This document shows, piece by piece, positions 1 to 64,000 of a stretch of 64,000 bases of DNA. The notes under the pieces were generated by a model. It was not told the DNA's origin, did no database searches, and saw only the letters and a program-made list of their open reading frames with translations. The stretch is from NCBI RefSeq assembly GCF_000741695.1, contig NZ_JGZK01000002.1:1-64000 (forward strand), written 5' to 3'. Each line of letters opens with the position of its first letter. Position 1 is the stretch's first letter. The stretch comes from Bifidobacterium reuteri DSM 23975 (GTDB taxonomy: Bacteria > Actinomycetota > Actinomycetes > Actinomycetales > Bifidobacteriaceae). The position numbers and the translations under genes are program-made.

Positions 1-171
1 CGCGTCGCCTCCACCAAACACCCGCCGTCCATCGCCTACTACAAACGCAAACGCGAACAAGGCAAGCACCACAACGCCGCCGTCATCTGCCTCGCCCGAC
101 GCCGCTGCGACGTGATCTACAGCATGCTCAAGAACGGCACCCTCTACCAGGAACAAACCCTCGCCGCATGA
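1..171 (+). CDS. IS110-family transposase, C-terminal end (partial)
   Basis: An open frame enters at base 1 and stops with TGA at 169-171, giving the last 56 residues of a protein. The tail is basic and contains the segment ARRRCDVIYSMLKNGTLY, which is typical of the end of the IS110-family transposase_20 domain. These enzymes recombine DNA with a DEDD catalytic domain and a C-terminal serine-containing domain; both lie outside the window, so whether the full element is intact cannot be judged. The 90 bases after the stop contain a TTGACA-like hexamer near 270 and a C-rich run, probably the IS end, but no terminal inverted repeat could be fixed from one end only. Confidence 0.75.
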   Translation, partial: RVASTKHPPSIAYYKRKREQGKHHNAAVICLARRRCDVIYSMLKNGTLYQEQTLAA

Positions 172-420
172 AACCAACCGACACAGGCCACGGCAGCCGA
201 CCGCCAAGGCCAAGGCGAAGCACGCCCACCACAACCAACCCCGACACGACACAACAACCCCTCACAAGGTTGACAAAAACATAGGAACACCCCCCCGACA
301 CAGCCGACACAGAGAGCGACGCCGACGGGGCGCACATGCGACACGCCGACGAGCACGCCGGCCGAAAGTTGTGTATAGTATCCATCTGTTGTCTTCCAGT
401 CCTGCTGGGAAACAAGCATG

Positions 421-496
421 GTGGCCATAGCTCAGTTGGTAGAGCATCTGATTGTGGTTCAGAAGGTCGCGGGTTCGAGCCTCGTTGGCCACCCCA
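421..496 (+). tRNA. tRNA-His (GTG), CCA encoded
   Basis: The acceptor arms GTGGCCA (421-427) and TGGCCAC (486-492) pair fully, the anticodon loop reads TTGTGGT with anticodon GTG, and the T arm is GCGGGTTCGAGCCTCGT. The discriminator is C (493) and the CCA end is encoded at 494-496. Base 420 is G, matching the extra G(-1) that marks histidine tRNA and pairs with C73. A TATAGT hexamer at 374-379 is a plausible -10 element. No integrase gene or duplicated 3' end of the tRNA was seen, so there is no sign that this site is occupied by an integrated element here. Confidence 0.95.
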
Positions 497-500
497 GTAG

Positions 501-535
501 CCCTCTGCTTATTGCGCGGAGGGGTTTTGTTTTTC
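501..535 (+). terminator. Rho-independent terminator of tRNA-His
   Basis: An 8-bp stem CCCTCTGC / GCGCGGAGGG (501-508 with 516-523, one G-U pair) and a 7-base loop are followed by a T-rich tract at 524-535. It begins 4 bases after the tRNA CCA end. Confidence 0.85.
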
Positions 536-630
536 TCAACAAGCGTACGTCTTTCCTAGGCTAAGGGTCCTTTCCTGGCTTATCGGTAGTACCACCACCC
601 GGTTTCGGACTATCAGCTATCAGGTTTTCC

Positions 631-871
631 GCTGTATGTTCGCGCATCAACGCAACAGCCGCGAACATACAGCCGATTCCGAGCCGCTAAGAGACCGCAT
701 GTTCGCGGCATCCTCGTTCGGACGCGAACATACAGCCGATTCCGAGCCGCTAAGAGACCGCATGTTCGCGGCATCCTCGTTCGGACGCGAACATACAGCC
801 GATTCCGCACCACTAAGAGACCGCATGTTCGCGGCATCCTCGTTCGGACGCGAACATACAGCTGATTCCCA
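631..871. repeat. 63-bp tandem palindromic repeat, about 3.3 copies
   Basis: Units start at 661, 724, 787 and 850 with an exact 63-base period; the last is cut short after about 20 bases. Each unit begins GCGAACATACAGC and holds ATGTTCGC about 38 bases later, so every unit can fold on itself. A perfect 14-bp inverted pair, GCTGTATGTTCGCG (631-644) and its complement (660-673), opens the array. Between units the sequence GTTCG-GACG-CGAAC forms a further small palindrome. Units 1 and 2 are almost identical; unit 3 has a few changes. Because 63 is a multiple of 3, several frames stay open through it, but these are not genes. The array ends about 40 bases before the threonine aldolase gene. Confidence 0.9.
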
Positions 872-913
872 CACAATGTAGACTCGGGACTATCGCCTAG
901 AGAGGGACTCCTG

Positions 914-1939
914 ATGCTGTCTTTTGAAAACGACTACTCTCGCGCCGCGCATCCGTCGGTGATCGACGCCATAGCGCGCGCCAACGAACATCTGTACTCC
1001 GGATACGGCTCCGATGAGCTCACCGAACAGGCCAAGGCCAAGATCCGCGAAGCCTGCGGCAAGCCGGATGCGGATGTCTGGTTCCTGGTGGGCGGCACCC
1101 AGACCAATCAGGTGGTGATCGACACCATCACCCCGGCCTATGCAGGCGTTGTGGCAGTGACATCCGGACACCCCAACGTGCATGAAGCCGGCGCCATAGA
1201 GTTCTCCGGGCACAAGGTGCTCACCCTCCCCCACCACAATGGCAAGATGGATGCGCACGAACTGGACGAGTTCTGCAAGACCTTCTATGCCGACGGCAAC
1301 TATGAGCACATGGTCTTCCCCGGTTCCGTGTACGTCTCGCAGAGCACAGAATACGGAACAATCTATTCCAAGGCCGAATTGGAGGCGATCGCCGAAGTCG
1401 CGCACCGCTACGACATGCCGCTGTTCGTGGACGGCGCGCGTCTCGGCTATGCGTTGACCGTCACCGGCGGCGACCTGTCGATGGAGGATCTGGCGAATAT
1501 CGCTGACGTGTTCTACATCGGAGGCACCAAGGTGGGCGCGCTGTTTGGTGAAGCGGTGGTATTCACCAAACACAACACGCCGAAGCATTTCCTGACCCGC
1601 ATCAAGCAGCATGGCGCCCTGCTTGCCAAGGGCTTTGTGCTGGGCGCGCAGTTCGATGCGCTGTTCACCGATGACCTGTATTTCACGATCGCACGCAACG
1701 CGAACATCGCCGCCGACCGTATCCGCGAAGCGCTCAAGACCAAGGGCTATCAGCTCACGTTCGAAGCGCCGACCAACCAGATCTTCGTGACGATGGACCA
1801 GCCCACCATCGACCGCCTGACGCAGCATGTGAAGCTCGGCTTCACCGAGAAGGCCGACGATATGCATACCGTCATGCGCATCTGCACGAGCTGGGCGACC
1901 ACGTCCGAAGAGGTCGATCAGCTCATCGCGCTGCTGTAA
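914..1939 (+). CDS. ltaE: Low-specificity L-threonine aldolase
   Basis: This 341-residue PLP enzyme of the beta-eliminating lyase/threonine aldolase family splits L-threonine (and allo-threonine) into glycine and acetaldehyde in the cytoplasm. The start fits family N-termini (FENDYSRAAHPSVIDAI). Visible features are the GGTQTNQ cofactor loop near residue 60, the SGHPNVHEAGA histidine segment at 84-94, the FVDGARLGYA aspartate segment near 173 and the PLP lysine in YIGGTKVGAL at about residue 206. The length is normal. A purine-rich AGAGAGGGA ribosome site precedes ATG 914. The gene stands alone between a palindromic repeat array and a shared terminator facing the convergent protease genes. 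The exact stereospecificity is not visible from sequence. Confidence 0.93.
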   Translation: MLSFENDYSRAAHPSVIDAIARANEHLYSGYGSDELTEQAKAKIREACGKPDADVWFLVGGTQTNQVVIDTITPAYAGVVAVTSGHPNVHEAGAIEFSGHKVLTLPHHNGKMDAHELDEFCKTFYADGNYEHMVFPGSVYVSQSTEYGTIYSKAELEAIAEVAHRYDMPLFVDGARLGYALTVTGGDLSMEDLANIADVFYIGGTKVGALFGEAVVFTKHNTPKHFLTRIKQHGALLAKGFVLGAQFDALFTDDLYFTIARNANIAADRIREALKTKGYQLTFEAPTNQIFVTMDQPTIDRLTQHVKLGFTEKADDMHTVMRICTSWATTSEEVDQLIALL

Positions 1940-2002
1940 AAAACAAAAACCGGTGGTATATGCCAGACAGTAATACTCAGATACCAATCAGACATATACC
2001 AC
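1940..2002 (-). terminator. Terminator between convergent genes
   Basis: GTGGTATATG (1953-1962) and CATATACCAC (1993-2002) form a 10-bp stem with a 30-base loop. On the minus strand it is followed by GGTTTTTGTTTTTT, a good U tract, so it mainly ends transcription of the two minus-strand genes above it. Confidence 0.6.
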
Positions 2003-2019
2003 TAACGTAATTCGAGACT

Positions 2020-2418
2020 TCATGAATCAACTTTGATTACAATATTAGTGACAGATTGATCTACATTAATCACTCTCACTTCATGGTTATCATATTTGCA
2101 TGAGCGAAATAAATCGCTACAAGATACATCCAATCTCCATTCCCCGTAATGCAGATTACCATGATATTGACCATTTTTATTCGTATAGTAAGCAACCAAT
2201 GTCATTAATTGATTACTGTCAAGGGGAGTGAAGCTCACAGAATAGCCGCTTTGGGGAACATCGCTATCATCAACAACAGTAACTGTAACATCGGAAATCA
2301 TTTCATTCTTAAAAAAATATAAAAGAGAAACAGAAGCAAGAATAATAATAATAATAATTAAAAAAATGATATTAATAACACTATTTCCGAAAGAACGATA
2401 TTTCTTATTGTAACCCAT
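2020..2418 (-). CDS. Small single-pass membrane protein, unknown function
   Basis: The frame could open upstream, but ATG 2418 (MGYNKKYRSFGN) is preferred because it overlaps the end of the preceding protease gene by 14 bases, leaving 132 residues. Residues 12-33 are an almost pure isoleucine/leucine membrane segment; the rest is hydrophilic, with VTVTVVDDSDVPQSGYSVSF resembling a beta-sandwich (carboxypeptidase-regulatory-like) fold outside the membrane. It contains a CxxxxxxxC pair near the end. No family was recognised. The base composition is far more AT-rich than the core genes, as for its protease neighbour, and the pair probably arrived together. Confidence 0.6.
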   Translation of the reverse strand: MGYNKKYRSFGNSVINIIFLIIIIIILASVSLLYFFKNEMISDVTVTVVDDSDVPQSGYSVSFTPLDSNQLMTLVAYYTNKNGQYHGNLHYGEWRLDVSCSDLFRSCKYDNHEVRVINVDQSVTNIVIKVDS

Positions 2419-3193
2419 CGTTATTCGCTTCGTTATATAGCTTATAAACACGATCATTAAACCTTGGGCTTAACAGTGTATGTTCTTGGCTAGGAACAGC
2501 CGACAGTACCCCATTCGCCCAACCTATACCTGTATTCTCATCATAAAGCTCAAGCCAGGGGCTGCCTGACGCACCATGCGCATCCACAAAAGAGCACCCT
2601 GAAGCCTTCAACACGTCACCCATATTGAACGGGTACAAAGTTTCAACTTTTGTCACACACGACTGCGGATCTTTATTGTTTCCTGGATTCTTAGGATATC
2701 CAACAATTCGAGCAGTAAAACTACCAAGATTCGAATGACCAAAACCATGGCCACCAAAAACTTCAACCGGCTTGCCCAGATAATCGGGCATTACAGAAGA
2801 CACACTAATAAAACCAATATCATTAGGAACATCATATACAGATAACGATTGAGTATTGGCATTATTAATCCAGTCTGTAAATACTCGAGCAGTACCCATA
2901 GCATACATCTGCGTGTTTCCGCCAGACGGTGACGCATTAGGTACAAACATAAACTTAGTATACCAACCACTCCCACTTCCCCCATGTAAACAATGGGCAG
3001 CTGTCATCACCAATTTCTTAGAACTACTATTAACAAGCGAAGCTGTACAGGCTCCCTGCTTCTCCCCATTAACGAAGAACAACAATCCAGTAGGGCGAGC
3101 CGAACTGTCAGGATTAAATCCTGAGCGCGTTTTTAACCCTAGCGGCACAGCGGGTGGCACTGAATGGAATGTAGTTGTTATTTCTTTATCCAC
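2405..3193 (-). CDS. Trypsin-like (S1-type) serine protease without visible signal peptide
   Basis: A 262-residue protein with the catalytic triad in order: His in MTAAHC (about residue 67), Asp in VPNDIGFI (about 144) and Ser in GASGSPW (about 209). The S1/V8-like fold is clear from these motifs. The only in-frame start is GTG 3193; a stop codon lies 8 codons further up and no ribosome site or signal peptide is present, although such proteases are normally secreted. Either the 5' end is damaged or the protein works inside the cell. It overlaps the downstream membrane protein gene and is AT-rich compared with the surroundings, which suggests transfer. The substrate is unknown. Confidence 0.7.
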   Translation of the reverse strand: MDKEITTTFHSVPPAVPLGLKTRSGFNPDSSARPTGLLFFVNGEKQGACTASLVNSSSKKLVMTAAHCLHGGSGSGWYTKFMFVPNASPSGGNTQMYAMGTARVFTDWINNANTQSLSVYDVPNDIGFISVSSVMPDYLGKPVEVFGGHGFGHSNLGSFTARIVGYPKNPGNNKDPQSCVTKVETLYPFNMGDVLKASGCSFVDAHGASGSPWLELYDENTGIGWANGVLSAVPSQEHTLLSPRFNDRVYKLYNEANNDGLQ

Positions 3194-3332
3194 GTAGTAT
3201 TCATCAGTTAAACATTATCAACATGGAAAAAATGTAAGTTACCACAAAGCACAACGTAGTATCGCTAACAAAAATCGTCCACATAGTTGATTTGCATATA
3301 TCCCATGCTTCATCTATTCACATAGCGCTATC

Positions 3333-4508
3333 TCATTCCTCGATGGCCTCGCGCTCCATGTCCACGAACTTGTGCACGGACGCCTCTACGGAATAGTGCT
3401 CCTTGGTGTTCTGGGCGTACCTGGCACCCCATGCGACCCGTTCGCGCTGATGGGCGATCCACCAGTCGATGCGTCGGGCCAGCAACGCCGCGTCCCGCAC
3501 CGGGAACAGTGACTCATCAAGCAGTGCGAATTGGCTTGCGGCAGACAGCTCGGACGCGGCGATCACCGGGACCAGGCCGCAGGCCATCGCCTCGATGACG
3601 CTCACCGATTCGATGTCCGCTATGGAGCAATGCACGAACAGGTCGCCGGATCGCAGCAATTCCGGCATGTCGGCATGCTTATGGAATCCGATGTCCGCCT
3701 TGCGCGCAAGCAACCTGCCGGCGCGGAACTTCAGATAGTGCTTCAGCGGGCCGGTGCCGGCGATGACCAATTGGATGTCCGCGGCATGGCGGGACATGGA
3801 CACCGCCTTGATCAACGTGATCTGGTCCTTCTCGCGCGCGAGGCGCCCGGATGCGATGATGCGGAAAGGCACCGGCGACGCCGCATCAGGGTCCTCTGAC
3901 GATTCGGCGGGGGGCTTCGGCGTGTAGACCGGCGAGTACCCGTTGGAGATCACGTGCAGCTTCGCCTGATACCCGTGCGAGCGCAGCAGGCTCGCCGTCA
4001 TCTCGGTCGGCACGTGGATATGGTCGATGCGCTTGTACAGCCAATGCTTGAACAACCAATACAGAAATCCGGAGATGCCGGGGATATGACGCAGCGGCCC
4101 TGCGGAATACAGGACGTTCTCTGGCTGCAGATGGAACCCGGCGGTCACCGGGATGCCCATCTGACGGGCCACTTTGGCGGCATGACGGCCGAATTTGAAC
4201 GGCATATAGACATGCACCACGTCCACGCCGCGGAATGCGGTGCGGAACAGGGTGTCGCTCGGCTGCGCGAACTGCATGAGCTGTTTGGAGGCCACCCAGG
4301 AGACCAACGGCACCTTGTTCACGCGTGCAGGGTATTCGGGAGCGCCGATGCCCACCAGCCGCACATGATGTCCCTGTCGCTCAAGTTCGGCGGCCCATTG
4401 CAATGCCGAGTTCGACGTGCCGTTGCCCTGATTGCCGACGGTATCCACCACCAAAGCGATGGTCAGCGGCCTGTCGATGCTCTCTTCACCAGTTCCGTTT
4501 TCGTGCAT
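3333..4508 (-). CDS. Glycosyltransferase family 4 (GT-B fold)
   Basis: A 391-residue retaining glycosyltransferase. The N-terminal domain has the glycine-rich acceptor loop (VDTVGNQGNGTSNSAL) and the C-terminal domain carries FRIIASGRLAREKDQ and the family E-x7-E signature in DIESVSVIEAMACG. These enzymes move a sugar from a nucleotide or lipid-phosphate donor to a lipid, glycan or protein. The N-terminal loop and the FHLQPENVL segment resemble enzymes acting on diacylglycerol or mannosyl lipids, but the acceptor cannot be read from sequence. ATG 4508 follows TAAGG; the frame continues upstream to a TTG at 4550. No other envelope genes are adjacent, and the aminotransferase downstream on the same strand is on the far side of the GT start, so it is not an operon partner by order. 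Confidence 0.85.
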   Translation of the reverse strand: MHENGTGEESIDRPLTIALVVDTVGNQGNGTSNSALQWAAELERQGHHVRLVGIGAPEYPARVNKVPLVSWVASKQLMQFAQPSDTLFRTAFRGVDVVHVYMPFKFGRHAAKVARQMGIPVTAGFHLQPENVLYSAGPLRHIPGISGFLYWLFKHWLYKRIDHIHVPTEMTASLLRSHGYQAKLHVISNGYSPVYTPKPPAESSEDPDAASPVPFRIIASGRLAREKDQITLIKAVSMSRHAADIQLVIAGTGPLKHYLKFRAGRLLARKADIGFHKHADMPELLRSGDLFVHCSIADIESVSVIEAMACGLVPVIAASELSAASQFALLDESLFPVRDAALLARRIDWWIAHQRERVAWGARYAQNTKEHYSVEASVHKFVDMEREAIEE

Positions 4509-4633
4509 TGCCTTAGTGTAAGCCCCATGCGCTCCATGGCCCACCCGCAATCATGATGCAACGGGGACGTACCGTGAACAATGGTGTGGCGTATAACGAA
4601 TTGTCTAATTACCTAGGCAACCCAGCCGATGGC

Positions 4634-5926
4634 TTATCGCAGATCATCCAACACTCGGCGTATGCGAGAGACCGCCTGATACAGATCAGCCGTATGCTTG
4701 AGCAGACTGATACGCACCCAGCCTTCGCCGTTCTCGCCAAAGCACGTACCGGGCATCAGCGCCACCCCAGCGGTGTTGAGCAGCCATTCGACGAATGCAT
4801 CCGATACGCCGACTGCGGCATGCGTAACCGCTCCCTCAACTTCGGCATTCGGCAAGTCACCAGCGCCTGAACCACCAGCATCTGTATCGTCCACCCGACC
4901 CCGCTGCCCCGGTATGCGAGCCCATGCGAACAATCCACCGTGCGATTGGGCGACGTCCAGACCACTGCCGTCCAATCCGTCGCGCACAACCTCGAACCGG
5001 TGCTGGTATTGCACCGCCAAGTCTTTCGCGGTGGACTGGTCGGAATTCAACGCGATCGCCCCGGCCTGCTGGATGACGCTGGATGCCAGCACGGCGGTCT
5101 GCCGGTGCACCGCCTTGACCGCGCCCAGCACCTCGGCGTTGCCCGCCACGAAGCCGCCTCGCCACCCGGCCACCATGAACATCTTCGACAACGACCCCAA
5201 TTCCACCGCCACATCCAGCGCACCCGGCGTCTCCAGTAGACTCAGGGAATGGGCCTCACCGAACTCAAGACCGGCATAGGCAAAGTCATTGAGCACGATG
5301 AAACCGTATCGCTTCGCCAGCCGAACCGCCGATGCATACAGTTCGGGCGACGCCACGGCACCGGTGGGATTGTTCGGATAGTTGAGTATCAGCAGTTTGG
5401 CACGCTCCCACAATCCGGCATCCACGGCATCCAAATCCGGCAGAAAACCGTGTCCTGCGTCGGCTGGAATCGTCTCGAATCTGCCTCCGGCGACGGAGGT
5501 TGACCCCTCATACTGCGGGTAATAAGGGTCTACTGCGACCACGGTGTCGCCCGGGTCAATGAGCGCCTGAATCACAGTGGCGATGCCCACCGACGAACCG
5601 GATGTGGCAAGCAGCTGTGTTGCGGGATCCACAGTCACACCATGCTCGCGCTCATACCAGCCGGCGATGGCGTTCAGATATTGCGGTACGCCATCGAACG
5701 GCGGATACCGGAACAGCCCTGGGTCATGGGCGGCTTGGGCAAGTGCGTCCTGCACGAACACAGGCGGCTGACCATCCGGGTTGCCTTTGCTCAGATCGAT
5801 GATGTCATGTCCTGCGGCAATGGCGGCCGCGGCGCGTGCGTCGGCTTCGGCGAAAGGGTTGCCGGGGAGTCCCACCGCTCTTCTGGAAATCAGTTCAGAA
5901 ACCAGTGCAGCGTCCTGCGCCGACAT
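4634..5926 (-). CDS. PLP-dependent class I/II aminotransferase
   Basis: A 430-residue fold-type I aminotransferase. NYPNNPTG lies at 182-189, the cofactor aspartate in NDFAYAGL at 214 and the Schiff-base lysine in ELGSLSKMF at 248, followed by the usual AGWRGGF. The start ATG 5926 has a strong AAAGGGGG site; the longer open frame upstream to 6118 lacks one. Near the C-terminus a low-complexity insert (VDDTDAGGSGAGDLP) interrupts the small domain, an unusual addition. It transfers an amino group between an amino acid and a 2-oxoacid; alanine/aspartate-type or N-succinyldiaminopimelate-type substrates are all possible. It is divergent from purT. Confidence 0.85.
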   Translation of the reverse strand: MSAQDAALVSELISRRAVGLPGNPFAEADARAAAAIAAGHDIIDLSKGNPDGQPPVFVQDALAQAAHDPGLFRYPPFDGVPQYLNAIAGWYEREHGVTVDPATQLLATSGSSVGIATVIQALIDPGDTVVAVDPYYPQYEGSTSVAGGRFETIPADAGHGFLPDLDAVDAGLWERAKLLILNYPNNPTGAVASPELYASAVRLAKRYGFIVLNDFAYAGLEFGEAHSLSLLETPGALDVAVELGSLSKMFMVAGWRGGFVAGNAEVLGAVKAVHRQTAVLASSVIQQAGAIALNSDQSTAKDLAVQYQHRFEVVRDGLDGSGLDVAQSHGGLFAWARIPGQRGRVDDTDAGGSGAGDLPNAEVEGAVTHAAVGVSDAFVEWLLNTAGVALMPGTCFGENGEGWVRISLLKHTADLYQAVSRIRRVLDDLR

Positions 5927-6242
5927 ACCGCATCCCCCTTTGTCTGTCGTGTTGACCGCCTGAATCCTGGCGAACCTTCGGTCATCGAACCACTTAGCCG
6001 TCAAACCGCCTGAACTGCTCAGGCTGGCCGCCTGTTGGGCGTATGAACCTATAAGGCCAGCCGAGCATCCCCTATAACGTTGGCCCGACCGCGCTGAACA
6101 AATCGGCCGGTGATTCATACGGTACGGGAGGTTTGTTCCATATGCAATGGCGCGCCTATACGTGATGCTTATAGCAGGTTACAGTCTGCAACCGTCGTGG
6201 GACTCAAGAGGGAAATCATCGCGGCATGGCATAATGTGGGGT
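5927..6242. promoter_or_regulatory. Divergent promoter region, aminotransferase / purT
   Basis: These 316 bases hold no credible gene. On the plus strand CATAAT at 6230-6235 is a -10 element whose expected start point falls on or next to ATG 6243, so purT mRNA may be leaderless. On the minus side the aminotransferase ribosome site lies at about 5932-5938. No PurR-type palindrome or riboswitch could be recognised. Confidence 0.45.
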
Positions 6243-7568
6243 ATGACTGAGCATGCCGTGAACGATTCCGCAAACCTCGACTCCCCCGCGACCGCCAACG
6301 CCCCCGCTGTCGGCCGCCCGCTGGGCACGCCGCTGGGCAAGCGCCCCACCCGCGTACTGTTTCTCGGCGCGGGCGAGCTGGGCAAGGAGGTGACCATCGA
6401 ACTGATGCGTCTGGGTGCCTGGGTGTGCGCCGCCGATTCCTATGCAGGCGCGCCGGCCCAGCAGGTGGCGCATGAGTATCGTGTATTGGACATGGCGAGC
6501 GCCGCCGATTTGCAGGCTCTGTTCGACGAGGTGAAGCCGGACATCATCGTGCCCGAGGTGGAGGCCATCGCCACTGATGTGCTGGCGGGTGCCGCCAAGG
6601 CCGGCGCACAGGTAGTGCCGAGTGCCGAGATCGCGGCGATCTGCATGGACCGCGAGCGTCTGCGCGTGCTCGCCCACGAGGAGCTTGGCCTGCCGACCAC
6701 CCCGTATCGTTTCGCCGGCTCGTTGGAGGAGCTGCGCGCAGGTGCTTTGGAGGTCGGCTATCCGTGTGTGGTCAAGCCGGTGATGAGCTCGTCCGGTCAC
6801 GGCCAGTCCGTGGTGCGTTCCGCCGACGCGATTGACGCAGCATGGACTGAAGCGCAGGAAGGCCGTCGCGCCGCCGGCGAGGGGGATGTGTCGCGCGTGA
6901 TTGTGGAGGCGCTGGCTCCGCTGGACTATGAATTGACAGTGCTTACGGTGAGCTCGTCGGCCGGGATCGTGACGTGCGCGCCGATCGGCCAGCGTCAGGA
7001 ATCAGGGGATTACCGCGAATCATGGCAGCCGGCCGTGGCGGTAAACGGCGATGCCGATCTGTCTGTACTTGACCGCGCTCATGACATCGCCCGCGCCGCC
7101 GTGGAGGGGCTTGTGGCCCGAGCACAGACCGCAGGCGAGACCGGCTGGGGCGTGTTTGGTGTGGAATTGTTCGTGCTGACCAATGGTCGCGTGTTGTTCA
7201 ACGAGGTCTCCCCTCGCCCGCATGACACTGGCATGGTGACGATGGCCTCACAACGGCTCAGCGAGTTCGCGCTGCATGCCCGGGCGATTCTGGGCCTGCC
7301 GGTCACGCCCGAGCATGTGGCGCTGACGTTGCGCAACGGTCAGGTGGCCGCCAGCCACGCCATCGTGGTGGAAGGCGAAGGCGAGGCGGTATTCACGAAC
7401 GTCGCCGATGCGCTGGCCGAGCCTGACACTGATCTGCGCATCTTCGCCAAGCCCGAGGTACACGGCCACCGCCGTATGGCCGTTGCGCTGGCCATCGGTA
7501 CCAGTGAAGCCGATGCCCGCGCCAAAGCCGCACACGTCGCCGACGCACTGACGATTACCGTGGAGTAG
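6243..7568 (+). CDS. purT: Formate-dependent phosphoribosylglycinamide formyltransferase (GAR transformylase 2)
   Basis: This 441-residue ATP-grasp enzyme makes formyl-GAR from GAR, formate and ATP, step 3 of IMP synthesis, without using formyl-tetrahydrofolate. The order is N-terminal Rossmann-like part (RVLFLGAGELGKEVTIEL, about 30-50), ATP-binding part with PCVVKPVMSSSGHGQS (about 180) and the ATP-grasp metal segment VLFNEVSPRPHDTGMVT (about 320). ATG 6243 starts MTEHAVN; the frame opens further up at 6147 but without support. The first 30 residues are Ala/Pro-rich and outside the conserved fold. It is convergent with the VOC gene, 7 bases from its stop. Confidence 0.95.
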   Translation: MTEHAVNDSANLDSPATANAPAVGRPLGTPLGKRPTRVLFLGAGELGKEVTIELMRLGAWVCAADSYAGAPAQQVAHEYRVLDMASAADLQALFDEVKPDIIVPEVEAIATDVLAGAAKAGAQVVPSAEIAAICMDRERLRVLAHEELGLPTTPYRFAGSLEELRAGALEVGYPCVVKPVMSSSGHGQSVVRSADAIDAAWTEAQEGRRAAGEGDVSRVIVEALAPLDYELTVLTVSSSAGIVTCAPIGQRQESGDYRESWQPAVAVNGDADLSVLDRAHDIARAAVEGLVARAQTAGETGWGVFGVELFVLTNGRVLFNEVSPRPHDTGMVTMASQRLSEFALHARAILGLPVTPEHVALTLRNGQVAASHAIVVEGEGEAVFTNVADALAEPDTDLRIFAKPEVHGHRRMAVALAIGTSEADARAKAAHVADALTITVE

Positions 7569-7575
7569 CAACCAA

Positions 7576-7941
7576 TCAGCTCAGCATGGCCTCGATGTTG
7601 TTGCCATCCGGGTCATGGATGAAGGCGGCGTAGTAGGTCGGGCCATAGTTCGGACGAGGACCGGGCTGGCCGTTGTCCGTGCCGCCGGCCTCGAGCCCCG
7701 CCGCATGGAATGCCTTGATGGTGTCCTCATTCTCGGCGCGGAAGGCCACGTGCGTCGGCACGACCGGATTGTCGCCTTTCGGAGACTCCAGCCAGACGCT
7801 GTCGCCATCCTCGTCGTTGGCAAAGCACACGGCACCCGGGTATTCGGCCTTCTTCACGTAACCGAGCGGGGCCAGCAGCTTCCCGTAGAATTCCGCACGC
7901 TCGTTAGCGTCCTTGACGAACAGTCCAATGTGATCGATCAT
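7576..7941 (-). CDS. VOC-family (glyoxalase/dioxygenase-like) protein
   Basis: A 121-residue single-domain protein beginning MIDHIGLFVKDANERAEFYGKLLAPLGY, the standard beta-alpha-beta-beta-beta opening of the vicinal oxygen chelate superfamily, and ending HDPDGNNIEAML. Likely metal positions are His4, the His in PTHVAFRA and the terminal Glu of the HDPDGNNIEA strand. Such proteins act as dimers in glyoxalase, dioxygenase or antibiotic-binding roles, and the substrate cannot be assigned. ATG 7941 has a near-perfect AAGGAGG ribosome site 6 bases upstream. It is a single-gene unit between purT and purC and shows no obvious link to purines. Confidence 0.85.
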   Translation of the reverse strand: MIDHIGLFVKDANERAEFYGKLLAPLGYVKKAEYPGAVCFANDEDGDSVWLESPKGDNPVVPTHVAFRAENEDTIKAFHAAGLEAGGTDNGQPGPRPNYGPTYYAAFIHDPDGNNIEAMLS

Positions 7942-8165
7942 GACGAACCTCCTTGTATCATTACGTCACTTCCCATTATCGCCTTTGTCGTGATTGATAT
8001 CCGCGATTCGCCGATAATTCGTCTCAGAGGTCAAGATTCCTTCATCTCAACCACGGACGCCAGGAACAGGCGCTCCGTACATGTCGGATATCCCCGGCGA
8101 TTGGTACCCTTTTTACCGTTAGTTCACCCAGAAATCCGCTCTTCAGCACGATTTGGAAGGCAGTC

Positions 8166-8917
8166 ATGGAGAAACTGGAAAAGCTCTACGAGGCAAGGCC
8201 AAGCAACTGTACGCAACCGACGATCCCGAGATTCTGTGGGTCGAATACAAGAACACCGCCACCGCCGGCGACGGTGAGAAGAAGGAAGACTTCACCGGCA
8301 AGGGCCGTCTGAACAACCTCATCACGACCATCATCTTCGACCTGCTCAAGAAGCGCGGCATTGACAGCCACCTCGTCAAGCGTGTGAACGCCACCGGCCA
8401 GCTGGTGCGCAAGGTGAACATGTTCCCGCTCGAGATCGTGCTGCGCAATGTGGCCGCCGGTCACTTCTGCTCGCGTCTCGGCGTGGAGGAGGGCCTGCCG
8501 CTCAAGGAGCCGGTGCTCGAGTACTTCCTGAAGAACGACGATCTGCATGATCCGTTCGTCAACGACGATGACCTGGTGGCTCTGGGCGTCTGCACCCGCG
8601 AGGATCTGGCCGAGATCGCCCCGCTGGCCCGCAAGATCAACGAGGCCCTGATCGAGATCTTCGCCAAGATCGACGTCAAGCTCGTGGACTTCAAGATCGA
8701 GATGGGACGCGCCTCCGATGGCACGCTGCTGCTGGCCGACGAGATCACCCCGGATTCCTGCCGCCTGTGGGACCAGCGTGACCATTCCGGCAAGGTGGAG
8801 CACCTGGACAAGGACCTGTTCCGCCGCGGCCTCGGCTCGATCATCCCGGCCTACGAGGAGATCGAGGAGCGTCTGGCCGAGCTGGCCAAGTCCGAAGGCA
8901 TCGAAGTCGCCGAGTGA
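8166..8917 (+). CDS. purC: SAICAR synthetase; reading frame broken by an apparent 1-base deletion near codon 9
   Basis: PurC joins CAIR and aspartate with ATP to form SAICAR. The expected start ATG 8166 has an AAGG site and encodes MEKLEKLYE, which is exactly the family N-terminus, but the next codons read GCA AGG instead of GGC AAG: one G is missing in the GAGGC stretch at 8190-8194. From ATG 8166 translation would stop near 8311. The frame is open from 8195 on and encodes [12 protein letters not shown] through VDFKIEMGR and [14 protein letters not shown] to SEGIEVAE, a full-length remainder of about 242 residues. An in-frame TTG at 8153 could rescue translation with 13 unrelated residues. 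A sequencing or assembly error is as likely as a real mutation. It is followed by purL. Confidence 0.9.
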
Positions 8918-8939
8918 CGCACACGCTGCAACATACCGC

Positions 8940-9065
8940 ATTTGGCTCTCCTCGGTGAGGGAGCTGTCAGTGACGCTGATTTGAGGGGAGGACCAATGGT
9001 CTCGCAGCCACGGCTCCCATCGGTCATCTACCACGTCAGCTTCCCTCATCGAAGGGAGCCAAATC
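8940..9065. repeat. Imperfect long inverted repeat between purC and purL
   Basis: Two arms of about 26 bases face each other: 8940-8966 begins TTTGGCTCTCC and 9036-9062 ends GGGAGCCAAA. Each arm is itself a small hairpin with a CTCC/GGAG-type stem. The same type of hairpin appears four times between purF and purM. Confidence 0.7.
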
Positions 9066-9099
9066 CATTCCAGCTTTGATTTGTTGAGAAAGGAACCCC

Positions 9100-12000
9100 A
9101 TGGTTTTCCGCGTGTACGTGGAGAAGAAACCCGGCTTTGATGTCGAGGCGCAGCAGCTTGCCGGCGAGCTGCGCACCATCCTGGGCATCAGCGGCCTGAA
9201 GGCCCTGCACATCGTGAACCGTTACGATGCGGAAGGCATTTCCGAAGACCTGTTCAATCAGACCGTGCCCACCGTGTTCAGCGAACCGCAGGTGGATAAC
9301 GTGTCCTACGATCTGCCCGATTTCGGCGACGCCAAGGTGTTCGCCACCGAATTCCTGCCCGGACAGTTCGATCAGCGCGCCGATTCGGCGGCCGAATGCA
9401 TCCAGCTCATCTCCCAAGGCGAGCGTCCGACCGTGCGTTCCGCGAAGCTGTACGCCCTCGAAGGCAATCTGACCGATGCGGACATCGAGACCATCAAAAA
9501 GTACGTCATCAACCCGGTCGAGGCGCGCGAGGCCAGTCTGGACACCAAGGCGACCTTGAAGACCCAGGTACCTATGCCGGGCAAGGTGGAGGCCATCGCC
9601 GGATTCAACGAGATGGACGCGGCCGCGGGCCAGCGGTTCATCGACGAACGCGGGCTTGCCATGGATCTGGCCGATCTGGAATTCTGCCAGCGGTACTTCA
9701 CCGAGGAGGGCCGCGAGCCCACCATCACCGAAATCAAGGTGATCGACACCTACTGGTCCGACCACTGCCGCCACACCACGTTCGGCACCGAGCTGGACGA
9801 AGTGGACATCGACGACGCCGTGGTCAAGGCCGCTTTCGACCGCTACATGGCGATGCGCCATGAGCTGGGCCGTGATGCCAAGCCCGTATGCCTGATGGAC
9901 ATGGGCACGATTGGCGCCAAGTGGCTCAAGAAGAACGGCATCCTGACCGGTCTCGACGAGTCCGAGGAGATCAACGCCTGCACCGTCAAGGTCAAGGTGG
10001 ATGTGAACGGCGAGGATCAGGACTGGCTGTTCCTGTTCAAGAACGAGACGCACAACCACCCCACTGAGATCGAGCCGTTCGGTGGCGCTGCCACCTGCAT
10101 CGGCGGCTGCATCCGAGATCCTCTATCCGGCCGCTCCTATGTGTATCAGGCCATGCGCGTCACCGGTGCCGCCGATCCGACAGTGCCGGTGTCTGAGACG
10201 CTGGAAGGCAAGCTGCCCCAGCGCAAGCTGGTGACCACCGCTGCCGCCGGCTATTCCTCCTACGGCAACCAGATCGGCCTGGCCACCGGTCAGGTGGACG
10301 AGATCTACCATCCCGGCTACGTGGCCAAGCGTATGGAGGTGGGCGCGGTCGTGGCCGCCACCCCGGCCGACCATGTGCGCCGCGAGACCCCGGCCCCCGG
10401 CGACAAGATCATCCTCCTGGGCGGTCGCACCGGCCGTGACGGCATCGGCGGCGCCACCGGCGCTTCCAAGGCACATAACGTGGAGTCGCTGGAGCTGGAC
10501 GGCGCCGAAGTGCAGAAGGGCAACGCTCCGGTCGAGCGCAAGCTGCAGCGCCTGTTCCGTCGCGGTGACGCCTGCCGCCTTATTAAGCGTTGCAACGACT
10601 TCGGTGCGGGCGGCGTGTCCGTGGCGGTCGGCGAACTGGCGGACGGCCTGTATGTGGATCTCAACACCGTGCCCAAGAAGTACGAGGGCCTGGACGGCAC
10701 CGAGCTGGCCATCTCCGAATCGCAGGAGCGCATGGCCGTGGACGTGGCCGCCGCCGATGTGGACGAGTTCCTGGGCTATGCCCGCGAGGAGAACCTCGAA
10801 GCCACGGTGATCGCCACCGTGACCGAGGACCCGCGCATGGTGATGACCTGGAACGGCGACGAGATCGTGAACCTCTCCCGCGAGTTCCTGGCCTCCAACG
10901 GCGCATCCAAGCATCAGGTCGTGCACGTCGAGGCGCAGCAGGCGTACGAGGTGCCGGCCGAATGGCGTTCCGGCTCGCTCGCCGAGCGTATGCACGCGCT
11001 CGTCACCAACCTCAATGTGGCCTCCAACAAGGGACTCTCCGAGCGTTTCGATTCCACAATCGGCGCGGGCACCGTGCTCATGCCGTTCGGTGGCGTCAAG
11101 CAGCTCACCCCGAACGAGGCCATGGTGGCCAAGTTCCCGGTGTTCGGCGAGACCACCACCGCCTCCGCGATGGCTTGGGGCTTCAACCCGTACATCATGG
11201 AGAAGAACCAGTTCACCGGCGCATACCTGTCCGTGGTCGAATCGCTGGCCAAGCTTGTGGCAGCCGGCTTCGAACACGAGAAGGCATACCTGAGCTTCCA
11301 GGAGTACTTCGAGAAGCTGCGCGATGAGCCGGAACGCTGGGGCAAGCCCACCGCGGCCGTGCTCGGCGCGTTGATGGCCCAGGTGGACCTTGGCGCCGGC
11401 GCGATCGGCGGCAAGGATTCCATGTCCGGCTCCTTCGAGGATCTGGACGTGCCGCCTACGCTCATCTCCTTCGCCGTGGCCGTCGGCAACATGAAACGCG
11501 CCACCTCCCCCGAGTTCAAGGGTACCGGCCACCGCATCGTGCGTATCGCGCCGCGTTATCTGGCTGATGGCCTGACCCCGGACAAGGATGCGCTGCTCGA
11601 CGCGTTCGCGCTGGTCGAGGAGCTGACCGACCCGTCGCACCACACCGCGCTGGCCGTCTCCACACCGGGCTATGGCGGCACCGCCGAGGCCCTATTCAAG
11701 ATGACCGTGGGCAACGGCATCGGCGTGGACCTCAACGACGGCATCGCCGTGGACGACCTGTTCGCTCCCGCATACGGTTCGTTCATCGTGGAGCTTGCGG
11801 ACAACGAGAAGATTCCGGCGGTCTCCAACCTGGTCGAGGTGGGTGAGATCGGTGTGACCACGGAGGGTTATGCCTTCCGTGCCGCCGGCGAGACCATCGA
11901 TCTGGCTCACCTGCAGAACGCATGGGAGGGCGGCATCGAATCCGTGTTCCCGTACCGGTCCAAGGGCGCGGAAAAGAACCAGACTGTGGAGACCATCGAT

Positions 12001-12858
12001 TTCCACACCGAGGCATCCGGCGTGAAGAAGACTGTGTACACGGGTGCTTCCGTGGCCAAGCCGCGTGTGATCATCCCCGTGTTCCCGGGCAACAACTGCG
12101 AGTACGATTCCGCCGCCGCCTTCGAGCGCGCCGGTGCCGAAGCGCACACGCTGATCGTCAACAACCTCACCCCCGAGGCCGTGGCCGAATCCGCCGCAGC
12201 GCTGGTGGAGGAAATCAACAAGAGCCAGATCGTGATGATTCCTGGCGGCTTCTCCGGCGGTGACGAACCGGACGGCTCCGCCAAGTTCATCACCGCGTTC
12301 TTCCGCTCCCCGGCCGTGACCGAAGCGGTGCGCGACCTGCTGAAGAACCGCGATGGTCTGATGCTCGGCATCTGCAACGGCTTCCAGGCCCTGATCAAGC
12401 TGGGTCTGGTGCCGTTCGGCGACATCGTGCCGATGACCGCCGAATGCCCGACGCTGACGTTCAACACCATCGGCCGCCACCAGAGCCGTCTGGTACGTAC
12501 GCGTGTGGCCTCCGACCTGTCCCCGTGGCTGGCCAAGACCTCGGTCGGCGACGTGCACACCGTGGCCATCTCCCATGGCGAAGGCCGCTTCGTGGCCTCC
12601 GACGAGGTGCTGGCCAAGCTCAAGGCCAACGGCCAGATCGCCACGCAGTACGTGGACGAGGCCGGCGTGCCGGGCATGGATCTTGCCGTGAACCCGAACG
12701 GTTCACTGCTCGCCATCGAGGGCATCACCAGTCCGGACGGCCGCGTCTTCGGCAAGATGGGTCATTCGGAGCGTTCCGGCAACGGCCTGTACGCCAACGT
12801 GCCCGGCGACAAGGTCCAGCCGATCTTCGAGGCCGGCGTGGAGTACTTCACCGCCTGA
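9100..12858 (+). CDS. purL: Phosphoribosylformylglycinamidine synthase, single-chain (PurL-PurQ fusion)
   Basis: A 1252-residue protein with both parts of FGAM synthase in one chain. The N-terminal and central part (to about residue 960) is the synthase, with DTYWSDHCRHTTF near 222, KNETHNHPTEIEPFGGAATC near 314 and the second AIR-synthase-like half carrying GGKDSMSGSF near 770. The last 250 residues are a class I glutamine amidotransferase with the nucleophile in MLGICNGFQAL (about residue 1090) and HGEGRFVA later. It converts FGAR, glutamine and ATP to FGAM. Single-chain PurL is usual in proteobacteria and eukaryotes and in bifidobacteria, while many Gram-positives split it. The ribosome site GAAAGGAA precedes ATG 9100. 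Confidence 0.97.
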   Translation: MVFRVYVEKKPGFDVEAQQLAGELRTILGISGLKALHIVNRYDAEGISEDLFNQTVPTVFSEPQVDNVSYDLPDFGDAKVFATEFLPGQFDQRADSAAECIQLISQGERPTVRSAKLYALEGNLTDADIETIKKYVINPVEAREASLDTKATLKTQVPMPGKVEAIAGFNEMDAAAGQRFIDERGLAMDLADLEFCQRYFTEEGREPTITEIKVIDTYWSDHCRHTTFGTELDEVDIDDAVVKAAFDRYMAMRHELGRDAKPVCLMDMGTIGAKWLKKNGILTGLDESEEINACTVKVKVDVNGEDQDWLFLFKNETHNHPTEIEPFGGAATCIGGCIRDPLSGRSYVYQAMRVTGAADPTVPVSETLEGKLPQRKLVTTAAAGYSSYGNQIGLATGQVDEIYHPGYVAKRMEVGAVVAATPADHVRRETPAPGDKIILLGGRTGRDGIGGATGASKAHNVESLELDGAEVQKGNAPVERKLQRLFRRGDACRLIKRCNDFGAGGVSVAVGELADGLYVDLNTVPKKYEGLDGTELAISESQERMAVDVAAADVDEFLGYAREENLEATVIATVTEDPRMVMTWNGDEIVNLSREFLASNGASKHQVVHVEAQQAYEVPAEWRSGSLAERMHALVTNLNVASNKGLSERFDSTIGAGTVLMPFGGVKQLTPNEAMVAKFPVFGETTTASAMAWGFNPYIMEKNQFTGAYLSVVESLAKLVAAGFEHEKAYLSFQEYFEKLRDEPERWGKPTAAVLGALMAQVDLGAGAIGGKDSMSGSFEDLDVPPTLISFAVAVGNMKRATSPEFKGTGHRIVRIAPRYLADGLTPDKDALLDAFALVEELTDPSHHTALAVSTPGYGGTAEALFKMTVGNGIGVDLNDGIAVDDLFAPAYGSFIVELADNEKIPAVSNLVEVGEIGVTTEGYAFRAAGETIDLAHLQNAWEGGIESVFPYRSKGAEKNQTVETIDFHTEASGVKKTVYTGASVAKPRVIIPVFPGNNCEYDSAAAFERAGAEAHTLIVNNLTPEAVAESAAALVEEINKSQIVMIPGGFSGGDEPDGSAKFITAFFRSPAVTEAVRDLLKNRDGLMLGICNGFQALIKLGLVPFGDIVPMTAECPTLTFNTIGRHQSRLVRTRVASDLSPWLAKTSVGDVHTVAISHGEGRFVASDEVLAKLKANGQIATQYVDEAGVPGMDLAVNPNGSLLAIEGITSPDGRVFGKMGHSERSGNGLYANVPGDKVQPIFEAGVEYFTA

Positions 12859-12885
12859 TGCGCATCTGATATCCGCCAGATGAAT

Positions 12886-12949
12886 ACGGAAAGGCTGTTG
12901 CCTGCCGGAAGAGACTGAGTTTCCGGCAGGCAACAGCCTTTCCGTTTTT
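12886..12949 (+). terminator. Strong terminator after purL
   Basis: A perfect 25-bp stem (12886-12910 with 12921-12945, starting ACGGAAAGGC) with a 10-base loop is followed by TTTT. It separates purL from the lactonase gene. Confidence 0.9.
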
Positions 12950-12970
12950 CCAGATATTTCGGACTCCCCC

Positions 12971-12998
12971 TTGGCTCAGGGTCGCAGTGGAGTAGATT
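12971..12998 (+). promoter_or_regulatory. Probable leaderless promoter of the lactonase gene
   Basis: TTGGCT (12971-12976) and TAGATT (12993-12998) are 16 bases apart, which puts the transcription start at or just before ATG 13006. No ribosome site lies before that ATG. Confidence 0.45.
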
Positions 12999-13005
12999 GA
13001 ATGTC

Positions 13006-14373
13006 ATGGCTCATGACGTGGATGACATGGATACCCGTAATGGGGATATGACACTTGCAGTCGGCGGGTTTGGCGCTCTTCGCGGCTCATCATGCCCCGG
13101 CATCGAGGCGCTGACGTTGCACACATCGATTGACGACGATGGCATGACGCAGGCAGTGTCGTTGCACAAGGAGGGAGTTCTGGCCGACGTGCCCTCCCCC
13201 ACGTGGATTACGCGTGACGGTGACACATTGTATGCCGTATTGGAGGACACCAATGAGGTGGCGTCATTCCGCATCGATTGGGATGGCGGCACTGTCTCCG
13301 ATGCCGACACCGTTGACACCGATACCGTCGCCGGCCCGCGTACAACCGCGCTGTCTTTGACTGAGCTGTCCCGTGTGCCGACTCCGGGCAGCAGCCCGAC
13401 CCACGCGGCGGTAGCTGTGGACGATCTGGGTGGGAAGCATCTTATCGTGGCCAATTACGCCGATGGCCATGTGTGCGTGCATCCCATCGCCGCCGACGGC
13501 TCTGTGCTCGAGGCCACACAGGTGCTTGCCGGTAAAGGGCGCGGACCGCTTCCCGCTCAGGAAGGCCCCCATGCGCATTGGATTCTGCCCTTACAGGACG
13601 GCCACGTGCTGTCCACCGATCTGGGTGCTGATCGCATCTATGTGCATCGTTGGGAGCATGGCAGGCTTGAGCGAACCGGCGAGGTACCGATGGCATCCGG
13701 CACCGGTCCGCGCGACCTTCATCTGCTGCCCGTTCCGGGCGCGGCGGATGCTGCGGCGAACGGCTCCGATTGGCGTGTGGCCGTGGTCGGCGAGTGGGCG
13801 AATACGGTGACGCTACTCGGCTCGGAGAATGCCACCGGCGCACTCGACACGAATGACGACACCGCCAGCATCAAGGTGTTGCAGACCGTCGATCTTGGTG
13901 GCGATCCGCTGGATCAGGCGGCTTCTTTGGCCTTCGTACCGTGGTCTGCTCTGCGGCGCGGCGAATCGGATGGAGACGCGGACGGCAATGCATCAGGCTC
14001 CGGAGACGGAGACGACAACAAACATGATGCCGGCAATGCGGCGGTGGCTGCTGCCGTGCACGATATCTCGCAGCACAACGACATCTCCGGAATCGCCTAT
14101 GTGGGTCTGCGCGGCTCGGAACGTATCGTGGCGTTGGCATGGGACGGTGAGCGCCTGTCCCGTCTTGCGCCGGAGGACGAGCCGGGTTGGCGCGGGCGCG
14201 GCGTCGACTGCGGCGGCAGCCGTCCGCGGCACATCCTGCCGGTCGGAAACCTCCTGCTCGTGGCGAACGAGGTGTCGAACGGCCTGACGGTCTTCCATCT
14301 GGCTTCGGACGGCGAGCCGACACGGGTCGCCGATCTTCCCTCCGGCTCCCCGACCGTGTTCGTATGCCTGTGA
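13006..14373 (+). CDS. Lactonase of the seven-bladed beta-propeller (Pgl-like) family
   Basis: A 455-residue protein of the bacterial 6-phosphogluconolactonase-type beta-propeller family. Repeated blade motifs are visible: PSPTWITRDGDTLYAVLE, SPTHAAVAVDDLGGKHLIVANYADG, GPHAHWILP, GTGPRDLHLLP and GSRPRHILPVGNLLLVANE. Family members hydrolyse 6-phosphogluconolactone or act on other cyclic esters; since bifidobacteria use the fructose-6-phosphate shunt, the true substrate is uncertain. An acidic Gly/Asp/Asn-rich insert (about residues 320-345) breaks one loop and is probably disordered. A TTG at 12997 is a possible longer start, but ATG 13006 suits the leaderless promoter. Its last bases overlap the next gene. 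Confidence 0.82.
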   Translation: MAHDVDDMDTRNGDMTLAVGGFGALRGSSCPGIEALTLHTSIDDDGMTQAVSLHKEGVLADVPSPTWITRDGDTLYAVLEDTNEVASFRIDWDGGTVSDADTVDTDTVAGPRTTALSLTELSRVPTPGSSPTHAAVAVDDLGGKHLIVANYADGHVCVHPIAADGSVLEATQVLAGKGRGPLPAQEGPHAHWILPLQDGHVLSTDLGADRIYVHRWEHGRLERTGEVPMASGTGPRDLHLLPVPGAADAAANGSDWRVAVVGEWANTVTLLGSENATGALDTNDDTASIKVLQTVDLGGDPLDQAASLAFVPWSALRRGESDGDADGNASGSGDGDDNKHDAGNAAVAAAVHDISQHNDISGIAYVGLRGSERIVALAWDGERLSRLAPEDEPGWRGRGVDCGGSRPRHILPVGNLLLVANEVSNGLTVFHLASDGEPTRVADLPSGSPTVFVCL

Positions 14374-14939
14374 AACGCAGTACAGCCATGGACAGCCGTG
14401 TGGAACATCATGTGAAACATGTGGAGCATGGATTCGGGCCGGTGTGGGACGGCACGTCACGTGTGCTGGTGCTGGGATCGATGCCGAGTCCGAAGTCGCG
14501 CGAGGAGTCGTTCTACTACATGCATCCGCGCAACCGGTTCTGGCCTGTGATGGAGGCGATATTCACCGACCCGGCCAATCCGACGGACGTCGCGGGCGAT
14601 ACGCCACAGTCGCGACGCGGGTTCGCCCTGCGGCATCACGTCGCGTTGTGGGACGTGATTGCCTCGTGCGACATCATGGGCGCGTCCGACGCGAGCATCC
14701 GCAACGCCGTGCCGAACGATCCGGCGCCAATCCTCGCTACCGCGCCGATCACACGCATCGTCACGACCGGTGCCAAGGCCGCGCAACTGTATCGCCGTCT
14801 CATCGCTCCGACGTTGGCGGCGGACGGCATCGACGTGCCGATGACGCCGCTGCCCTCGACCAGCCCGGCCAACGCCTCGATGAGCCTCGACCACCTCATC
14901 GCCGTCTACCGTGAGGCGTTCATCCCATACTTGCCATGA
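14364..14939 (+). CDS. Hypoxanthine (deoxyinosine)-DNA glycosylase, Mug/UDG-fold
   Basis: A 191-residue protein with the uracil-glycosylase fold. VLVLGSMPSPKSREESFYYMHPRNRFWPVM (about residues 35-65) is the active-site block of the COG3663 group, and LPSTSPANASM near residue 165 is the second conserved loop. Members of this group remove deaminated purine (hypoxanthine) from DNA in base-excision repair. ATG 14364 overlaps the lactonase stop by 10 bases; ATG 14388 would give a slightly shorter product and both keep the fold. Coupling to the lactonase gene is by overlap only. The 3' end overlaps the convergent hipA gene by 20 bases. Confidence 0.82.
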   Translation: MPVKRSTAMDSRVEHHVKHVEHGFGPVWDGTSRVLVLGSMPSPKSREESFYYMHPRNRFWPVMEAIFTDPANPTDVAGDTPQSRRGFALRHHVALWDVIASCDIMGASDASIRNAVPNDPAPILATAPITRIVTTGAKAAQLYRRLIAPTLAADGIDVPMTPLPSTSPANASMSLDHLIAVYREAFIPYLP

Positions 14940-16086
14940 ATCCCGCATCGGCCACACGCTCACGGATGTCCTTGGCTATGGAGATGCACCGCGCACGGGC
15001 GATGCCGGAGCGTGTGCCGACCATCGTCAGATCATCAATCGTGATTCCCCGCCCTTTACCGTTCACGGCGGTGGTGTGTTCGCCGTTGATTCCGGGGTTT
15101 TCGGTCAGATCGTAGCCGGGAGACAGATGCCACTCCCCTTTGTCTCGGTCATACAGGTATGAGAAGTTCTTGGCATGATCATCCCGGTTGCCGATGAATA
15201 CGTTGAAGCACATCAGCCTGTAGAGACGCTCGCAGTCCTCCACGCTGTTGCACAGGCGCATGGTAAGCCGCATCAGCAGACCGTAATCGAGGTTGGCGAG
15301 ACGGTGGGAAGTCTCCAACAATCCTCCGGCCGAAACCATATGAATCTTCGTTCGTGAGTGGTTCGGCCCGCTCACTCGGTCGAACCGCCGAGTACCGAAA
15401 TACCCGGCGCACCGCTTCGATGGGAACAGCCGTGTTTCCGGCATGTCGATGCCGCAGGCGACCGCCAATCGGGAGATCGCATACTCCTGTTCGCCGATAT
15501 TCGCGGGATCCATGGAGGACGGGAATTTGATGATCCATTCCTCGCCGTCGATTTCCGTCAGGATCTTGGGACGCGCACCTCCGGACGAACCGCCGAGGGC
15601 GAACAGTGTGTCTAGATCATCCGAAAAATCCGTTTCCAACAGGCTGGCGCATTCCGCTGCTATGTCGTCCAGATCCGTCGGGAATACGCTGTCATCCATC
15701 GATGCGGCCGGCTCGTACTCAAGCGCTCCCATGCCGCCGGCGCCCACGATCGACAATCGGGTCAACGGGCCGACCGAGAACGGATCAATACCGCGTTCCC
15801 GTAGCATGCGATCGGTCAGCAATCTTCCCCAACCATCCGGCATGCTGTCGTCGAACACCCCGAACATGCCGTTGAGCGGGTCTCGCTTGGCCACGAACAC
15901 GCCGGATCGCAGTGGCAGCGACAGAGGGCTGATGCTGAATCCGGCAGTCAGCCAATCATGGTCGTAGGCGAATGCCAATGTGCGGGACGGAGCCATTGTG
16001 AGCCATCCCACGGTCATCCCGTCATAGATCACGCGCACACGATCCACGGTCGCGTCCAGGTTTCCCAGTTCATCGCGAGACATCAT
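14920..16086 (-). CDS. hipA: HipA-family serine/threonine kinase toxin
   Basis: A 388-residue HipA-like kinase. The N-terminal subdomain has VIYDGMTVGWLTM, followed by PLSLPLRSGVF and FGVFDDSMPDGWGRLL. The kinase part has the ATP lysine in GEEWIIKFPSS, the catalytic FIGNRDDHAKNFSYL (about residue 300) and the metal-binding YDLTEN. HipA toxins phosphorylate translation factors such as a tRNA synthetase and induce dormancy. Its ATG shares a base with the hipB stop (TGATG), so the antitoxin is translated first and the two are coupled. All key kinase residues look intact. Confidence 0.88.
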   Translation of the reverse strand: MMSRDELGNLDATVDRVRVIYDGMTVGWLTMAPSRTLAFAYDHDWLTAGFSISPLSLPLRSGVFVAKRDPLNGMFGVFDDSMPDGWGRLLTDRMLRERGIDPFSVGPLTRLSIVGAGGMGALEYEPAASMDDSVFPTDLDDIAAECASLLETDFSDDLDTLFALGGSSGGARPKILTEIDGEEWIIKFPSSMDPANIGEQEYAISRLAVACGIDMPETRLFPSKRCAGYFGTRRFDRVSGPNHSRTKIHMVSAGGLLETSHRLANLDYGLLMRLTMRLCNSVEDCERLYRLMCFNVFIGNRDDHAKNFSYLYDRDKGEWHLSPGYDLTENPGINGEHTTAVNGKGRGITIDDLTMVGTRSGIARARCISIAKDIRERVADAGFMASMG

Positions 16087-16421
16087 CACTGCGCTTTTCT
16101 GCCTTTCTCGCCAACCTTCCCGCCGACCACCTTGCCGGAGTCGCCACGTGCGGCGACGACGGCGTCGATGTCCCTGTAGTACGGGTGTGCGAACAGTCCT
16201 TCGAAATCGCCCTCGCATCCCAACGCGAAGGCTATGTTGATCAACGATGTCAATGAAATCTCATGTGACTGCTCGAACCGTCTGAGCGACGAGAGGCTGA
16301 CACCCGACTTGGAGGACAACGCCGTTTGGGACATGCCATGCTCCTTGCGGCGCGCGACCATGCGACGTGCGATACCGGCGGACACATCACCCGGCATGAC
16401 TTCATCCAGCAAAGTAAACAT
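16086..16421 (-). CDS. hipB: HipB-like XRE-family antitoxin
   Basis: A 111-residue helix-turn-helix protein. The HTH is GIARRMVARRKEHGMSQTAL-SSKSGVSLSSLRRFEQ (residues 16-52), followed by SLTSLINIAFALGC, as in the XRE/Cro class. The basic C-terminal tail (KVVGGKVGEKGRKAQ) may contact HipA or DNA. It would bind and neutralise the HipA kinase encoded directly downstream and repress their common promoter. TAATAT at 16428-16433 on the minus strand is a -10 element 6 bases before ATG 16421, and no ribosome site is visible, so the message may be leaderless. Confidence 0.85.
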   Translation of the reverse strand: MFTLLDEVMPGDVSAGIARRMVARRKEHGMSQTALSSKSGVSLSSLRRFEQSHEISLTSLINIAFALGCEGDFEGLFAHPYYRDIDAVVAARGDSGKVVGGKVGEKGRKAQ

Positions 16422-16500
16422 ACCAACATATTAGCAATTTCCAGTTATTAGAAGCATTATTATTAATATATAGATAGTTTTTTATACTGTATTGTTCCAA
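16422..16500 (-). promoter_or_regulatory. AT-rich hipBA control region
   Basis: About 70 bases are almost pure A/T in a GC-rich setting, with TAATAT near the hipB start and runs such as TTATTATTAATATA. It is the likely HipB operator and promoter; no exact operator repeat could be defined by eye. Confidence 0.5.
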
Positions 16501-16660
16501 CGGCGCCTTGCGACACGCGAGGTGACGCGGTGCGGGTTTGCGTTCAAGTGCGGTTGAGGTGTTTCCATGGACGTGTTAGCGTTCACGGCCGGTTGCGACG
16601 GAGACACCCGATCGGCGCGTGGAACGCGGAACCGCAGGAGCTGCAAACGAAGGAGCATCA

Positions 16661-17638
16661 ATGAAGTACCGCAGCGTGGGCAAGTCCGGACTAAAGATCA
16701 GCGAGATCGCACTGGGAAGCTGGGTGACGCAGCTGACGAACGACGCGCAGCTGGACACGGCGCGAGACATCGTACGACTCGCCTATGAGTCGGGCGTCAA
16801 CTTCTTCGATTGCGCGGACGCCTATTCGGGCGGCGCGGCCGAGCGGTTCCTCGGCGAGGTTCTCAAGGAATACCCCCGCAAGGAGCTGGTCATCTCCAGC
16901 AAGGTCTTCTTCCCCACCGGCGAAGGCGTGAACGACCGCGGCCTGAGCCGCAAGCATATCTTCGAAAGCATCGACCAGACGCTGAAGAACATGCAGCTCG
17001 ACTATCTGGACATGTACTTCTGCCACCGCTTCGACGAGACCACCGATCTGACCGAGACGCTGCGCGCCATGAGCGATCTGGTGGCGCAGGGCAAGGTGCT
17101 CTACTATGGCGTCTCCGAAGAGTGGGGCTCCGCCCGCCTCGAGGAGGCACAGCGCATCATCGACCGCTACAACCTCTACCCGATCACCGTGGTGCAGCCG
17201 CAGTACAACCTGCAGGACCGTTACATCGAGCATGAGATCATGGGCACCTGCCGCAAACTGGGCATCGGCATCACCACGTTCTCCCCGCTCGCACAGGGCC
17301 TGCTGACCGGCAAGTACCGCAAGGGTCAGCCGCTGCCGGCCGGTTCGCGCGCCACCTGGCAGTCCGATCACCAGATCAACGACCTGCTCACCGACGAGAA
17401 CCTCGACAAGGTCGAGCGTCTGCGCAAGGTCGCCGAGGAGCTCGGCACGAACCTGCCGGTGCTGTCGATGGCGTGGATCCTGCAGCACCCGGAGATCAGC
17501 TGCGTGATCGCCGGTGCCTCCAAGCCGAGCCAGCTGGAGAACAACATCAAGGCCTCCGGCTTTGTGATCCCCGCCGACGCGATGGCCGAAATCGACAAGA
17601 TCACCGGCTTCCACCGCTTCGAACGCCACGTGGGCTGA
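16661..17638 (+). CDS. Aldo/keto reductase
   Basis: A 325-residue TIM-barrel oxidoreductase that uses NADPH. The catalytic tetrad is visible: Asp and Tyr in FFDCADAYSGGAAERFLG (about 48-60), Lys in LVISSKVF and His in YFCHRFDE (about 124). VVQPQYNLQDR, FSPLAQGLLTGKYRKG and CVIAGASKPSQLENN are the usual barrel and cofactor segments, close to the voltage-gated potassium channel beta-subunit/YghZ type group. ATG 16661 follows a clean AAGGAG site; the frame opens 14 codons earlier without support. It is a single gene. The substrate (aldehyde or ketone) is not determined. Confidence 0.9.
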   Translation: MKYRSVGKSGLKISEIALGSWVTQLTNDAQLDTARDIVRLAYESGVNFFDCADAYSGGAAERFLGEVLKEYPRKELVISSKVFFPTGEGVNDRGLSRKHIFESIDQTLKNMQLDYLDMYFCHRFDETTDLTETLRAMSDLVAQGKVLYYGVSEEWGSARLEEAQRIIDRYNLYPITVVQPQYNLQDRYIEHEIMGTCRKLGIGITTFSPLAQGLLTGKYRKGQPLPAGSRATWQSDHQINDLLTDENLDKVERLRKVAEELGTNLPVLSMAWILQHPEISCVIAGASKPSQLENNIKASGFVIPADAMAEIDKITGFHRFERHVG

Positions 17639-17659
17639 TTCCGTCTCAGCCAGCCCACA

Positions 17660-17878
17660 TCAGGCTCCGAAATCCGTATCGCCTTGGGCCTCGGCCTTGG
17701 CGATGCGGATTTCGGCGTTTTTCGCCACCTGTTCGATGACCTGGTCATAGCCGGTCAAGGCGGCGAACGGCATGAACTGGGCGGCGCGGTTGTGACGGGA
17801 CATCTGCGGATGCCGGCGTGAGACATGATGCGGCAAATCGATGATGTCGTCGTAACGGTGAGTCTCCTGCAGCGTCAT
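17660..17878 (-). CDS. YolD-like small protein linked to a Y-family polymerase
   Basis: A 72-residue protein with the segment SRHNRAAQFMPFAALTGYD, the hallmark of the YolD-like group found next to UmuC/DinB-type polymerases in Gram-positive bacteria. Its ATG overlaps the polymerase stop (ATGA), so the two are translationally coupled and under the same SOS promoter. A role as an accessory factor of the polymerase is inferred from this pairing; no biochemical function is known to me. Confidence 0.75.
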   Translation of the reverse strand: MTLQETHRYDDIIDLPHHVSRRHPQMSRHNRAAQFMPFAALTGYDQVIEQVAKNAEIRIAKAEAQGDTDFGA

Positions 17879-19563
17879 GCGCTATGGCCTCCGATCTGCG
17901 TATTGCGCGCGATGCCGGTGGCGCCGTCCTCCAGATCCATGGCCTTGATGACGGCATTGCGACCGAAGCGTCGCTTCACATCAAGCAGTGTGCGTTGGAT
18001 GTTCTGCTCTCCTTTCCCTCCGGAGCCGTCTTCCGATTGTTCCGCTGAACCGTCACCGCCGTCATCCGCGGAAGCGACATGCCAATCGGGACGATCATCA
18101 CGTCCACGCCTTCCACCGGAACGCCCGTCGTCGTTCGCCCCATCGCCGCCCAACCCAGCGCCCGACGGCTCGTCGGCGAACAGATCGAGCTGCTCATACC
18201 GCTTGCCGACCGCCAGCTCATCAAGCGTGGCCAGATCATCGGCGATAACGGTCAGCCGACGCACCAACAGCATCGGGTTGGCGATGCGCTCGAACAAGGA
18301 GGCCATGGACGGCCGGATGCTGGCCGCGGATGACGTGAATCCCTCCAATCCGATGGAACCGACCGACGGTTTGGGCACCGCACGCCCATAACGGTCATAG
18401 GAGACGTCACCCTGATAGTGATTCTTGGCGTACTCCGCCATCCGTCGCATCGATTTGTCCTCGCAGCCGTCAAGTTTCCGGGGATTCAGGCTGCCGATGT
18501 CATAGCCGATGGCCAATGTCAGGCGATTGGTCCTGACACCTTTGGCCTCAAGATCAAGCGCCAGCGCGTCCGCCATCTCCTTGACGATAAGTCGGGCCGT
18601 ACGCCAGTCGGCCGGCCCGGTGAGCACCTGCCCGATGCTGGTGCTGTGCCCATCCGGTTCATATGACTTAATATCCGCGATGGTGCACGACTCCCAGCCC
18701 CACGCATGGTCAATCAGCAACTCGGCGTTCACGCCGAACATGCGGTACAGCAAATCCTCGTTGTAGTAATCCGAAGCCCGCCCCACCGAGCAACGGGCGA
18801 TATCCCCCATGGTCAGCAGGCCGGCATGCTCGAGTTTGCGGGCATAGCCTCGCCCCACCCGCCAGAAATCAGTGAGCGGCCTATGGTTCCAGAGCAATCG
18901 ACGATACGACATCTCATCAAGCTCCGCCACCCGCACGCCGTCCTTGTCGGCCGGCATATGCTTGGCCACGATATCCATGGCGATTTTGGCCAGATACAGG
19001 TTGGTGCCGATGCCCGCCGTGGCGGTGATACCCGTCTCGGCGAGAATCTCCCGCACGATGGTCATAGCCATCTCATGCGGCGTCATCTTCAAGGCACGCA
19101 GGTATGGCGTCGCATCGATGAACACCTCATCGATCGAATACACATGGATGTGTTCGGGAGCCGCGTATTTCAGGTATATGCCGTAGATCTTCCCGCTCAC
19201 CTGCAGGTAATGCGCCATGCGCGGTTTGGCGATGATCATCGAGGCCTTGAGCGATGCGCATGCCGCCAGATCATTGGCGTCGCAGGACTCTCCGATGAAT
19301 CGGCCCGTAGGCGTATGGAGGGCGCGCTCCATATTGACCGCCGCCAGACGCTGCTTCGCCTCGAACAGACGCGCGCGCCCCGGAATGCCATACGCCTTGA
19401 GCGACGGCGAGACGGCCAGACATATGGTCTTGTCGGTGCGGCTCTCGTCCGCCACCACCAGGTGCGTGGTCAATGGGTCCAGATTCAGCGCCGCGCATTC
19501 CACGGAAGCATAGAAGGATTTGAGATCGATTGCGAGATACGTATGTGTCTCCCGAACCATCAT
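17875..19563 (-). CDS. Y-family DNA polymerase (UmuC/DinB type), SOS-controlled
   Basis: A 562-residue translesion polymerase. The palm has metal residues in AIDLKSFYASVE (D13, E22) and SIDEVFID (D145, E146), followed by TATAGIGTNLYLAKIAMD and the helix-hairpin-helix/little-finger region. The last 110 residues are low-complexity and lead to a C-terminal tail. It belongs to the long UmuC-like branch of Gram-positive bacteria (as in phages and plasmids) rather than classical DinB. The chosen start ATG 19563 has GAAGGGAGG before it. A perfect LexA box 60 bases upstream predicts DNA-damage induction. A YolD-like gene follows with overlap. Confidence 0.88.
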   Translation of the reverse strand: MMVRETHTYLAIDLKSFYASVECAALNLDPLTTHLVVADESRTDKTICLAVSPSLKAYGIPGRARLFEAKQRLAAVNMERALHTPTGRFIGESCDANDLAACASLKASMIIAKPRMAHYLQVSGKIYGIYLKYAAPEHIHVYSIDEVFIDATPYLRALKMTPHEMAMTIVREILAETGITATAGIGTNLYLAKIAMDIVAKHMPADKDGVRVAELDEMSYRRLLWNHRPLTDFWRVGRGYARKLEHAGLLTMGDIARCSVGRASDYYNEDLLYRMFGVNAELLIDHAWGWESCTIADIKSYEPDGHSTSIGQVLTGPADWRTARLIVKEMADALALDLEAKGVRTNRLTLAIGYDIGSLNPRKLDGCEDKSMRRMAEYAKNHYQGDVSYDRYGRAVPKPSVGSIGLEGFTSSAASIRPSMASLFERIANPMLLVRRLTVIADDLATLDELAVGKRYEQLDLFADEPSGAGLGGDGANDDGRSGGRRGRDDRPDWHVASADDGGDGSAEQSEDGSGGKGEQNIQRTLLDVKRRFGRNAVIKAMDLEDGATGIARNTQIGGHSA

Positions 19564-19622
19564 CCGCCTCCCTTCGGTCGCATCCCTTATGATTTCCAGG
19601 CACGCCCATGATACCAAAACAG

Positions 19623-19638
19623 TCGAACATTTGTTCGA
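19623..19638 (-). promoter_or_regulatory. LexA (SOS) box upstream of the Y-family polymerase
   Basis: TCGAACATTTGTTCGA is a perfect 16-base palindrome matching the Gram-positive/actinobacterial SOS box CGAAC-N4-GTTCG. TATCAT at 19606-19611 (minus strand) is a fitting -10 element, placing the box over the -35 area. A second looser GTTCG-TGT-CGAAC pair lies at 19642-19654. Confidence 0.85.
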
Positions 19639-19713
19639 TATGTTCGTGTCGAACCCGAGAATCAGACGACCCGCGCCAAACCTCCCCAACCAACCTCCCG
19701 AACCCACCCACCT

Positions 19714-19829
19714 CAGCGCAAGAAATCCCGGAAATCATCCCACTCGTCCCGGAATCCTTGCACTACGCCAGCTCCAGCGCAAGAAATCCGGGATGATGGG
19801 GACGATTCCCCGAAATCCTTGCGCCGGGA
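19714..19829. repeat. 61-bp dispersed repeat, two copies (locus A)
   Basis: Two units start CAGCGCAAGAAATCC at 19714 and 19775 and each has CCTTGC exactly 42 bases later (19756, 19817). The second unit is an imperfect hairpin, GCGCAAG...CTTGCGC. The same arrangement occurs at 29382-29450. Confidence 0.7.
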
Positions 19830-19950
19830 CAGCGCCACTCGACCCGAGGAGGAAGAAAAGAAGACCATGCACCCCACAACACGGCGATGTAGCCGCCGAT
19901 TGGTAGGGTTGACAGATAGTTAACCCCCTGTTTGAAAAAGGAGCTTTGGC

Positions 19951-21462
19951 TTGTCGGCTGAACTCGAAGACATTCATGAGGAATGTGGCATCTTCGGCGT
20001 GTGGGGACACCCTGACGCCGCCCGGCTCACCTATTTCGGCTTGCACGCATTGCAACATCGCGGCCAGGAAGGCGCCGGCATTGTCTCCAATGACAACGGC
20101 CATCTCATCGGCCACCGCGGCCTCGGCCTGCTCACCCAGGTGTTCGGCGACGAGCGGGAAATCGAGCGACTCAAAGGCAACCGCGCCATCGGCCACGTGC
20201 GCTACGCCACCGCTGGCTCCGGCACCACGGACAACATCCAGCCGTTCATCTTCCGCTTCCATGACGGCGACGTGGCACTGTGCCACAACGGCAACCTGAC
20301 CAACTGCCCGTCGCTGCGCCGCAAGCTCGAGGATGAAGGCGCGATCTTCCATTCGAATTCCGACACCGAAGTGCTCATGCACCTCATCCGTCGATCCCTG
20401 CAACGCACCTTCATGGACAAGCTCAAGGAAGCGCTCAACACCGTGCACGGCGGCTTCGCCTACCTGCTCATGACCGAGGACGCCATGATCGGCGCACTCG
20501 ACCCGAACGGCTTCCGCCCGCTCTCCCTCGGCAAGATGAAGAACGGCGCCTACGTGCTCGCCTCCGAAACCTGCGCGTTGGACGTGGTCGGCGCCGAGCT
20601 GGTGCGCAACATACGCCCCGGCGAGATCGTGGTGGTCAGCGACCACGGCTACAAGATCATCCAGTACACCCACAACACGCAGCTGGCCATCTGCTCGATG
20701 GAATACATCTACTTCGCCCGCCCGGATTCCGACATCTACGGCATCAACGTGCACTCCGCCCGCAAGCGCATGGGCGCGCGCCTCTTCGCCGAGGCCCCCG
20801 TGGATGCGGACATGGTGATCGGTGTGCCGAACTCCTCGCTCTCCGCCGCATCCGGTTACGCGGAGGCAGCCGGATTGCCCAACGAAATGGGGCTGATCAA
20901 GAACCAGTATGTGGCACGCACCTTCATCCAGCCCACGCAGGAGCTGCGCGAACAGGGCGTGAGGATGAAGCTGTCCGCCGTACGAGGCGTGGTCAAGGGC
21001 AAGCGCGTCATCGTCATCGACGATTCCATCGTGCGCGGCACCACCTCCAAGCGCATCGTGCAGCTGCTCAAGGAGGCCGGCGCGGCCGAAGTGCATATGC
21101 GCATCAGCTCGCCGCCGCTCAAATACCCGTGCTTCTATGGCATCGACATCTCCACCACCAAGGAGCTGATCGCCGCCAAGAAGAGCGTGGAGGAGATCCG
21201 CGATTACATCGGCGCCGACTCCCTGGCATATCTGTCGCTCGACGGTCTGGTGGAATCCATCGGGCTCAACGCCGACGCGCCCTACGGCGGTCTGTGCGTC
21301 GCCTACTTCAACGGCGACTACCCCACCGCCCTCGATGACTACGAGGCCGATTTCCTCAAGTCGCTCACCCCGGAAGATCGCGTGCGGCTGCCAGAATTCG
21401 CGCTGTACAAGAGCAAGTACGTCGGCAACGAATACAACACCGTGCAGCCTGAAGCCGTGTAG
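19951..21462 (+). CDS. purF: Amidophosphoribosyltransferase
   Basis: A 503-residue enzyme that starts IMP synthesis by making phosphoribosylamine from PRPP and glutamine. After processing of a short leader (EDIHEE), Cys in [14 protein letters not shown] would be the N-terminal nucleophile of the glutaminase domain; this propeptide type usually carries an iron-sulfur cluster, and the C-terminal cysteines would serve it. The phosphoribosyltransferase domain has the PRPP loop [14 protein letters not shown] at about 350-365. The start is TTG 19951, chosen because AAAAAGGAG lies 8 bases upstream and the next Met comes too late. It lies upstream of purM and purD with repeat-rich spacers. Confidence 0.96.
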
Positions 21463-21517
21463 CCTCGTTGCCGCGCGCCATCGCCCTGACTACCTGAACT
21501 ACCTGACTACCCCTCAG

Positions 21518-21700
21518 TCAGCTTCCGCTGACAGCTCCCCTGACAAGGGGAGCCGGATAATATCGAAACCAATCTCTTCAGACCTCCCCTGACAAGGGGA
21601 ACCGGATGATAACGGAACCGATCTTCAGATCTCCTTGACAGGAGAACCTGATACATGAAACCAGCTCTGCAGACGGCTTCCCCATCAAGGAAGCCGGAAT
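21518..21700. repeat. Four degenerate stem-loops between purF and purM
   Basis: Hairpins of the type GCTCCCCT-gac-AAGGGGAGC occur at about 21534, 21584, 21630 and 21675, spaced 45-50 bases. Similar units are found between purC and purL. They have no U tract. Confidence 0.7.
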
Positions 21701-21717
21701 ACTAGAAAGGCCCATTC

Positions 21718-22764
21718 ATGCCAAAAGCATATGAGAACGCCGGCGTAAGCGTCGAAGCCGGATACGAAGTCGTCAACCGCATCAAGTCGCATGTGGCACG
21801 TACCGCACGTCCCGGCGCAGGCGGCATCGGCGGTTTCGGCGGTCTGTTCGATCTCGCCTCCCTCGGCTACAAGGAACCGGTGCTGGTTTCCGGCACGGAT
21901 GGCGTGGGCACCAAGCTCATGGTGGCCAAGATGATGAACAAGCATGACACCATCGGTCAGGACTGCGTGGCCATGTGCGTCAACGACATCCTCGCCCAGG
22001 GCGCCGAGCCGCTGTTCTTCCTCGACTACATCGCCTGCGGCAAGAACGATCCGGCCCTGCTCGAGCAGGTCGTCAAGGGCGTGGCCGACGGCTGCGTGGA
22101 CGCCGGCGCCGCACTGGTCGGCGGCGAGACCGCGGAAATGCCCGACATGTACGATGCCGACGAATACGACTTGGCTGGCTTCACCGTCGGCGTCGTGGAA
22201 AAGTCGAAGATCATCGATGGCAGCACCATCGCCGAAGGCGACGTACTCATCGGCCTGCCCTCCTCTGGCATCCACTCCAACGGCTACTCCCTGGTGCGCA
22301 AGATCCTGTTCAAGGACCACAATCTGACCGTCGATTCCAAGCCCGAAGAGCTGGGCGGCGAGACGCTGGGCGAGGAGATCCTGAAGCCCACGCGCATCTA
22401 CGCGAAGCCGCTGAAGCCCCTGTTCGCCGGCGACGACCTGCTGCACGGCGTGGCGCACATCACCGGTGGCGCGTTCGTGGAAAAGGTGCCGCGCATCATC
22501 CCCGAAGGCCTCGCCGCCGCGTTCGATATCACCAGCTGGGACGTCCCGCCGATCTTCCGTCTGCTGCAGAACCTCGGCAATGTCGATGAACTCGAAATGT
22601 ACAACATCTTCAACATGGGCATCGGCATGGTGCTCATCGTCGCCCCCGACAAGGTGGCCGAAGTCGAACGAGTGCTTGACGCTGAGAACGAGAAACACTA
22701 CACCGTAGGCAAGATCGTCAAGGACATCGACGGCACCCGCGTGCAGCTGCACAAAGGCATGTGA
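21718..22764 (+). CDS. purM: Phosphoribosylformylglycinamidine cyclo-ligase (AIR synthetase)
   Basis: A 348-residue enzyme of the PurM/SelD/ThiL fold that closes FGAM to AIR with ATP. Motifs in order: [46 protein letters not shown] (about 60-75), [47 protein letters not shown] (about 135-160), [16 protein letters not shown] and [14 protein letters not shown]. The length is normal for the family. The start ATG 21718 follows AGAAAGG. A 12-bp hairpin in the gap leads on to purD, with which it may share a message. Confidence 0.97.
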
Positions 22765-22771
22765 TCACTGG

Positions 22772-22805
22772 GGGTCCTGGAGTAAAGTCAAAGACTCCAG
22801 GACCC
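22772..22805 (+). terminator. Hairpin between purM and purD, no U tract
   Basis: GGGTCCTGGAGT (22772-22783) pairs perfectly with ACTCCAGGACCC (22794-22805) around a 10-base loop. The lack of a following T run suggests a partial terminator, attenuator or mRNA-end stabiliser rather than a full stop. Confidence 0.6.
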
Positions 22806-22875
22806 TAGCATTCTCGCACACGCGAGCATAACCCCGTACAGACTTTCAGCAGAATCAGGAAAGGACACAATAAGG

Positions 22876-24147
22876 ATGGGTCAGAAGGTTCTGGTCATCG
22901 GTTCCGGTGCGCGCGAACACGCCATCGCCCACACCCTGCTCAAGGGCTCCAGCGTCGATGAGGTCACCGTGGCTCCGGGCAATCCGGGCATGGTCGGCGA
23001 TGGTATCCGCATCACGCAGCTCAGCCAGTCGAATCACGCCGCGCTCATCGAGTTCGTGCAGCAGAACGGGTATGACTGGGTGTTCGTCGGCCCTGAAGTA
23101 CCGCTGATCGAAGGCATCGTGGACGATTTCGCCAAGGCCGGCATCAAAGCATTCGGCCCGAACAAGGCCGCCGCCCAGATCGAGGGTTCCAAGGACTTCG
23201 CCAAGCAGCTCATGGCGCGTCACAACATTCCCACCGCCAAGTACCAGACCTTCAGCGATCTGGAACTGGCCAAGGAATACGTCAACGAACATGGCGCCCC
23301 CATCGTCATCAAAGCCGACGGTCTCGCAGCCGGCAAGGGCGTGACCGTGGCCATGGACCTGCACACCGCCATCCGAGCGCTCGAAGACATCTTCGTCGAC
23401 CATCGTTTCGGCTCCGCCGGAGCCAAAGTCGTCATCGAGGACTTCCTCGAAGGCCAGGAATTCTCCCTGATGAGCTTCGTCAACGGCACCGAATTCTGGC
23501 CTATGCCCATCTCCCAGGACCACAAGCGCGCCCACGATGGCGACGAAGGCCCGAACACCGGCGGCATGGGTGCCTATAGCCCCGTGCCGCAGATTCCCCA
23601 ATCCGTCATCGACGAGGCCATCGACACCATCGTGCGTCCGACCGTCGAAGGCATGGCCGAGGAAGGCACCCCGTTCACCGGCATCCTCTACGCCGGCCTG
23701 ATCGCCACCGCCAACGGCCCCAAAGTCATCGAATTCAACGCCCGCTTCGGCGACCCGGAAACCGAAGTCGTGCTCCCCAAGCTCACCTCCGACCTCGGTG
23801 CCGGCATCAGCGAGATCCTCAACGGCGGGACTCCGGAATTCACTTGGGATGAAACCAATGCCACCTTGGGCGTCGTCCTCGCATCCAAGGGATATCCGGA
23901 GCATGTCATCAAGGGCGCGCGCGTCCCTGAACTCCCCGTCGATGAGGACTCCCACGTCTACTATGCCGGCGTCGTCTCCGACGGCAAGGGCGGACTCGTC
24001 GCCGATTCCGGCCGCGTGCTCCTCGTCGAGACCTCCGCCCCTGACATCAAGTCCGCGCAGGACAAGGTGTACTCGATCATCGACAAACTGGATTGGCGGG
24101 GGATGTTCTATCGCCACGACATCGGTTTCAAAGCCCTGAATGACTGA
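22876..24147 (+). CDS. purD: Phosphoribosylamine-glycine ligase (GAR synthetase)
   Basis: A 423-residue ATP-grasp ligase that joins phosphoribosylamine and glycine. Motifs include MGQKVLVIGSGAREHAI at the N-terminus, VFVGPEVPLIEGI (about 75), FGPNKAAAQIEGSK, PIVIKADGLAAGKGVTVA (about 140-157) and the metal-binding IEFNARFGDPETEV (about 285-298). ATG 22876 has AATAAGG close by and AGGAAAGG further up. Being one of the last genes in the purF-purM-purD order, it is closed by a strong hairpin. The sequence shows no fusion to purM or purN. Confidence 0.97.
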   Translation: MGQKVLVIGSGAREHAIAHTLLKGSSVDEVTVAPGNPGMVGDGIRITQLSQSNHAALIEFVQQNGYDWVFVGPEVPLIEGIVDDFAKAGIKAFGPNKAAAQIEGSKDFAKQLMARHNIPTAKYQTFSDLELAKEYVNEHGAPIVIKADGLAAGKGVTVAMDLHTAIRALEDIFVDHRFGSAGAKVVIEDFLEGQEFSLMSFVNGTEFWPMPISQDHKRAHDGDEGPNTGGMGAYSPVPQIPQSVIDEAIDTIVRPTVEGMAEEGTPFTGILYAGLIATANGPKVIEFNARFGDPETEVVLPKLTSDLGAGISEILNGGTPEFTWDETNATLGVVLASKGYPEHVIKGARVPELPVDEDSHVYYAGVVSDGKGGLVADSGRVLLVETSAPDIKSAQDKVYSIIDKLDWRGMFYRHDIGFKALND

Positions 24148-24163
24148 TTACGGAGCGTCCTCG

Positions 24164-24205
24164 GCGTTGCCCCTGTACCTTTCGCGTGAGGTACAGGGGC
24201 AACGC
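24164..24205 (+). terminator. Hairpin terminator after purD
   Basis: A 17-bp perfect stem (24164-24180 with 24189-24205, GCGTTGCCCC...) with an 8-base loop starts about 17 bases after the purD stop. The downstream tract TATATTGG is only weakly T-rich. Confidence 0.7.
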
Positions 24206-24246
24206 TATATTGGTAGGCAGTTTGTGTGGAAGGAATCATTGCATCC

Positions 24247-24960
24247 ATGGTGACCATCAATCACGTCGGCACGTTCGCCGCATCAGCTGCCTGCATCGCT
24301 GCTCTCGCACTTCCGCTGGGCTTTGTCCCCATGGCCAACGCAGCAGACAGTGCCTCCGGAGCTGTCTCTTCGGCTCGTGCGTTTCCTGCTTACAAATCCA
24401 CCAAGCGCATCACCGTCGGCGTGGAATCGACGTCCACCGACAGCAACGGCGACTGGGGCGATGTCGAATCATTGAATGTGCCTCAAACTCAGTCCCAAGC
24501 CGAGAAGGACGCAGCCGCAGAGCAAGCCCAGGCCGCTCAGGCAGCTCAGGCAGCTGCGGATTCCGCCGCCGAGGCAGCCAGCCGCAGCGCATCCCGCACC
24601 GCCGTCGCAGCCAATGACGTGCCTGTCTCCGGAAATGCCACCGATCTCGTCGCGTTCGCATTGCAGTTCCAGGGAGCCCCATATGTCTATGGAGGCACCA
24701 CCCCCGATGGCTGGGATTGCTCCGGTTTCACCCAGTACGTGTTCGCCCACTTCGGCATCAGTCTGCCTCGTATCGCTGCGGACCAAGGTTCCGCAGGCAC
24801 GCTGGTCACCGATCCGCAGCCCGGCGATTTGATGATCAGCGCCACGCACGCCGGCATCTACATCGGCAACGGTCTGATGATTCATGCCATGACGCCGGCG
24901 CAGGGCACGCAGGTCACTGCGGTGATGAGCGGTATGAGCTATTACCGTGTGCTGAAGTAA
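24247..24960 (+). CDS. Secreted NlpC/P60 cell-wall peptidase
   Basis: A 237-residue exported protein. A signal peptide covers residues 1-34 (hydrophobic ASAACIAALALPLGF, cleavage near ANAADS). A linker rich in Ala/Gln/Glu (about 75-115), likely a short helix or coil, precedes the NlpC/P60 domain: the catalytic Cys in GWDCSGFTQYVF, His in ATHAGIYIG and His in MIHAMTP. Such enzymes cut D-gamma-Glu-diamino acid bonds in peptidoglycan and work in cell division or remodelling outside the cell. GTG 24226 is an alternative start, but ATG 24247 has GGAAGGAA at a better distance and starts at the signal peptide. Confidence 0.88.
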   Translation: MVTINHVGTFAASAACIAALALPLGFVPMANAADSASGAVSSARAFPAYKSTKRITVGVESTSTDSNGDWGDVESLNVPQTQSQAEKDAAAEQAQAAQAAQAAADSAAEAASRSASRTAVAANDVPVSGNATDLVAFALQFQGAPYVYGGTTPDGWDCSGFTQYVFAHFGISLPRIAADQGSAGTLVTDPQPGDLMISATHAGIYIGNGLMIHAMTPAQGTQVTAVMSGMSYYRVLK

Positions 24961-24991
24961 GTTGAAGTAATCAGCACAACGTTCGCGCACA

Positions 24992-25029
24992 GGAATGGGG
25001 GATGCATGATGACATACATCCCCCATTCC
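24992..25029. terminator. Bidirectional terminator
   Basis: GGAATGGGGGATG (24992-25004) pairs perfectly with CATCCCCCATTCC (25017-25029). It lies between the convergent NlpC/P60 and aldehyde dehydrogenase genes. Confidence 0.75.
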
Positions 25030-25066
25030 ATATCCTTCCATATCCAGCTATGGCCTCGACTCGAAC

Positions 25067-26635
25067 TCAGCTCAATGCAATGATGCAATCGACGATCCGG
25101 GTACGCCAAGCATTGAACGGTGGATACACCGCCTGCATCGTATCAGGCCATTGAGTCTTGGAGACCACCGTCTTGATATGGCTGAACGTCTCGAACCCGG
25201 CCTTGCCATGGTAGGAACCCATGCCCGAGGCCCCCACGCCGCCGAACGGCAATCGGCTGGACAGCAGCTGCGCCAACGTCAATGAATATCCCAGAGACCC
25301 GGACGACGTTTCACGCTCGAACGCCAGACGGACAGACCGGTTACGGGAGAACACATAGGCAGCCAGCGGGCGTGGACGGCTGTTGATGAAATGAATGGCC
25401 GCACGCGCATCCTTGACCACCAGAATCGGCAGAATGGGACCGAAAATCTCCTCCCCCATCACAGCCGCATCCGGTTGCGTGCCGAACAGCACCGTGGGTG
25501 CCATATACCTTGTGGCGCGGTCGACCACGCCACCGCACATCACACGACCCGCCGGATCCATAACGCCGGGCACTGTAAGGATGTCGGCATGCCCGTCACG
25601 TTTCGCCTTTTCCCCATCGGTCGTCTCATCCGCGCGGGCGGCGGTGATACGACGACCGACCATGTCCACTGCAGCACCGACCACTGACGCCACCTGCACC
25701 AGCGGAGAGCTCGGCTCCTCAGCTGGCACGGTACCGGCCGGCAGCAGCTTGCAGAGCCGCTCGATATGGCGATTGTTGACGATCCGCCCATAGTCCGACG
25801 ACACAGCGGGATCCTTGCCGAAGAATTCGCCTATCGCCACACCGATGCGTTTGGCCAGCACCTCGGCGATATCCGGTGTAGCCAGCACATAATCCGGCGC
25901 AACGCAGGTCTGCCCGGCATTGGAGAATTTGCCCCACGCGATGCGTCTGGCCGCCACGTTCAGATCGACGGAACCATCCACGAAGCATGGCGATTTGCCG
26001 CCGAGCTCCAACGTGACCGGCGTCAGGTGCTGCGCCGCCGCAGTCATCACGATTCTTCCGACACGCTCGCCACCGGTGTAGAAGATATGGTCGAACGGCT
26101 GGTCGAGCAGTTCACCGGTCTCCTTGGCGCCCCCTTCCACCACGGCGACCGCTTCCGCATCAAGATATTGCGGCAGAAGCTGCGCGATGAGTTTCGACGT
26201 GTTGGACGCCAGCTCCGACGGCTTGACACATACGGCATTGCCCGCAGCGAGCGCATCGGCCAATGGCTCCAACGCCAGCAACGCCGGATAATTCCACGGT
26301 GCGATGATCAGCACCACACCCTTGGGCTCGGCGATCGTCCACCCTGCGGCGGGCTGCAGAGCCCACGGCATCGGCACCGGGCGTCGGGCTGACCAGACCC
26401 CCATCCGATTGCGTACGAAACGCGCTTCGGAGACTATCAAGTCAAGCTCCATCAGCACAGTCTCCACGGCGGGCTTGCCCAGATCGGCGGTCTGTGCAGC
26501 CACGAAATCCTGACGGTGCTCGTCAATCAGGCGTCGCAACGCATCGAGTTGCGCGCGGCGCCAGGCAAGCGGACGCGTGCGCCCGGAGGCATATGCGCGC
26601 TTGAGATTGGCGAAGGCATCGGTTCCAGTGGTCAT
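25067..26635 (-). CDS. Aldehyde dehydrogenase (NAD(P)-dependent), with internal insert
   Basis: A 522-residue member of the class 3-like aldehyde dehydrogenases, oxidising an aldehyde to an acid. The Rossmann part has VLIIAPWNYPALLALEPL, KPSELASNTS and FYTGGERVGRIV; the catalytic Glu is in TLELGGKSPCF and the nucleophile Cys in NAGQTCVAPDYVL. EEIFGPILPI and FGGVGASGMGSYHGKAGFE are the usual C-terminal motifs. A stretch of about 50 residues (QVASVVGAAVDMVGRR... to ...VPGVMDPAG) lengthens the protein beyond the typical 460. ATG 26635 has AAAGG upstream. It follows the GH2 gene by 42 bases, probably one unit. Confidence 0.88.
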   Translation of the reverse strand: MTTGTDAFANLKRAYASGRTRPLAWRRAQLDALRRLIDEHRQDFVAAQTADLGKPAVETVLMELDLIVSEARFVRNRMGVWSARRPVPMPWALQPAAGWTIAEPKGVVLIIAPWNYPALLALEPLADALAAGNAVCVKPSELASNTSKLIAQLLPQYLDAEAVAVVEGGAKETGELLDQPFDHIFYTGGERVGRIVMTAAAQHLTPVTLELGGKSPCFVDGSVDLNVAARRIAWGKFSNAGQTCVAPDYVLATPDIAEVLAKRIGVAIGEFFGKDPAVSSDYGRIVNNRHIERLCKLLPAGTVPAEEPSSPLVQVASVVGAAVDMVGRRITAARADETTDGEKAKRDGHADILTVPGVMDPAGRVMCGGVVDRATRYMAPTVLFGTQPDAAVMGEEIFGPILPILVVKDARAAIHFINSRPRPLAAYVFSRNRSVRLAFERETSSGSLGYSLTLAQLLSSRLPFGGVGASGMGSYHGKAGFETFSHIKTVVSKTQWPDTMQAVYPPFNAWRTRIVDCIIALS

Positions 26636-26677
26636 GTCAAGGCCTTTCAGATAAGTGCGCGTCATCGGCATCGCGCA

Positions 26678-29302
26678 TCACGGTTCATACGATTCATACG
26701 TCCTGTTTTCGGCCCGCCATATGGCCTGCGCCCGACCGAAGTACGTGGTGCAGGTGTTGCCGGCGAGTTCATCGAAGGTGATGGGATTGGCACTGGCCGC
26801 CCCGAGCAACGTGGCATGGGCGAGTACGGCATTCAGTTCCGCATCGGCGTTCGACACATGGGTTGGCACGCCGCCCTCATGCTGTGAAACACTCTGTGAA
26901 ACATACGCTCGACCGCTGCCGCCCACCGGCTTCCCCTCAGGTGCATCTACGAGCACACTGCCATCCTGAAGCACGGTGATGGCGCGATCGTCGGTGACAT
27001 GCACTTCGCCTTTCGCGTCGGTAAGGGCGATGGATCCATAGACCAGCTCCTCGCCGTTCCACCGAGGATCGTCTCGCGGATATGGGTTGGGGACCCGTTC
27101 GAATACCGTGGTGACCATGAATTCCCGACCGGCCGAGGTCAGCGAACTATCGGCGATCGGCTGTCCTCCGCTGTCATAGGCCGTCGCGGTGAGCGTACCG
27201 GGCTCATACGGGACCCGGAATTCCGCCATGCACCGGCGCACCGGCGCACGTCCGACGTGACGTCCGTTCAGCGACAGCTCCACGCTTCTGCCACCCGAAT
27301 ACACCTGGACTATGGCTTCACGACCCTCATATCCGGCCCATGACCAGCTGGCTATGCCGTCATGCCCTCGCTCTATGAACCGCGCGGTACGGCCAGCGCG
27401 GGATGAGGATGAACCCGCTCCATACAACAGCTGCATGGGGCGTACGGTGATGGCCGGAGTGCGCCGCACACCGGTGACGATCTGCCGGTACAGCATCTGC
27501 CCGGTCGGCTCGCCGGTAATGTCGATAAGCCCTGAGCCGCCCAACAATCCCGGATAACGCCGGTATGGGCCGGTCAGATGGCCGCGCAAAGCCATATGGT
27601 CGCCGTATTGGCGCATCCAACCGTATGGCTCCGGATTCGAATAAGCCCATGCGCTCACCGACGCTTCGCCGATGTAATCCCAGCCGGTCCACACGAAGTC
27701 GCCAATCATGTACGGCAACCGTTGGGCGGTGGGCCACGTATCGATGATCTCCTGCGGATAGGTCTCGCTGGCGCAGAACACCCGATTGGGATGCCTGCGG
27801 TGGAACCATTCGGGACCCTGGCGGCAATAGTTCAGCCCCGCCACATCCACTTCATCGAACACCGCATTGCTCTGCCGATCCATGATGCCGGTGGCGAGCG
27901 CAGCCGGCATGAGCCTGTCGATGATCGACAGCATGATCGGCCCCGAGGCGTGTTCGAGTGTGGTGTTGAGCCCCGGTTCCCCTTCCACCGTGATGTCATG
28001 CTGGTCCATGCCGGCCTTGGTTTTCGCAGCTATGGACAGCGAAATCGGGTTCACGCAGTCGATGATCGGGCGGCTGGTGTCCAGAGAGCGGATGATGGCG
28101 CGCATGGATCGCGCCGCGTCGGCGGCACGCGGTGACTTGGTATCCGCGATCTCGTTGCCTATGGAATACAGCACCACGCTGGGATGGTTGCGGTCCTTGC
28201 GGACCATCGACGCCAGATCGTCGGCGTAATGGTCGCGGAAATCACTGGCGTAATCGTAGCTGGTCTTGTGCATCCACCACATGTCGAACGCCTCGTCCAT
28301 AACCAAGAGTCCCACTTCATCGCAGGCGTCGAGGAACGCCTTGGACAATGGGTTGTGCGCCGAACGAACGGCATTGAAGCCTTGTTGTTTCAGTATGCGC
28401 GCACGACGGTATTCGGCCTGTGGCATGGTGGCGGCGCCGAGGATGCCGTTGTCGTGATGCACGCAGCCACCGTTGAGCAGTGTGCGTCTGCCGTTGAGTC
28501 GCAAGCCATGCGTGGCGTCGCAGGTCAGGGTTCGGATGCCGAACCGTTCGGCATGGGTGTCGAGCAATGTGCCGTCATCGGCATGCAATTCGATGAGTGC
28601 GGTATACAAGGTGGGCGAATCCGGCGACCAGAGTCGAGCATCCTCAATGGCGCCAATGGTGCCGCTCCCCTCCTGGAATTGGGCCGCGACCTCTCCTTGC
28701 GCATCGACGATGGTGACATCGAGATACTGGCCGAGGATGAGTGGATTGTCAAGGGCAATTGCCACGTTGGCCTTGACGTGGCAACCGGTCGGTGCCTCGG
28801 CCGTATCACCAACGACAAGGGCCTCGATATGCACGCCATCCGGTCGAATCGCATCCGCGCTCTCGGCGGTCCACAGCCACACCGGCCGGTAGATTCCCGA
28901 GCCTGAATACCAACGCGAATTGGGAATATCGGAGTTGTCCACTACCACGGTCAGCGTATTGGCACCGGGCTTCAGCGATGCCGCGATATCGAGATGATAA
29001 TCTCCGTATCCATACGTCAACTCGCCCGCCAAAGTACCGTTGACCATCACCGTGGCATGCGGGTACACGCCCTCGAATTCCAGCAGGCATGAGGCTGGCG
29101 GACGACCGTCGAAACGTAACGTGGTGCGGTATTCATACGTGCCGCCCGGATAGTAACCGGTATTGTATCCGTTCGCGGTATCCGGATCGCGATGCTCGTG
29201 AATCATCGCGTCATGAGGCAACGTGACCGACTGCCACACTCCGGATCCTTTGCCGCCAATGCTCCGAAACTGCCACTGGGAATTGATATCGACGCGCCGC
29301 AT
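26678..29302 (-). CDS. Glycoside hydrolase family 2, beta-galactosidase-like
   Basis: An 874-residue cytoplasmic enzyme without signal peptide. The N-terminal jelly-roll (WQSVTLPHDAMIHEHRDP), an Ig-like domain and the TIM barrel are in the usual order. The acid/base is Glu384 in YSIGNEIAD and the nucleophile Glu513 in CASETYPQEI; AVRSAHNPLSKAFLDACDE is typical for the family. The C-terminal part looks like the DUF4982/Ig region of shorter LacZ-type enzymes. Likely substrates are beta-galactosides of milk or plant origin, but beta-glucuronidase- or mannosidase-like activity cannot be excluded. ATG 29302 with AATAAGG is preferred over a start 8 codons up. An aldehyde dehydrogenase gene follows closely. 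Confidence 0.88.
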   Translation of the reverse strand: MRRVDINSQWQFRSIGGKGSGVWQSVTLPHDAMIHEHRDPDTANGYNTGYYPGGTYEYRTTLRFDGRPPASCLLEFEGVYPHATVMVNGTLAGELTYGYGDYHLDIAASLKPGANTLTVVVDNSDIPNSRWYSGSGIYRPVWLWTAESADAIRPDGVHIEALVVGDTAEAPTGCHVKANVAIALDNPLILGQYLDVTIVDAQGEVAAQFQEGSGTIGAIEDARLWSPDSPTLYTALIELHADDGTLLDTHAERFGIRTLTCDATHGLRLNGRRTLLNGGCVHHDNGILGAATMPQAEYRRARILKQQGFNAVRSAHNPLSKAFLDACDEVGLLVMDEAFDMWWMHKTSYDYASDFRDHYADDLASMVRKDRNHPSVVLYSIGNEIADTKSPRAADAARSMRAIIRSLDTSRPIIDCVNPISLSIAAKTKAGMDQHDITVEGEPGLNTTLEHASGPIMLSIIDRLMPAALATGIMDRQSNAVFDEVDVAGLNYCRQGPEWFHRRHPNRVFCASETYPQEIIDTWPTAQRLPYMIGDFVWTGWDYIGEASVSAWAYSNPEPYGWMRQYGDHMALRGHLTGPYRRYPGLLGGSGLIDITGEPTGQMLYRQIVTGVRRTPAITVRPMQLLYGAGSSSSRAGRTARFIERGHDGIASWSWAGYEGREAIVQVYSGGRSVELSLNGRHVGRAPVRRCMAEFRVPYEPGTLTATAYDSGGQPIADSSLTSAGREFMVTTVFERVPNPYPRDDPRWNGEELVYGSIALTDAKGEVHVTDDRAITVLQDGSVLVDAPEGKPVGGSGRAYVSQSVSQHEGGVPTHVSNADAELNAVLAHATLLGAASANPITFDELAGNTCTTYFGRAQAIWRAENRTYESYEP

Positions 29303-29381
29303 AGCCTTATTGTAGGCCTGCCGCACTGAATATGCGCGATGCGCACGATTGCAGCAGAAACAACCACCGCTGAAAAGACGT

Positions 29382-29462
29382 CAGCACAAGAAATTCCCGA
29401 AACAAACCCAATCGCCGAGAAAACCTTGCACTGAACCAACCTCAGCACAAACAATTCCCGAA
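29382..29462. repeat. 61-bp dispersed repeat, two copies (locus B)
   Basis: Units start CAGCACAAGAAATTCC at 29382 and CAGCACAAACAATTCC at 29443, with CCTTGC 42 bases into the first unit, the same spacing as locus A near 19.7 kb. Confidence 0.65.
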
Positions 29463-29469
29463 AAACCAG

Positions 29470-29706
29470 CCCACTGGGCTGTGGGCTTCACGGCAGTGCT
29501 ACAGCAACTTCGGACGGGCTACGCCCGCACACTGCTGACTCGCCTCACGGCTCGCCACACTGCCTACGGACAACCCACCGGGTTGTCCGCTTTACGGCAG
29601 TGCTACAGCAACTTCGGACGGGCTACGCCCGCACACTGCTGACTCGCCTCACGGCTCGCCACACTGCCTACGGACAACCCACCGGGTTGTCCGCTTTACG
29701 GCAGTG
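29470..29706. repeat. 104-bp tandem repeat running into the 3' end of the sulfatase gene
   Basis: Two near-identical 104-base units start CGGCAGTGCTACAGC at 29491 and 29595, and a third begins at 29699 but stops after about 8 bases inside the last codons of the next gene. Each unit contains the perfect hairpin GGACAACCC-acc-GGGTTGTCC, a GACGGGC-ta-GCCC-type hairpin and flanking GGCAGTG/CACTGCC arms. The 20 bases before the first unit match the end of a unit with several changes. The open frames through it are repeat artefacts. Confidence 0.85.
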
Positions 29707-31768
29707 TCATGAAATTGGTGTTTTTGAGGTAGTTTTTGCCAGCAGTGATGTCGTATTGGATGAGCTTGTAGTCGGCGAGCAGCTGCTCGGTCTCCTCGTC
29801 GAAGTCCTCGGTGGACATCGGCTCGCCATCCTGGTCCAGATAGATGCTCTGGCCTTCGGGGATGCGCTCCCAGCCCTGAATCTGGTTGACTACCGGCGGC
29901 TCCATAGCGGCGATCTTCGCGTGCATCTCGGTCAGGAACGCCAGATACGGCGACACCTTGGCGTCCATATGCTCGGCGGCCTGGGCCACGAAGAAGTTCG
30001 GTGAGGAATAGGCGGCGTCATCCGCCTTGACGCCCTGGGTGCCGGACGCCTTGTTCGACCAGATGAAGTAATCGGTCAGATGCAGGGCCAAGGAGTTGCC
30101 GTCATCCTGGCCGGCCGAGGAATAGATGCCGGGCAGGTGGTCGCCGTAGAACACCACGGTGACCGGCTTGTCCAGCTTGTCCAATTCGTCCAGGAATTCC
30201 TTCGTGGCCTGATCGGTGATCGACGCGCCCTTCTGATAGGTCTCGATCGACTCCTGCTCATCCTTCTCCAATGGCGTGCCGGTGGTGGATTCGACGGTGA
30301 AGTCGTTGTCCTTGTACCACTCGTGGTAGGGCATGTGGTTCTGCATCGTGATGATCTGGATGAACTTGTTCGCGGTGCCGTCCTTGATGCCCTCAAGCGC
30401 CGAATCGTACGAGGATTTGTCGGAGACATAGGGCGAATCGTCGATCTTGTCCTGATACTTGATCACATCAGGGCCGGTCAGCGTATAGAAGTGCGAGAAT
30501 CCGAACTTCTTGTAGTTCGTGGCACGCGAATACATGCTCGACTCGTAGGGGTGGTAGCCGAGCGAATTCGCGGGCGCGCCCCACATCTGGTTGATGGTGG
30601 GCGCCCAATGAGCGCCGGGCACCAGCTGCTGGTACGGGCTGGTGAGCGAGGAGTCGAAGTTGGCCATCGACAGGCCGGTCAACCCCATGTATTCGAGGTT
30701 CGCGGTGCCGCCGCCATAGCCCGAGGAGAGCATCAGACCCGAGGTGGTGTTCTCCTTGATCTTGCGGATATTGGGCATGGAGTCCTTGTTGACCTTCAGC
30801 CCGGGCACACGGCTCGGGTCGGAGAATGATTCGGACAGCACATACACCACGGTGGAATCGTTGAGATTGTTGGCGCGGGAGGCGTTGATCTGCTTCGCCT
30901 CCTGCTCGTAGCGCGCCGCCACCTCCTTCATGGTCTGCTCGGAATAGTCGTCCGGCTTATCCATGATCTTGGGGTTGACCTGGCGGGTGAAGGCCACGAG
31001 CGGGCCGTTGCGCTGCGCATCATAGACCGAATCCCACATGGAGGGCTTGTCGCCCATGCCCAAGGAAAGCTTGTTGGCCCATGAATCCGTGGTGCTCACC
31101 TGCATGCAGTACAGGGAGAATGCAAGCAGTGGCAGCAACAGCAGAATCAATCGGGAGGCGAAGTTCAGCCCCATGTTCCTGGTGCGGATCATACGGCCTT
31201 GGCGCCCATCGAAATGACGCAGCACCAGAATCAGCGCCACCAATGCGATGAATGCGCCCAGCGCCACCAAAATGGTCACGTGGGCCCCGGCCGGGATGAA
31301 GGTGAGCATGTTGCCGGTGTTGGTGCCGAGGAATCCGAGATCGGCGGGCAGGATCGCCTCATATCGGATCTCCACCTTGAAATGCTCGATCGCGGCCACG
31401 AAGATGCCGGCCGCGAGGATCACGATGCTTGCCGTCCAGAACCGGTTGAACAGCATGAGCAGCGCCAGATACAGCAACCCGACCAATATCACGTTCAGCA
31501 GGAACACGAAATTGCCGTCGGTCCACATTTTGCTGACGAATCCGAAGCCGACCGTGGGGCTGGAAAGCTGCACACGCGTGGAGCTGGAGGAGACACCCAC
31601 TTCGAGCGCCGCCACGGCGATGATGTCGAATACGAGGAACAGCACGCCGTACAACCAGCCGGGGAACGGCTTGTGCGGGTGCTTCGGGGTGACTTCGTCC
31701 GCCTCGGCCCGGTTCTCCCAGAGCCGCCAACGGAACTTCGATGTGGTGTTACTGGTGTTTTCGCTCAT
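29696..31768 (-). CDS. LTA-synthase-like membrane sulfatase (phosphoglycerol transferase family)
   Basis: A 690-residue protein with about five N-terminal membrane helices (residues 38-230), then an extracellular alkaline-phosphatase/sulfatase-fold domain. VVYVLSESFSDPSRVPG is the first metal motif, the nucleophile Thr is in SGYGGGTANLEYMGLTGLSM and VVFYGDHLPGIYSS is the conserved Asp-His metal site. Enzymes of this family add glycerol phosphate (or modify glycans with phosphoglycerol) on the cell surface. Whether it makes lipoteichoic acid or decorates another polymer is open. Its stop codon and last two codons lie within the repeat unit that follows. ATG 31768 is preceded by a weak site. 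Confidence 0.87.
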   Translation of the reverse strand: MSENTSNTTSKFRWRLWENRAEADEVTPKHPHKPFPGWLYGVLFLVFDIIAVAALEVGVSSSSTRVQLSSPTVGFGFVSKMWTDGNFVFLLNVILVGLLYLALLMLFNRFWTASIVILAAGIFVAAIEHFKVEIRYEAILPADLGFLGTNTGNMLTFIPAGAHVTILVALGAFIALVALILVLRHFDGRQGRMIRTRNMGLNFASRLILLLLPLLAFSLYCMQVSTTDSWANKLSLGMGDKPSMWDSVYDAQRNGPLVAFTRQVNPKIMDKPDDYSEQTMKEVAARYEQEAKQINASRANNLNDSTVVYVLSESFSDPSRVPGLKVNKDSMPNIRKIKENTTSGLMLSSGYGGGTANLEYMGLTGLSMANFDSSLTSPYQQLVPGAHWAPTINQMWGAPANSLGYHPYESSMYSRATNYKKFGFSHFYTLTGPDVIKYQDKIDDSPYVSDKSSYDSALEGIKDGTANKFIQIITMQNHMPYHEWYKDNDFTVESTTGTPLEKDEQESIETYQKGASITDQATKEFLDELDKLDKPVTVVFYGDHLPGIYSSAGQDDGNSLALHLTDYFIWSNKASGTQGVKADDAAYSSPNFFVAQAAEHMDAKVSPYLAFLTEMHAKIAAMEPPVVNQIQGWERIPEGQSIYLDQDGEPMSTEDFDEETEQLLADYKLIQYDITAGKNYLKNTNFMTLP

Positions 31769-31892
31769 TCGCCTGCAGTTTACCTATTGTTTCTTCAATA
31801 TTTCCAAAGGGCTATTGTTACCGCACAACCTTGGGGAATCATGATCATGCGACGATTCTTTACGGTTCTCTGACTCCTCAGAATAGTGCAAA

Positions 31893-31919
31893 GGGTGCCT
31901 CGGCATAACCGAAGCACCC
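31893..31919 (-). terminator. Terminator downstream of znuA
   Basis: GGGTGCCTCGG and CCGAAGCACCC form an 11-bp stem with one mismatch around a 5-base loop, followed on the minus strand by TTTGC. Confidence 0.6.
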
Positions 31920-32046
31920 GTATACAAGGAGCCTTCCCCAATAGCTCGCGTTCTCACTATCCCTATGCGAACCGCGCTATTCGATCAGCTTATTGATTAT
32001 GATCACGCGCCGTTGTGTCTGTTGCGCATTACCGCCTGTCGCCAAG

Positions 32047-32967
32047 TCACTTCACTGCGGCGGCGAACTGATCGACCAGGGCATCCATCCAGTCGAGCAG
32101 GTTGTCGTATTCGGACGGCATCTGTTCGGTAAGTTCCACGATCGGCACGTTGGCATCCTTGGCCGCACCGGTGATCTGATCGGTGGTGGAGCTGGCCTCC
32201 TGAGAATTGAAGACCAGCATCTTGATGGAGCCGCCCTTGAGCGCGTCCTGGAAGTCCTTGATATCGGCCGGTGTCGGCTCGCTTTCGTTGGCGGAGGCCT
32301 GCGCATAGCCCTTCGGCGTGGCATCGCTCATCTTGAGGTCGTCGGCCAGATACCACGCCACGGATTCGGTGGCGGCATAGGGCAGTTCCGCGGTCTTGGC
32401 GGACGTCTCCTTGATCTTGGACTCGAGCTTGTCCTCCTTGGCGTGCCAATCCTCGTTGAGCTTGGCGTAGTCGTCCTTGTTGTCCGGGTCGGCCTTCTGA
32501 TAGGCGGCGGTGATGGCGTCGGCGGTGGCGGAGCGGACCTCGGCGGAGAACCAGACGTGCGGGTTGTCGCCTTCCTTGATGCCGGCGGTTTCGGCGGCGT
32601 CCACCAGAGTGGCTTGGGTGGATTCGGCGGCCTTGGACGCCCACGGGTCGTAGTCGGCGCCGTTGACCACGGCCACTTTGGCCGAGCCGAACTTGGCCAC
32701 GTCTGCGGCCGTGGGCTCGTAGTCGTGCGCCTCCACGTTGGTCTTGGTCATGATATTGGTGACTTCGACGTTGTCGCCACCGAGGTCGGCGGCCACCGAA
32801 CCCCACTGATTAATGGATGCCACGACCTCGATCTTGCCGGAGGATGCGGCGGCATCGGAGCCGGTGCTGCTGGCGGCGTTGCTGGAACCGCAGGCGGCCA
32901 TCGAGAACAGGGTCGCTGCAGCAGCTGCGACGGCAAGCACGCGCTTGGCGTTGGACATGATGGACAT
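32047..32967 (-). CDS. znuA: Zinc ABC transporter substrate-binding lipoprotein
   Basis: A 306-residue cluster A-I metal-binding protein. A lipoprotein signal ends in FSMAAC with Cys26. The fold follows as two lobes: IEVVASINQWGSVAADLGG (strand 1 of lobe 1), the first zinc ligand His81 in EAHDYEPTAADV, a helix and the second ligand His137 in NPHVWFSAE, then a long helix and lobe 2. Lobe 2 lacks the clear third histidine and uses ATESVAWYLADD instead. There is no flexible His-rich loop. It captures zinc (or manganese) outside the membrane. A Zur-type box overlaps its promoter. No znuB or znuC is within the window, so permease and ATPase must lie elsewhere. Confidence 0.88.
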   Translation of the reverse strand: MSIMSNAKRVLAVAAAAATLFSMAACGSSNAASSTGSDAAASSGKIEVVASINQWGSVAADLGGDNVEVTNIMTKTNVEAHDYEPTAADVAKFGSAKVAVVNGADYDPWASKAAESTQATLVDAAETAGIKEGDNPHVWFSAEVRSATADAITAAYQKADPDNKDDYAKLNEDWHAKEDKLESKIKETSAKTAELPYAATESVAWYLADDLKMSDATPKGYAQASANESEPTPADIKDFQDALKGGSIKMLVFNSQEASSTTDQITGAAKDANVPIVELTEQMPSEYDNLLDWMDALVDQFAAAVK

Positions 32968-33047
32968 GATTGGATTTTCCTCTCTAATTCAGCTGTTTGG
33001 CCGGGCGATGTTGCTGTTGCTGCACATCGACCGGCCACCAACACGAC

Positions 33048-33077
33048 AGAATAACACATATTGAGAACTATTATCAT
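33048..33077 (-). promoter_or_regulatory. Zur box over the znuA promoter
   Basis: On the minus strand TGATAA-TAG-TTCTCA (33062-33076) is a 15-base palindrome with one mismatch. ATGATA (33072-33077) and TATTCT (33048-33053) form a -35/-10 pair with 18-base spacing, so the box covers the -35 and part of the spacer. The layout is the same as at the rpmB operon. Confidence 0.7.
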
Positions 33078-33265
33078 TTGCATTTGTTTCGGCGTGTTCT
33101 CATTCGGCCGCGCGACCCGTCACAATCTTCAACACCCGGCCCTCCGTAACGCAGCAATACAGCAAAACACAGCATGACCAAGCAATGCCGAACGACACAG
33201 ATCGCGATGCTCTCATCCACCTGACCTATTCACCCAATTCCAATCAGCCCTGCATCAGCGCGCAC

Positions 33266-34162
33266 TCAGACACGTGGCACCGTTGCACCGGACGCCGCAC
33301 CCACCAGCTCCATCAGACTTACGGTATGGGCGTCCTCGCATATCAGCGCATCGCAGTCGGCTATAGCGCGAATGATGTCACGGCACCGGCACTCACCATC
33401 CGCATCCAGATGACGCGCCAAACAGCCGGCTCCGACCACCGGCAGCTCCAATACGCACGAAGACTCTCGAATCAGGCGGGAGACCACGGCACCAGTGGAG
33501 CGCTCATCATAGACGCCATCCTCCTCACCCAAGCCATAGAGACACAGCCGATCGTCGTCGAAGAACCGCTCCTCGAACTCGTCAAGACCCACCGCATTGG
33601 CGACGACACCGACGAACAACGGCATACTCCAGTCATCAAGGCGGAACAAATCCGTCAGATACTGCGCCACCAGAGAGCCCTCCAAACCGACCGGCAACGA
33701 GACAAGGAACGCCTCAGGCATGGTAAACGACAGGGATTCCGGCGATGCGGACGCGGAAATCCCCATAGCATCCGACAACCCATTCGACTCAATCCTTGGC
33801 GGCACTTCCGATCCCACCCCGACACCCGCTGCAAACGCCGAGCATATTGACTTCAGCACACGTCCGACGTCATGCTTCACCGTGCAGCTCATGCAGCACT
33901 CCTCCAAGGCGAACGACTCCGACTCGCCGAACGTCAGACCGTCCGCGCGGGGACGCGCGACCGTGCGGACGATGTCCAGCCCGGACTCAACGGCGGCATT
34001 CGGCCGCACATCGTACGCGATCGAGCACACGGACGGACAGGAGTCGGCCAGCGAAAACGCCACGGCATCAAGACTGAGCCGATCCGCCCCTGTGAGCAGC
34101 ACCACCGGCACGCCAGCGCCGCGTTCCGCGTTTCCCAATGATTGCAATACCGGATGAATCAT
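33266..34162 (-). CDS. CobW-like (COG0523) protein of the zinc-starvation regulon
   Basis: A 298-residue protein related to the actinobacterial CobW/COG0523 group that goes with zinc-free ribosomal proteins. VPVVLLTGADRLSLDAVA at the start corresponds to the P-loop region but lacks GxxGxGKT, so nucleotide binding is doubtful. EECCMSCTVKHDVGRVL (residues 88-104) matches the CxxC metal motif and following helix of the family, with C89, C90 and C93. Further Cys/His residues near ECRCRDI could bind metal. It probably acts in zinc allocation. ATG 34162 has AAGGAAGG, and its promoter is divergent from the ribosomal protein operon with the Zur box between the two. Confidence 0.7.
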   Translation of the reverse strand: MIHPVLQSLGNAERGAGVPVVLLTGADRLSLDAVAFSLADSCPSVCSIAYDVRPNAAVESGLDIVRTVARPRADGLTFGESESFALEECCMSCTVKHDVGRVLKSICSAFAAGVGVGSEVPPRIESNGLSDAMGISASASPESLSFTMPEAFLVSLPVGLEGSLVAQYLTDLFRLDDWSMPLFVGVVANAVGLDEFEERFFDDDRLCLYGLGEEDGVYDERSTGAVVSRLIRESSCVLELPVVGAGCLARHLDADGECRCRDIIRAIADCDALICEDAHTVSLMELVGAASGATVPRV

Positions 34163-34176
34163 AACAACCTTCCTTT

Positions 34177-34206
34177 TTGATAATGGTTATCATTATGGTG
34201 TATAGT
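34177..34206 (+). promoter_or_regulatory. Zur box and leaderless promoter of the rpmB operon
   Basis: TGATAA-TGG-TTATCA (34178-34192) is a perfect 15-base Zur-type palindrome. TTGATA (34177-34182) and TATAGT (34201-34206) are 18 bases apart, so the repressor would cover the -35. The start point is expected near 34213, at the ATG 34215 of rpmB, with no ribosome site. The box also lies 16 bases before the CobW-like start on the other strand, so one site can control both. Confidence 0.85.
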
Positions 34207-34214
34207 CTGCAATC

Positions 34215-34454
34215 ATGTCCAAACAATGTCAAATTCTGGGCACGCATGCCTCCACCGGCAATCGCGTCTCCCATTCGCACCGAAAAACCAAACGAACCTT
34301 CTCGCCGAATCTGCAAACGAAGCGGTATTGGGCCCCGTCTCTGGGACGCACCATCACACTCACCGTGAGCGCCAAAGGCATGAAGACCATCGACCGCATC
34401 GGCATCGAAGCGGCGCTCGCTCGCATCCGCCGCAACCAGAACGTCAACCGATGA
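34215..34454 (+). CDS. rpmB: Ribosomal protein L28, zinc-independent paralogue
   Basis: A 79-residue L28: MSKQCQILGTHASTGNRVSH at the N-terminus, KRTFSPNLQTKRYWAPSLGR in the middle and VSAKGMKTIDRIGIEA at the end. The usual zinc-ribbon cysteine pairs are lost; a single Cys5 is left where the first CxxC would be. It replaces zinc-binding L28 in the 50S subunit when zinc is short. It is the first gene of the Zur-box operon, apparently on a leaderless message. The stop overlaps a 31-codon reading frame (ATGA). Confidence 0.9.
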   Translation: MSKQCQILGTHASTGNRVSHSHRKTKRTFSPNLQTKRYWAPSLGRTITLTVSAKGMKTIDRIGIEAALARIRRNQNVNR

Positions 34455-34546
34455 CTCGCGCCCGATACTCGCTCGGCAGACACTGGCTGCTCGACGCGGG
34501 CGACGCTCATCAGCCCTGCGATGCGCACTCGGCAGGAAACCATTAG
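34451..34546 (+). CDS. Possible 31-residue His/Cys/Asp-rich microprotein
   Basis: ATG 34451 overlaps the rpmB stop (ATGA) and opens a short frame ending TAG 34546. The sequence starts MTRARYSLGRHWLL and its second half, DAGDAHQPCDAHSAGNH, is packed with His, Asp and one Cys, possible metal ligands. It fills most of the otherwise unexplained 165-base gap between rpmB and rpmG. It has no recognised relatives and no clear ribosome site beyond coupling, so it may also be non-coding. Confidence 0.3.
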   Translation: MTRARYSLGRHWLLDAGDAHQPCDAHSAGNH

Positions 34547-34618
34547 GCACCCAACAGCCATCCGTCAGATACCTGAGATGCAACCAACAGACAACCAATA
34601 GAAAGCAGTCGAAGCATC

Positions 34619-34789
34619 ATGTCAAGCAAATCATCGGAGATCAGACCGGTCATCACCCTTAAATCCACGGCGGGAACCGGCTTCACCTACACGACCCGCA
34701 AGAACCGACGCAACACGCCGGACCGACTCGAACTGCTGAAGTTCGACCCGGTGGTGCGCAGGCGCGTCGTCTTCCGGGAATCGCGCTGA
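34619..34789 (+). CDS. rpmG: Ribosomal protein L33, zinc-independent paralogue
   Basis: A 56-residue protein, too short for most gene finders. It has the L33 pattern [36 protein letters not shown] and a basic end ([12 protein letters not shown]). L33 normally has two CxxC pairs; this one has no cysteine. ATG 34619 is the start and TGA 34787-34789 the stop; the rpsN ribosome site AGGAGG begins right after. It is the second ribosomal gene in the zinc-starvation operon. Confidence 0.9.
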
Positions 34790-34805
34790 ACAGGAGGAGC
34801 CACCA

Positions 34806-35111
34806 ATGGCCAAAACCAGCAAAATCAACCGACAAATGCAGCGCGAACGCATCGTGGCGAAATATGCCGAACGGCGAGCACAATACAAGCGGGACAGCGT
34901 CAACCCGCACCTGACCGCCGAGGAGCGTGCCGAGGCGATGCGCAAGCTGCACGCCCTGCCGCGCGACGCCAGCCCCACCAGACTGCGCAACCGGGATTCC
35001 ATCGACGGACGGCCGCGCGGATTCAACCGCAAGTTCGGTCTGTCCCGCATCAACCTGCGCGAGAAGGCGCATAGGGGCGAGCTGCCCGGCGTAGTGAAAT
35101 CAAGCTGGTGA
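34806..35111 (+). CDS. rpsN: Ribosomal protein S14, zinc-independent long form
   Basis: A 101-residue S14 of the long type: [20 protein letters not shown] at the start, then [17 protein letters not shown] and the conserved C-terminus [34 protein letters not shown]. The zinc-binding short form used in this phylum has two CxxC pairs, which are absent here. It would take the place of the zinc form in the 30S subunit. The ribosome site AGGAGG is strong. It lies in the Zur-box operon between rpmG and rpmJ. Confidence 0.95.
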
Positions 35112-35140
35112 CCCACAAACCGTAGATAAGAAGCAACACC

Positions 35141-35263
35141 ATGAAAGTCAAATCCTCCATTCGATCGCTGGCCCGTAAGGACGGCTCCTACCTCGTCCGG
35201 CGCCGCGGACATCTGTACGTCATCAATAAGAAGAATCCGCATTGGAAAGCGAGGCAAGGCTGA
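35141..35263 (+). CDS. rpmJ: Ribosomal protein L36, zinc-independent paralogue
   Basis: A 40-residue protein starting [15 protein letters not shown] and ending [20 protein letters not shown], the L36 pattern of the cysteine-free B type (YkgO-like). The normal L36 binds zinc with three Cys and one His. It overlaps the next gene in a TGATG arrangement, so it is coupled to rpmF. The identification rests on length, the RRRGHLYVI core and the setting among other spare ribosomal proteins. Confidence 0.88.
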
Positions 35264-35430
35264 TGGCACTGCCGAAATACCGGACCTCACGGTCACGCAC
35301 CCGCTCGCGCCGAGCCAATTGGAAGGCGAAAGTCCCACAGTTGGCCACGGTGACCACGCCGGAAGGCGAAGTCGTCCAAGTTCCCCAGAATCTGGCCGCA
35401 GCCGTACGGAAAGGGTATATGAAGCCATAG
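35263..35430 (+). CDS. rpmF: Ribosomal protein L32, zinc-independent paralogue
   Basis: A 55-residue L32: [22 protein letters not shown] is the family N-terminus, but the C-terminal half (LATVTTPEGEVVQVPQNLAA) has no cysteine where zinc L32 has two CxxC pairs. ATG 35263 shares its A with the rpmJ stop. It is the fifth ribosomal gene of the operon and is followed by 90 bases before the zinc-binding fusion gene. Confidence 0.92.
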   Translation: MALPKYRTSRSRTRSRRANWKAKVPQLATVTTPEGEVVQVPQNLAAAVRKGYMKP

Positions 35431-35520
35431 TGTCCCGCGTCGGAAATGTGTTGACAAGCAGAGCACACCCAGAAACTGAGCAATCAGAACAATAAGAACA
35501 ATCAGGTAGAAAGCCCAACC

Positions 35521-36564
35521 ATGACTAACTCAAACGCTAGCCAGCCCACACCGGAAACCAATCCCAGCACTCACGCATCCATCGGCGATCGTCGCAAACC
35601 GGTTATCGCCGCCATCGCCGCATTCTGCGTCGGCGCGCTGCTCGCCGGCGGCATTGTCGGCGGATTCGCCTACGCAAGACAAGGCCAGACGTCCGGCGGT
35701 GAACCCGGCGGCAGCACCACGACGACGGCTGCGGATTCCTGCGACACGACATTCACCGTGGTCGCCTCGGTGAATCAGTGGGGTTCGCTTGCCGAGCAAC
35801 TCGGCGGCTCCTGTGCCGAAGTCACCTCGCTGATCAACTCGACCTCCGCCGACCCGCATGATTACGAGGCCACCGCCTCGGACCTCGCGAAGCTCGCTAA
35901 GGCCGACATCGTCGTGCTCAACGGCGCCGGATACGACGGCTGGGCGGAAAAGGCTCAGCTTAACCCGGACAAGCAGACCATCGTGAACGTGGGCGACCTC
36001 ATGGGCATCACCGCCACTGAGGAGCACTCACACGAGCATGAGGAAGGCGAGGAAGGCCACCATCACCATCACGGCTCCACCAACCCCCATGTGTGGTTCA
36101 GCCCCGAAGGCGTGCTCAAGGCCGCCGAGGCAATCAACGACGCCTACGTGACCAAGGCAGGCGAGAACTCGAAGACCGCCGAGGAGTACAAGCAGTACTA
36201 CGACACCGGCTACAAGACCGACGTGGAGAAGATCGTCATCAAGGGCGACCAGATGAGCTTCACCCGCGGTGGCAAGACCGCGACCGCCACCTACAAGTAC
36301 GACGGATTCAAGATCCTCGACTACGCTAAGGGCAACCGCGGCGTGCGGTTCCTGTTCACCGCCACCGGCGACGTGCCCGAGGGCGCGCCGAAGATCGTGC
36401 AGTTCTCCGACCACGGTATCGCACCGGGCAAGTCCGCCCACTTCCACATCTTCATGGGTGACGCCTCCCAGAAGGAGACCCTGAAGGAGATGGACAACTG
36501 GCCCACCTACTACCCGGCATCGATGAGCGGCGAGGAGATCGCCACGGAGATTCTGGCGCACTGA
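35521..36564 (+). CDS. Membrane-anchored zinc-binding protein: ZnuA N-lobe fused to ZinT domain
   Basis: A 347-residue protein. One membrane helix at 28-51 anchors it (no lipobox). Residues 77-165 match lobe 1 of ZnuA, VVASVNQWGSLAEQLGG, with ligand His113 in ADPHDYEATASDL. A His/Glu-rich loop (EEHSHEHEEGEEGHHHHHG, 167-185) follows, then His190 in NPHVWFSPEG. Lobe 2 is missing. From about 219 to the end the sequence is ZinT (EEYKQYYDTGYKTDVEKI, YKYDGFKILDY, QFSDHGIAPGKSAHFHIFMG, NWPTYYP) with ligands H298, H307 and H309; ZinT's usual N-terminal 60 residues are also absent. It probably collects zinc at the surface for a transporter. It is the last gene of the zinc operon, closed by a hairpin. 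Confidence 0.88.
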   Translation: MTNSNASQPTPETNPSTHASIGDRRKPVIAAIAAFCVGALLAGGIVGGFAYARQGQTSGGEPGGSTTTTAADSCDTTFTVVASVNQWGSLAEQLGGSCAEVTSLINSTSADPHDYEATASDLAKLAKADIVVLNGAGYDGWAEKAQLNPDKQTIVNVGDLMGITATEEHSHEHEEGEEGHHHHHGSTNPHVWFSPEGVLKAAEAINDAYVTKAGENSKTAEEYKQYYDTGYKTDVEKIVIKGDQMSFTRGGKTATATYKYDGFKILDYAKGNRGVRFLFTATGDVPEGAPKIVQFSDHGIAPGKSAHFHIFMGDASQKETLKEMDNWPTYYPASMSGEEIATEILAH

Positions 36565-36639
36565 TCTGAACCGACCTGATGTGATTGCCTGATTCCCGGT
36601 AAGACAAGACGCTCAACTCGACTGAAGCAACGTCAATCC

Positions 36640-36685
36640 GCATCAGGGGTGTAACCGACATATCCGCCGGTTACACCCCTGATGC
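36640..36685 (+). terminator. Terminator of the zinc operon
   Basis: A perfect 18-bp stem (36640-36657 with 36668-36685, GCATCAGGGGTG...) and a 10-base loop. It marks the left border of the defence island; no long T run follows. Confidence 0.75.
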
Positions 36686-36732
36686 AATTCTGATTCAGCT
36701 GCCGGCCGGCCAGCGGGAAAAGGAACCAGCTG

Positions 36733-39105
36733 TCACGAACGCCCCAACAACAGTACCTCTTTGCGAGCACGAGTCAATGCCACATAGATGAGGCTACGCT
36801 CCCGTTTGTAGAGTTCAGCTAGCGCCAGTTTGTCCGGAGCGGACTCGACGGCCCTCTCTGGAGGGCACGCGCCTTTCTCTACATCGACGATGATAACGTA
36901 GTCAAATTCCAGGCCCTTGACTCGATGCATGGTCGCAATGCGAATGCCGCGACGTTGCCGATCCTCTTCTTCGCGACTAAGTTGATACACTCCATACGGC
37001 AGATCTCGATCAAGGGTAGACGCCCAATGTTCTACGCGGGGGCCGGTCCTTGCCACAATACAGATGTTACGAGCATCCGCATATGCTTCTGATGGCGTGG
37101 ATTCCCCGCCATCGTTATTGGCAATTTTGTTCAGACCGCATTTGCCCGCAATCCACTGCTCAACAAAGGTGATTTCATCCTCGGTAGTTGCAAATCTGCG
37201 TACGGTCGGAACGGGACCGCTGAAGAGAGAGCGACTATCACCTGCTTGTTCCGTGCTGCCATCCAAATCATCGCAAAGCACTGGCTGCGTTTCCTTGGTA
37301 TCCGTGCCGGAAGCGGCGGCAAATACCGAGTCAATGAAATCGTCTGTGTCGATTTCAAAAATACGGTCTGCTGCAGCACGTATTTCCTCAGTGGTGCGAT
37401 AGTTGATCCTCAAGCGCCTTGCGCGGCCACTGATATTGATGCCGCACTTCGACAGCACCACGGTACGTCTGTAAATTCGCTGCTGGGCATCGCCGACGAT
37501 GAATATATCATTGTCGTGCGCATCAACAAGCGAGCGTAGGACTCGGTATGCCGGAGTGGAAAAATCCTGTCCTTCGTCAACTACTACATGTGCGTATCGT
37601 TTCGTCGACCGATTGGATTCATTGAGCAGGTTGGCGGTCATGCTCATTGCCATGTCAATATCGCATGCCTGGTATTCCTTCATGAGATGCTGGTAACGGT
37701 CTACAACCTTCCATATCGCAATCTTCTGGTCGCGGCCCAATCGCGTACCACGACCGCGGCGCACCACATGCAGATAGTCAGCCGCGGATGTAACTTGCTG
37801 TGGAACGATCACCTGTTCCCATTCGCTCTTGAAAAATTCGGCAGTCAGTCCGCTCAACGAGTCAGTTCCAACATCTCGTATCGCTTCCTTCCACACCATA
37901 TCAATATTGCGCATCTGACCATCTGGACACGGATAGCCAGTGTCTTCGTACCAAATCTTGTATCCGTATCCCTTGTCTCGGAGGAAGCGATAGACGAACT
38001 TGTCAAGGTTGATCACATCGATCTTATCGAGCTCGTCATTGGTGCAGATCAGCTTCAGATTCGCCTGAATATCGGTAGCCAGGTTGGATGAGTAGGTGGT
38101 GAATAGAACTTTCTGCCGGCTCTTGCTATTGAGCAATAGTGCGGCCAATCTTTTGGCGCGGTGCATGGCGACGACGGTTTTACCCGTGCCGGCGCCACCG
38201 GTTAGACGGAACGGACCATGATAATTGCGCTCAACATACATACGCTGGGAGGAGTGAAGGAATACACGCCATTGTTCCAGAGGAGCATCAAGAAGACGCT
38301 GAAGATCGGATTCGCCTTGAACGACCACGAACGACTGCTGCGTATTGTAGGAAGACAATGCCTCCCGGAATGAAGTCGCGTGCGGTTTGACGGATGAGGT
38401 TTCCGATTGCTCGTCGGATTCGGCATGCGACGACATCGCTCCAACATGTGAAGACGATACCGTTTGTTCCAAACCAAGCAAAGGACTCGCAAGCTGAGAA
38501 CTTTCCCTGGCCATTTTCAGTACTTCCGTTTTCGATTGTCCCTCTGCGGCAAGCTGCAGATAGACACGAGCATCTTCCGGAAGTCTGCCCAGCCAATGAT
38601 TTAAATGATCCCATGTCCGTTGACGGATCATAATCGGCGCATAACTGTCGGGAACGCCGAGCTCCCTCATCTCATCTTCAGTCAATGATAAATAGTCGTT
38701 TGCTACAAGCCCGTCATGTGCTGCAGGCTCATGCAGAGCCTCGTCGCGTTCATGCTCGGTGATTTCATCAAACAACTGAATGGAGTTATTACGAGGGTTG
38801 ACTTCAATGCGTTTATTCACTGCCCACGTATATGCATCATCGTGCTTGTCCGCATACAACAACAGATATTCACTGCCGTCATAAGCCACAATAATACGGT
38901 ATTTCTGATCGATCCGAGCTGAATACATTTTTTTGTCAATTGAATTCTTAACTCGCTCCAGGTTGATACCCGTGGATTGCGGATTCCGCTGGAACTTAGT
39001 GATAAAATTCGACACCTTATGCTGGATCGTTTTCGGTAAAGCAAAGCAGGATGCTAGAAATTGCTTTCCAAACACCACTTCCGGCTTGTACGTTGCGTTT
39101 GCCAT
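36733..39105 (-). CDS. SF1 (UvrD/Rep-type) helicase with RelE-like N-terminal domain
   Basis: A 790-residue protein. Residues 1-100 look like a RelE/ParE toxin fold: VSNFITKFQRNPQSTGINLERV followed by YSARIDQKYRIIVAYDGSEYLLLYADKHDDAYTWA. The helicase starts near 295 with Walker A LTGGAGTGKTVVAMHRAKRLA; Walker B is VVVDEGQDF at about 511, then FIVGDAQQRIY, RLRINYRTTEEIR, RIATMHRVKGLEFDYVI and LIYVALTRARKEVLL. All SF1 motifs are intact. ATG 39105 shares its base with the stop of the upstream DEAD/DUF1998 gene and has AGGAGGGG. Relatives with this layout occur in defence islands, and its action is probably on nucleic acid of invaders. A longer start is not needed. Confidence 0.82.
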   Translation of the reverse strand: MANATYKPEVVFGKQFLASCFALPKTIQHKVSNFITKFQRNPQSTGINLERVKNSIDKKMYSARIDQKYRIIVAYDGSEYLLLYADKHDDAYTWAVNKRIEVNPRNNSIQLFDEITEHERDEALHEPAAHDGLVANDYLSLTEDEMRELGVPDSYAPIMIRQRTWDHLNHWLGRLPEDARVYLQLAAEGQSKTEVLKMARESSQLASPLLGLEQTVSSSHVGAMSSHAESDEQSETSSVKPHATSFREALSSYNTQQSFVVVQGESDLQRLLDAPLEQWRVFLHSSQRMYVERNYHGPFRLTGGAGTGKTVVAMHRAKRLAALLLNSKSRQKVLFTTYSSNLATDIQANLKLICTNDELDKIDVINLDKFVYRFLRDKGYGYKIWYEDTGYPCPDGQMRNIDMVWKEAIRDVGTDSLSGLTAEFFKSEWEQVIVPQQVTSAADYLHVVRRGRGTRLGRDQKIAIWKVVDRYQHLMKEYQACDIDMAMSMTANLLNESNRSTKRYAHVVVDEGQDFSTPAYRVLRSLVDAHDNDIFIVGDAQQRIYRRTVVLSKCGINISGRARRLRINYRTTEEIRAAADRIFEIDTDDFIDSVFAAASGTDTKETQPVLCDDLDGSTEQAGDSRSLFSGPVPTVRRFATTEDEITFVEQWIAGKCGLNKIANNDGGESTPSEAYADARNICIVARTGPRVEHWASTLDRDLPYGVYQLSREEEDRQRRGIRIATMHRVKGLEFDYVIIVDVEKGACPPERAVESAPDKLALAELYKRERSLIYVALTRARKEVLLLGRS

Positions 39106-42100
39106 CAATTCCCCTCCTGCTTGTTGGAAAATGCCCGCAGCACTTCTTCTTCGTTTGTCATGATATTCCATTCGCTACTGGAGAACATAGCTTTGGGGTC
39201 CTCGCAATATGAATTTGGCACCAAGAATATGATTCGTTTATCCGTCCATGCGAACGTTACGGGAATAAACACATCAGCTGATTCTTCCACATCATCTCCG
39301 GGAAGCAGGTCCGGCGCCGGAATCCCCGCACGGATAAAGGATTCAGCTGCATGACGATCCTGTGCCTCAAGGATATCGTCCTGAAGAATCCTGTACCAGT
39401 CCCCGCCGATCTGCTCTTTCTCGTTCTCAGATGCGCGTTTATTCACCGCGTCTTGACACAGCGGAGCGTATACGGTCTTACTGGCGACGGCGCTGATCGT
39501 GCCGAAACGGAATGCATCGGCGAATTGCATGATATTGGCAACATGCCAAAAACTTGCCCATTCGCGCTTGAATGATTGGCGTTCTTCGTCGTCCAGAGTC
39601 GTCAGTGGATTATCGCCATCGAGATCGACTCCATTGATGGTGTCATCGAACAGGAGATCGTACTGGTTGCTGACGGTTTTATGGTCATCTTCAAGTGAGA
39701 TACCAACGTACATATTGAGACGCTGAGCATGATGGAAATCAAATACATCACGCGCCATATAGTCCGTACTCGTGCCGATAAGCGCGTTTTCCAGCGCGGC
39801 CATGGTGTTCGCCTTTGCTGTTCCTTGCGTCATGTCTGGCCTGTCGATCATGGCGACTCCCAGCCCTTCCGCCTGAGAGGAAAGGACTTGTTCCGCATCA
39901 GGGTTCGACAAATAATACCCAAGCAGCGACAGAGCAGGAAGTTGCCCGGGATCCAGCTCGGCAGAAGATTCCACGCTCATCTTATACGCCTTCTTGCCCG
40001 GCATATCACTGACATTCAGCGCTGGATCGAGAAGACGCTTGTCATCGGGCGTTTCAAGGAAGCCCACAACATCGTCGTAGGTCAGTGACCACACTCGATA
40101 TCCGCATCGACGCAGAGCTTCACGTTTAGCCGTGTCTTCGGCAACTATCCCTGCATGGAACTGCAGCCCATCCGTAAACACGAGCACGTCTTTACGACGC
40201 TTGGCGACACCATTCGCACCATTGACCGGTTGATCATCACTGACGCAGTGCAGCCGAAAATCGGGCTTGGACAGCACTGCCGGAACATTATCAAGCCGAG
40301 AAACATCCTGCTGCAGCTCGATTTCCCATTGAGAGTCGCCGATGATCATGAGGTATCCGTCATGATGTCCGGCGCGATCAATGTACGCTTGGGTCACCAC
40401 GGCACGGCGTCCGCGCTCATCGGCTCCTTTGGCCAGAGGATTGGCGTAAAGACGACGCAACGCCTCCAGGAATTGGGCCTCCAGCTTGCTGTCCAATAGC
40501 TTGTTGACCGAGACATCCGATACGGTTGTGGTGCGCACGAACAGATCTTTGTTGCCAAGAATCGGTTCGATCATCGCCAATGCGGTCTTTTTGGAGATGC
40601 TGTCAAGATCCCGATTCTGCCGGTACGAATACAAGCAGCGGTAACAGCCATCATCGCAATCGCAATGGTTCATGGCCTCGTATGCTTGTTGTAGCACGTC
40701 GATCAGCCTGTCGCCGTTATCGGCGATCTGTTTCAGATAACCGGTTCCGCCGGGAACCGTATCGTAAATCACCAAGTAGATTTTGCGCAATCCAGAACCA
40801 TCTCGCAGAGGCTCGTTGCTCAATGTCATAGCGAGATGAGCAACATTGCCGAATATGCGTGACATACCCAGCATCACTGCGGCTGTAAACGATTTGGCCA
40901 TACTGCTGTCGCCAGAAGCATCAGCAATACCGGGAACGAGGATGCGCAGCATCTCGGTGTGAATTTCACGGAACAGGAACAAGCACTTGCTGGGTTCCTC
41001 GTCACTCAATATGTTTGTACGATTCGGACAGAAGTAAGAGTGATTGATATACCCTTTATCGTCGGCAAGCGTACCGCAGCGGACGCAGACATTGAAGCCA
41101 TTGCGTATGCGTTTTTCACCGGCGACCGTCATTTCCCTGCCGTCGGTATCGGCCTTGCCGAAGTTGATTTCGCGTACCGTTCCGTGAGGTACGTACTCGT
41201 ATGCGAAATCCGTGTCTCCATGATCGATCTTCCATGCTGATTCCACATCGTTCCGTTCGATATCGATCAACGAGTTCTTGACAAAGAGCATGCTGCTACG
41301 GTCTTCGTTGGAACCGTCAACGACGCTGTCGCTGTACCGTTCTTCCGAAATGACGGTGTCGATGCGCACCATCGGCCTTTCCTGCCCGACATCAGCCCAT
41401 TGCGCGGAACCACATGACGGACAGCTGGCCGTGTTGCGAACAGAGGAGACCGGTTCCGCATGCGAACAGTTCGGACACAGTTTCCACATCACTGTGTCTT
41501 CGTCCATATCACCTTTGGCGAACAGGATACGGTTAATCACATACTTGCGGCCGGCGGCATAGAACGTGTTGCCCGGAGCGAGTTCCGTGATGGCAGAAGC
41601 CGCCGGACGCGTGAAGTCATGGGTCTTTTCACCATCCTGCCTTGGCGAAAGATCTTCGCCTTTACCATCCTCAGTGGGGATTCTATCCTCTTTGAGGATG
41701 GTATGCAGCGTCACTCCGGACTCGGGGAATGCATAGTTTGGTAGGATACCCTGATCCGAGAGGAAATTAAATGTATTCTGATCATTCAAGTTTTTGATGA
41801 TCTTGTCGATGCCTCTAATCTCGCTGCGGCATTCGTTCTTCTGCTGCTGGTATGCCGAATCATCCGGCTTGGAGTCAAGATCCGTGATGATGGATTCGAT
41901 TTGATGCTTCTGCCGTATGAGTTCGGCGATATGAGCATTCGTCTTTTGAAATACGCGATATATTCTTAGCGGCAGGGAATGCTGTCCGCTATCCGCATCA
42001 TGTTCATTCGTGCCAAGCAGGAATTGCTCCAACTGCTCACGAAGGGCACCATCTTCTGCCGATTCTTCGAATTCGAATAGCTCGCAGAAGCGGTCAAGCA

Positions 42101-45100
42101 GCAGCATAGCATGGGACTGCACGTAATCGAGGAAAGTGAATGGGAATGCATTGCGCTGCTCTTCCCGTACATTATCTAGGCAAGATCGCAATTTAGTGGG
42201 AATGATCTCACTCGGATTCTCTCCATGAACGAGCTTCTCATGGACCCATGTGTCAAGAGCGTATGCAATGAGCTGGCGCTCCAGCACAGCGGTTGCATGC
42301 AGGAAAATATGTGGAGGAGTGACATCCCCGCCGATCATATCTAGTGGGTGCTGGTAAAAATACATGTCGTGCGGCTTGCTGTTGGCAACGGTCAACACTA
42401 ACGAGTTGCCGTCGCGACGTCCGGCACGTCCGGCACGCTGGATGTACCGTGCTTGGCTTGGCGGCATCGATGCAAGTATTACCGTGGACAGATCTCCGAT
42501 ATCGATACCCATCTCCAGCGTTGGAGTGCAGGTCAGCACGTTCACTTCGCCTGGAGTATGTTCGGAGCCTTTGAATTGCTTTTCAAGCTTCGTGCGATCA
42601 TCGCCGTCAAGCAGACTGGTATGCTCCGCTGCTCGGATACGTTCGGCCGGTTTGGAACGATACAGTTTGCCGTAGTATGACAGTTCCAATGCCGCGGTTG
42701 CATCCGTATTGAGATGCAGGCGCCCCGGGCATTGGCGGGTAATGCAGCGTGAGCCTTCCCGCACCTGCAGATTTTGCGTGGCGCACGAATAGTTTCGGCC
42801 ACAAACAGAGCATACCAATTGCGACACATCCGTGCTGATACGGCATTCGTTTTCGTTCAAACCGTATACGTGCTTTGTGCCGAATTTGCCTGCAAACTCC
42901 CGTTTGGCGATGAACCCTGCGTCAACGCACGTGTCCAAAGCACGGCTCAATAGTTCGTGGGCTATGTCTCCGACCAATGCGTTATCCGCAATGTATCGGT
43001 TAGCCATACGTACATATTCGATTGAACCGAGCGTGTCGTAGGAATCCTTGTGCGCGCCTTGGGGCGTATCCGCGAGGAATCTGGGGAGTACGTCAAAATA
43101 CGATCCGGGGCTCCACCAGTTACCGGTTTTCTTGCCATATTGCAGGAAGAACCGGTTTGCGTCTACGGCAAGGTATCTCTCATAAGAGATATCAAAAAAG
43201 GCACCCTTGGACCGAATCAGATCAAGCAGTCCGACAATCAGGCGCGCCCAATCCTCGGAATGAATCACGGCATCGTCGACACCGATTTCGTTGATGCACC
43301 GTTCACGGAATCGCATCGCCGTCTGGTTGAGTTTTTGCTGATCGAAGTACAGCGTTGCGCAACCGGATTTTTCCAATGTTCGGCCGACACGAGAACGCAG
43401 ACCGAATTCGAATAATGATTCGAGACGCAAACGGCGACCGATCCATTCGATAAGACGTCTACGCTCAGGGCCACCCGGATTGCCCGCGAGCACGGACTCA
43501 TATTCACGCATCCATGTCATATTGGGTGCAATAAACCGTACAACGTATTCCGCGTCGTTGGTGTATTGACGACGGTAGTAGTCGTTCTGACAATCAAGGA
43601 ATTGGGCGAATGTGGCGTTATCCTTGTCGTCGTGCTGGATATAGTCCATTGCCGAATTGCGAAGAGCGAAGCGCCACGTATGATCGCTGAGCGCGCTGGC
43701 GCGGAATGATGCATCCTGCACGCTGTCGGAAAATACGATGGTCTTATCATCGTCATTGTAGGCATCGGCGAAAAGTTGCGACAGCATGACACCGATCTGG
43801 GTCGTAGAGCGCAAACCCACCAGTGCGAGGCCACGTTCGCTGGCGCAGAAGGGACACCGGTAATGACGACGGTTGGGGGCCACCAGCTCAAGAACACGCT
43901 CCCGTACCGGAACCCGTTGCGAACCGCATTCCGGGCATGCGCATTCACTGCCATCGTCCGATTCCATCGTGCTGCCACGCATGCACTGTGGACAGAACCA
44001 TGCGGCCGGCACGTCGTTCAACTGTTCCTGGTCCGACTTGATATACGGTTGCAGGATCAGGAACTGGTTGTTGGGCTGGAAGGAGAAGTATGCATTATAG
44101 AATGCTTTCCTGTCCGAAGCGGTGACTCTGCCGTCTTTGCCGGTAAAGCCGATCCATGCGGTGCCACCGCAGTCACGACAGTTGATGACTGGCAGGTATT
44201 GTTCGCTGATTGTTTTGTCGAGCTCAAGGGCGGGTTTGAATTGGACCGTACCGTCAGCCGGGACGATATTCGCGGTAAGCTGGCGCAACTCCTTAGACCA
44301 CAGCTGTACCTGCACGTCAAGGAACGGGCGCGGATGATCGGCGTTCCCCGTGCGAGCATAAGAGACAAGTGCGATTAGCGCATCTACCGCCGCCTGCTGC
44401 TGTCTGGCATCAAGTTGGCTGAAACGAACGTATTGCGTAGATAGCCGGTTCAGTAGATCCGTGCCGATACGTTGTGGTTGCAATGACAGCAAAGCGGTAA
44501 GAGATGCAAGGAAGCGGGAGCGTCGAAGCTGCTGGCCAAGCGCTATGCGAGCCTGCATGCTATCGAGGTCAGCGTCGTCCGGCGCGTTAAGCCACGCCTG
44601 CGCGGCGTTTTTAAGATAGATATCCGGTTCCACATCGGATTCGAGACGAATAAGCTCATCTGCCTGTTTCCTGTCGGGAATGGTTGAATCGTATTCAAGC
44701 AGATCGGTGTCGTTGCCGGCAAAAAACTCTTCCGAACTAATGCGGTTTTCGGTTATGACTGAATGTTCCGGGTCAAATTCCGTGTGGAAGATTTCGGACG
44801 CGTACTGGCATACCGCAGCCTTGGAATCGTCGGTGCCCATGGTGGCTGAGGTGCCGATGAAACATATCTTAGAGGAGTCAGCATGCAGACGGTCGGTGAG
44901 ACGACGCAACAGACAGGCAAGATCGGTGCCTTGTGCACCGTCGAACGTGTGCAATTCGTCAACGACAAAGTATCGTAATGTGTCTTCGTCATTGTGATCC
45001 CAGAGCCGTGAATCTTCAGGACGGACCAGCAGATAGTCGAGCATCTTGTAGTTGGTGAGCAGGATGTCCGGCGGATTACTCAGCAGCGTGCCATGATCGG

Positions 45101-45659
45101 TGATGATGGCATCCTCGGTCATGACTGTGCTCGCGCTTTTGCTGCCCAGGCTTTGCTCGCCGACGTACATGCCGGCTGTCACATTGCCGTTGAGTTCGAC
45201 ACTCCCTGCAATAAGCGATGCAATACGTTTTGCCTGATCAGCGGCCAACGCGTTCATCGGGTACACAAGAATCGCCTTGATGCCGCGACGTCCATATTTG
45301 GTGCGTTGCTGATAGCAGTAGTCAAGTATCGGATACAGGAAGCACTCCGTTTTGCCCGAACCCGTGCCGGTGGCAACCAACGTGGATTGGCCGTTGGCTA
45401 TGCGCTTGAATGCCGCCATCTGATGCATGTATGGCCGATACTGCGGATGCAGGCATTCGTTGAATGGGAACGGCTCGTCATCCGCAACACGGAACGGCAA
45501 CTTGACTGAGACGAATGGGTCGAGCGAGAGCGCTCCATCCTGATTCGCCAGCGATCGAATCGACCCTTTGAACGGCTTGCTGGTCATGGGGAACGTGGTC
45601 TCCAGATAACCCGCCAATCCGTTACGGATGTGTCGTGCCAAAACGATTGGAATCATCAT
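39105..45659 (-). CDS. Giant DEAD-box/DUF1998 helicase with putative C-terminal nuclease (DrmA/DrmB- or DruE-like)
   Basis: A 2184-residue protein. Walker A ATGTGSGKTE lies at 96-105 and the box II DELH at 234-237; helicase C has TPTLEMGIDIGDL and YIQRAGRAGRRDG near 1075. Several CxxC pairs between about 490 and 610 (CRDCGG, CPQCMRG, CPECGSQ, CPFCASE) form zinc sites. The DUF1998 part has YDTVPGGTGYLKQI and DCDDGCYRCLYSYRQNRD near 1665. Residues 1722-1850 resemble a PD-(D/E)xK nuclease: LDSKLEAQFLEALRR, KPDFRL, KRRKDVLVFTDG. In DISARM, helicase (drmA) and DUF1998 (drmB) parts are separate genes. ATG 45659 has GGAAAGGA. The next gene overlaps by one base. Confidence 0.82.
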   Translation of the reverse strand: MMIPIVLARHIRNGLAGYLETTFPMTSKPFKGSIRSLANQDGALSLDPFVSVKLPFRVADDEPFPFNECLHPQYRPYMHQMAAFKRIANGQSTLVATGTGSGKTECFLYPILDYCYQQRTKYGRRGIKAILVYPMNALAADQAKRIASLIAGSVELNGNVTAGMYVGEQSLGSKSASTVMTEDAIITDHGTLLSNPPDILLTNYKMLDYLLVRPEDSRLWDHNDEDTLRYFVVDELHTFDGAQGTDLACLLRRLTDRLHADSSKICFIGTSATMGTDDSKAAVCQYASEIFHTEFDPEHSVITENRISSEEFFAGNDTDLLEYDSTIPDRKQADELIRLESDVEPDIYLKNAAQAWLNAPDDADLDSMQARIALGQQLRRSRFLASLTALLSLQPQRIGTDLLNRLSTQYVRFSQLDARQQQAAVDALIALVSYARTGNADHPRPFLDVQVQLWSKELRQLTANIVPADGTVQFKPALELDKTISEQYLPVINCRDCGGTAWIGFTGKDGRVTASDRKAFYNAYFSFQPNNQFLILQPYIKSDQEQLNDVPAAWFCPQCMRGSTMESDDGSECACPECGSQRVPVRERVLELVAPNRRHYRCPFCASERGLALVGLRSTTQIGVMLSQLFADAYNDDDKTIVFSDSVQDASFRASALSDHTWRFALRNSAMDYIQHDDKDNATFAQFLDCQNDYYRRQYTNDAEYVVRFIAPNMTWMREYESVLAGNPGGPERRRLIEWIGRRLRLESLFEFGLRSRVGRTLEKSGCATLYFDQQKLNQTAMRFRERCINEIGVDDAVIHSEDWARLIVGLLDLIRSKGAFFDISYERYLAVDANRFFLQYGKKTGNWWSPGSYFDVLPRFLADTPQGAHKDSYDTLGSIEYVRMANRYIADNALVGDIAHELLSRALDTCVDAGFIAKREFAGKFGTKHVYGLNENECRISTDVSQLVCSVCGRNYSCATQNLQVREGSRCITRQCPGRLHLNTDATAALELSYYGKLYRSKPAERIRAAEHTSLLDGDDRTKLEKQFKGSEHTPGEVNVLTCTPTLEMGIDIGDLSTVILASMPPSQARYIQRAGRAGRRDGNSLVLTVANSKPHDMYFYQHPLDMIGGDVTPPHIFLHATAVLERQLIAYALDTWVHEKLVHGENPSEIIPTKLRSCLDNVREEQRNAFPFTFLDYVQSHAMLLLDRFCELFEFEESAEDGALREQLEQFLLGTNEHDADSGQHSLPLRIYRVFQKTNAHIAELIRQKHQIESIITDLDSKPDDSAYQQQKNECRSEIRGIDKIIKNLNDQNTFNFLSDQGILPNYAFPESGVTLHTILKEDRIPTEDGKGEDLSPRQDGEKTHDFTRPAASAITELAPGNTFYAAGRKYVINRILFAKGDMDEDTVMWKLCPNCSHAEPVSSVRNTASCPSCGSAQWADVGQERPMVRIDTVISEERYSDSVVDGSNEDRSSMLFVKNSLIDIERNDVESAWKIDHGDTDFAYEYVPHGTVREINFGKADTDGREMTVAGEKRIRNGFNVCVRCGTLADDKGYINHSYFCPNRTNILSDEEPSKCLFLFREIHTEMLRILVPGIADASGDSSMAKSFTAAVMLGMSRIFGNVAHLAMTLSNEPLRDGSGLRKIYLVIYDTVPGGTGYLKQIADNGDRLIDVLQQAYEAMNHCDCDDGCYRCLYSYRQNRDLDSISKKTALAMIEPILGNKDLFVRTTTVSDVSVNKLLDSKLEAQFLEALRRLYANPLAKGADERGRRAVVTQAYIDRAGHHDGYLMIIGDSQWEIELQQDVSRLDNVPAVLSKPDFRLHCVSDDQPVNGANGVAKRRKDVLVFTDGLQFHAGIVAEDTAKREALRRCGYRVWSLTYDDVVGFLETPDDKRLLDPALNVSDMPGKKAYKMSVESSAELDPGQLPALSLLGYYLSNPDAEQVLSSQAEGLGVAMIDRPDMTQGTAKANTMAALENALIGTSTDYMARDVFDFHHAQRLNMYVGISLEDDHKTVSNQYDLLFDDTINGVDLDGDNPLTTLDDEERQSFKREWASFWHVANIMQFADAFRFGTISAVASKTVYAPLCQDAVNKRASENEKEQIGGDWYRILQDDILEAQDRHAAESFIRAGIPAPDLLPGDDVEESADVFIPVTFAWTDKRIIFLVPNSYCEDPKAMFSSSEWNIMTNEEEVLRAFSNKQEGN

Positions 45660-45691
45660 TGTCCTTTCCACGCACCATGGCCATTGCCTAG

Positions 45692-45697
45692 ATTGTA
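45692..45697 (-). promoter_or_regulatory. Probable -10 element of the giant helicase gene
   Basis: TACAAT on the minus strand lies about 33 bases before ATG 45659 and downstream of a hairpin, which suggests that this gene pair has its own promoter; the -35 is weak. Confidence 0.35.
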
Positions 45698-45748
45698 GCG
45701 CCCTTACAGAGCATAAAGACGGGCTATGGGGTAGCATGAGACAAACAA

Positions 45749-45774
45749 ATGACCCCGGTGAGAACCGGGGTCAT
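45749..45774 (-). terminator. Hairpin between the Abi gene and the helicase gene
   Basis: ATGACCCCGGT and ACCGGGGTCAT form an 11-bp perfect stem with a GAGA loop (45749-45774). On the minus strand TTGTTTGTCTC follows, so it can stop transcripts coming from the methylase side before the helicase gene. Confidence 0.65.
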
Positions 45775-45825
45775 CGACGTAGAGCGCTTCAGCCTTTCGC
45801 CGAAGCAACATGGTAAGGATAGCAT

Positions 45826-46575
45826 GTGGGGACGGAATCCGGCAACCTGTTATCTCCTGCGGCGCAATCGCCAGTGGCCGAGCAGATGCTGAGTCAGCCA
45901 CGTTTGCAGCCATATCTGGATGCTGCCGATAACGATATGCAACGTGCGGTCGAACTGTACCGTTGGAATCAACGACTTACTGGAGTGGTGCTTAAACACA
46001 GCTCCGATGTGGAGATCGCGGTGAGGAACGCGTTGGACGCTCAGCTAGTTATCTTGTGCCACAACGAGTTCGGCATGGAGGACTGGATCGGCCCAGAGTC
46101 TGACAGCACGCCCGAGGAGATCTACGGTTTGTTGAGAAAAGGCATACAGGAGGCAAGGGTGCATGCGCTAGCAGAGTCCCGTCATAGACCGAAAGATCAT
46201 CCCCGATACCGTTGTGCACCCAATCGTGATGATGTGTTGGCACAGTTGACGTTTGGCACGTGGGACCTCCTGCTCGGCGCAGACTTGGCCAGCGGCATGC
46301 AGGACGCGATACAACAACGCCTGTGGAGCCAAGGGCTATGCAAGGCGTTCCCCAATGGCAGACAGGACGATGAAGGGCGTCGTCGTATTGCTGTCCGATT
46401 GAAGCGCATTCGCAAGCTTCGTAATCGTGCAGCCCATGCGGAGAACCTATTGCGAGTCGAGCCGGAGAAGCGTCTGACGGATATGCTGTCGGTGCTGTCG
46501 GCCATCAGCAAAGAGTTCTCCACATGGTCGATGCAGGCGAGCCCCTACCGCGCGATTGTCAAAGAGCGCCCATAG
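45826..46575 (+). CDS. Abi-like protein with HEPN ribonuclease motif
   Basis: A 249-residue protein resembling the Abi_2/AbiD abortive infection group. RWNQRLTGVVLKHSSDVEIAVRNALDAQL near the start and RIRKLRNRAAHAENLL near residue 200 are characteristic; RNRAAH fits the R-x4-H active site of HEPN RNases. Such proteins cut RNA after phage infection and stop growth. It starts with GTG 45826 after AAGGAT. It is the only plus-strand gene in the island and lies exactly between the methylase and the giant helicase, so it is either an added guard or regulated in opposition to them. No partner antitoxin is adjacent. Confidence 0.72.
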   Translation: MGTESGNLLSPAAQSPVAEQMLSQPRLQPYLDAADNDMQRAVELYRWNQRLTGVVLKHSSDVEIAVRNALDAQLVILCHNEFGMEDWIGPESDSTPEEIYGLLRKGIQEARVHALAESRHRPKDHPRYRCAPNRDDVLAQLTFGTWDLLLGADLASGMQDAIQQRLWSQGLCKAFPNGRQDDEGRRRIAVRLKRIRKLRNRAAHAENLLRVEPEKRLTDMLSVLSAISKEFSTWSMQASPYRAIVKERP

Positions 46576-46627
46576 TCATGCTGCCAATGCCGGTCCGGCT
46601 TCCACGGGACGCCGGACCGGACCATAG

Positions 46628-49600
46628 TCAATCGGATTGCGTTGACCGTGTTGCACGATCGCTTCGCTCTACTGCAAGTTGGGATGCGTATTTGTGTTCG
46701 AAGAACGCCCATGCAGTGCGGTAATCGTCGATGCGGTCGCAGCGGTCGAATGGGGCTACGTATTCGATGGTGCGTTCGAAGGGACCGCCGGGCTGGGTGT
46801 CGTCAGTGATCGTGCGCGTGAAGACACGTCCAGCTTGCGCGTTGCGGATTTTGTTGAAATCGACCCGCTTGTAGATCAGATCGCCATAGTTCTTCTTGGA
46901 GAAGACGATGCGGCCGTTGGCGTCATACCATGTATCATCCTCGTAGCCCTTGAGCACGGTGAACGTGAGACGGTAGATGTCGATGAGCTCATCCAAGGTG
47001 AGTCCCAAGGCCATCGAGGCGAGCACGTCGAGTTCGACCAGCGCCTGACGGCGCTCATAGTCGGTGCGCAGCGGCGTATGCCAGTTCCACTCACGAGTAA
47101 GTGCGGAGAACGTCTCCGGGGTGAGACGTGGTTCGTCCTTCGCCCAGCCCATTGAGGTGTATGCATCCTCCCAGCACGATTCCCACAGTTCCGCAAACGG
47201 TTTGGTCAGGCAATTGAGGAGCAGACCGCGGAGAGCGATTTCAGAAGAGAGGCAAGAGTCTGGAATAGGAGTCATGCTTAACGTCGTGGCATTGATATTC
47301 ATTTTGCCGATAGAACGAACGAAGAAATCATACGGCAGAGCGGCCTGAAGGCCGCTCATGAGCGCAAGCAACGCGTAGCGCTCTGGGTGAACGCCATAGC
47401 CCGCTATGGCGTGCACCCAGGCTACGCCTGGGTGCACGCCGGCTAATTGCAGCGTGCGTTCGCCTGACAATGGAACCATTCCTCGACAAGCTAGCCTATA
47501 CACCGCATCGAATCGGCTTCCGTTCGCCATCTTCTGTATGCGTTGCTCGTATTCGCTATCTGAGCATGCTTGCGCGTACTTGACGCGCGGCTCGTAGTCC
47601 TCACCGATGGTGGTCAGGTCCACGAAGTCGTAATCGCTGTTGGTCTTGTAGTTGCGGCGGGTGGATTGCAGTAGCGGGTTCCCTACGCCAATGAACGGAC
47701 TGGAGAAGATCACCGGTTCGCCGTCACTCGGGAAGTGGACGTCATCCCTGATGGTGCCATCCTTGCGTGAGTTGGTCTCATGCCACATACCCGAATAGGT
47801 GACGACGTTATCGTAATCACGTAGAGTCTTTGGCACTTCAGCCATACGTTCCAGAGCAGTGACCAGCTCACGTGCATAAACACCGACCACGGGCGTAGTT
47901 CGCCATGATTCCTCGGTGCCATCCCCCACGAGTTTGGAAAACATCTTCAACGCGTGCTCGTCAACGGAAATGATGCGATCCTTATGCCCGCGGATATTCC
48001 ATGTACCGGCTGTTTCGTCCTTGATGGTCGGGATGTCACCGGAGCCGTCCGATGCATAGCATTCGTCAATGGTCTTCGGCTCATATAGATTCCAGATCGA
48101 ATCAAATCGAACCGACGTGTCTGCTAATTCAGGATTCTGGTACACATTCAGACTGAAGACAGTATGATGATCAACTCCGACGAACAGTTTCCGCTCATTG
48201 ACGAACTGGAAGTGATACTTGAGCCTACACATCATCTGTTCTCGCAGAATACTAGCCTTAGTGTCGCCATATATCTCATCCGGATGCACGAACGCGCTCA
48301 CGCCGTTCTGCTGCCGCGTGAAGTCGAAAGCGTTCGGCAGGAAGCAACGGAACAGATTCGTCTGCTGACCTTGCAACAGCGAATAGTTGCCCTTCGAGTT
48401 ATAGAACGATAACTGACCCTGAACAGATTCGAACTCGTGAACGAACGTGTCATGAGTACGCTGGTCCGTCAGCAGATCCGGCAGTTTCTTGTTCAGATCG
48501 GATGCGCTGATCGCCTTGACCGCATACCGCGGGTTCACATCGGAAATAGCGTCGGCTGCGGTCCATTGCAACTTCACCCACGGCGGGTTGCCCACCATGA
48601 AGTCGAATCCGCCATCCTTGAACACGTCAGCGAACTCCAGCTCCCAATGGAAGAAATGCTGTTCCGCAGCGATCTCCTCCACCATTCGAATACGTTCGTT
48701 GATTGGCCGGTTGCTGTTACGCAGCTCATCCAAATTCACCTTATGATCGGTCACGTAATCGTGCGGGGTCTCGTTGTCGCCCACAGCCTCATCAAGCGTG
48801 AGCTGACCGCCCTCATACAACAGGTCGAAGTTCTCGCTAGACACGTCGCCTGTCAGAATCATCGACACATCCGCCAGGTATTCGGCGCGGGTCGGCAGCT
48901 TGTCGGCCTTGCCGATCGGCCAGAACCACAGGGCGCACCAATAGTCCATCGCCAGCTTCAAACGGGCGTATTCGCTGGCGTTGCGCGCATGTTCGGACTT
49001 GTATGTTGAGTCCATCTTCTCGTCCTTCTCACGAATGGTGAGATTCACCGAGTCAAAGACGTGAGCGTCCAGAGAGCCCTGAGTGCTGTGACGATTCGAC
49101 TTCGTCAGCTTTTCCTCGTCCGTATCGCTGTAACCATAAATGGCGAGTTGATCGCGCGTATCATGCTCTAGTTTTTGCCGCTTTGCAATCTGGCCTCGCC
49201 ACAGTTCATCAGTCGCTTTGGAAAGCTGTTTCATCACATGCACCTGCGCGTCCGAATATGGCGCGGTAAATGCCTTCCGCCATTGCTTGATCATATCAAG
49301 ATGATTCCGTTCGACGGACTTGACGATTTTGTCATCATACGAACACATACCCGGATCGCCGGTAAAGAACCGGTAAACACGATTCTCGCGCGATGAGCTT
49401 GCATCAAATCCGATGCGCTTGGGCGCGACCTCATACCAGTGCCGGTTTTTCGCCTTGGTCTTCAAATCGCTCTCTGTGTAGCCGGCACGTCGTGCGCCAA
49501 TCAGCGAATTGCCGCACCGAAGCTGAGTGCCGAACCACGGTACGAACGAACCCTCGCAGATCGTGTTCAGCCACAGCGACACCTCTCCCAATTCCACGGC

Positions 49601-51511
49601 GATCGGGTTCAAATCCACGCCGTAGATGTTGCGGTCGGCGATGAACATCTTCACCCGCTGCAGTTCCGCCTGACGGCGTTCAGCCGGGATGGCCGCTCCA
49701 GGACCCTCCTCGGCCACACGCTCCTTCTCACGCATGGACAGGTACTTGGCAGCCAATTGGTTGATCGTTTCGTTCAAGAACGTCGCGGAACCCATCGCCG
49801 GTTCGCAAATTTTGAGGTTCAAGATGTCGGTGGCCTGATGAATGCGCGGCTCGATCTCCTTGAGCGCATACCGCACCAGACATTCGGCAAGAGAATCCGG
49901 CGTGTAGAACGAAGCCGAGGTCTCCCGTTCGCGACCGGCCAAACGGTAGATGAACGTGCCCGGTGCATAGGTGCGAGGTTCGCCCTTATGCGGCCCGGAT
50001 GCGTACCGTACACGTTCATCTTCCGAATACTCATGCAGCTGGCCTTCGCCTACGAAATAACCTACCTTCAACGGGTCGAAATCGTCCTGCGCGCGCTTGA
50101 CCTCATACAGTTGTTCTTTGGCAATGAACCCACGATAGGAAAGCAGCGCCTCATACACGGCACCCATCTGGCTGATGCCAAGCGTGGCATATGAGATACG
50201 CTGACGGCGAGCAATCTTCCCCTTCTTGCCAGAATCGGACTGGCCTGCCGTCGTCACGCTCATCAGATCGATGATCTGCAGCATCACGCTGTCGCGAAGC
50301 ACCGCATTTTCGATCAATGCGGTACGTTGCGGATCGAAAATATGAGCCTTCAACGGCGGCACCACGAACATGGCATCGGCTATGGCACTATTCTGCACAT
50401 GCTTTAGCATGCTGGCGCTCATCGGGTATCCATCGAACACCAGATGATTGAGCTTCCGCAGTGTATCAGCCAAGTACGTGGTGTCTTCAGCCTCATCCAT
50501 ACGTCCGCGCATCTGCTCGGCGATGTCGCGCAGGCTTTCCAGCGAATATGCGGTACGGTAAATCTCCGATTTCATCGGCGCATACCCTAGATCGGGCTTC
50601 GCCTCGATGAACAGCAGGAACAACAACCGATACATGTAACGCAGGCACTGCACGGTAAGGTCGGACGCATCAATGCCGTCAGGGCCATCGAGCGGACGTC
50701 TCTTGTTCACCGTCCAATCGTGAATCACCTCGTTGCCGAGGATCTCCACGCATTCGCGCAACGCTGAGCGCAGACTGTCGGACACGGACACCGCTTGCTT
50801 GCTGGACTCGTCATCGAATGAGTCAAGCACCGAATCACCGTCGGCTGGACACAGGCTCGTCCGGTGCAGCAGCACGGCCACGGCATTGTAGACATGTGGT
50901 TCGTTACGGCTGAAAATCGTGTCGAAGTCAAACAGCATGCACTGTTTGTCACCCCACTTACGACGGTCGATCAGCACCGCCTGATGCAAACCGATCGCAA
51001 CTATCCAACGTGCCGGCTCATCGAAATCCGCAAGCAACATGCGTGCGCATTCCTCGCAGGTATATGACGACTGTTCGACCGGGCTTTCCAGAATACTGGA
51101 ATCAGGATCATTGACGAGTGACACGAGTATCTGCACCTGCGGCCGCCCCTGGCTGTCATTCACCTGCATGTGCACAGGAATCTGCACGCCTGACTGCTGA
51201 TCGACTAGCCCGGCATTAACCACCGTGCTGGCATCGTGCACGTATCCGAGAGCATCCAACAGGCCGTCCACGAATGCGCCGATTGACTCCTCTTCGAGTA
51301 AATCGGACTCATTGTTGACGATGGCCGCATATGCTTGCCGTTGCGCCCGAACACGATACGCAGGCTTCCGCTCAGCCGGCAGATCCTTCCACTGTTCAGC
51401 GATTACCGAACGCACGGCCTTGGGGAAAAGCTCCTGCATGTAAAACGGCGTGTAGAAGCCATTGACGGATTCAAGCCCCGGAAAGGTTTCGTTCAGATCA
51501 TTGTCGCTCAT
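46628..51511 (-). CDS. N6-adenine DNA methyltransferase, Eco57I/PglX-like (DrmMI-like)
   Basis: A 1627-residue gamma-class adenine methylase with the AdoMet site near residue 570 (KICEPAMGSATFLNETINQ) and the catalytic NPPW in FMVGNPPWVKLQW near 973. The N-terminal 500 residues are helical and the C-terminal 500 resemble a target-recognition and accessory region; no restriction nuclease motif was seen. In class 1 DISARM and BREX, such large methylases mark self DNA for the system. Start ATG 51511 shares a base with the TAA of the SNF2 gene, with GGAGTG as ribosome site. Codon 1360 or so lies in a perfect 14-bp palindrome. Downstream, the Abi gene faces it. Confidence 0.85.
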   Translation of the reverse strand: MSDNDLNETFPGLESVNGFYTPFYMQELFPKAVRSVIAEQWKDLPAERKPAYRVRAQRQAYAAIVNNESDLLEEESIGAFVDGLLDALGYVHDASTVVNAGLVDQQSGVQIPVHMQVNDSQGRPQVQILVSLVNDPDSSILESPVEQSSYTCEECARMLLADFDEPARWIVAIGLHQAVLIDRRKWGDKQCMLFDFDTIFSRNEPHVYNAVAVLLHRTSLCPADGDSVLDSFDDESSKQAVSVSDSLRSALRECVEILGNEVIHDWTVNKRRPLDGPDGIDASDLTVQCLRYMYRLLFLLFIEAKPDLGYAPMKSEIYRTAYSLESLRDIAEQMRGRMDEAEDTTYLADTLRKLNHLVFDGYPMSASMLKHVQNSAIADAMFVVPPLKAHIFDPQRTALIENAVLRDSVMLQIIDLMSVTTAGQSDSGKKGKIARRQRISYATLGISQMGAVYEALLSYRGFIAKEQLYEVKRAQDDFDPLKVGYFVGEGQLHEYSEDERVRYASGPHKGEPRTYAPGTFIYRLAGRERETSASFYTPDSLAECLVRYALKEIEPRIHQATDILNLKICEPAMGSATFLNETINQLAAKYLSMREKERVAEEGPGAAIPAERRQAELQRVKMFIADRNIYGVDLNPIAVELGEVSLWLNTICEGSFVPWFGTQLRCGNSLIGARRAGYTESDLKTKAKNRHWYEVAPKRIGFDASSSRENRVYRFFTGDPGMCSYDDKIVKSVERNHLDMIKQWRKAFTAPYSDAQVHVMKQLSKATDELWRGQIAKRQKLEHDTRDQLAIYGYSDTDEEKLTKSNRHSTQGSLDAHVFDSVNLTIREKDEKMDSTYKSEHARNASEYARLKLAMDYWCALWFWPIGKADKLPTRAEYLADVSMILTGDVSSENFDLLYEGGQLTLDEAVGDNETPHDYVTDHKVNLDELRNSNRPINERIRMVEEIAAEQHFFHWELEFADVFKDGGFDFMVGNPPWVKLQWTAADAISDVNPRYAVKAISASDLNKKLPDLLTDQRTHDTFVHEFESVQGQLSFYNSKGNYSLLQGQQTNLFRCFLPNAFDFTRQQNGVSAFVHPDEIYGDTKASILREQMMCRLKYHFQFVNERKLFVGVDHHTVFSLNVYQNPELADTSVRFDSIWNLYEPKTIDECYASDGSGDIPTIKDETAGTWNIRGHKDRIISVDEHALKMFSKLVGDGTEESWRTTPVVGVYARELVTALERMAEVPKTLRDYDNVVTYSGMWHETNSRKDGTIRDDVHFPSDGEPVIFSSPFIGVGNPLLQSTRRNYKTNSDYDFVDLTTIGEDYEPRVKYAQACSDSEYEQRIQKMANGSRFDAVYRLACRGMVPLSGERTLQLAGVHPGVAWVHAIAGYGVHPERYALLALMSGLQAALPYDFFVRSIGKMNINATTLSMTPIPDSCLSSEIALRGLLLNCLTKPFAELWESCWEDAYTSMGWAKDEPRLTPETFSALTREWNWHTPLRTDYERRQALVELDVLASMALGLTLDELIDIYRLTFTVLKGYEDDTWYDANGRIVFSKKNYGDLIYKRVDFNKIRNAQAGRVFTRTITDDTQPGGPFERTIEYVAPFDRCDRIDDYRTAWAFFEHKYASQLAVERSDRATRSTQSD
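47408..47440. repeat. Perfect palindrome inside the methylase gene
   Basis: GGCGTGCACCCAGG (47408-47421) and CCTGGGTGCACGCC (47427-47440) flank a 5-base loop. A second hairpin GCCATAG-CCCG-CTATGGC lies next to it (47393-47410) and a third, imperfect copy of the arm follows at about 47383. They encode the repeated peptide pattern GVHPG...GVHPE. Confidence 0.8.
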
Positions 51512-54500
51512 TAGTTCACTCCTACAAACGCCGCAGCAATGCGGATTACCGGCTCTCCTGACGCGGTCAGCGTTTCGTTGACCCACTCATCATATTCGTC
51601 GTACATATCATCGAGTTTGCGCTGCTGATCGGCCAGATCGGAATAACCGGCGATAACGAGGCTTCGTCGATTCCTCCACTCCGTAATGCGCTCGAGCTGC
51701 TTATCGATCTCCGGGCGGGCAACATTCTGCTCGTAAGCGTCACCTCGTTGCCACAGTTCCTTCCGGCCTCGCCGCACCGCGTCGGCTAGCAATAATTGCG
51801 CATGCTCAACCTGCTGTTCCGACGGTTCGGAATTTGCGGTATTGGCATACTCATACCGTTCCGAGTTCGGCTCCTTGCGGCCACGATAGCCGGTGATCTT
51901 CCACACATCTTCCATCGGCAACAGATCAACGAACTCGTCATTGCGATATCGCAGCCCAAACCACTCATCCAGCACCGGTGTGGCATGCTCATTCGCAATC
52001 ATGCCGGTTAGCAGGATGATTGTCTCGTCGTCAGCCAACCTGCCGTTCGTCACGCCGATGATCGGCGCCTCCCCACGTCGATACAACAGTGACGTAGCTT
52101 TGGTGCTGATCCATTCCATCAACGGATTCAATGCCCATAGATACTGGGTCCGACTCCAATTTTCTCCACGAAGCTGGGCGGTGATGCCATGCGCCATGCG
52201 TTCGCAGTAGCTTGCATCAGTGCTCCAAGTGCCGGTATCCTCACGCAAGGTCTCCGTATTCGGCACCCGCCGACGCAACCATGCACGTAGAGGGCTGTCC
52301 TTATCAAACGTCACGGTAAAACCTTGCGCGTCCGTTAGTTGCTGAAGAGACCGTATCTTGGTGGAATCCTTGAATTCCGTGCAATTCAGGCCCTTCCACG
52401 CGTAAGAATAGTCGTCCATTAGCGTAAGGTTCGTATTCGCACGGTCACTATCCACATCGCCACCGTCCGCAGCATCGCTGTTGCCGTCATCGGCGTTGTT
52501 CATGATTCGCGAAAGCAGATAACCGGATAGGTCGAATGCCGATTCGCTATCGACAGCCTCGCTTCGTCCGTCATTGTTGCCAGTATGACTTACCGTGCGG
52601 TCTTCATCGATGTCCTCATCGGGAATACGCAACAGTTCGCCGAACTCGGCGGCCGACATGTCTGATTCCATGGCGTTGCGAGTGACGGCTTCCTCATCCT
52701 CGATGTCGAATTTGCCCATCAACAGCGCGGGATCGCCGATATTGCTGTACGCCTGCTGTTCCTTCTCGCGTAAAATCTCCAGGATACGAGCATCGCCCTT
52801 GATTTTCTCGTTATGAGAATCAATGGCCATAAAACGAATATCCGGCTGTTCGCGCTGCCCGTAACGGTCGATACGACCATTACGCTGTTGAAACACCATC
52901 AGTGACCATGGAGTATCGAAATGAATAAGACGATGGCTCAAATAGTGGAGGTTCAAACCCTCGGAAGCCACATCCGAAGCAATCAGCACTCGGATCGGCG
53001 ATGTTCGCTTGCCAAACTGTTCGACGATCTTCTGCTGATCAAGGTCGCTCATCTGCCCATCCATCGATACGATGGCGCCTTTCGGCAACGAGAGATCCTC
53101 ACGCAGGCGCGACTCCAGATAGTTCTTCGTCTCGATGCGTTCGGTGAAAATAACGATGCGGTCATCGGGCCTCTTGCCATCCCAACCGTACGCCGGATTC
53201 CGCAGCATTGAAAGGAGCTGGACATAACGAGAAAAGTGCCGTGGCGTAATACGCTCAAGTATTGAACGGAACTCCTCAAGTTTGGCCGCATCGCCGGTTC
53301 GATCAGCGGAATCGATCTTCCTAAGCTTCTTCAGTCGCGCGTCAATAGTCGCGATACAAGCCGCAGGAGACGAGAACAGGCTCTTCTCCAGCAGCGTACG
53401 AAACAGTCCGGAATTGGCATTGCGACGATTGACGTCCATACGCAGATGCATGGATGTCAGACAGTCGAATGCCTCCTCTTCGACCGATGAGGCTTCGCAG
53501 TGAATCTGCGTGACCTTTCGTTCCGGGAAACGTCCCGATACGTCACCAATCACGTCCTTCTTGAATCGACGAACATACAGCTGGCGAATATCAGCCTTCG
53601 TGTAATTGTCCGGGTCGGGTAATGTGGTCGGGTCAAGCATGTTCATCAGCGAAGCGAAACTGCGCGCCTTACCATCATGCGGCGTTGCGGATAACATAAT
53701 CAACGTGTCCGAACGGGAGGCAAGCCGCTGAGCCAATCGTGAGCGTTGCGCCTTACGCGAGCCGCTACTGCGATCAGCGACGTTCTGCGCCTCGTCAATC
53801 ACGATAATGTCCCAGTATGATGCATCGAGCGCCGCACCATACTGAATATCGCGTTTGATCGTGTCGATAGAGACAATCACCTTGTCGTAATATGAAAATG
53901 GATTCGCATTCGCCGGTATTTCGGAACGGATTTGTTGAATGCGCGACGAGTCCAAACTGATCAGCGGAATCGTAAACCGCTCCCACATCTCCTTCTGGAA
54001 CTGGAGCATCATGCTCTTGGCTGTCACGACAAGAATGCGACGGCCCTTATGCCGTTTGATAAGCTCCGACATGAGAATGCCAGCCTCCAGCGTTTTGCCG
54101 AGGCCCACCGCATCGGCTATGAGAATACGCTGACGAGGTTGAGAAAGGGCCTGCTTGGCCGGAACAAGCTGATACGGCAGCGAATCCATGGCGGCCTTGT
54201 CTCCGACATGAATCTCCTGATCCGTCGGAGCCGTGGATCTCAACAGGCTTTCGATAAACAAATGGGAACGATCCGCATGTTCCGACATGTCGGGAATAAA
54301 CCGAGTCTTGACAGGATCGACCGGCTCGATATCGTCAAGATCATCGAGGAATGTCGACTGTGAATCACGGACAAGCGGAGAAATTCCGGTACACGTCACG
54401 GCATGATTTCCAAGTGAATTTGTCTCGACCTTGGAGATGAGCCATTCCTGGCCACGCACCAATACGCGCATTCCCGGAGACAGAATGCTCTGCTGATTCT

Positions 54501-54540
54501 TCAGATTATTGTCGGTTATTTGTGACTGAATCAATGCCAT
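51511..54540 (-). CDS. SNF2-type helicase/ATPase (DrmD-like)
   Basis: A 1009-residue SF2 protein. Walker A is ILIADAVGLGKTLEAGIL (about 140-157), box II IVIDEAQNVADRSSGSRK near 250, motif III LIMLSATPHDGKA, and helicase C has VLIASDVASEGLNLHYLSHRLI and FQQRNGRIDRYGQREQPD near 545. The N-terminal 100 residues contain an SH3-like LSPGMRVLVRGQEWLISKV segment seen in the RapA/HepA-like group. DrmD of class 1 DISARM is a SNF2 protein adjacent to a DrmMI methylase, as here. The start ATG 54540 is the first Met after a TTG-led extension, but its AGGAG abuts the ATG, which is unusually close. The gene overlaps the methylase start. Confidence 0.85.
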   Translation of the reverse strand: MALIQSQITDNNLKNQQSILSPGMRVLVRGQEWLISKVETNSLGNHAVTCTGISPLVRDSQSTFLDDLDDIEPVDPVKTRFIPDMSEHADRSHLFIESLLRSTAPTDQEIHVGDKAAMDSLPYQLVPAKQALSQPRQRILIADAVGLGKTLEAGILMSELIKRHKGRRILVVTAKSMMLQFQKEMWERFTIPLISLDSSRIQQIRSEIPANANPFSYYDKVIVSIDTIKRDIQYGAALDASYWDIIVIDEAQNVADRSSGSRKAQRSRLAQRLASRSDTLIMLSATPHDGKARSFASLMNMLDPTTLPDPDNYTKADIRQLYVRRFKKDVIGDVSGRFPERKVTQIHCEASSVEEEAFDCLTSMHLRMDVNRRNANSGLFRTLLEKSLFSSPAACIATIDARLKKLRKIDSADRTGDAAKLEEFRSILERITPRHFSRYVQLLSMLRNPAYGWDGKRPDDRIVIFTERIETKNYLESRLREDLSLPKGAIVSMDGQMSDLDQQKIVEQFGKRTSPIRVLIASDVASEGLNLHYLSHRLIHFDTPWSLMVFQQRNGRIDRYGQREQPDIRFMAIDSHNEKIKGDARILEILREKEQQAYSNIGDPALLMGKFDIEDEEAVTRNAMESDMSAAEFGELLRIPDEDIDEDRTVSHTGNNDGRSEAVDSESAFDLSGYLLSRIMNNADDGNSDAADGGDVDSDRANTNLTLMDDYSYAWKGLNCTEFKDSTKIRSLQQLTDAQGFTVTFDKDSPLRAWLRRRVPNTETLREDTGTWSTDASYCERMAHGITAQLRGENWSRTQYLWALNPLMEWISTKATSLLYRRGEAPIIGVTNGRLADDETIILLTGMIANEHATPVLDEWFGLRYRNDEFVDLLPMEDVWKITGYRGRKEPNSERYEYANTANSEPSEQQVEHAQLLLADAVRRGRKELWQRGDAYEQNVARPEIDKQLERITEWRNRRSLVIAGYSDLADQQRKLDDMYDEYDEWVNETLTASGEPVIRIAAAFVGVN

Positions 54541-54562
54541 CTCCTTTTCTTCCACTCGCTGC

Positions 54563-55450
54563 TTACTGCACGAATTGCACAACAATGAAGTATTGGATCT
54601 GCCGGCCGGACCGGGACAATGCCAAACTGGAGAATACTGGTTCTCCTTCTTCGGTCGTCCAGAGTTTCACTACATCATTGTCTTTTACCCTTTTGCGATT
54701 ATGAAATGCATCAATCATCGTGCGCTCCACCGCCATGAGCTCGTCATCAAAAGAGACCGTCCCATCACGATGAGCGCGCACTTTGACCTTCCGACCCTGA
54801 ACCAAGGCCACAAAGCCCGGGTATTCCAGAAAATCCGCCATTCTCCGGACGATCGCCGGACGAGACACCCGTACGATATTCGGATCCGGATCTTCGCGAC
54901 CTTTTTCAAAGATGTAATTCACCATGCGAGCGTCAATCGCCCCTCCACGACGAACGTCATTGACGTAATTCGTCGGAAGCAAGGCGACCGCGGCGAACCG
55001 ATTACAGGCTTCCTCTTCCAGTTTTTTGTCAAGATTCAGATCGGTAATCGAGAATAACCGAGTGACTAGCTCATCATCGGTTTGCTGCAGGTAATGCCCC
55101 AGCTCATGTAACAAGGTGAAATTAGGACGTGCGGTATTATCTCGTCCTCTCCGGTATTGGACCTGAATTATATTATCTTCATGCTCCTCCAGTGCAGGAC
55201 TGAACAGACCTAATAAGTCATGCTGATCATCGACAACGGTGCCGTCTTGCTGCGCTAGATGGCTATGCAAAACCGAATTAACAGCTTTCACGCATACTTC
55301 ATTCTTCCAATGCGCGGCAAGAGACCACGGATCATGTAAACAGTCCTCGGCAAATTCCGGATGCCGATCATGAGCCAGATCAAGCATCCGGACAACCTGA
55401 TGGTTGAGGGCCTCAATATATCGAGGAGAACCAGGCGCGCTATCGCTCAT
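54563..55450 (-). CDS. ImmA/IrrE-family metallopeptidase
   Basis: A 295-residue protein with the zinc motif FTLLHELGHYLQQ (about residue 112-124) and the downstream EEEACNRFAAVALLP, both typical of ImmA/IrrE (COG2856) peptidases that cleave repressor proteins in response to stress. Its ATG overlaps the previous stop (ATGA), so the unknown protein just upstream is a good candidate for its target or partner. The C-terminal 100 residues have a basic beta-rich part (GRKVKVRAHRDGTVSF). Within this island it may derepress the system on phage or DNA stress; that is inference. Confidence 0.82.
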   Translation of the reverse strand: MSDSAPGSPRYIEALNHQVVRMLDLAHDRHPEFAEDCLHDPWSLAAHWKNEVCVKAVNSVLHSHLAQQDGTVVDDQHDLLGLFSPALEEHEDNIIQVQYRRGRDNTARPNFTLLHELGHYLQQTDDELVTRLFSITDLNLDKKLEEEACNRFAAVALLPTNYVNDVRRGGAIDARMVNYIFEKGREDPDPNIVRVSRPAIVRRMADFLEYPGFVALVQGRKVKVRAHRDGTVSFDDELMAVERTMIDAFHNRKRVKDNDVVKLWTTEEGEPVFSSLALSRSGRQIQYFIVVQFVQ

Positions 55451-56391
55451 CTACCGCTTTCTTCAATCACGCTCTCAACAGCTTTACGGAATGCTCCCCG
55501 TATCGCCTCCTCACCATGACCGGACGTTCGCGCTGCAAGCTCGAACTGAGCCTTATGCGCAAGCTGCATACGAGGGTCAGCCTGTACGCCAGAGCGGGCA
55601 TTCGCCTCGGCGATCGCGGAAGCAGCGTCATACCATTGCGGCTGTTCGGCCATAATCAGGTAATCGTCTGCAATCGTCTCCTGCTTGTGAGGTTGTGTCG
55701 CATAACCGGCATCGGCCATTTTCTGCTGTTGCTCGGGAGTGAGCGTTCGTCCCCGGCTTACAGCCAGTCTCTGCGCTGGAGTCAAATGCAATACAGTCTT
55801 CAGCGCTTCCGAATATGCGGCTAGGTCATCATCCGTGCGATATTCCATCGTTTCCTTGCCGTGCAGCTTCGGCAGCTTGGCGCACATGGCATGCCATGCT
55901 TCCATGCATCTGCGAATCTCGACAATCGCCTTTGCCGCAGACGTTGTCGCATCCTCCGGAGTTGTCGCGCGTTCAATGCCAAGCGCATCATCCTCGCGGT
56001 CATTGACCAGCGCATCGGACGCGGCTTGTCCGAATTCGCCCAACGGCTTGAACAGTATGCGGACCGGCACTTCGGTCGCCAACTGCGGCCATGCGACCAT
56101 AGTCATGCCCAATGGAGTATTGCGCACCACCAATGCCTCTTCGGTTCGCTCAGCGTCATTGTTGCTCATCGGAATCGCCGTGATAAGACGCGCGTCATCA
56201 TTCACGCCTCCGACCAGTACATACTGGGCGCCGACCTCGGTTTTCGCCATCCACAGCTGACCGGCAGCCACAGGCTGCTCCAGCCGCTTCGCAATGTATT
56301 CCGGATTCTCGAGGCGGAAGATTTCGTCTGGAATCGCAGATGCTGGAAGCGTAAATGAACGCCTCATCGGCGTCTGAACATGTTCTACCAT
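55447..56391 (-). CDS. Unknown defence-island protein, 314 aa
   Basis: Not recognised. The N-terminal 120 residues look like a beta-barrel similar in pattern to PemK/MazF or SH3 folds: AAGQLWMAKTEVGAQYVLVGG and ARLITAIPMSN, LGMTMVAWP, VPVRILFKPLGEF. The middle has LHLTPAQRLAVSRGRTLTPEQQQKMADAGYA, which could be a helix-turn-helix. It overlaps the ImmA/IrrE gene (ATGA) and the gene before it (7 bases), and has a strong GGAGGTG site. As ImmA/IrrE peptidases are often paired with a repressor, a regulator role is a fair guess. Confidence 0.6.
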   Translation of the reverse strand: MVEHVQTPMRRSFTLPASAIPDEIFRLENPEYIAKRLEQPVAAGQLWMAKTEVGAQYVLVGGVNDDARLITAIPMSNNDAERTEEALVVRNTPLGMTMVAWPQLATEVPVRILFKPLGEFGQAASDALVNDREDDALGIERATTPEDATTSAAKAIVEIRRCMEAWHAMCAKLPKLHGKETMEYRTDDDLAAYSEALKTVLHLTPAQRLAVSRGRTLTPEQQQKMADAGYATQPHKQETIADDYLIMAEQPQWYDAASAIAEANARSGVQADPRMQLAHKAQFELAARTSGHGEEAIRGAFRKAVESVIEESGR

Positions 56392-57230
56392 GATTCACCT
56401 CCGTGCTCATCAATGGAATAATCGTCGGTATCATCGTCATTCATGCCGACGGATTCATAGGTTATGTTCGTCAGATCCACATCGGTATCGGCATAGGTGT
56501 ATTTGTCCGATTCGTCTTGAACCATATATGGATGAAGATTGATGATGGCTCGTGTCAGCACGTTGATCGCCACAGAGCCCTCAGCCTTCTGCAGGATACC
56601 GCTGAGGCACGCAATCATCTGTTTGCGATCCAGGAATGGCCGTCGACTGCGCTTCCCCTTTCGGTAATCATCATATTGCCGGTCATCGGGCCAATCGATC
56701 AGTCTCCTATAGGGCCATGCAAACGAACGAATCTCCTGTTCCGAGAATCTCGTCTGCAACGGGGAGCAGGTCTGTAGATGCCATAGATTGGTTTCCGGCA
56801 CATTCGCGAAACTCGTGCCATCAACGACGGTTGCAGCTATCTCCATATCGTGTTCGATGACGCGTCTGGTCAAGCCAAATTCCGTCATGTCAAACAAGTC
56901 AGCGAACCAATGTTTGATTTCACCGCGAATACCGGACTCGAATTCAGCATCCGTTCCAGAGGAGTGCAGCAGTTTGATGATTTGCGGATTGATGCTCTTC
57001 TCCTCATAATCGAGCGAGGTCATGCCCTTGCTCTTTCTTGTATTGGAAAAGATGAATTTCATGGTCCACGTATCGGGATCAGTGGAGCCGAACCTCGCCA
57101 CGATGGCGGGATTAAGACCCGTCGCATATCCAGACGATTCCAGTTTCGGAGATATAGCGTTGTATATCAGATCATAGAGTCTGGCAAAACAACGGTCCTC
57201 CAGCAGCTCTTTACCGTAACTTGTCGGCAT
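56385..57230 (-). CDS. Unknown first gene of the defence operon, 281 aa
   Basis: Not recognised. The protein starts MPTSYGKELLEDRCFARLYDLI and contains LTRRVIEHDMEIAATVVDG, several tryptophans and a very acidic end (DESDKYTYADTDVDLTNI, NDDDTDDYSIDEHGGESW). No membrane segment, signal peptide or clear catalytic motif is visible. ATG 57230 has a GGGGAGGAG ribosome site. It opens the operon of overlapping genes that ends with the methylase, so it is probably a specific component or its regulator. Its lower GC fits the island. Confidence 0.6.
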   Translation of the reverse strand: MPTSYGKELLEDRCFARLYDLIYNAISPKLESSGYATGLNPAIVARFGSTDPDTWTMKFIFSNTRKSKGMTSLDYEEKSINPQIIKLLHSSGTDAEFESGIRGEIKHWFADLFDMTEFGLTRRVIEHDMEIAATVVDGTSFANVPETNLWHLQTCSPLQTRFSEQEIRSFAWPYRRLIDWPDDRQYDDYRKGKRSRRPFLDRKQMIACLSGILQKAEGSVAINVLTRAIINLHPYMVQDESDKYTYADTDVDLTNITYESVGMNDDDTDDYSIDEHGGESW

Positions 57231-57295
57231 AACTCCTCCCCATCGAATGGAAACAAAGCCAGTCTACTACCAGCGCGAAATGCAAGCCGGCCAAG

Positions 57296-57480
57296 ACCAT
57301 CTACAAGTCCTTGAGAGTTACATTGCCGTTGCGATTCCGGTCGAACGGGTATCCTGGCATGTTGCGTTGCAGTTCCTCCTGAGTGAGCCGTCGACATTCC
57401 CAAGGCACATGCCGCCCGGCCCACACCCGTTGCGTGGAGCCACAACCTATTACTGCTGGTAGAACGACTCCTGCTTGCTA
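57296..57480 (-). pseudogene. Gene remnant with an EF-hand/dockerin-type calcium loop
   Basis: Just after the stop codons of the zinc-ribbon gene the same frame continues open: CGSTQRVWAGRHVPWECRRL and MPGYPFDRNRNGNVTLKDL, then TAG. DRNRNGNVTLKD fits an EF-hand loop (D1, N3, N5, G6, V8, D12). There is no start codon or ribosome site. In the neighbouring frame the zinc-ribbon gene could go on as NILVNDSKQESFYQQ before two stops, so the region holds frameshift or rearrangement debris. Confidence 0.35.
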
Positions 57481-57687
57481 TCATTGACCAGGATGTTCAT
57501 GGTCAACGGAACTGATCAGAGGCTTGACCTCCGCAGGGGCCTGTGCCGGAGCAGGGCCCGCGGGAATCGGACCGGCAGACACCGGATTGGCGGACACCGG
57601 ATTGGCATATGCGAACGGCGTGCCGCACTGACGGCAGAACTTCGCCTCATCCGGATTGGATGTACCACACTGAGTGCATGGTTTCAT
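57481..57687 (-). CDS. Small zinc-ribbon protein, probably truncated
   Basis: A 68-residue protein starting MKPCTQCGTSNPDEAKFCRQCGTPFAYA, a classic two-CxxC zinc ribbon found at the N-terminus of many Gram-positive membrane proteins. A Pro/Ala-rich linker follows with the repeated NPVSA and GPIPAGPAPAQAPAE, and then it ends, whereas relatives go on to a membrane domain. TGA TAG close the frame, and debris follows. The ribosome site GAAGGAG is strong, so the fragment may still be made. The function is unknown. Confidence 0.6.
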   Translation of the reverse strand: MKPCTQCGTSNPDEAKFCRQCGTPFAYANPVSANPVSAGPIPAGPAPAQAPAEVKPLISSVDHEHPGQ

Positions 57688-57736
57688 GAGCGTATTCTCC
57701 TTCTCAATCTCCTCTGATGAGCCTCACCATGAGACC

Positions 57737-57765
57737 CACTGGCCGATGTGTCAGGCCAGTCACTT
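57737..57765. other. Small hairpin in the 285-base gap between zur and the zinc-ribbon gene
   Basis: ACTGGCC-gatgtgtca-GGCCAGT folds as a 7-bp stem. The rest of the gap (57688-57973) shows no gene; it also holds the terminator at 57893. Confidence 0.4.
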
Positions 57766-57892
57766 GATAATCCGCTTCCCGGCATATACCGTGATGCAGT
57801 TCCCTTGTAACCGCCCGTCAATCGGTAGTAACCGGACAATCGCCTCACACCCGTTGGAAACACCGGAATATCAGGCGTGTCTTGGTTTTTAA

Positions 57893-57946
57893 CAATAAGC
57901 ATCGAGGGCATCCCGCGTTGTCGCAGGATGCCCTCGATGCTTATTG
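57893..57946. terminator. Strong hairpin downstream of zur
   Basis: A perfect 21-bp stem (57893-57913 with 57926-57946, CAATAAGCATCGAGGG...) and a 12-base loop, 28 bases past the zur stop. It is T-poor on either side but the stem is very stable. Confidence 0.75.
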
Positions 57947-57973
57947 CCGGTTTGTCTCACCGCTCCGCGCCGA

Positions 57974-58366
57974 TCACCGTTTCTGGCATTCGGGGCACAG
58001 GCCGAAGACCTCCAGCGTGTGCGATTCAACGGTGAAGCCATGCTTGCCGGCCACGCTGCGCAGCCACGCCTCGTTCGGCGGGTCGATCTCCACGGTCCTG
58101 CCGCAATTGCGACACACCAGATGATGGTGATGCCCATCGTCGCCGCACAGACGGAACAGCTGCTGGCCGTCGAGACGAATGGTATCCGCAGCACCCGTGT
58201 CCGCCAGCGCATTGAGCTGACGGTACACGGTGGCGAGGCCGATCCTAGAGCCTTCGTCCTCCAGCTTGCGATGCAGGTCCTGGGCGGATATGAATTCCTC
58301 ACAACCGGCGAGCGCTGCGCGGATGGCGTCCTTCTGCTTGGTCTGACGTTCGATATGTTCAACCAT
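57974..58366 (-). CDS. zur: Fur-family regulator, probably Zur
   Basis: A 130-residue Fur-family protein. The winged helix (ISAQDLHRKL, GLATVYRQLNALADTG) is at 25-60; the metal-binding part has GDDGHHHHLVCRNCGRTVEI (H79-H82, C85, C88) and the second structural pair CPEC at 124-127. This pattern with HHHH and LVCRNCG is that of actinobacterial FurB/Zur rather than Fur or PerR. It would repress zinc genes when zinc is plentiful; two Zur-type boxes are in this window at 33.06 and 34.18 kb. It starts 9 bases after the purK stop and is likely co-transcribed with purEK. Confidence 0.88.
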   Translation of the reverse strand: MVEHIERQTKQKDAIRAALAGCEEFISAQDLHRKLEDEGSRIGLATVYRQLNALADTGAADTIRLDGQQLFRLCGDDGHHHHLVCRNCGRTVEIDPPNEAWLRSVAGKHGFTVESHTLEVFGLCPECQKR

Positions 58367-58375
58367 ACGGAAACG

Positions 58376-59644
58376 TCACGCCTCCCTGCTGCCTGCCGCC
58401 GAGCTGGCCGCAGCTGCAGTACCGGCCGCGTCAGACGCGACTGCCGACACCGGTTGCACGAACGGACGCTCATACGGTTTCAGGTCGTCCCAGCATCCGG
58501 TGGCCTCCAGCTCGGCGACCGTGCGGGCGGTGTCGTCGGTGAGCACGGTGATGTGGCCCATCTTGCGGTTGTGGCGCAGCTGCGCCTTGCCGTAGTCGTG
58601 CACGTTCCACTCGGGGTGGGTGGCGATCTGCGCGCGCGTGGGCAGCACATGCTGGCCGAGCACGTTCACCATGACGGCCGGGCTCAGGAGCTTCGGTTGG
58701 ATGAGCGGCCATCCGGCGATGCCGCGGATATGCGCGTCGAACTGGTCAATGGAGCACGCCTCGATGGTGTAGTGGCCGGAGTTGTGCGGACGAGGCGCGA
58801 GCTCGTTGACGATCACGCGGTTGTCGCGGGTGACGAACAGCTCGATGGCGAGCGTGCCGGCGAGCTCGAAGCCCTTCGCGAGCGCCAGGGCCATCTCATG
58901 CGCAGTGCGTGCGATCTCGGGCGAGACCTCGGCGGGGGCGATCGTCATGTGCAGGATGTTGTTGCGGTGGTCGTTGCGCACGATCGGGAAGGTGACGTAA
59001 TCCTTGCCGTTGCCGGAGACGAGGATGGACGCCTCGAACGCGAAGTCGACGAACCCTTCGAGGATGGACGGGGGGAAGCCGCCACCGCGGTCGCCGCGGG
59101 CGCGAATCTTCTCCAGATCCATATCGTTTTTGAGCACGTGCTGGCCGTGGCCGTCGTAGCCGCCGGAGCGGGTCTTCAGCACGCACGGGTAGCGCAGCTC
59201 GTCGATGGCGGCCTCGAGCTCGTCGAAGTCGTTGACCTCACGCCACGGCGCGGTCTCGATGCCGTGCTGGTTGATGAAGGTCTTCTCGTTGATGCGGTCC
59301 TGGGTGACGCGCAGCAGGTCGGTACCCTGCGGGGCTGCGACCAGATGGCGCACCTCGTCGATGGAATCGGCGTCGACGTTCTCGAACTCGTAGGTCAGGA
59401 CGTCTGATTTCTCCGCCAGATCATGGATGGCGGTCTTGTCGTCGTATTCGCCGACGATCTGGAAGTCGGCGACCTGTGCGGTCGGGCAGTCCGGCGTCGG
59501 GTCGAGCACGCCGATGCGGAAGCCCATGTATTTGGCGGACAGGGCCATCATACGGCCGAGCTGGCCGCCGCCGATGATGCCGATCGTGGCACCCGGCTGC
59601 AGCATCTGCGTGGCGCCGTGCGTCTCCTCAGACAAGCTGGGCAT
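58376..59644 (-). CDS. purK: N5-carboxyaminoimidazole ribonucleotide synthase
   Basis: A 422-residue ATP-grasp enzyme that carboxylates AIR with bicarbonate and ATP to N5-CAIR. The N-terminal [35 protein letters not shown], the ATP-grasp [16 protein letters not shown] and the metal segment [21 protein letters not shown] are all present. The last 25 residues are an Ala/Ser-rich tail. ATG 59644 lies inside the end of purE (17-base overlap) and is preceded by AAGGTGG, so translation is coupled; ATG 59605 is a less likely choice. PurK substrates go to PurE encoded upstream. Confidence 0.96.
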
Positions 59645-60128
59645 TGGATTCAGCCACCTTTTCCTTCAGTTCGTTGCGATAATCCTCAAGCTTGTCGGCG
59701 AGTTCCGGCTCGAACGCGGAGAGCATCTGCACGGCGAGCAGACCGGCGTTCGTGGCACCGGAGTTGCCGACGGCGGTGGTGGCCACCGGAATGCCGCCCG
59801 GCATCTGCACGATGGAGAGCAGCGAATCCCAGCCGGAGAGGGCGTGGGAGCGCACAGGCACACCAATCACCGGCAGCGTGGTCTGCGCGGCGATCATGCC
59901 CGGCAGGTGGGCGGCGCCACCGGCACCGGCGATGATGACCTTGAGGCCGTTGGCGCGGGCGTTATGCGCGAAATCAGCCATCAGCTCCGGCGTGCGGTGT
60001 GCGGAGATGACCTGCTTGTGGTAGGCGACGCCGAACCGGTCGAGGATATCGCAGGCACGCTTCATGGTCTCCCAGTCGCTGGAGGAGCCCATGACCACCG
60101 CGACTTCGGGCTTGGATTCATTTGCCAT
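59628..60128 (-). CDS. purE: N5-carboxyaminoimidazole ribonucleotide mutase
   Basis: A 166-residue class I PurE that moves the carboxyl group from N5-CAIR to C4 to give [18 protein letters not shown] is the substrate phosphate loop, [10 protein letters not shown] holds the catalytic His, and [25 protein letters not shown] and [23 protein letters not shown] are the other signature blocks. ATG 60128 fits the GGGAG site (9 bases); ATG 60134 would be only 3 bases from it. The gene leads the purE-purK-zur set. Confidence 0.96.
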
Positions 60129-60274
60129 TATCATTTACTCCCTAGTTATTGAGAATATGCCCCCACTGTACTCCTACGCCTTGCATATCGGCAGAGGCGA
60201 TGAGTTCTTGGTGTCGCACCACCACTGAAGCGCCAGGCAACGCTCTTCTCAGGCCGTCCCAGCGGTGGAGTCTC

Positions 60275-61267
60275 CTACAGCTCGATGACGATCTTGCCGA
60301 AGACGTCTCCGGCGACCATCTTGGCGAAGGCTTCGGGCGCGGCGTCAAGACCGGAGAACACGGAATCGATGGCGGGATGGATGTCGGCGATCTGCACGAA
60401 CCGCAGGAGCCGTGCGAAGTCCTCACGCGAACCCATCGTGCTGCCCTGCACCCGGATGTCCTGGAAGAACACGCGCGTCAGTTCGGCACCGGGCTGGTCA
60501 CCGGTGGTGGCGCCGCAGATGGCGATGGTGCCGCCGGGACGCACGGATTTGACGGAATGGCTCCATGTGGCCGCACCCACGGACTCGATCACCGCGTCCA
60601 CCTTGCGCGGCAGACGGGCGCCGGTCTCCAATGCGGCGTCAGCCCCGAGCTCCAAGGCCCTGGCCCGCTTGGCTTCGTTGCGCGAGGTGACATACACCTC
60701 AAGACCCGCCGCATGGGCGAGCTGGATGGCGGCAGTGGAGACGCCGCCGCCTGCACCCTGAATCAGCACGGAGTCGCCCGGTTTGACGCCGGCGGCATTG
60801 AAAAGCAGCGAATAGGCGGTCAGCCAGCTGGTGCCAAGCGCGGCGGCTTCGACGGTGGTGAGATTCGCCGGCTTGGCGAATACGTTGGCGCTGGGAACCG
60901 CCACCTTCTCGGCCATGGTTCCCGGATATCGTTCGGACAGGATCGAACGCCGCTCCCCCGGTGCCACACCGTTGCCATCCGAGCCGACCACGGTGTACAG
61001 CACCACTTCGCTGCCCGCCTTGAGGCCATGCTTGCCGGGGATGTCCTCATCCAGCACACCCACGGCATCGGTGCCGAGAATCATCGGCGTCTGCTCGGCG
61101 GCTAGCCCCACGCCCTGCAGGGACCAGATATCGTGATGGTTCACGCTCACGGCACGGGTCGTAATCGTGGACCAGTATTGGCGCGGCTGCGGCTCGGATT
61201 GCTCTCCGACCGCGAGCGCGGCAAGCGGATCATCATGGTTGACGGTGGATGCGTATACGGCCTTCAT
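60275..61267 (-). CDS. Medium-chain dehydrogenase/reductase, quinone-oxidoreductase type
   Basis: A 330-residue NADPH-dependent MDR protein. The N-terminal GroES-like part has AVSVNHHDIWSLQG in place of the zinc-site Cys, and the structural zinc cysteines are absent, so it is of the zinc-free QOR/acryloyl-CoA reductase-like group. The Rossmann fold has VLIQGAGGGVSTAAIQLAHAAG and VYVTSRNEAKRARALELGA; GGTIAICGATTG follows. ATG 61267 has AAGGAG. The frame opens 25 codons earlier without a site. It stands alone; the substrate is unknown. Confidence 0.85.
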   Translation of the reverse strand: MKAVYASTVNHDDPLAALAVGEQSEPQPRQYWSTITTRAVSVNHHDIWSLQGVGLAAEQTPMILGTDAVGVLDEDIPGKHGLKAGSEVVLYTVVGSDGNGVAPGERRSILSERYPGTMAEKVAVPSANVFAKPANLTTVEAAALGTSWLTAYSLLFNAAGVKPGDSVLIQGAGGGVSTAAIQLAHAAGLEVYVTSRNEAKRARALELGADAALETGARLPRKVDAVIESVGAATWSHSVKSVRPGGTIAICGATTGDQPGAELTRVFFQDIRVQGSTMGSREDFARLLRFVQIADIHPAIDSVFSGLDAAPEAFAKMVAGDVFGKIVIEL

Positions 61268-61459
61268 CGGCTTGACTCCTTCGAAATAACCTGACAATGA
61301 CGAGCTGGCATCCATTCTTCCACACCCGAACCAACGCGGCATACGCCCGCCCGCATTTACGGAGATGTTGGGGGTATTTGCCCCGCCCGAAACGACTTAG
61401 GCAACAGGTGACGCTAGCATGTCGAATTCGGAAGTCTGATGCGAGGGGAGAATTCTGGT

Positions 61460-63811
61460 ATGGGCGAGGTGCGGGGCAACGAATCGGACAGTGTCATCAC
61501 CGACGGCGTGAGCAGCGAGCGTCCAATCGTTCCCCGGTCCGCTACGACTGCAGCCACAGCCACAGCCGCCCAAGGCGCAGCACCCGCGACCACCGACGCA
61601 CCCCTGCTGCGCGGCATCACCGGCCCGGCCGACGTCAAGGCGCTGCCGGCAGGACAACTCAAGGAACTGTGCCACGAGATTCGTGCCACGCTCCTCTCCT
61701 ATGGGCACCATCACGGCGGGCACATCGGCTCGAATCTTGGCATGGTCGAGGCCACGGTGGCCTTGCACCGCGTGTTCGACTCACCCCGCGACCGCATCGT
61801 GTTCGACGTCTCCCATCAAAGCTACGTGCACAAGATGCTCACCGGCCGCGCCGCCGCATACCTCGACCCAGACCATTTCGATGACGTGACCGGATTCACC
61901 AACCCCGAGGAGAGCGAACATGACCAATTCGTGCTGGGGCACACCGGCACGTCCATTTCGCTGGCCTGCGGGATCGCGAAGACCCGCGATACCGAGAATG
62001 CCGCCGCCGAAAACGCCGCGACAGGCGCATCCAGCACGATCGGCAACGTGGTGGCGGTGATAGGCGACGGCTCGCTGAGCTCCGGCGTGGCGTTCGAGGG
62101 ACTGAACAACGCCGCCGAACAGGGCGGCAACCTCATCATCGTGTTCAACGACAACGAGATGTCAATCGCCGGCGATTTCGGCGGCATGTACGGACCGCTC
62201 GCCCGTCTGCGCGCCTCGGGAGGCACAGCGCAGCCGAACCTGTTCGAGGCGTTCGGATTGGATTACCGCTATGTGGAGGCCGGCAACGATGTGGATGCGC
62301 TGGTCGCCGCTTTCGAGGAGGTAAAGGACATCGATCATCCGGTGGTGGTGCATATCCATACGCTGAAAGGCGCGGGATATGCGGGATATGATGGATGTCC
62401 CGAGTGCAATGGGCAAGCGAGCGACACCACGCAGCAGGGTATGGATACCGGCGATATGTCACATGGCACGACTCGTCCCGGCGATTTGGCCGAGGGCATT
62501 GCTTCCACCGACAACGTGCTGCATACGGAGCCTTGGCATTCCGACCATTGCAATCTGTCCGATTCTGCCCCGCATGAGGGCCAGTGCGAGGCGTCGCATT
62601 GGCAGAAGCCCGATTCCGCGCTGGGCAATCCGGACGATCCGCGCAAATATTACGGCAAGATGGCCATGGCCGCACTCGAACCGCGCTTCCCCCACGAACC
62701 GGGGCTCGTGGTCATCTCCCCCGCCACCCCGGGTTCCAACGGCATCACGCATGATTTCCGCGAGCGCGCAGGCGTGCATTACGTGGATACCGGCATCACC
62801 GAATCCCATGCGGTGGCGTTCGCTGCTGGCATCGCCCGTGCGGGCGGCACGCCGGTGGTGGCCACGACGGCATCCTTCTTCCAGCGTGCCTACGACCAGT
62901 TCTTCCAGGAGATGAGCCTGAACCGTTCGCGTGTGACCGTGCTCGACTTCCTGGGTGGCCTGTCCGGCTCGGACAATACCCATTCCGGTGCCTATGACCT
63001 GACGATGTTCGCCAACATCCCCGGTGTCACGATGCTGGTGCCGACGTCCGGCCGCGAGTTCCTTCACGACCTCGCCTGGTCGACGATGCCGGTCGGCAAG
63101 CCCGGCGCACCGAAGGGCGCGGTGGTGATTCGCGTACCGGGTGAAGCGATTCTGGCAGCCGACCATGATTCCTCCCTGCTGCCGCTGACCGGCGGCGCAG
63201 CGGCTGGTTCACTCACTGGTTCACTCAATACGGCGAAGGAGACCCTGAACGACGGTTGCGGCGATGCCGAACGCATCGCCGCAACCGTCCGCGATCTGCA
63301 ATCGGCCCCGCTGCCGCAGTCCCAGGCAGACATGCTGAGATGGCGAATCACCCACCGGGGTGTGCGAGTGGCGATTGTGGGCCTTGGCAACGCCTATCCG
63401 CTGGCGGAGCGTGCTGCGGCAGAACTTGCCGCCCGGCACGGCATCGGCGCGACGGTCATCGATCCGCGCCAGTGCACTTCGCTGGATACGGACGTCTTGG
63501 AGTCGCTGCGTAACGGCCACCAGCTTGTCGTCACCCTTGAGGACGGTCAGCTGGAAGGCGGCTGGGGCGAGAAAATCACCGCCTACTATGCCAACCATTG
63601 GAGCCGGACGGCGTCCGAAGCCCAAGGCACCGACTCTGTCCCTAACAATCCCGCGTTCTCCGGCGCATCCAATGCCACGCCAGCGAATCCCCGCGTATTG
63701 AACTTCGGCGCCGCCAAGGAATTCACCGACCGCGTTCCCCTCGCCGAGCTCAACGAACGTTACGGCCTGACCGTGGAGCAGGTCGTCGACGCGATCATTC
63801 GCTGTTTTTGA
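61460..63811 (+). CDS. dxs: 1-deoxy-D-xylulose-5-phosphate synthase-like enzyme, divergent and with a His/Cys-rich insert
   Basis: A 783-residue thiamine-diphosphate enzyme of the DXS/transketolase group. After an Ala-rich N-terminal tail come HIGSNLGMVEATVALHRVFD, VFDVSHQSYVHKMLTGR, the thiamine GDGSLSSGVAFEGLNNA with FNDNEMSI, then the Glu in GITESHAVAFAAGIA and the second-domain LDFLGGLSGSDNTHSGAYDL. DXS joins pyruvate and glyceraldehyde-3-phosphate. Some DXS-typical residues differ (for example SGSDNTHSGAYD for GADGPTHQGAFD), and a stretch of about 75 residues (WHSDHCNLSDSAPHEGQC and others) is inserted before KYYGKMAMAAL, so another acceptor is possible. ATG 61460 has GGGGAG. Confidence 0.75.
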   Translation: MGEVRGNESDSVITDGVSSERPIVPRSATTAATATAAQGAAPATTDAPLLRGITGPADVKALPAGQLKELCHEIRATLLSYGHHHGGHIGSNLGMVEATVALHRVFDSPRDRIVFDVSHQSYVHKMLTGRAAAYLDPDHFDDVTGFTNPEESEHDQFVLGHTGTSISLACGIAKTRDTENAAAENAATGASSTIGNVVAVIGDGSLSSGVAFEGLNNAAEQGGNLIIVFNDNEMSIAGDFGGMYGPLARLRASGGTAQPNLFEAFGLDYRYVEAGNDVDALVAAFEEVKDIDHPVVVHIHTLKGAGYAGYDGCPECNGQASDTTQQGMDTGDMSHGTTRPGDLAEGIASTDNVLHTEPWHSDHCNLSDSAPHEGQCEASHWQKPDSALGNPDDPRKYYGKMAMAALEPRFPHEPGLVVISPATPGSNGITHDFRERAGVHYVDTGITESHAVAFAAGIARAGGTPVVATTASFFQRAYDQFFQEMSLNRSRVTVLDFLGGLSGSDNTHSGAYDLTMFANIPGVTMLVPTSGREFLHDLAWSTMPVGKPGAPKGAVVIRVPGEAILAADHDSSLLPLTGGAAAGSLTGSLNTAKETLNDGCGDAERIAATVRDLQSAPLPQSQADMLRWRITHRGVRVAIVGLGNAYPLAERAAAELAARHGIGATVIDPRQCTSLDTDVLESLRNGHQLVVTLEDGQLEGGWGEKITAYYANHWSRTASEAQGTDSVPNNPAFSGASNATPANPRVLNFGAAKEFTDRVPLAELNERYGLTVEQVVDAIIRCF

Positions 63812-64000
63812 TGGCGTCCAGCGCCGGAATCTTCACCGCCTTGTTGGCCGGTCCGAAACCGAACAGCAGGCCGATCAACGTGGAGAAGAGGATGGCGAAT
63901 CCGAACAGCCACCAAGGGATCACCGAGTAGCGGGTCACGTCCTCGCCGCCGACCAGCGCCTGCCAGAGCCGCTCCCCGAACGAGAGGGATGCGGCGTCCT
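63795..64000 (-). CDS. FtsX/MacB-type ABC transporter permease, C-terminal end (partial)
   Basis: The last 68 residues of a minus-strand protein. It has one membrane helix, PWWLFGFAILFSTLIGLLFG, followed by FGPANKAVKIPALDAIKNSE, which is the standard end of FtsX-family permeases (the ...A..A.+..P.+A++ pattern). Relatives form ABC exporters for peptides, lipoproteins or antibiotics with an ATPase encoded nearby. Its stop lies inside the 3' end of the DXS-like gene (17-base convergent overlap). The rest lies outside the window. Confidence 0.75.
   Translation of the reverse strand, partial: DAASLSFGERLWQALVGGEDVTRYSVIPWWLFGFAILFSTLIGLLFGFGPANKAVKIPALDAIKNSE

Follow-up and report, generated by a model that had tools for sequence, protein, structure and literature searches.

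The window, a 64,000-nt stretch of the Bifidobacterium reuteri DSM 23975 genome (NZ_JGZK01000002.1, positions 1 to 64,000), carries a block of large helicase and methylase genes at 36733-57230. The block raises the question of which defence system these genes form, and whether the small genes at its front belong to that system. An earlier note on this DNA read the whole set as DISARM-like, and perhaps as an undescribed DISARM/Druantia hybrid.

Layout of the locus

Seven genes of the block are on the minus strand and one is on the plus strand. The SNF2, PglX-like methylase, DEAD/DUF1998 giant and UvrD genes lie where the earlier note had placed them, and their domains are confirmed by profiles. 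The note was also right to read a minus-strand block, but it overlooked an Abi_2-like gene that lies on the plus strand, between armB and armC. The start codons used are those with a ribosome-binding-site-like sequence, with the exception of M78, which has none.

56385..57230, minus strand: U281, 281 aa, first cassette gene, no known family; helical prediction of low confidence
55447..56391, minus strand: U314, 314 aa, two-headed adaptor; MazF-like fold predicted
55990-56289, minus strand: predicted MazF-like fold of U314 (residues 35-134)
55834-55866, minus strand: U314 linker (near residues 176-186)
55450-55944, minus strand: helical half of U314 (residues 150-314)
54563..55450, minus strand: M78 (ImmA/IrrE/CapP-like) metallopeptidase, 295 aa; Pfam PF06114, PADLOC capP, zinc-ligand motifs
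55094-55108, minus strand: HELGH motif of M78
51511..54540, minus strand: ArmA, SNF2/BrxHII-like helicase, 1009 aa from the supported ATG; profiles and E. coli alignment
54091-54111, minus strand: Walker A of ArmA
46628..51511, minus strand: ArmB, PglX/type IIG-like adenine methylase, 1627 aa; profiles and E. coli alignment
48578-48589, minus strand: NPPW motif of ArmB
45826..46575, plus strand: Abi_2/PD-T4-5-like gene, 249 aa, antisense between armB and armC; Pfam, PADLOC
39105..45659, minus strand: ArmC, YprA/DruE-like SF2 helicase, 2184 aa; profiles and E. coli alignment
44835-45425 (DEAD), 42414-42653 (Helicase_C) and 40632-40790 (MZB/DUF1998), minus strand: domains of ArmC
about 40068-40187, minus strand: Vsr-like C-terminal stretch of ArmC; alignment to E. 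coli ArmC
36733..39105, minus strand: ArmD, RelE-like N-terminus and UvrD/GajB-like helicase, 790 aa; profiles and alignment
38842-39033, minus strand: RelE-like part of ArmD
36640..36685, minus strand: long terminator-like hairpin 3' of armD; fold z-score

The length of 2184 aa given earlier for the giant protein fits the ATG at 45659, where a ribosome-binding-site-like sequence is present. Neighbouring genes had been described as nearly all overlapping by 1-7 bases. This holds for U281/U314 (7 nt), U314/M78 (4 nt), ArmA/ArmB (1 nt) and ArmC/ArmD (1 nt), but not for M78 and ArmA, which are 22 nt apart, nor for ArmB and ArmC, which are 968 nt apart because the plus-strand gene sits between them. 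The hairpin region at 36620-36740 has a fold z-score of -5.6, and none of 200 shuffles was equally stable.

The GC content, measured in 2-kb steps, is 0.50-0.57 inside the block versus 0.58-0.66 at 3-36 kb and beyond 57 kb. Near its start, at 1-4 kb, the window is likewise AT-rich (GC 0.48-0.59). The relative G348 shares the flanks of the block (window 33813-36564 and 57980-63598, aligned pieces 76-91% identical), between which it has 3.46 kb of other sequence versus 21.4 kb in the window. Since the flanks are the same and the content differs, this is a variable site. The RNA elements found within the window at the gathering threshold amount to one tRNA.

The four large genes as an ARMADA type II system

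ARMADA type II has been described as a BrxHII-like helicase, a PglX-like methylase, a YprA-like helicase and a RelE-GajB-like helicase in strict order (Bell et al., preprint, September 2025, PMC12458937). The same preprint calls ARMADA the "missing link" of DISARM and Druantia, and reports that type II protects against 13 of the 80 phages and that all four genes are needed for this. The comparison used the E. coli ATCC 8739 system, which is the strain of figure 4 in PMC12458937, with the sequence taken from another assembly of ATCC 8739. The window proteins are related to it over their full length: ArmA is 41.9% identical over 925 aligned residues, ArmB 38.5% over 1532, ArmC 32.5% over 2015 and ArmD 38.3% over 690. 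All eight Walker and methylase residues that were mutated in PMC12458937 (numbered on NCTC 12900) and are needed for defence in E. coli are conserved in both the window and ATCC 8739. The fourth gene combines a RelE-like and a UvrD part as in ARMADA type II. The RelE-like domain had been noted before on the SF1 helicase, and is borne out as a weak RelE/YoeB-like N-terminus with a Pfam E-value of about 0.02, under the cut-off. ArmC carries MZB/DUF1998 by Pfam, and its Vsr-like end is assigned by alignment to E. coli ArmC and by the preprint, with no profile match.

The gene order is also that of ARMADA type II, with the antisense gene as the sole interruption. The four large genes are therefore ARMADA type II, on the grounds of their order, their sequence and their active-site residues. 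The core is an already known system. The suggestion of a separate system between DISARM and Druantia was thus well founded, but the four core genes are not undescribed, and the idea of an undescribed hybrid was dropped after the match to ARMADA type II. The window differs from the described system in having U281-U314-M78 in front and an antisense Abi_2-like gene that splits the operon. No mention of either was found in the parts of the PMC12458937 text that were consulted.

The armA-D order, with identities for all four genes, is also found in Aulosira laxa and Gemmobacter fulvus. An E. coli plasmid has the ARMADA II order according to its annotation, with B and C also matched by tblastn, and a Tsukamurella plasmid has it by annotation and tblastn, with C in two genes. 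Within Bifidobacterium, the frames of all four arm genes are open and in the same order in G409 and G371, while the armB and armC frames of G354 are interrupted. Two of the five Clostridia loci (L005 and L008) contain A, B, an extra gene of 607-622 aa and C, with an additional 263-aa frame in L008. Among the others, L006 breaks off within armB, the 4-kb contig L007 has pieces of A and B, and no armC was seen in L004 up to the contig end. Of 5426 complete E. coli genomes, 518 have an E. coli armC gene. In an order-level search P0002 was matched in 243 of 248 genomes at E 0.001, mostly over short helicase stretches; matches below 1e-90 occurred in 25 genomes, the window's own included. A conserved order in unrelated genomes, which the earlier note had named as support for a system, exists for the four core genes; the leading block is not part of that core.

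Comparison with DISARM and Druantia

The window shares with class 1 DISARM an SNF2 (DrmD-like) helicase, a DrmMI-like methylase and YprA/DUF1998 helicase parts. These likenesses are the basis for reading the set as a DISARM or Druantia variant proper, as it was first named, and they are reflected in DrmD-like, DrmMI-like and DruE matches in PADLOC and NCBIfam. In PADLOC (2023) the SNF2 gene scores 347 bits with DrmD. The NCBIfam DrmD score of ArmA is 363 bits, which is below the curated cut-off of 610. The methylase is Eco57I/PglX-like as had been proposed, but its best PADLOC profile is type IIG (738 bits) and DrmMI reaches only 213. The giant helicase had been taken for a fused drmA/drmB-type protein; the nearest PADLOC profiles are instead those of DruE (377 bits), with DrmA far lower (70 bits). 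The helicase and DUF1998 parts lie on one 2184-aa chain, and separate drmA and drmB genes are absent. The window also has the extra ArmD. The earlier note had the drmC PLD gene as missing, and none was found among the PADLOC matches listed for the ten proteins scanned, up to 25 matches for four of them, or among the Pfam matches listed. Class 1 DISARM is refuted by these missing parts.

Among the PADLOC profiles ArmC is most like DruE, which is described as a helicase-nuclease that acts on ssDNA-containing intermediates (PMC13192584). The window differs from Druantia in having SNF2, methylase and UvrD genes in place of the Druantia partners, and neither DruH nor another partner is among the PADLOC matches listed for the other island proteins. 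The set matches ARMADA II in full instead, so it is extremely unlikely to be a variant of either DISARM or Druantia.

An antisense gene between armB and armC

The plus-strand gene scores 27.3 bits with the Pfam Abi_2 profile (cut-off 25.6) and 58 bits with PADLOC PD-T4-5. It is absent from the armB/armC junction of G409, G371 and G354. A terminator-like stem at 45775-45748 reads with the operon. Together with this stem, the insertion may uncouple armC-armD from the front of the operon. A stronger reading is that the insertion has uncoupled the operon, which would leave this ARMADA copy silent or half expressed in a decaying defence island. The gap with its antisense gene, the stem and the failure to find a promoter-like site in 45500-46800 are all consistent with this. 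However, one terminator is what shuffled sequence gives on average (mean 0.9), and the shuffles had a mean of 0.7 promoter-like sites, close to the zero counted here. All seven minus-strand frames are open and the catalytic residues are conserved. An uncoupled or decaying copy seems improbable.

The proteins of the front cassette

The two unknown genes and the ImmA/IrrE peptidase that had been recorded at the head of the block correspond to U281, U314 and M78, the last by Pfam. A database search with U281 gave two matches, one of them itself, and tied it to no known family. The AF2 model of U281 has a pLDDT of 48 and is not usable.

Residues 35-134 of U314 have a MazF-like fold in the predicted model, to which a helical half is joined; the listed fold matches cover the N-terminal domain. 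There is no sequence-family match of U314 to MazF/PemK. The arginine of the RP motif is catalytic in MazF/PemK toxins. A weak profile alignment of U314 to PemK (probability 11%) has Q, L, E or M at that position in each of its 23 gap-free rows. The protein differs from the toxins at this position and in its long helical C-terminal half. The missing arginine, given the weak alignment, weakens the case for U314 as an active MazF RNase. A relationship of the helical half to the Max protein (E 0.08) was taken as chance, and profile comparison does not support the C-half as a CapH-like HTH repressor. Neither Pfam nor profile comparison revealed a DNA-binding HTH repressor in U281 or U314.

M78 scores 26.0 bits with Pfam PF06114 (cut-off 22) and 47 bits with PADLOC capP. 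Its likeness to IrrE has an E-value of 0.0018, and the zinc-ligand motifs are kept.

U281 tracks the N-terminal half of U314 (r 0.80 vs 0.49), and M78 tracks the C-terminal half (r 0.82 vs 0.47). The partner correlation switches at residues 171-183. By this sequence evidence the halves of U314 recombine at the linker, with the N-half following U281 and the C-half following the peptidase.

Distribution and partners of the cassette

Homologs of U314 were found at 19 loci in 14 of 189 Bifidobacteriaceae genomes. Across the phylum a single-sequence query matched 1 of 296 genomes, which is the window's own, and the database matches that bear a name are all Bifidobacterium. The U281 and U314 database searches were of a word-based kind that may overlook remote relatives outside Bifidobacterium; in the searches made, the cassette is known only from Bifidobacteriaceae. 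Viral spread of the cassette was considered and set aside, with no matches in the viral contigs scanned. At 17 of the 19 loci the adjacent downstream gene encodes a peptidase that has both HExxH and the third-ligand motif. The other two, L119 and L120, have none adjacent, though at L119 a weak match to M78 lies about 490 nt further along. A gene occupies the U281 position at the 16 loci that were used (L111, L119 and L120 dropped). Ten of these genes were tied by phmmer to three U281 references, three are the references themselves and L118 gave no tie; the frames at L109 and L115 were outside the phmmer set, so three of the 16 have no phmmer tie.

In the window the cassette lies directly before armA. 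In G351:C16 it lies before the drmD gene of a class 1 DISARM, which is split in two frames and followed by drmMI (1586 bits), a 5'-nucleotidase-like PDC-S08 gene, drmA, drmB and drmC. Behind this DISARM is an ArmD-like gene that is 38% identical to the window ArmD, which suggests that parts move between the ARMADA and DISARM classes. In G375 profiles show the peptidase fused to an SNF2 helicase, behind which lies a DUF4391 gene, and in G348 such a fusion is seen by phmmer only; in G448 the peptidase is fused to a PD-(D/E)XK protein, with a UvrD protein behind. These fused forms suggest an action on the effector protein itself. A second cassette copy in the window genome has a 278-aa RQC-domain protein behind it.

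The leading block had been counted as part of the set. No U314 match occurs in the genomes of the three other Bifidobacterium ARMADA II loci, and the cassette occurs without ARMADA. With the cassette present in just one of the four Bifidobacterium ARMADA II genomes found, ARMADA does not need it; by these occurrences the cassette is separate from the ARMADA core.

The cassette might be an independent toxin-antitoxin-like or defence unit beside ARMADA, in which U314 would be a MazF-fold toxin, U281 the antitoxin and M78 the freeing protease. The predicted fold of U314 and the occurrence of ARMADA without the cassette are consistent with such a unit. So is the result that no defence core was recognised directly behind the peptidase in 11 of the 17 peptidase-bearing loci, whose neighbours were scanned in part. 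However, the arginine position is not kept in the weak alignment, and tight placement before ARMADA and DISARM, together with three peptidase-effector fusions, is not expected of a bystander. An independent unit is conceivable but rather unlikely.

Proposed function of the cassette

CapP and IrrE/PprI peptidases are reported to be activated by ssDNA, and CapH+CapP and CapW to control adjacent immune operons (PMC13373217); activation of PprI/IrrE by ssDNA is also described in PMC10904395. As in CapH+CapP, a gene for a CapP-like M78 peptidase with its zinc ligands lies in a small module before immune operons. In the window a MazF-fold two-half protein and U281 stand in place of a recognised HTH repressor, and the peptidase of the cassette, unlike CapP, is sometimes fused to helicase or nuclease proteins. 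Since the search for an HTH repressor gave none, the cassette is not proven to be a CapH+CapP system.

A protease-gated controller is favoured because of the M78 zinc ligands, the likeness to CapP and IrrE, and the ssDNA activation of these relatives. Taken as a whole, the reading of the island as an ARMADA II operon behind a separate cassette that likely controls, in this way, whichever predicted DNA-attacking defence follows it has about an even chance. The degenerate MazF-fold head of U314 would bind U281, as a sensor or an inhibitor, and the helical head would bind the M78 peptidase. An infection cue, for example single-stranded DNA, would activate M78, which would cut U314 or a partner and so release the downstream defence. 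For the core, work on E. coli and on related systems suggests that ArmB would mark self DNA or recognise it. Phage DNA that lacks the mark would be engaged by the three motors ArmA, ArmC and ArmD and cut by the Vsr-like end of ArmC, while the cell would be spared.

Recombination along the cassette would also yield correlations between neighbours without any binding. Also counting against a controller are the ARMADA II genomes that do without the cassette, the many loci with no recognised core directly behind the peptidase, the lack of a recognised DNA-binding repressor and of a usable U281 model, the three U281-position genes with no phmmer tie, and the possible uncoupling of armC-armD by the insertion and the stem.

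A broader proposal, put forward tentatively and at somewhat less than even probability, is that U281-U314-M78 is a new portable protease-gated immunity controller. Its pseudo-MazF adaptor would have exchangeable sensor-side and effector-side halves and would serve at least four defence cores, namely ARMADA II, DISARM class 1, the M78-SNF2 fusion and the M78-PD-(D/E)XK fusion with its UvrD partner. The controller could be integrated into the effector itself, with control then acting on the protein as well as on transcription. No published description of the cassette was recognised in the literature search; as far as that search shows, the cassette, its partners and the half-swapping adaptor are new here.

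With this locus, a defence class that was defined recently and validated by experiment is found in a Bifidobacterium island, its gene order intact. Should the cassette prove to be a controller, unrelated large DNA-degrading defences of one lineage would stand under one exchangeable gate, and the natural half-swaps of U314 would make partner specificity directly testable.

Sequences flanking and within the island

The ARMADA type II island of the window is bordered, and interrupted between two core genes, by the following features.

35521-36564, plus strand: ZnuA-ZinT fusion gene, 347 aa
45826-46575, plus strand: Abi_2-like gene, precisely at the armB/armC junction
57560-57700, minus strand: sequence resembling the start of a zinc-ribbon protein, read by eye, close to the upstream edge of the island

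The ZnuA-ZinT frame is 552-570 aa in four relatives versus 347 aa here; an internal segment is therefore missing from the copy in the window, and by comparison with the relative G348 it amounts to about 570 bp. The zinc-ribbon-like sequence is perhaps a host gene cut by insertion. The Abi_2-like gene has relatives in 55 of the 189 Bifidobacteriaceae genomes, and both armB and armC are intact on either side of it.

Related loci

The front cassette (U281-U314-M78) and the ARMADA genes have counterparts at other loci.

G000:C17:233834-237687 (L039): second cassette copy in the window's own genome
G351:C16:20963-49428 (L041/L050): class 1 DISARM locus with the same front cassette
L005:17719-19542 and L008:18673-20541: extra gene between armB and armC in Clostridia ARMADA-like loci
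L123:1-4416: helicase-related gene and DUF1998 gene on a Tsukamurella plasmid, from annotation

The extra Clostridia genes (607-622 aa) have weak matches that are not alike, to PDC-M55C/NsnA/HEC-05 in one locus and to pAgo in the other. The Tsukamurella pair immediately precedes an armA-like gene and, judged by arrangement, is DrmA/DrmB-like.

Behind the second cassette copy lies a gene encoding an RQC-domain protein (278 aa), and type I restriction-modification-like genes are divergent from the cassette. The DISARM locus carries, behind drmC, an ArmD-like RelE-UvrD gene (38% to the window ArmD), followed by a gene for a PD-(D/E)XK protein and then one for another UvrD protein. Both of these last proteins have relatives in loci L110 and L115, and the PD-(D/E)XK protein also has one in L106.
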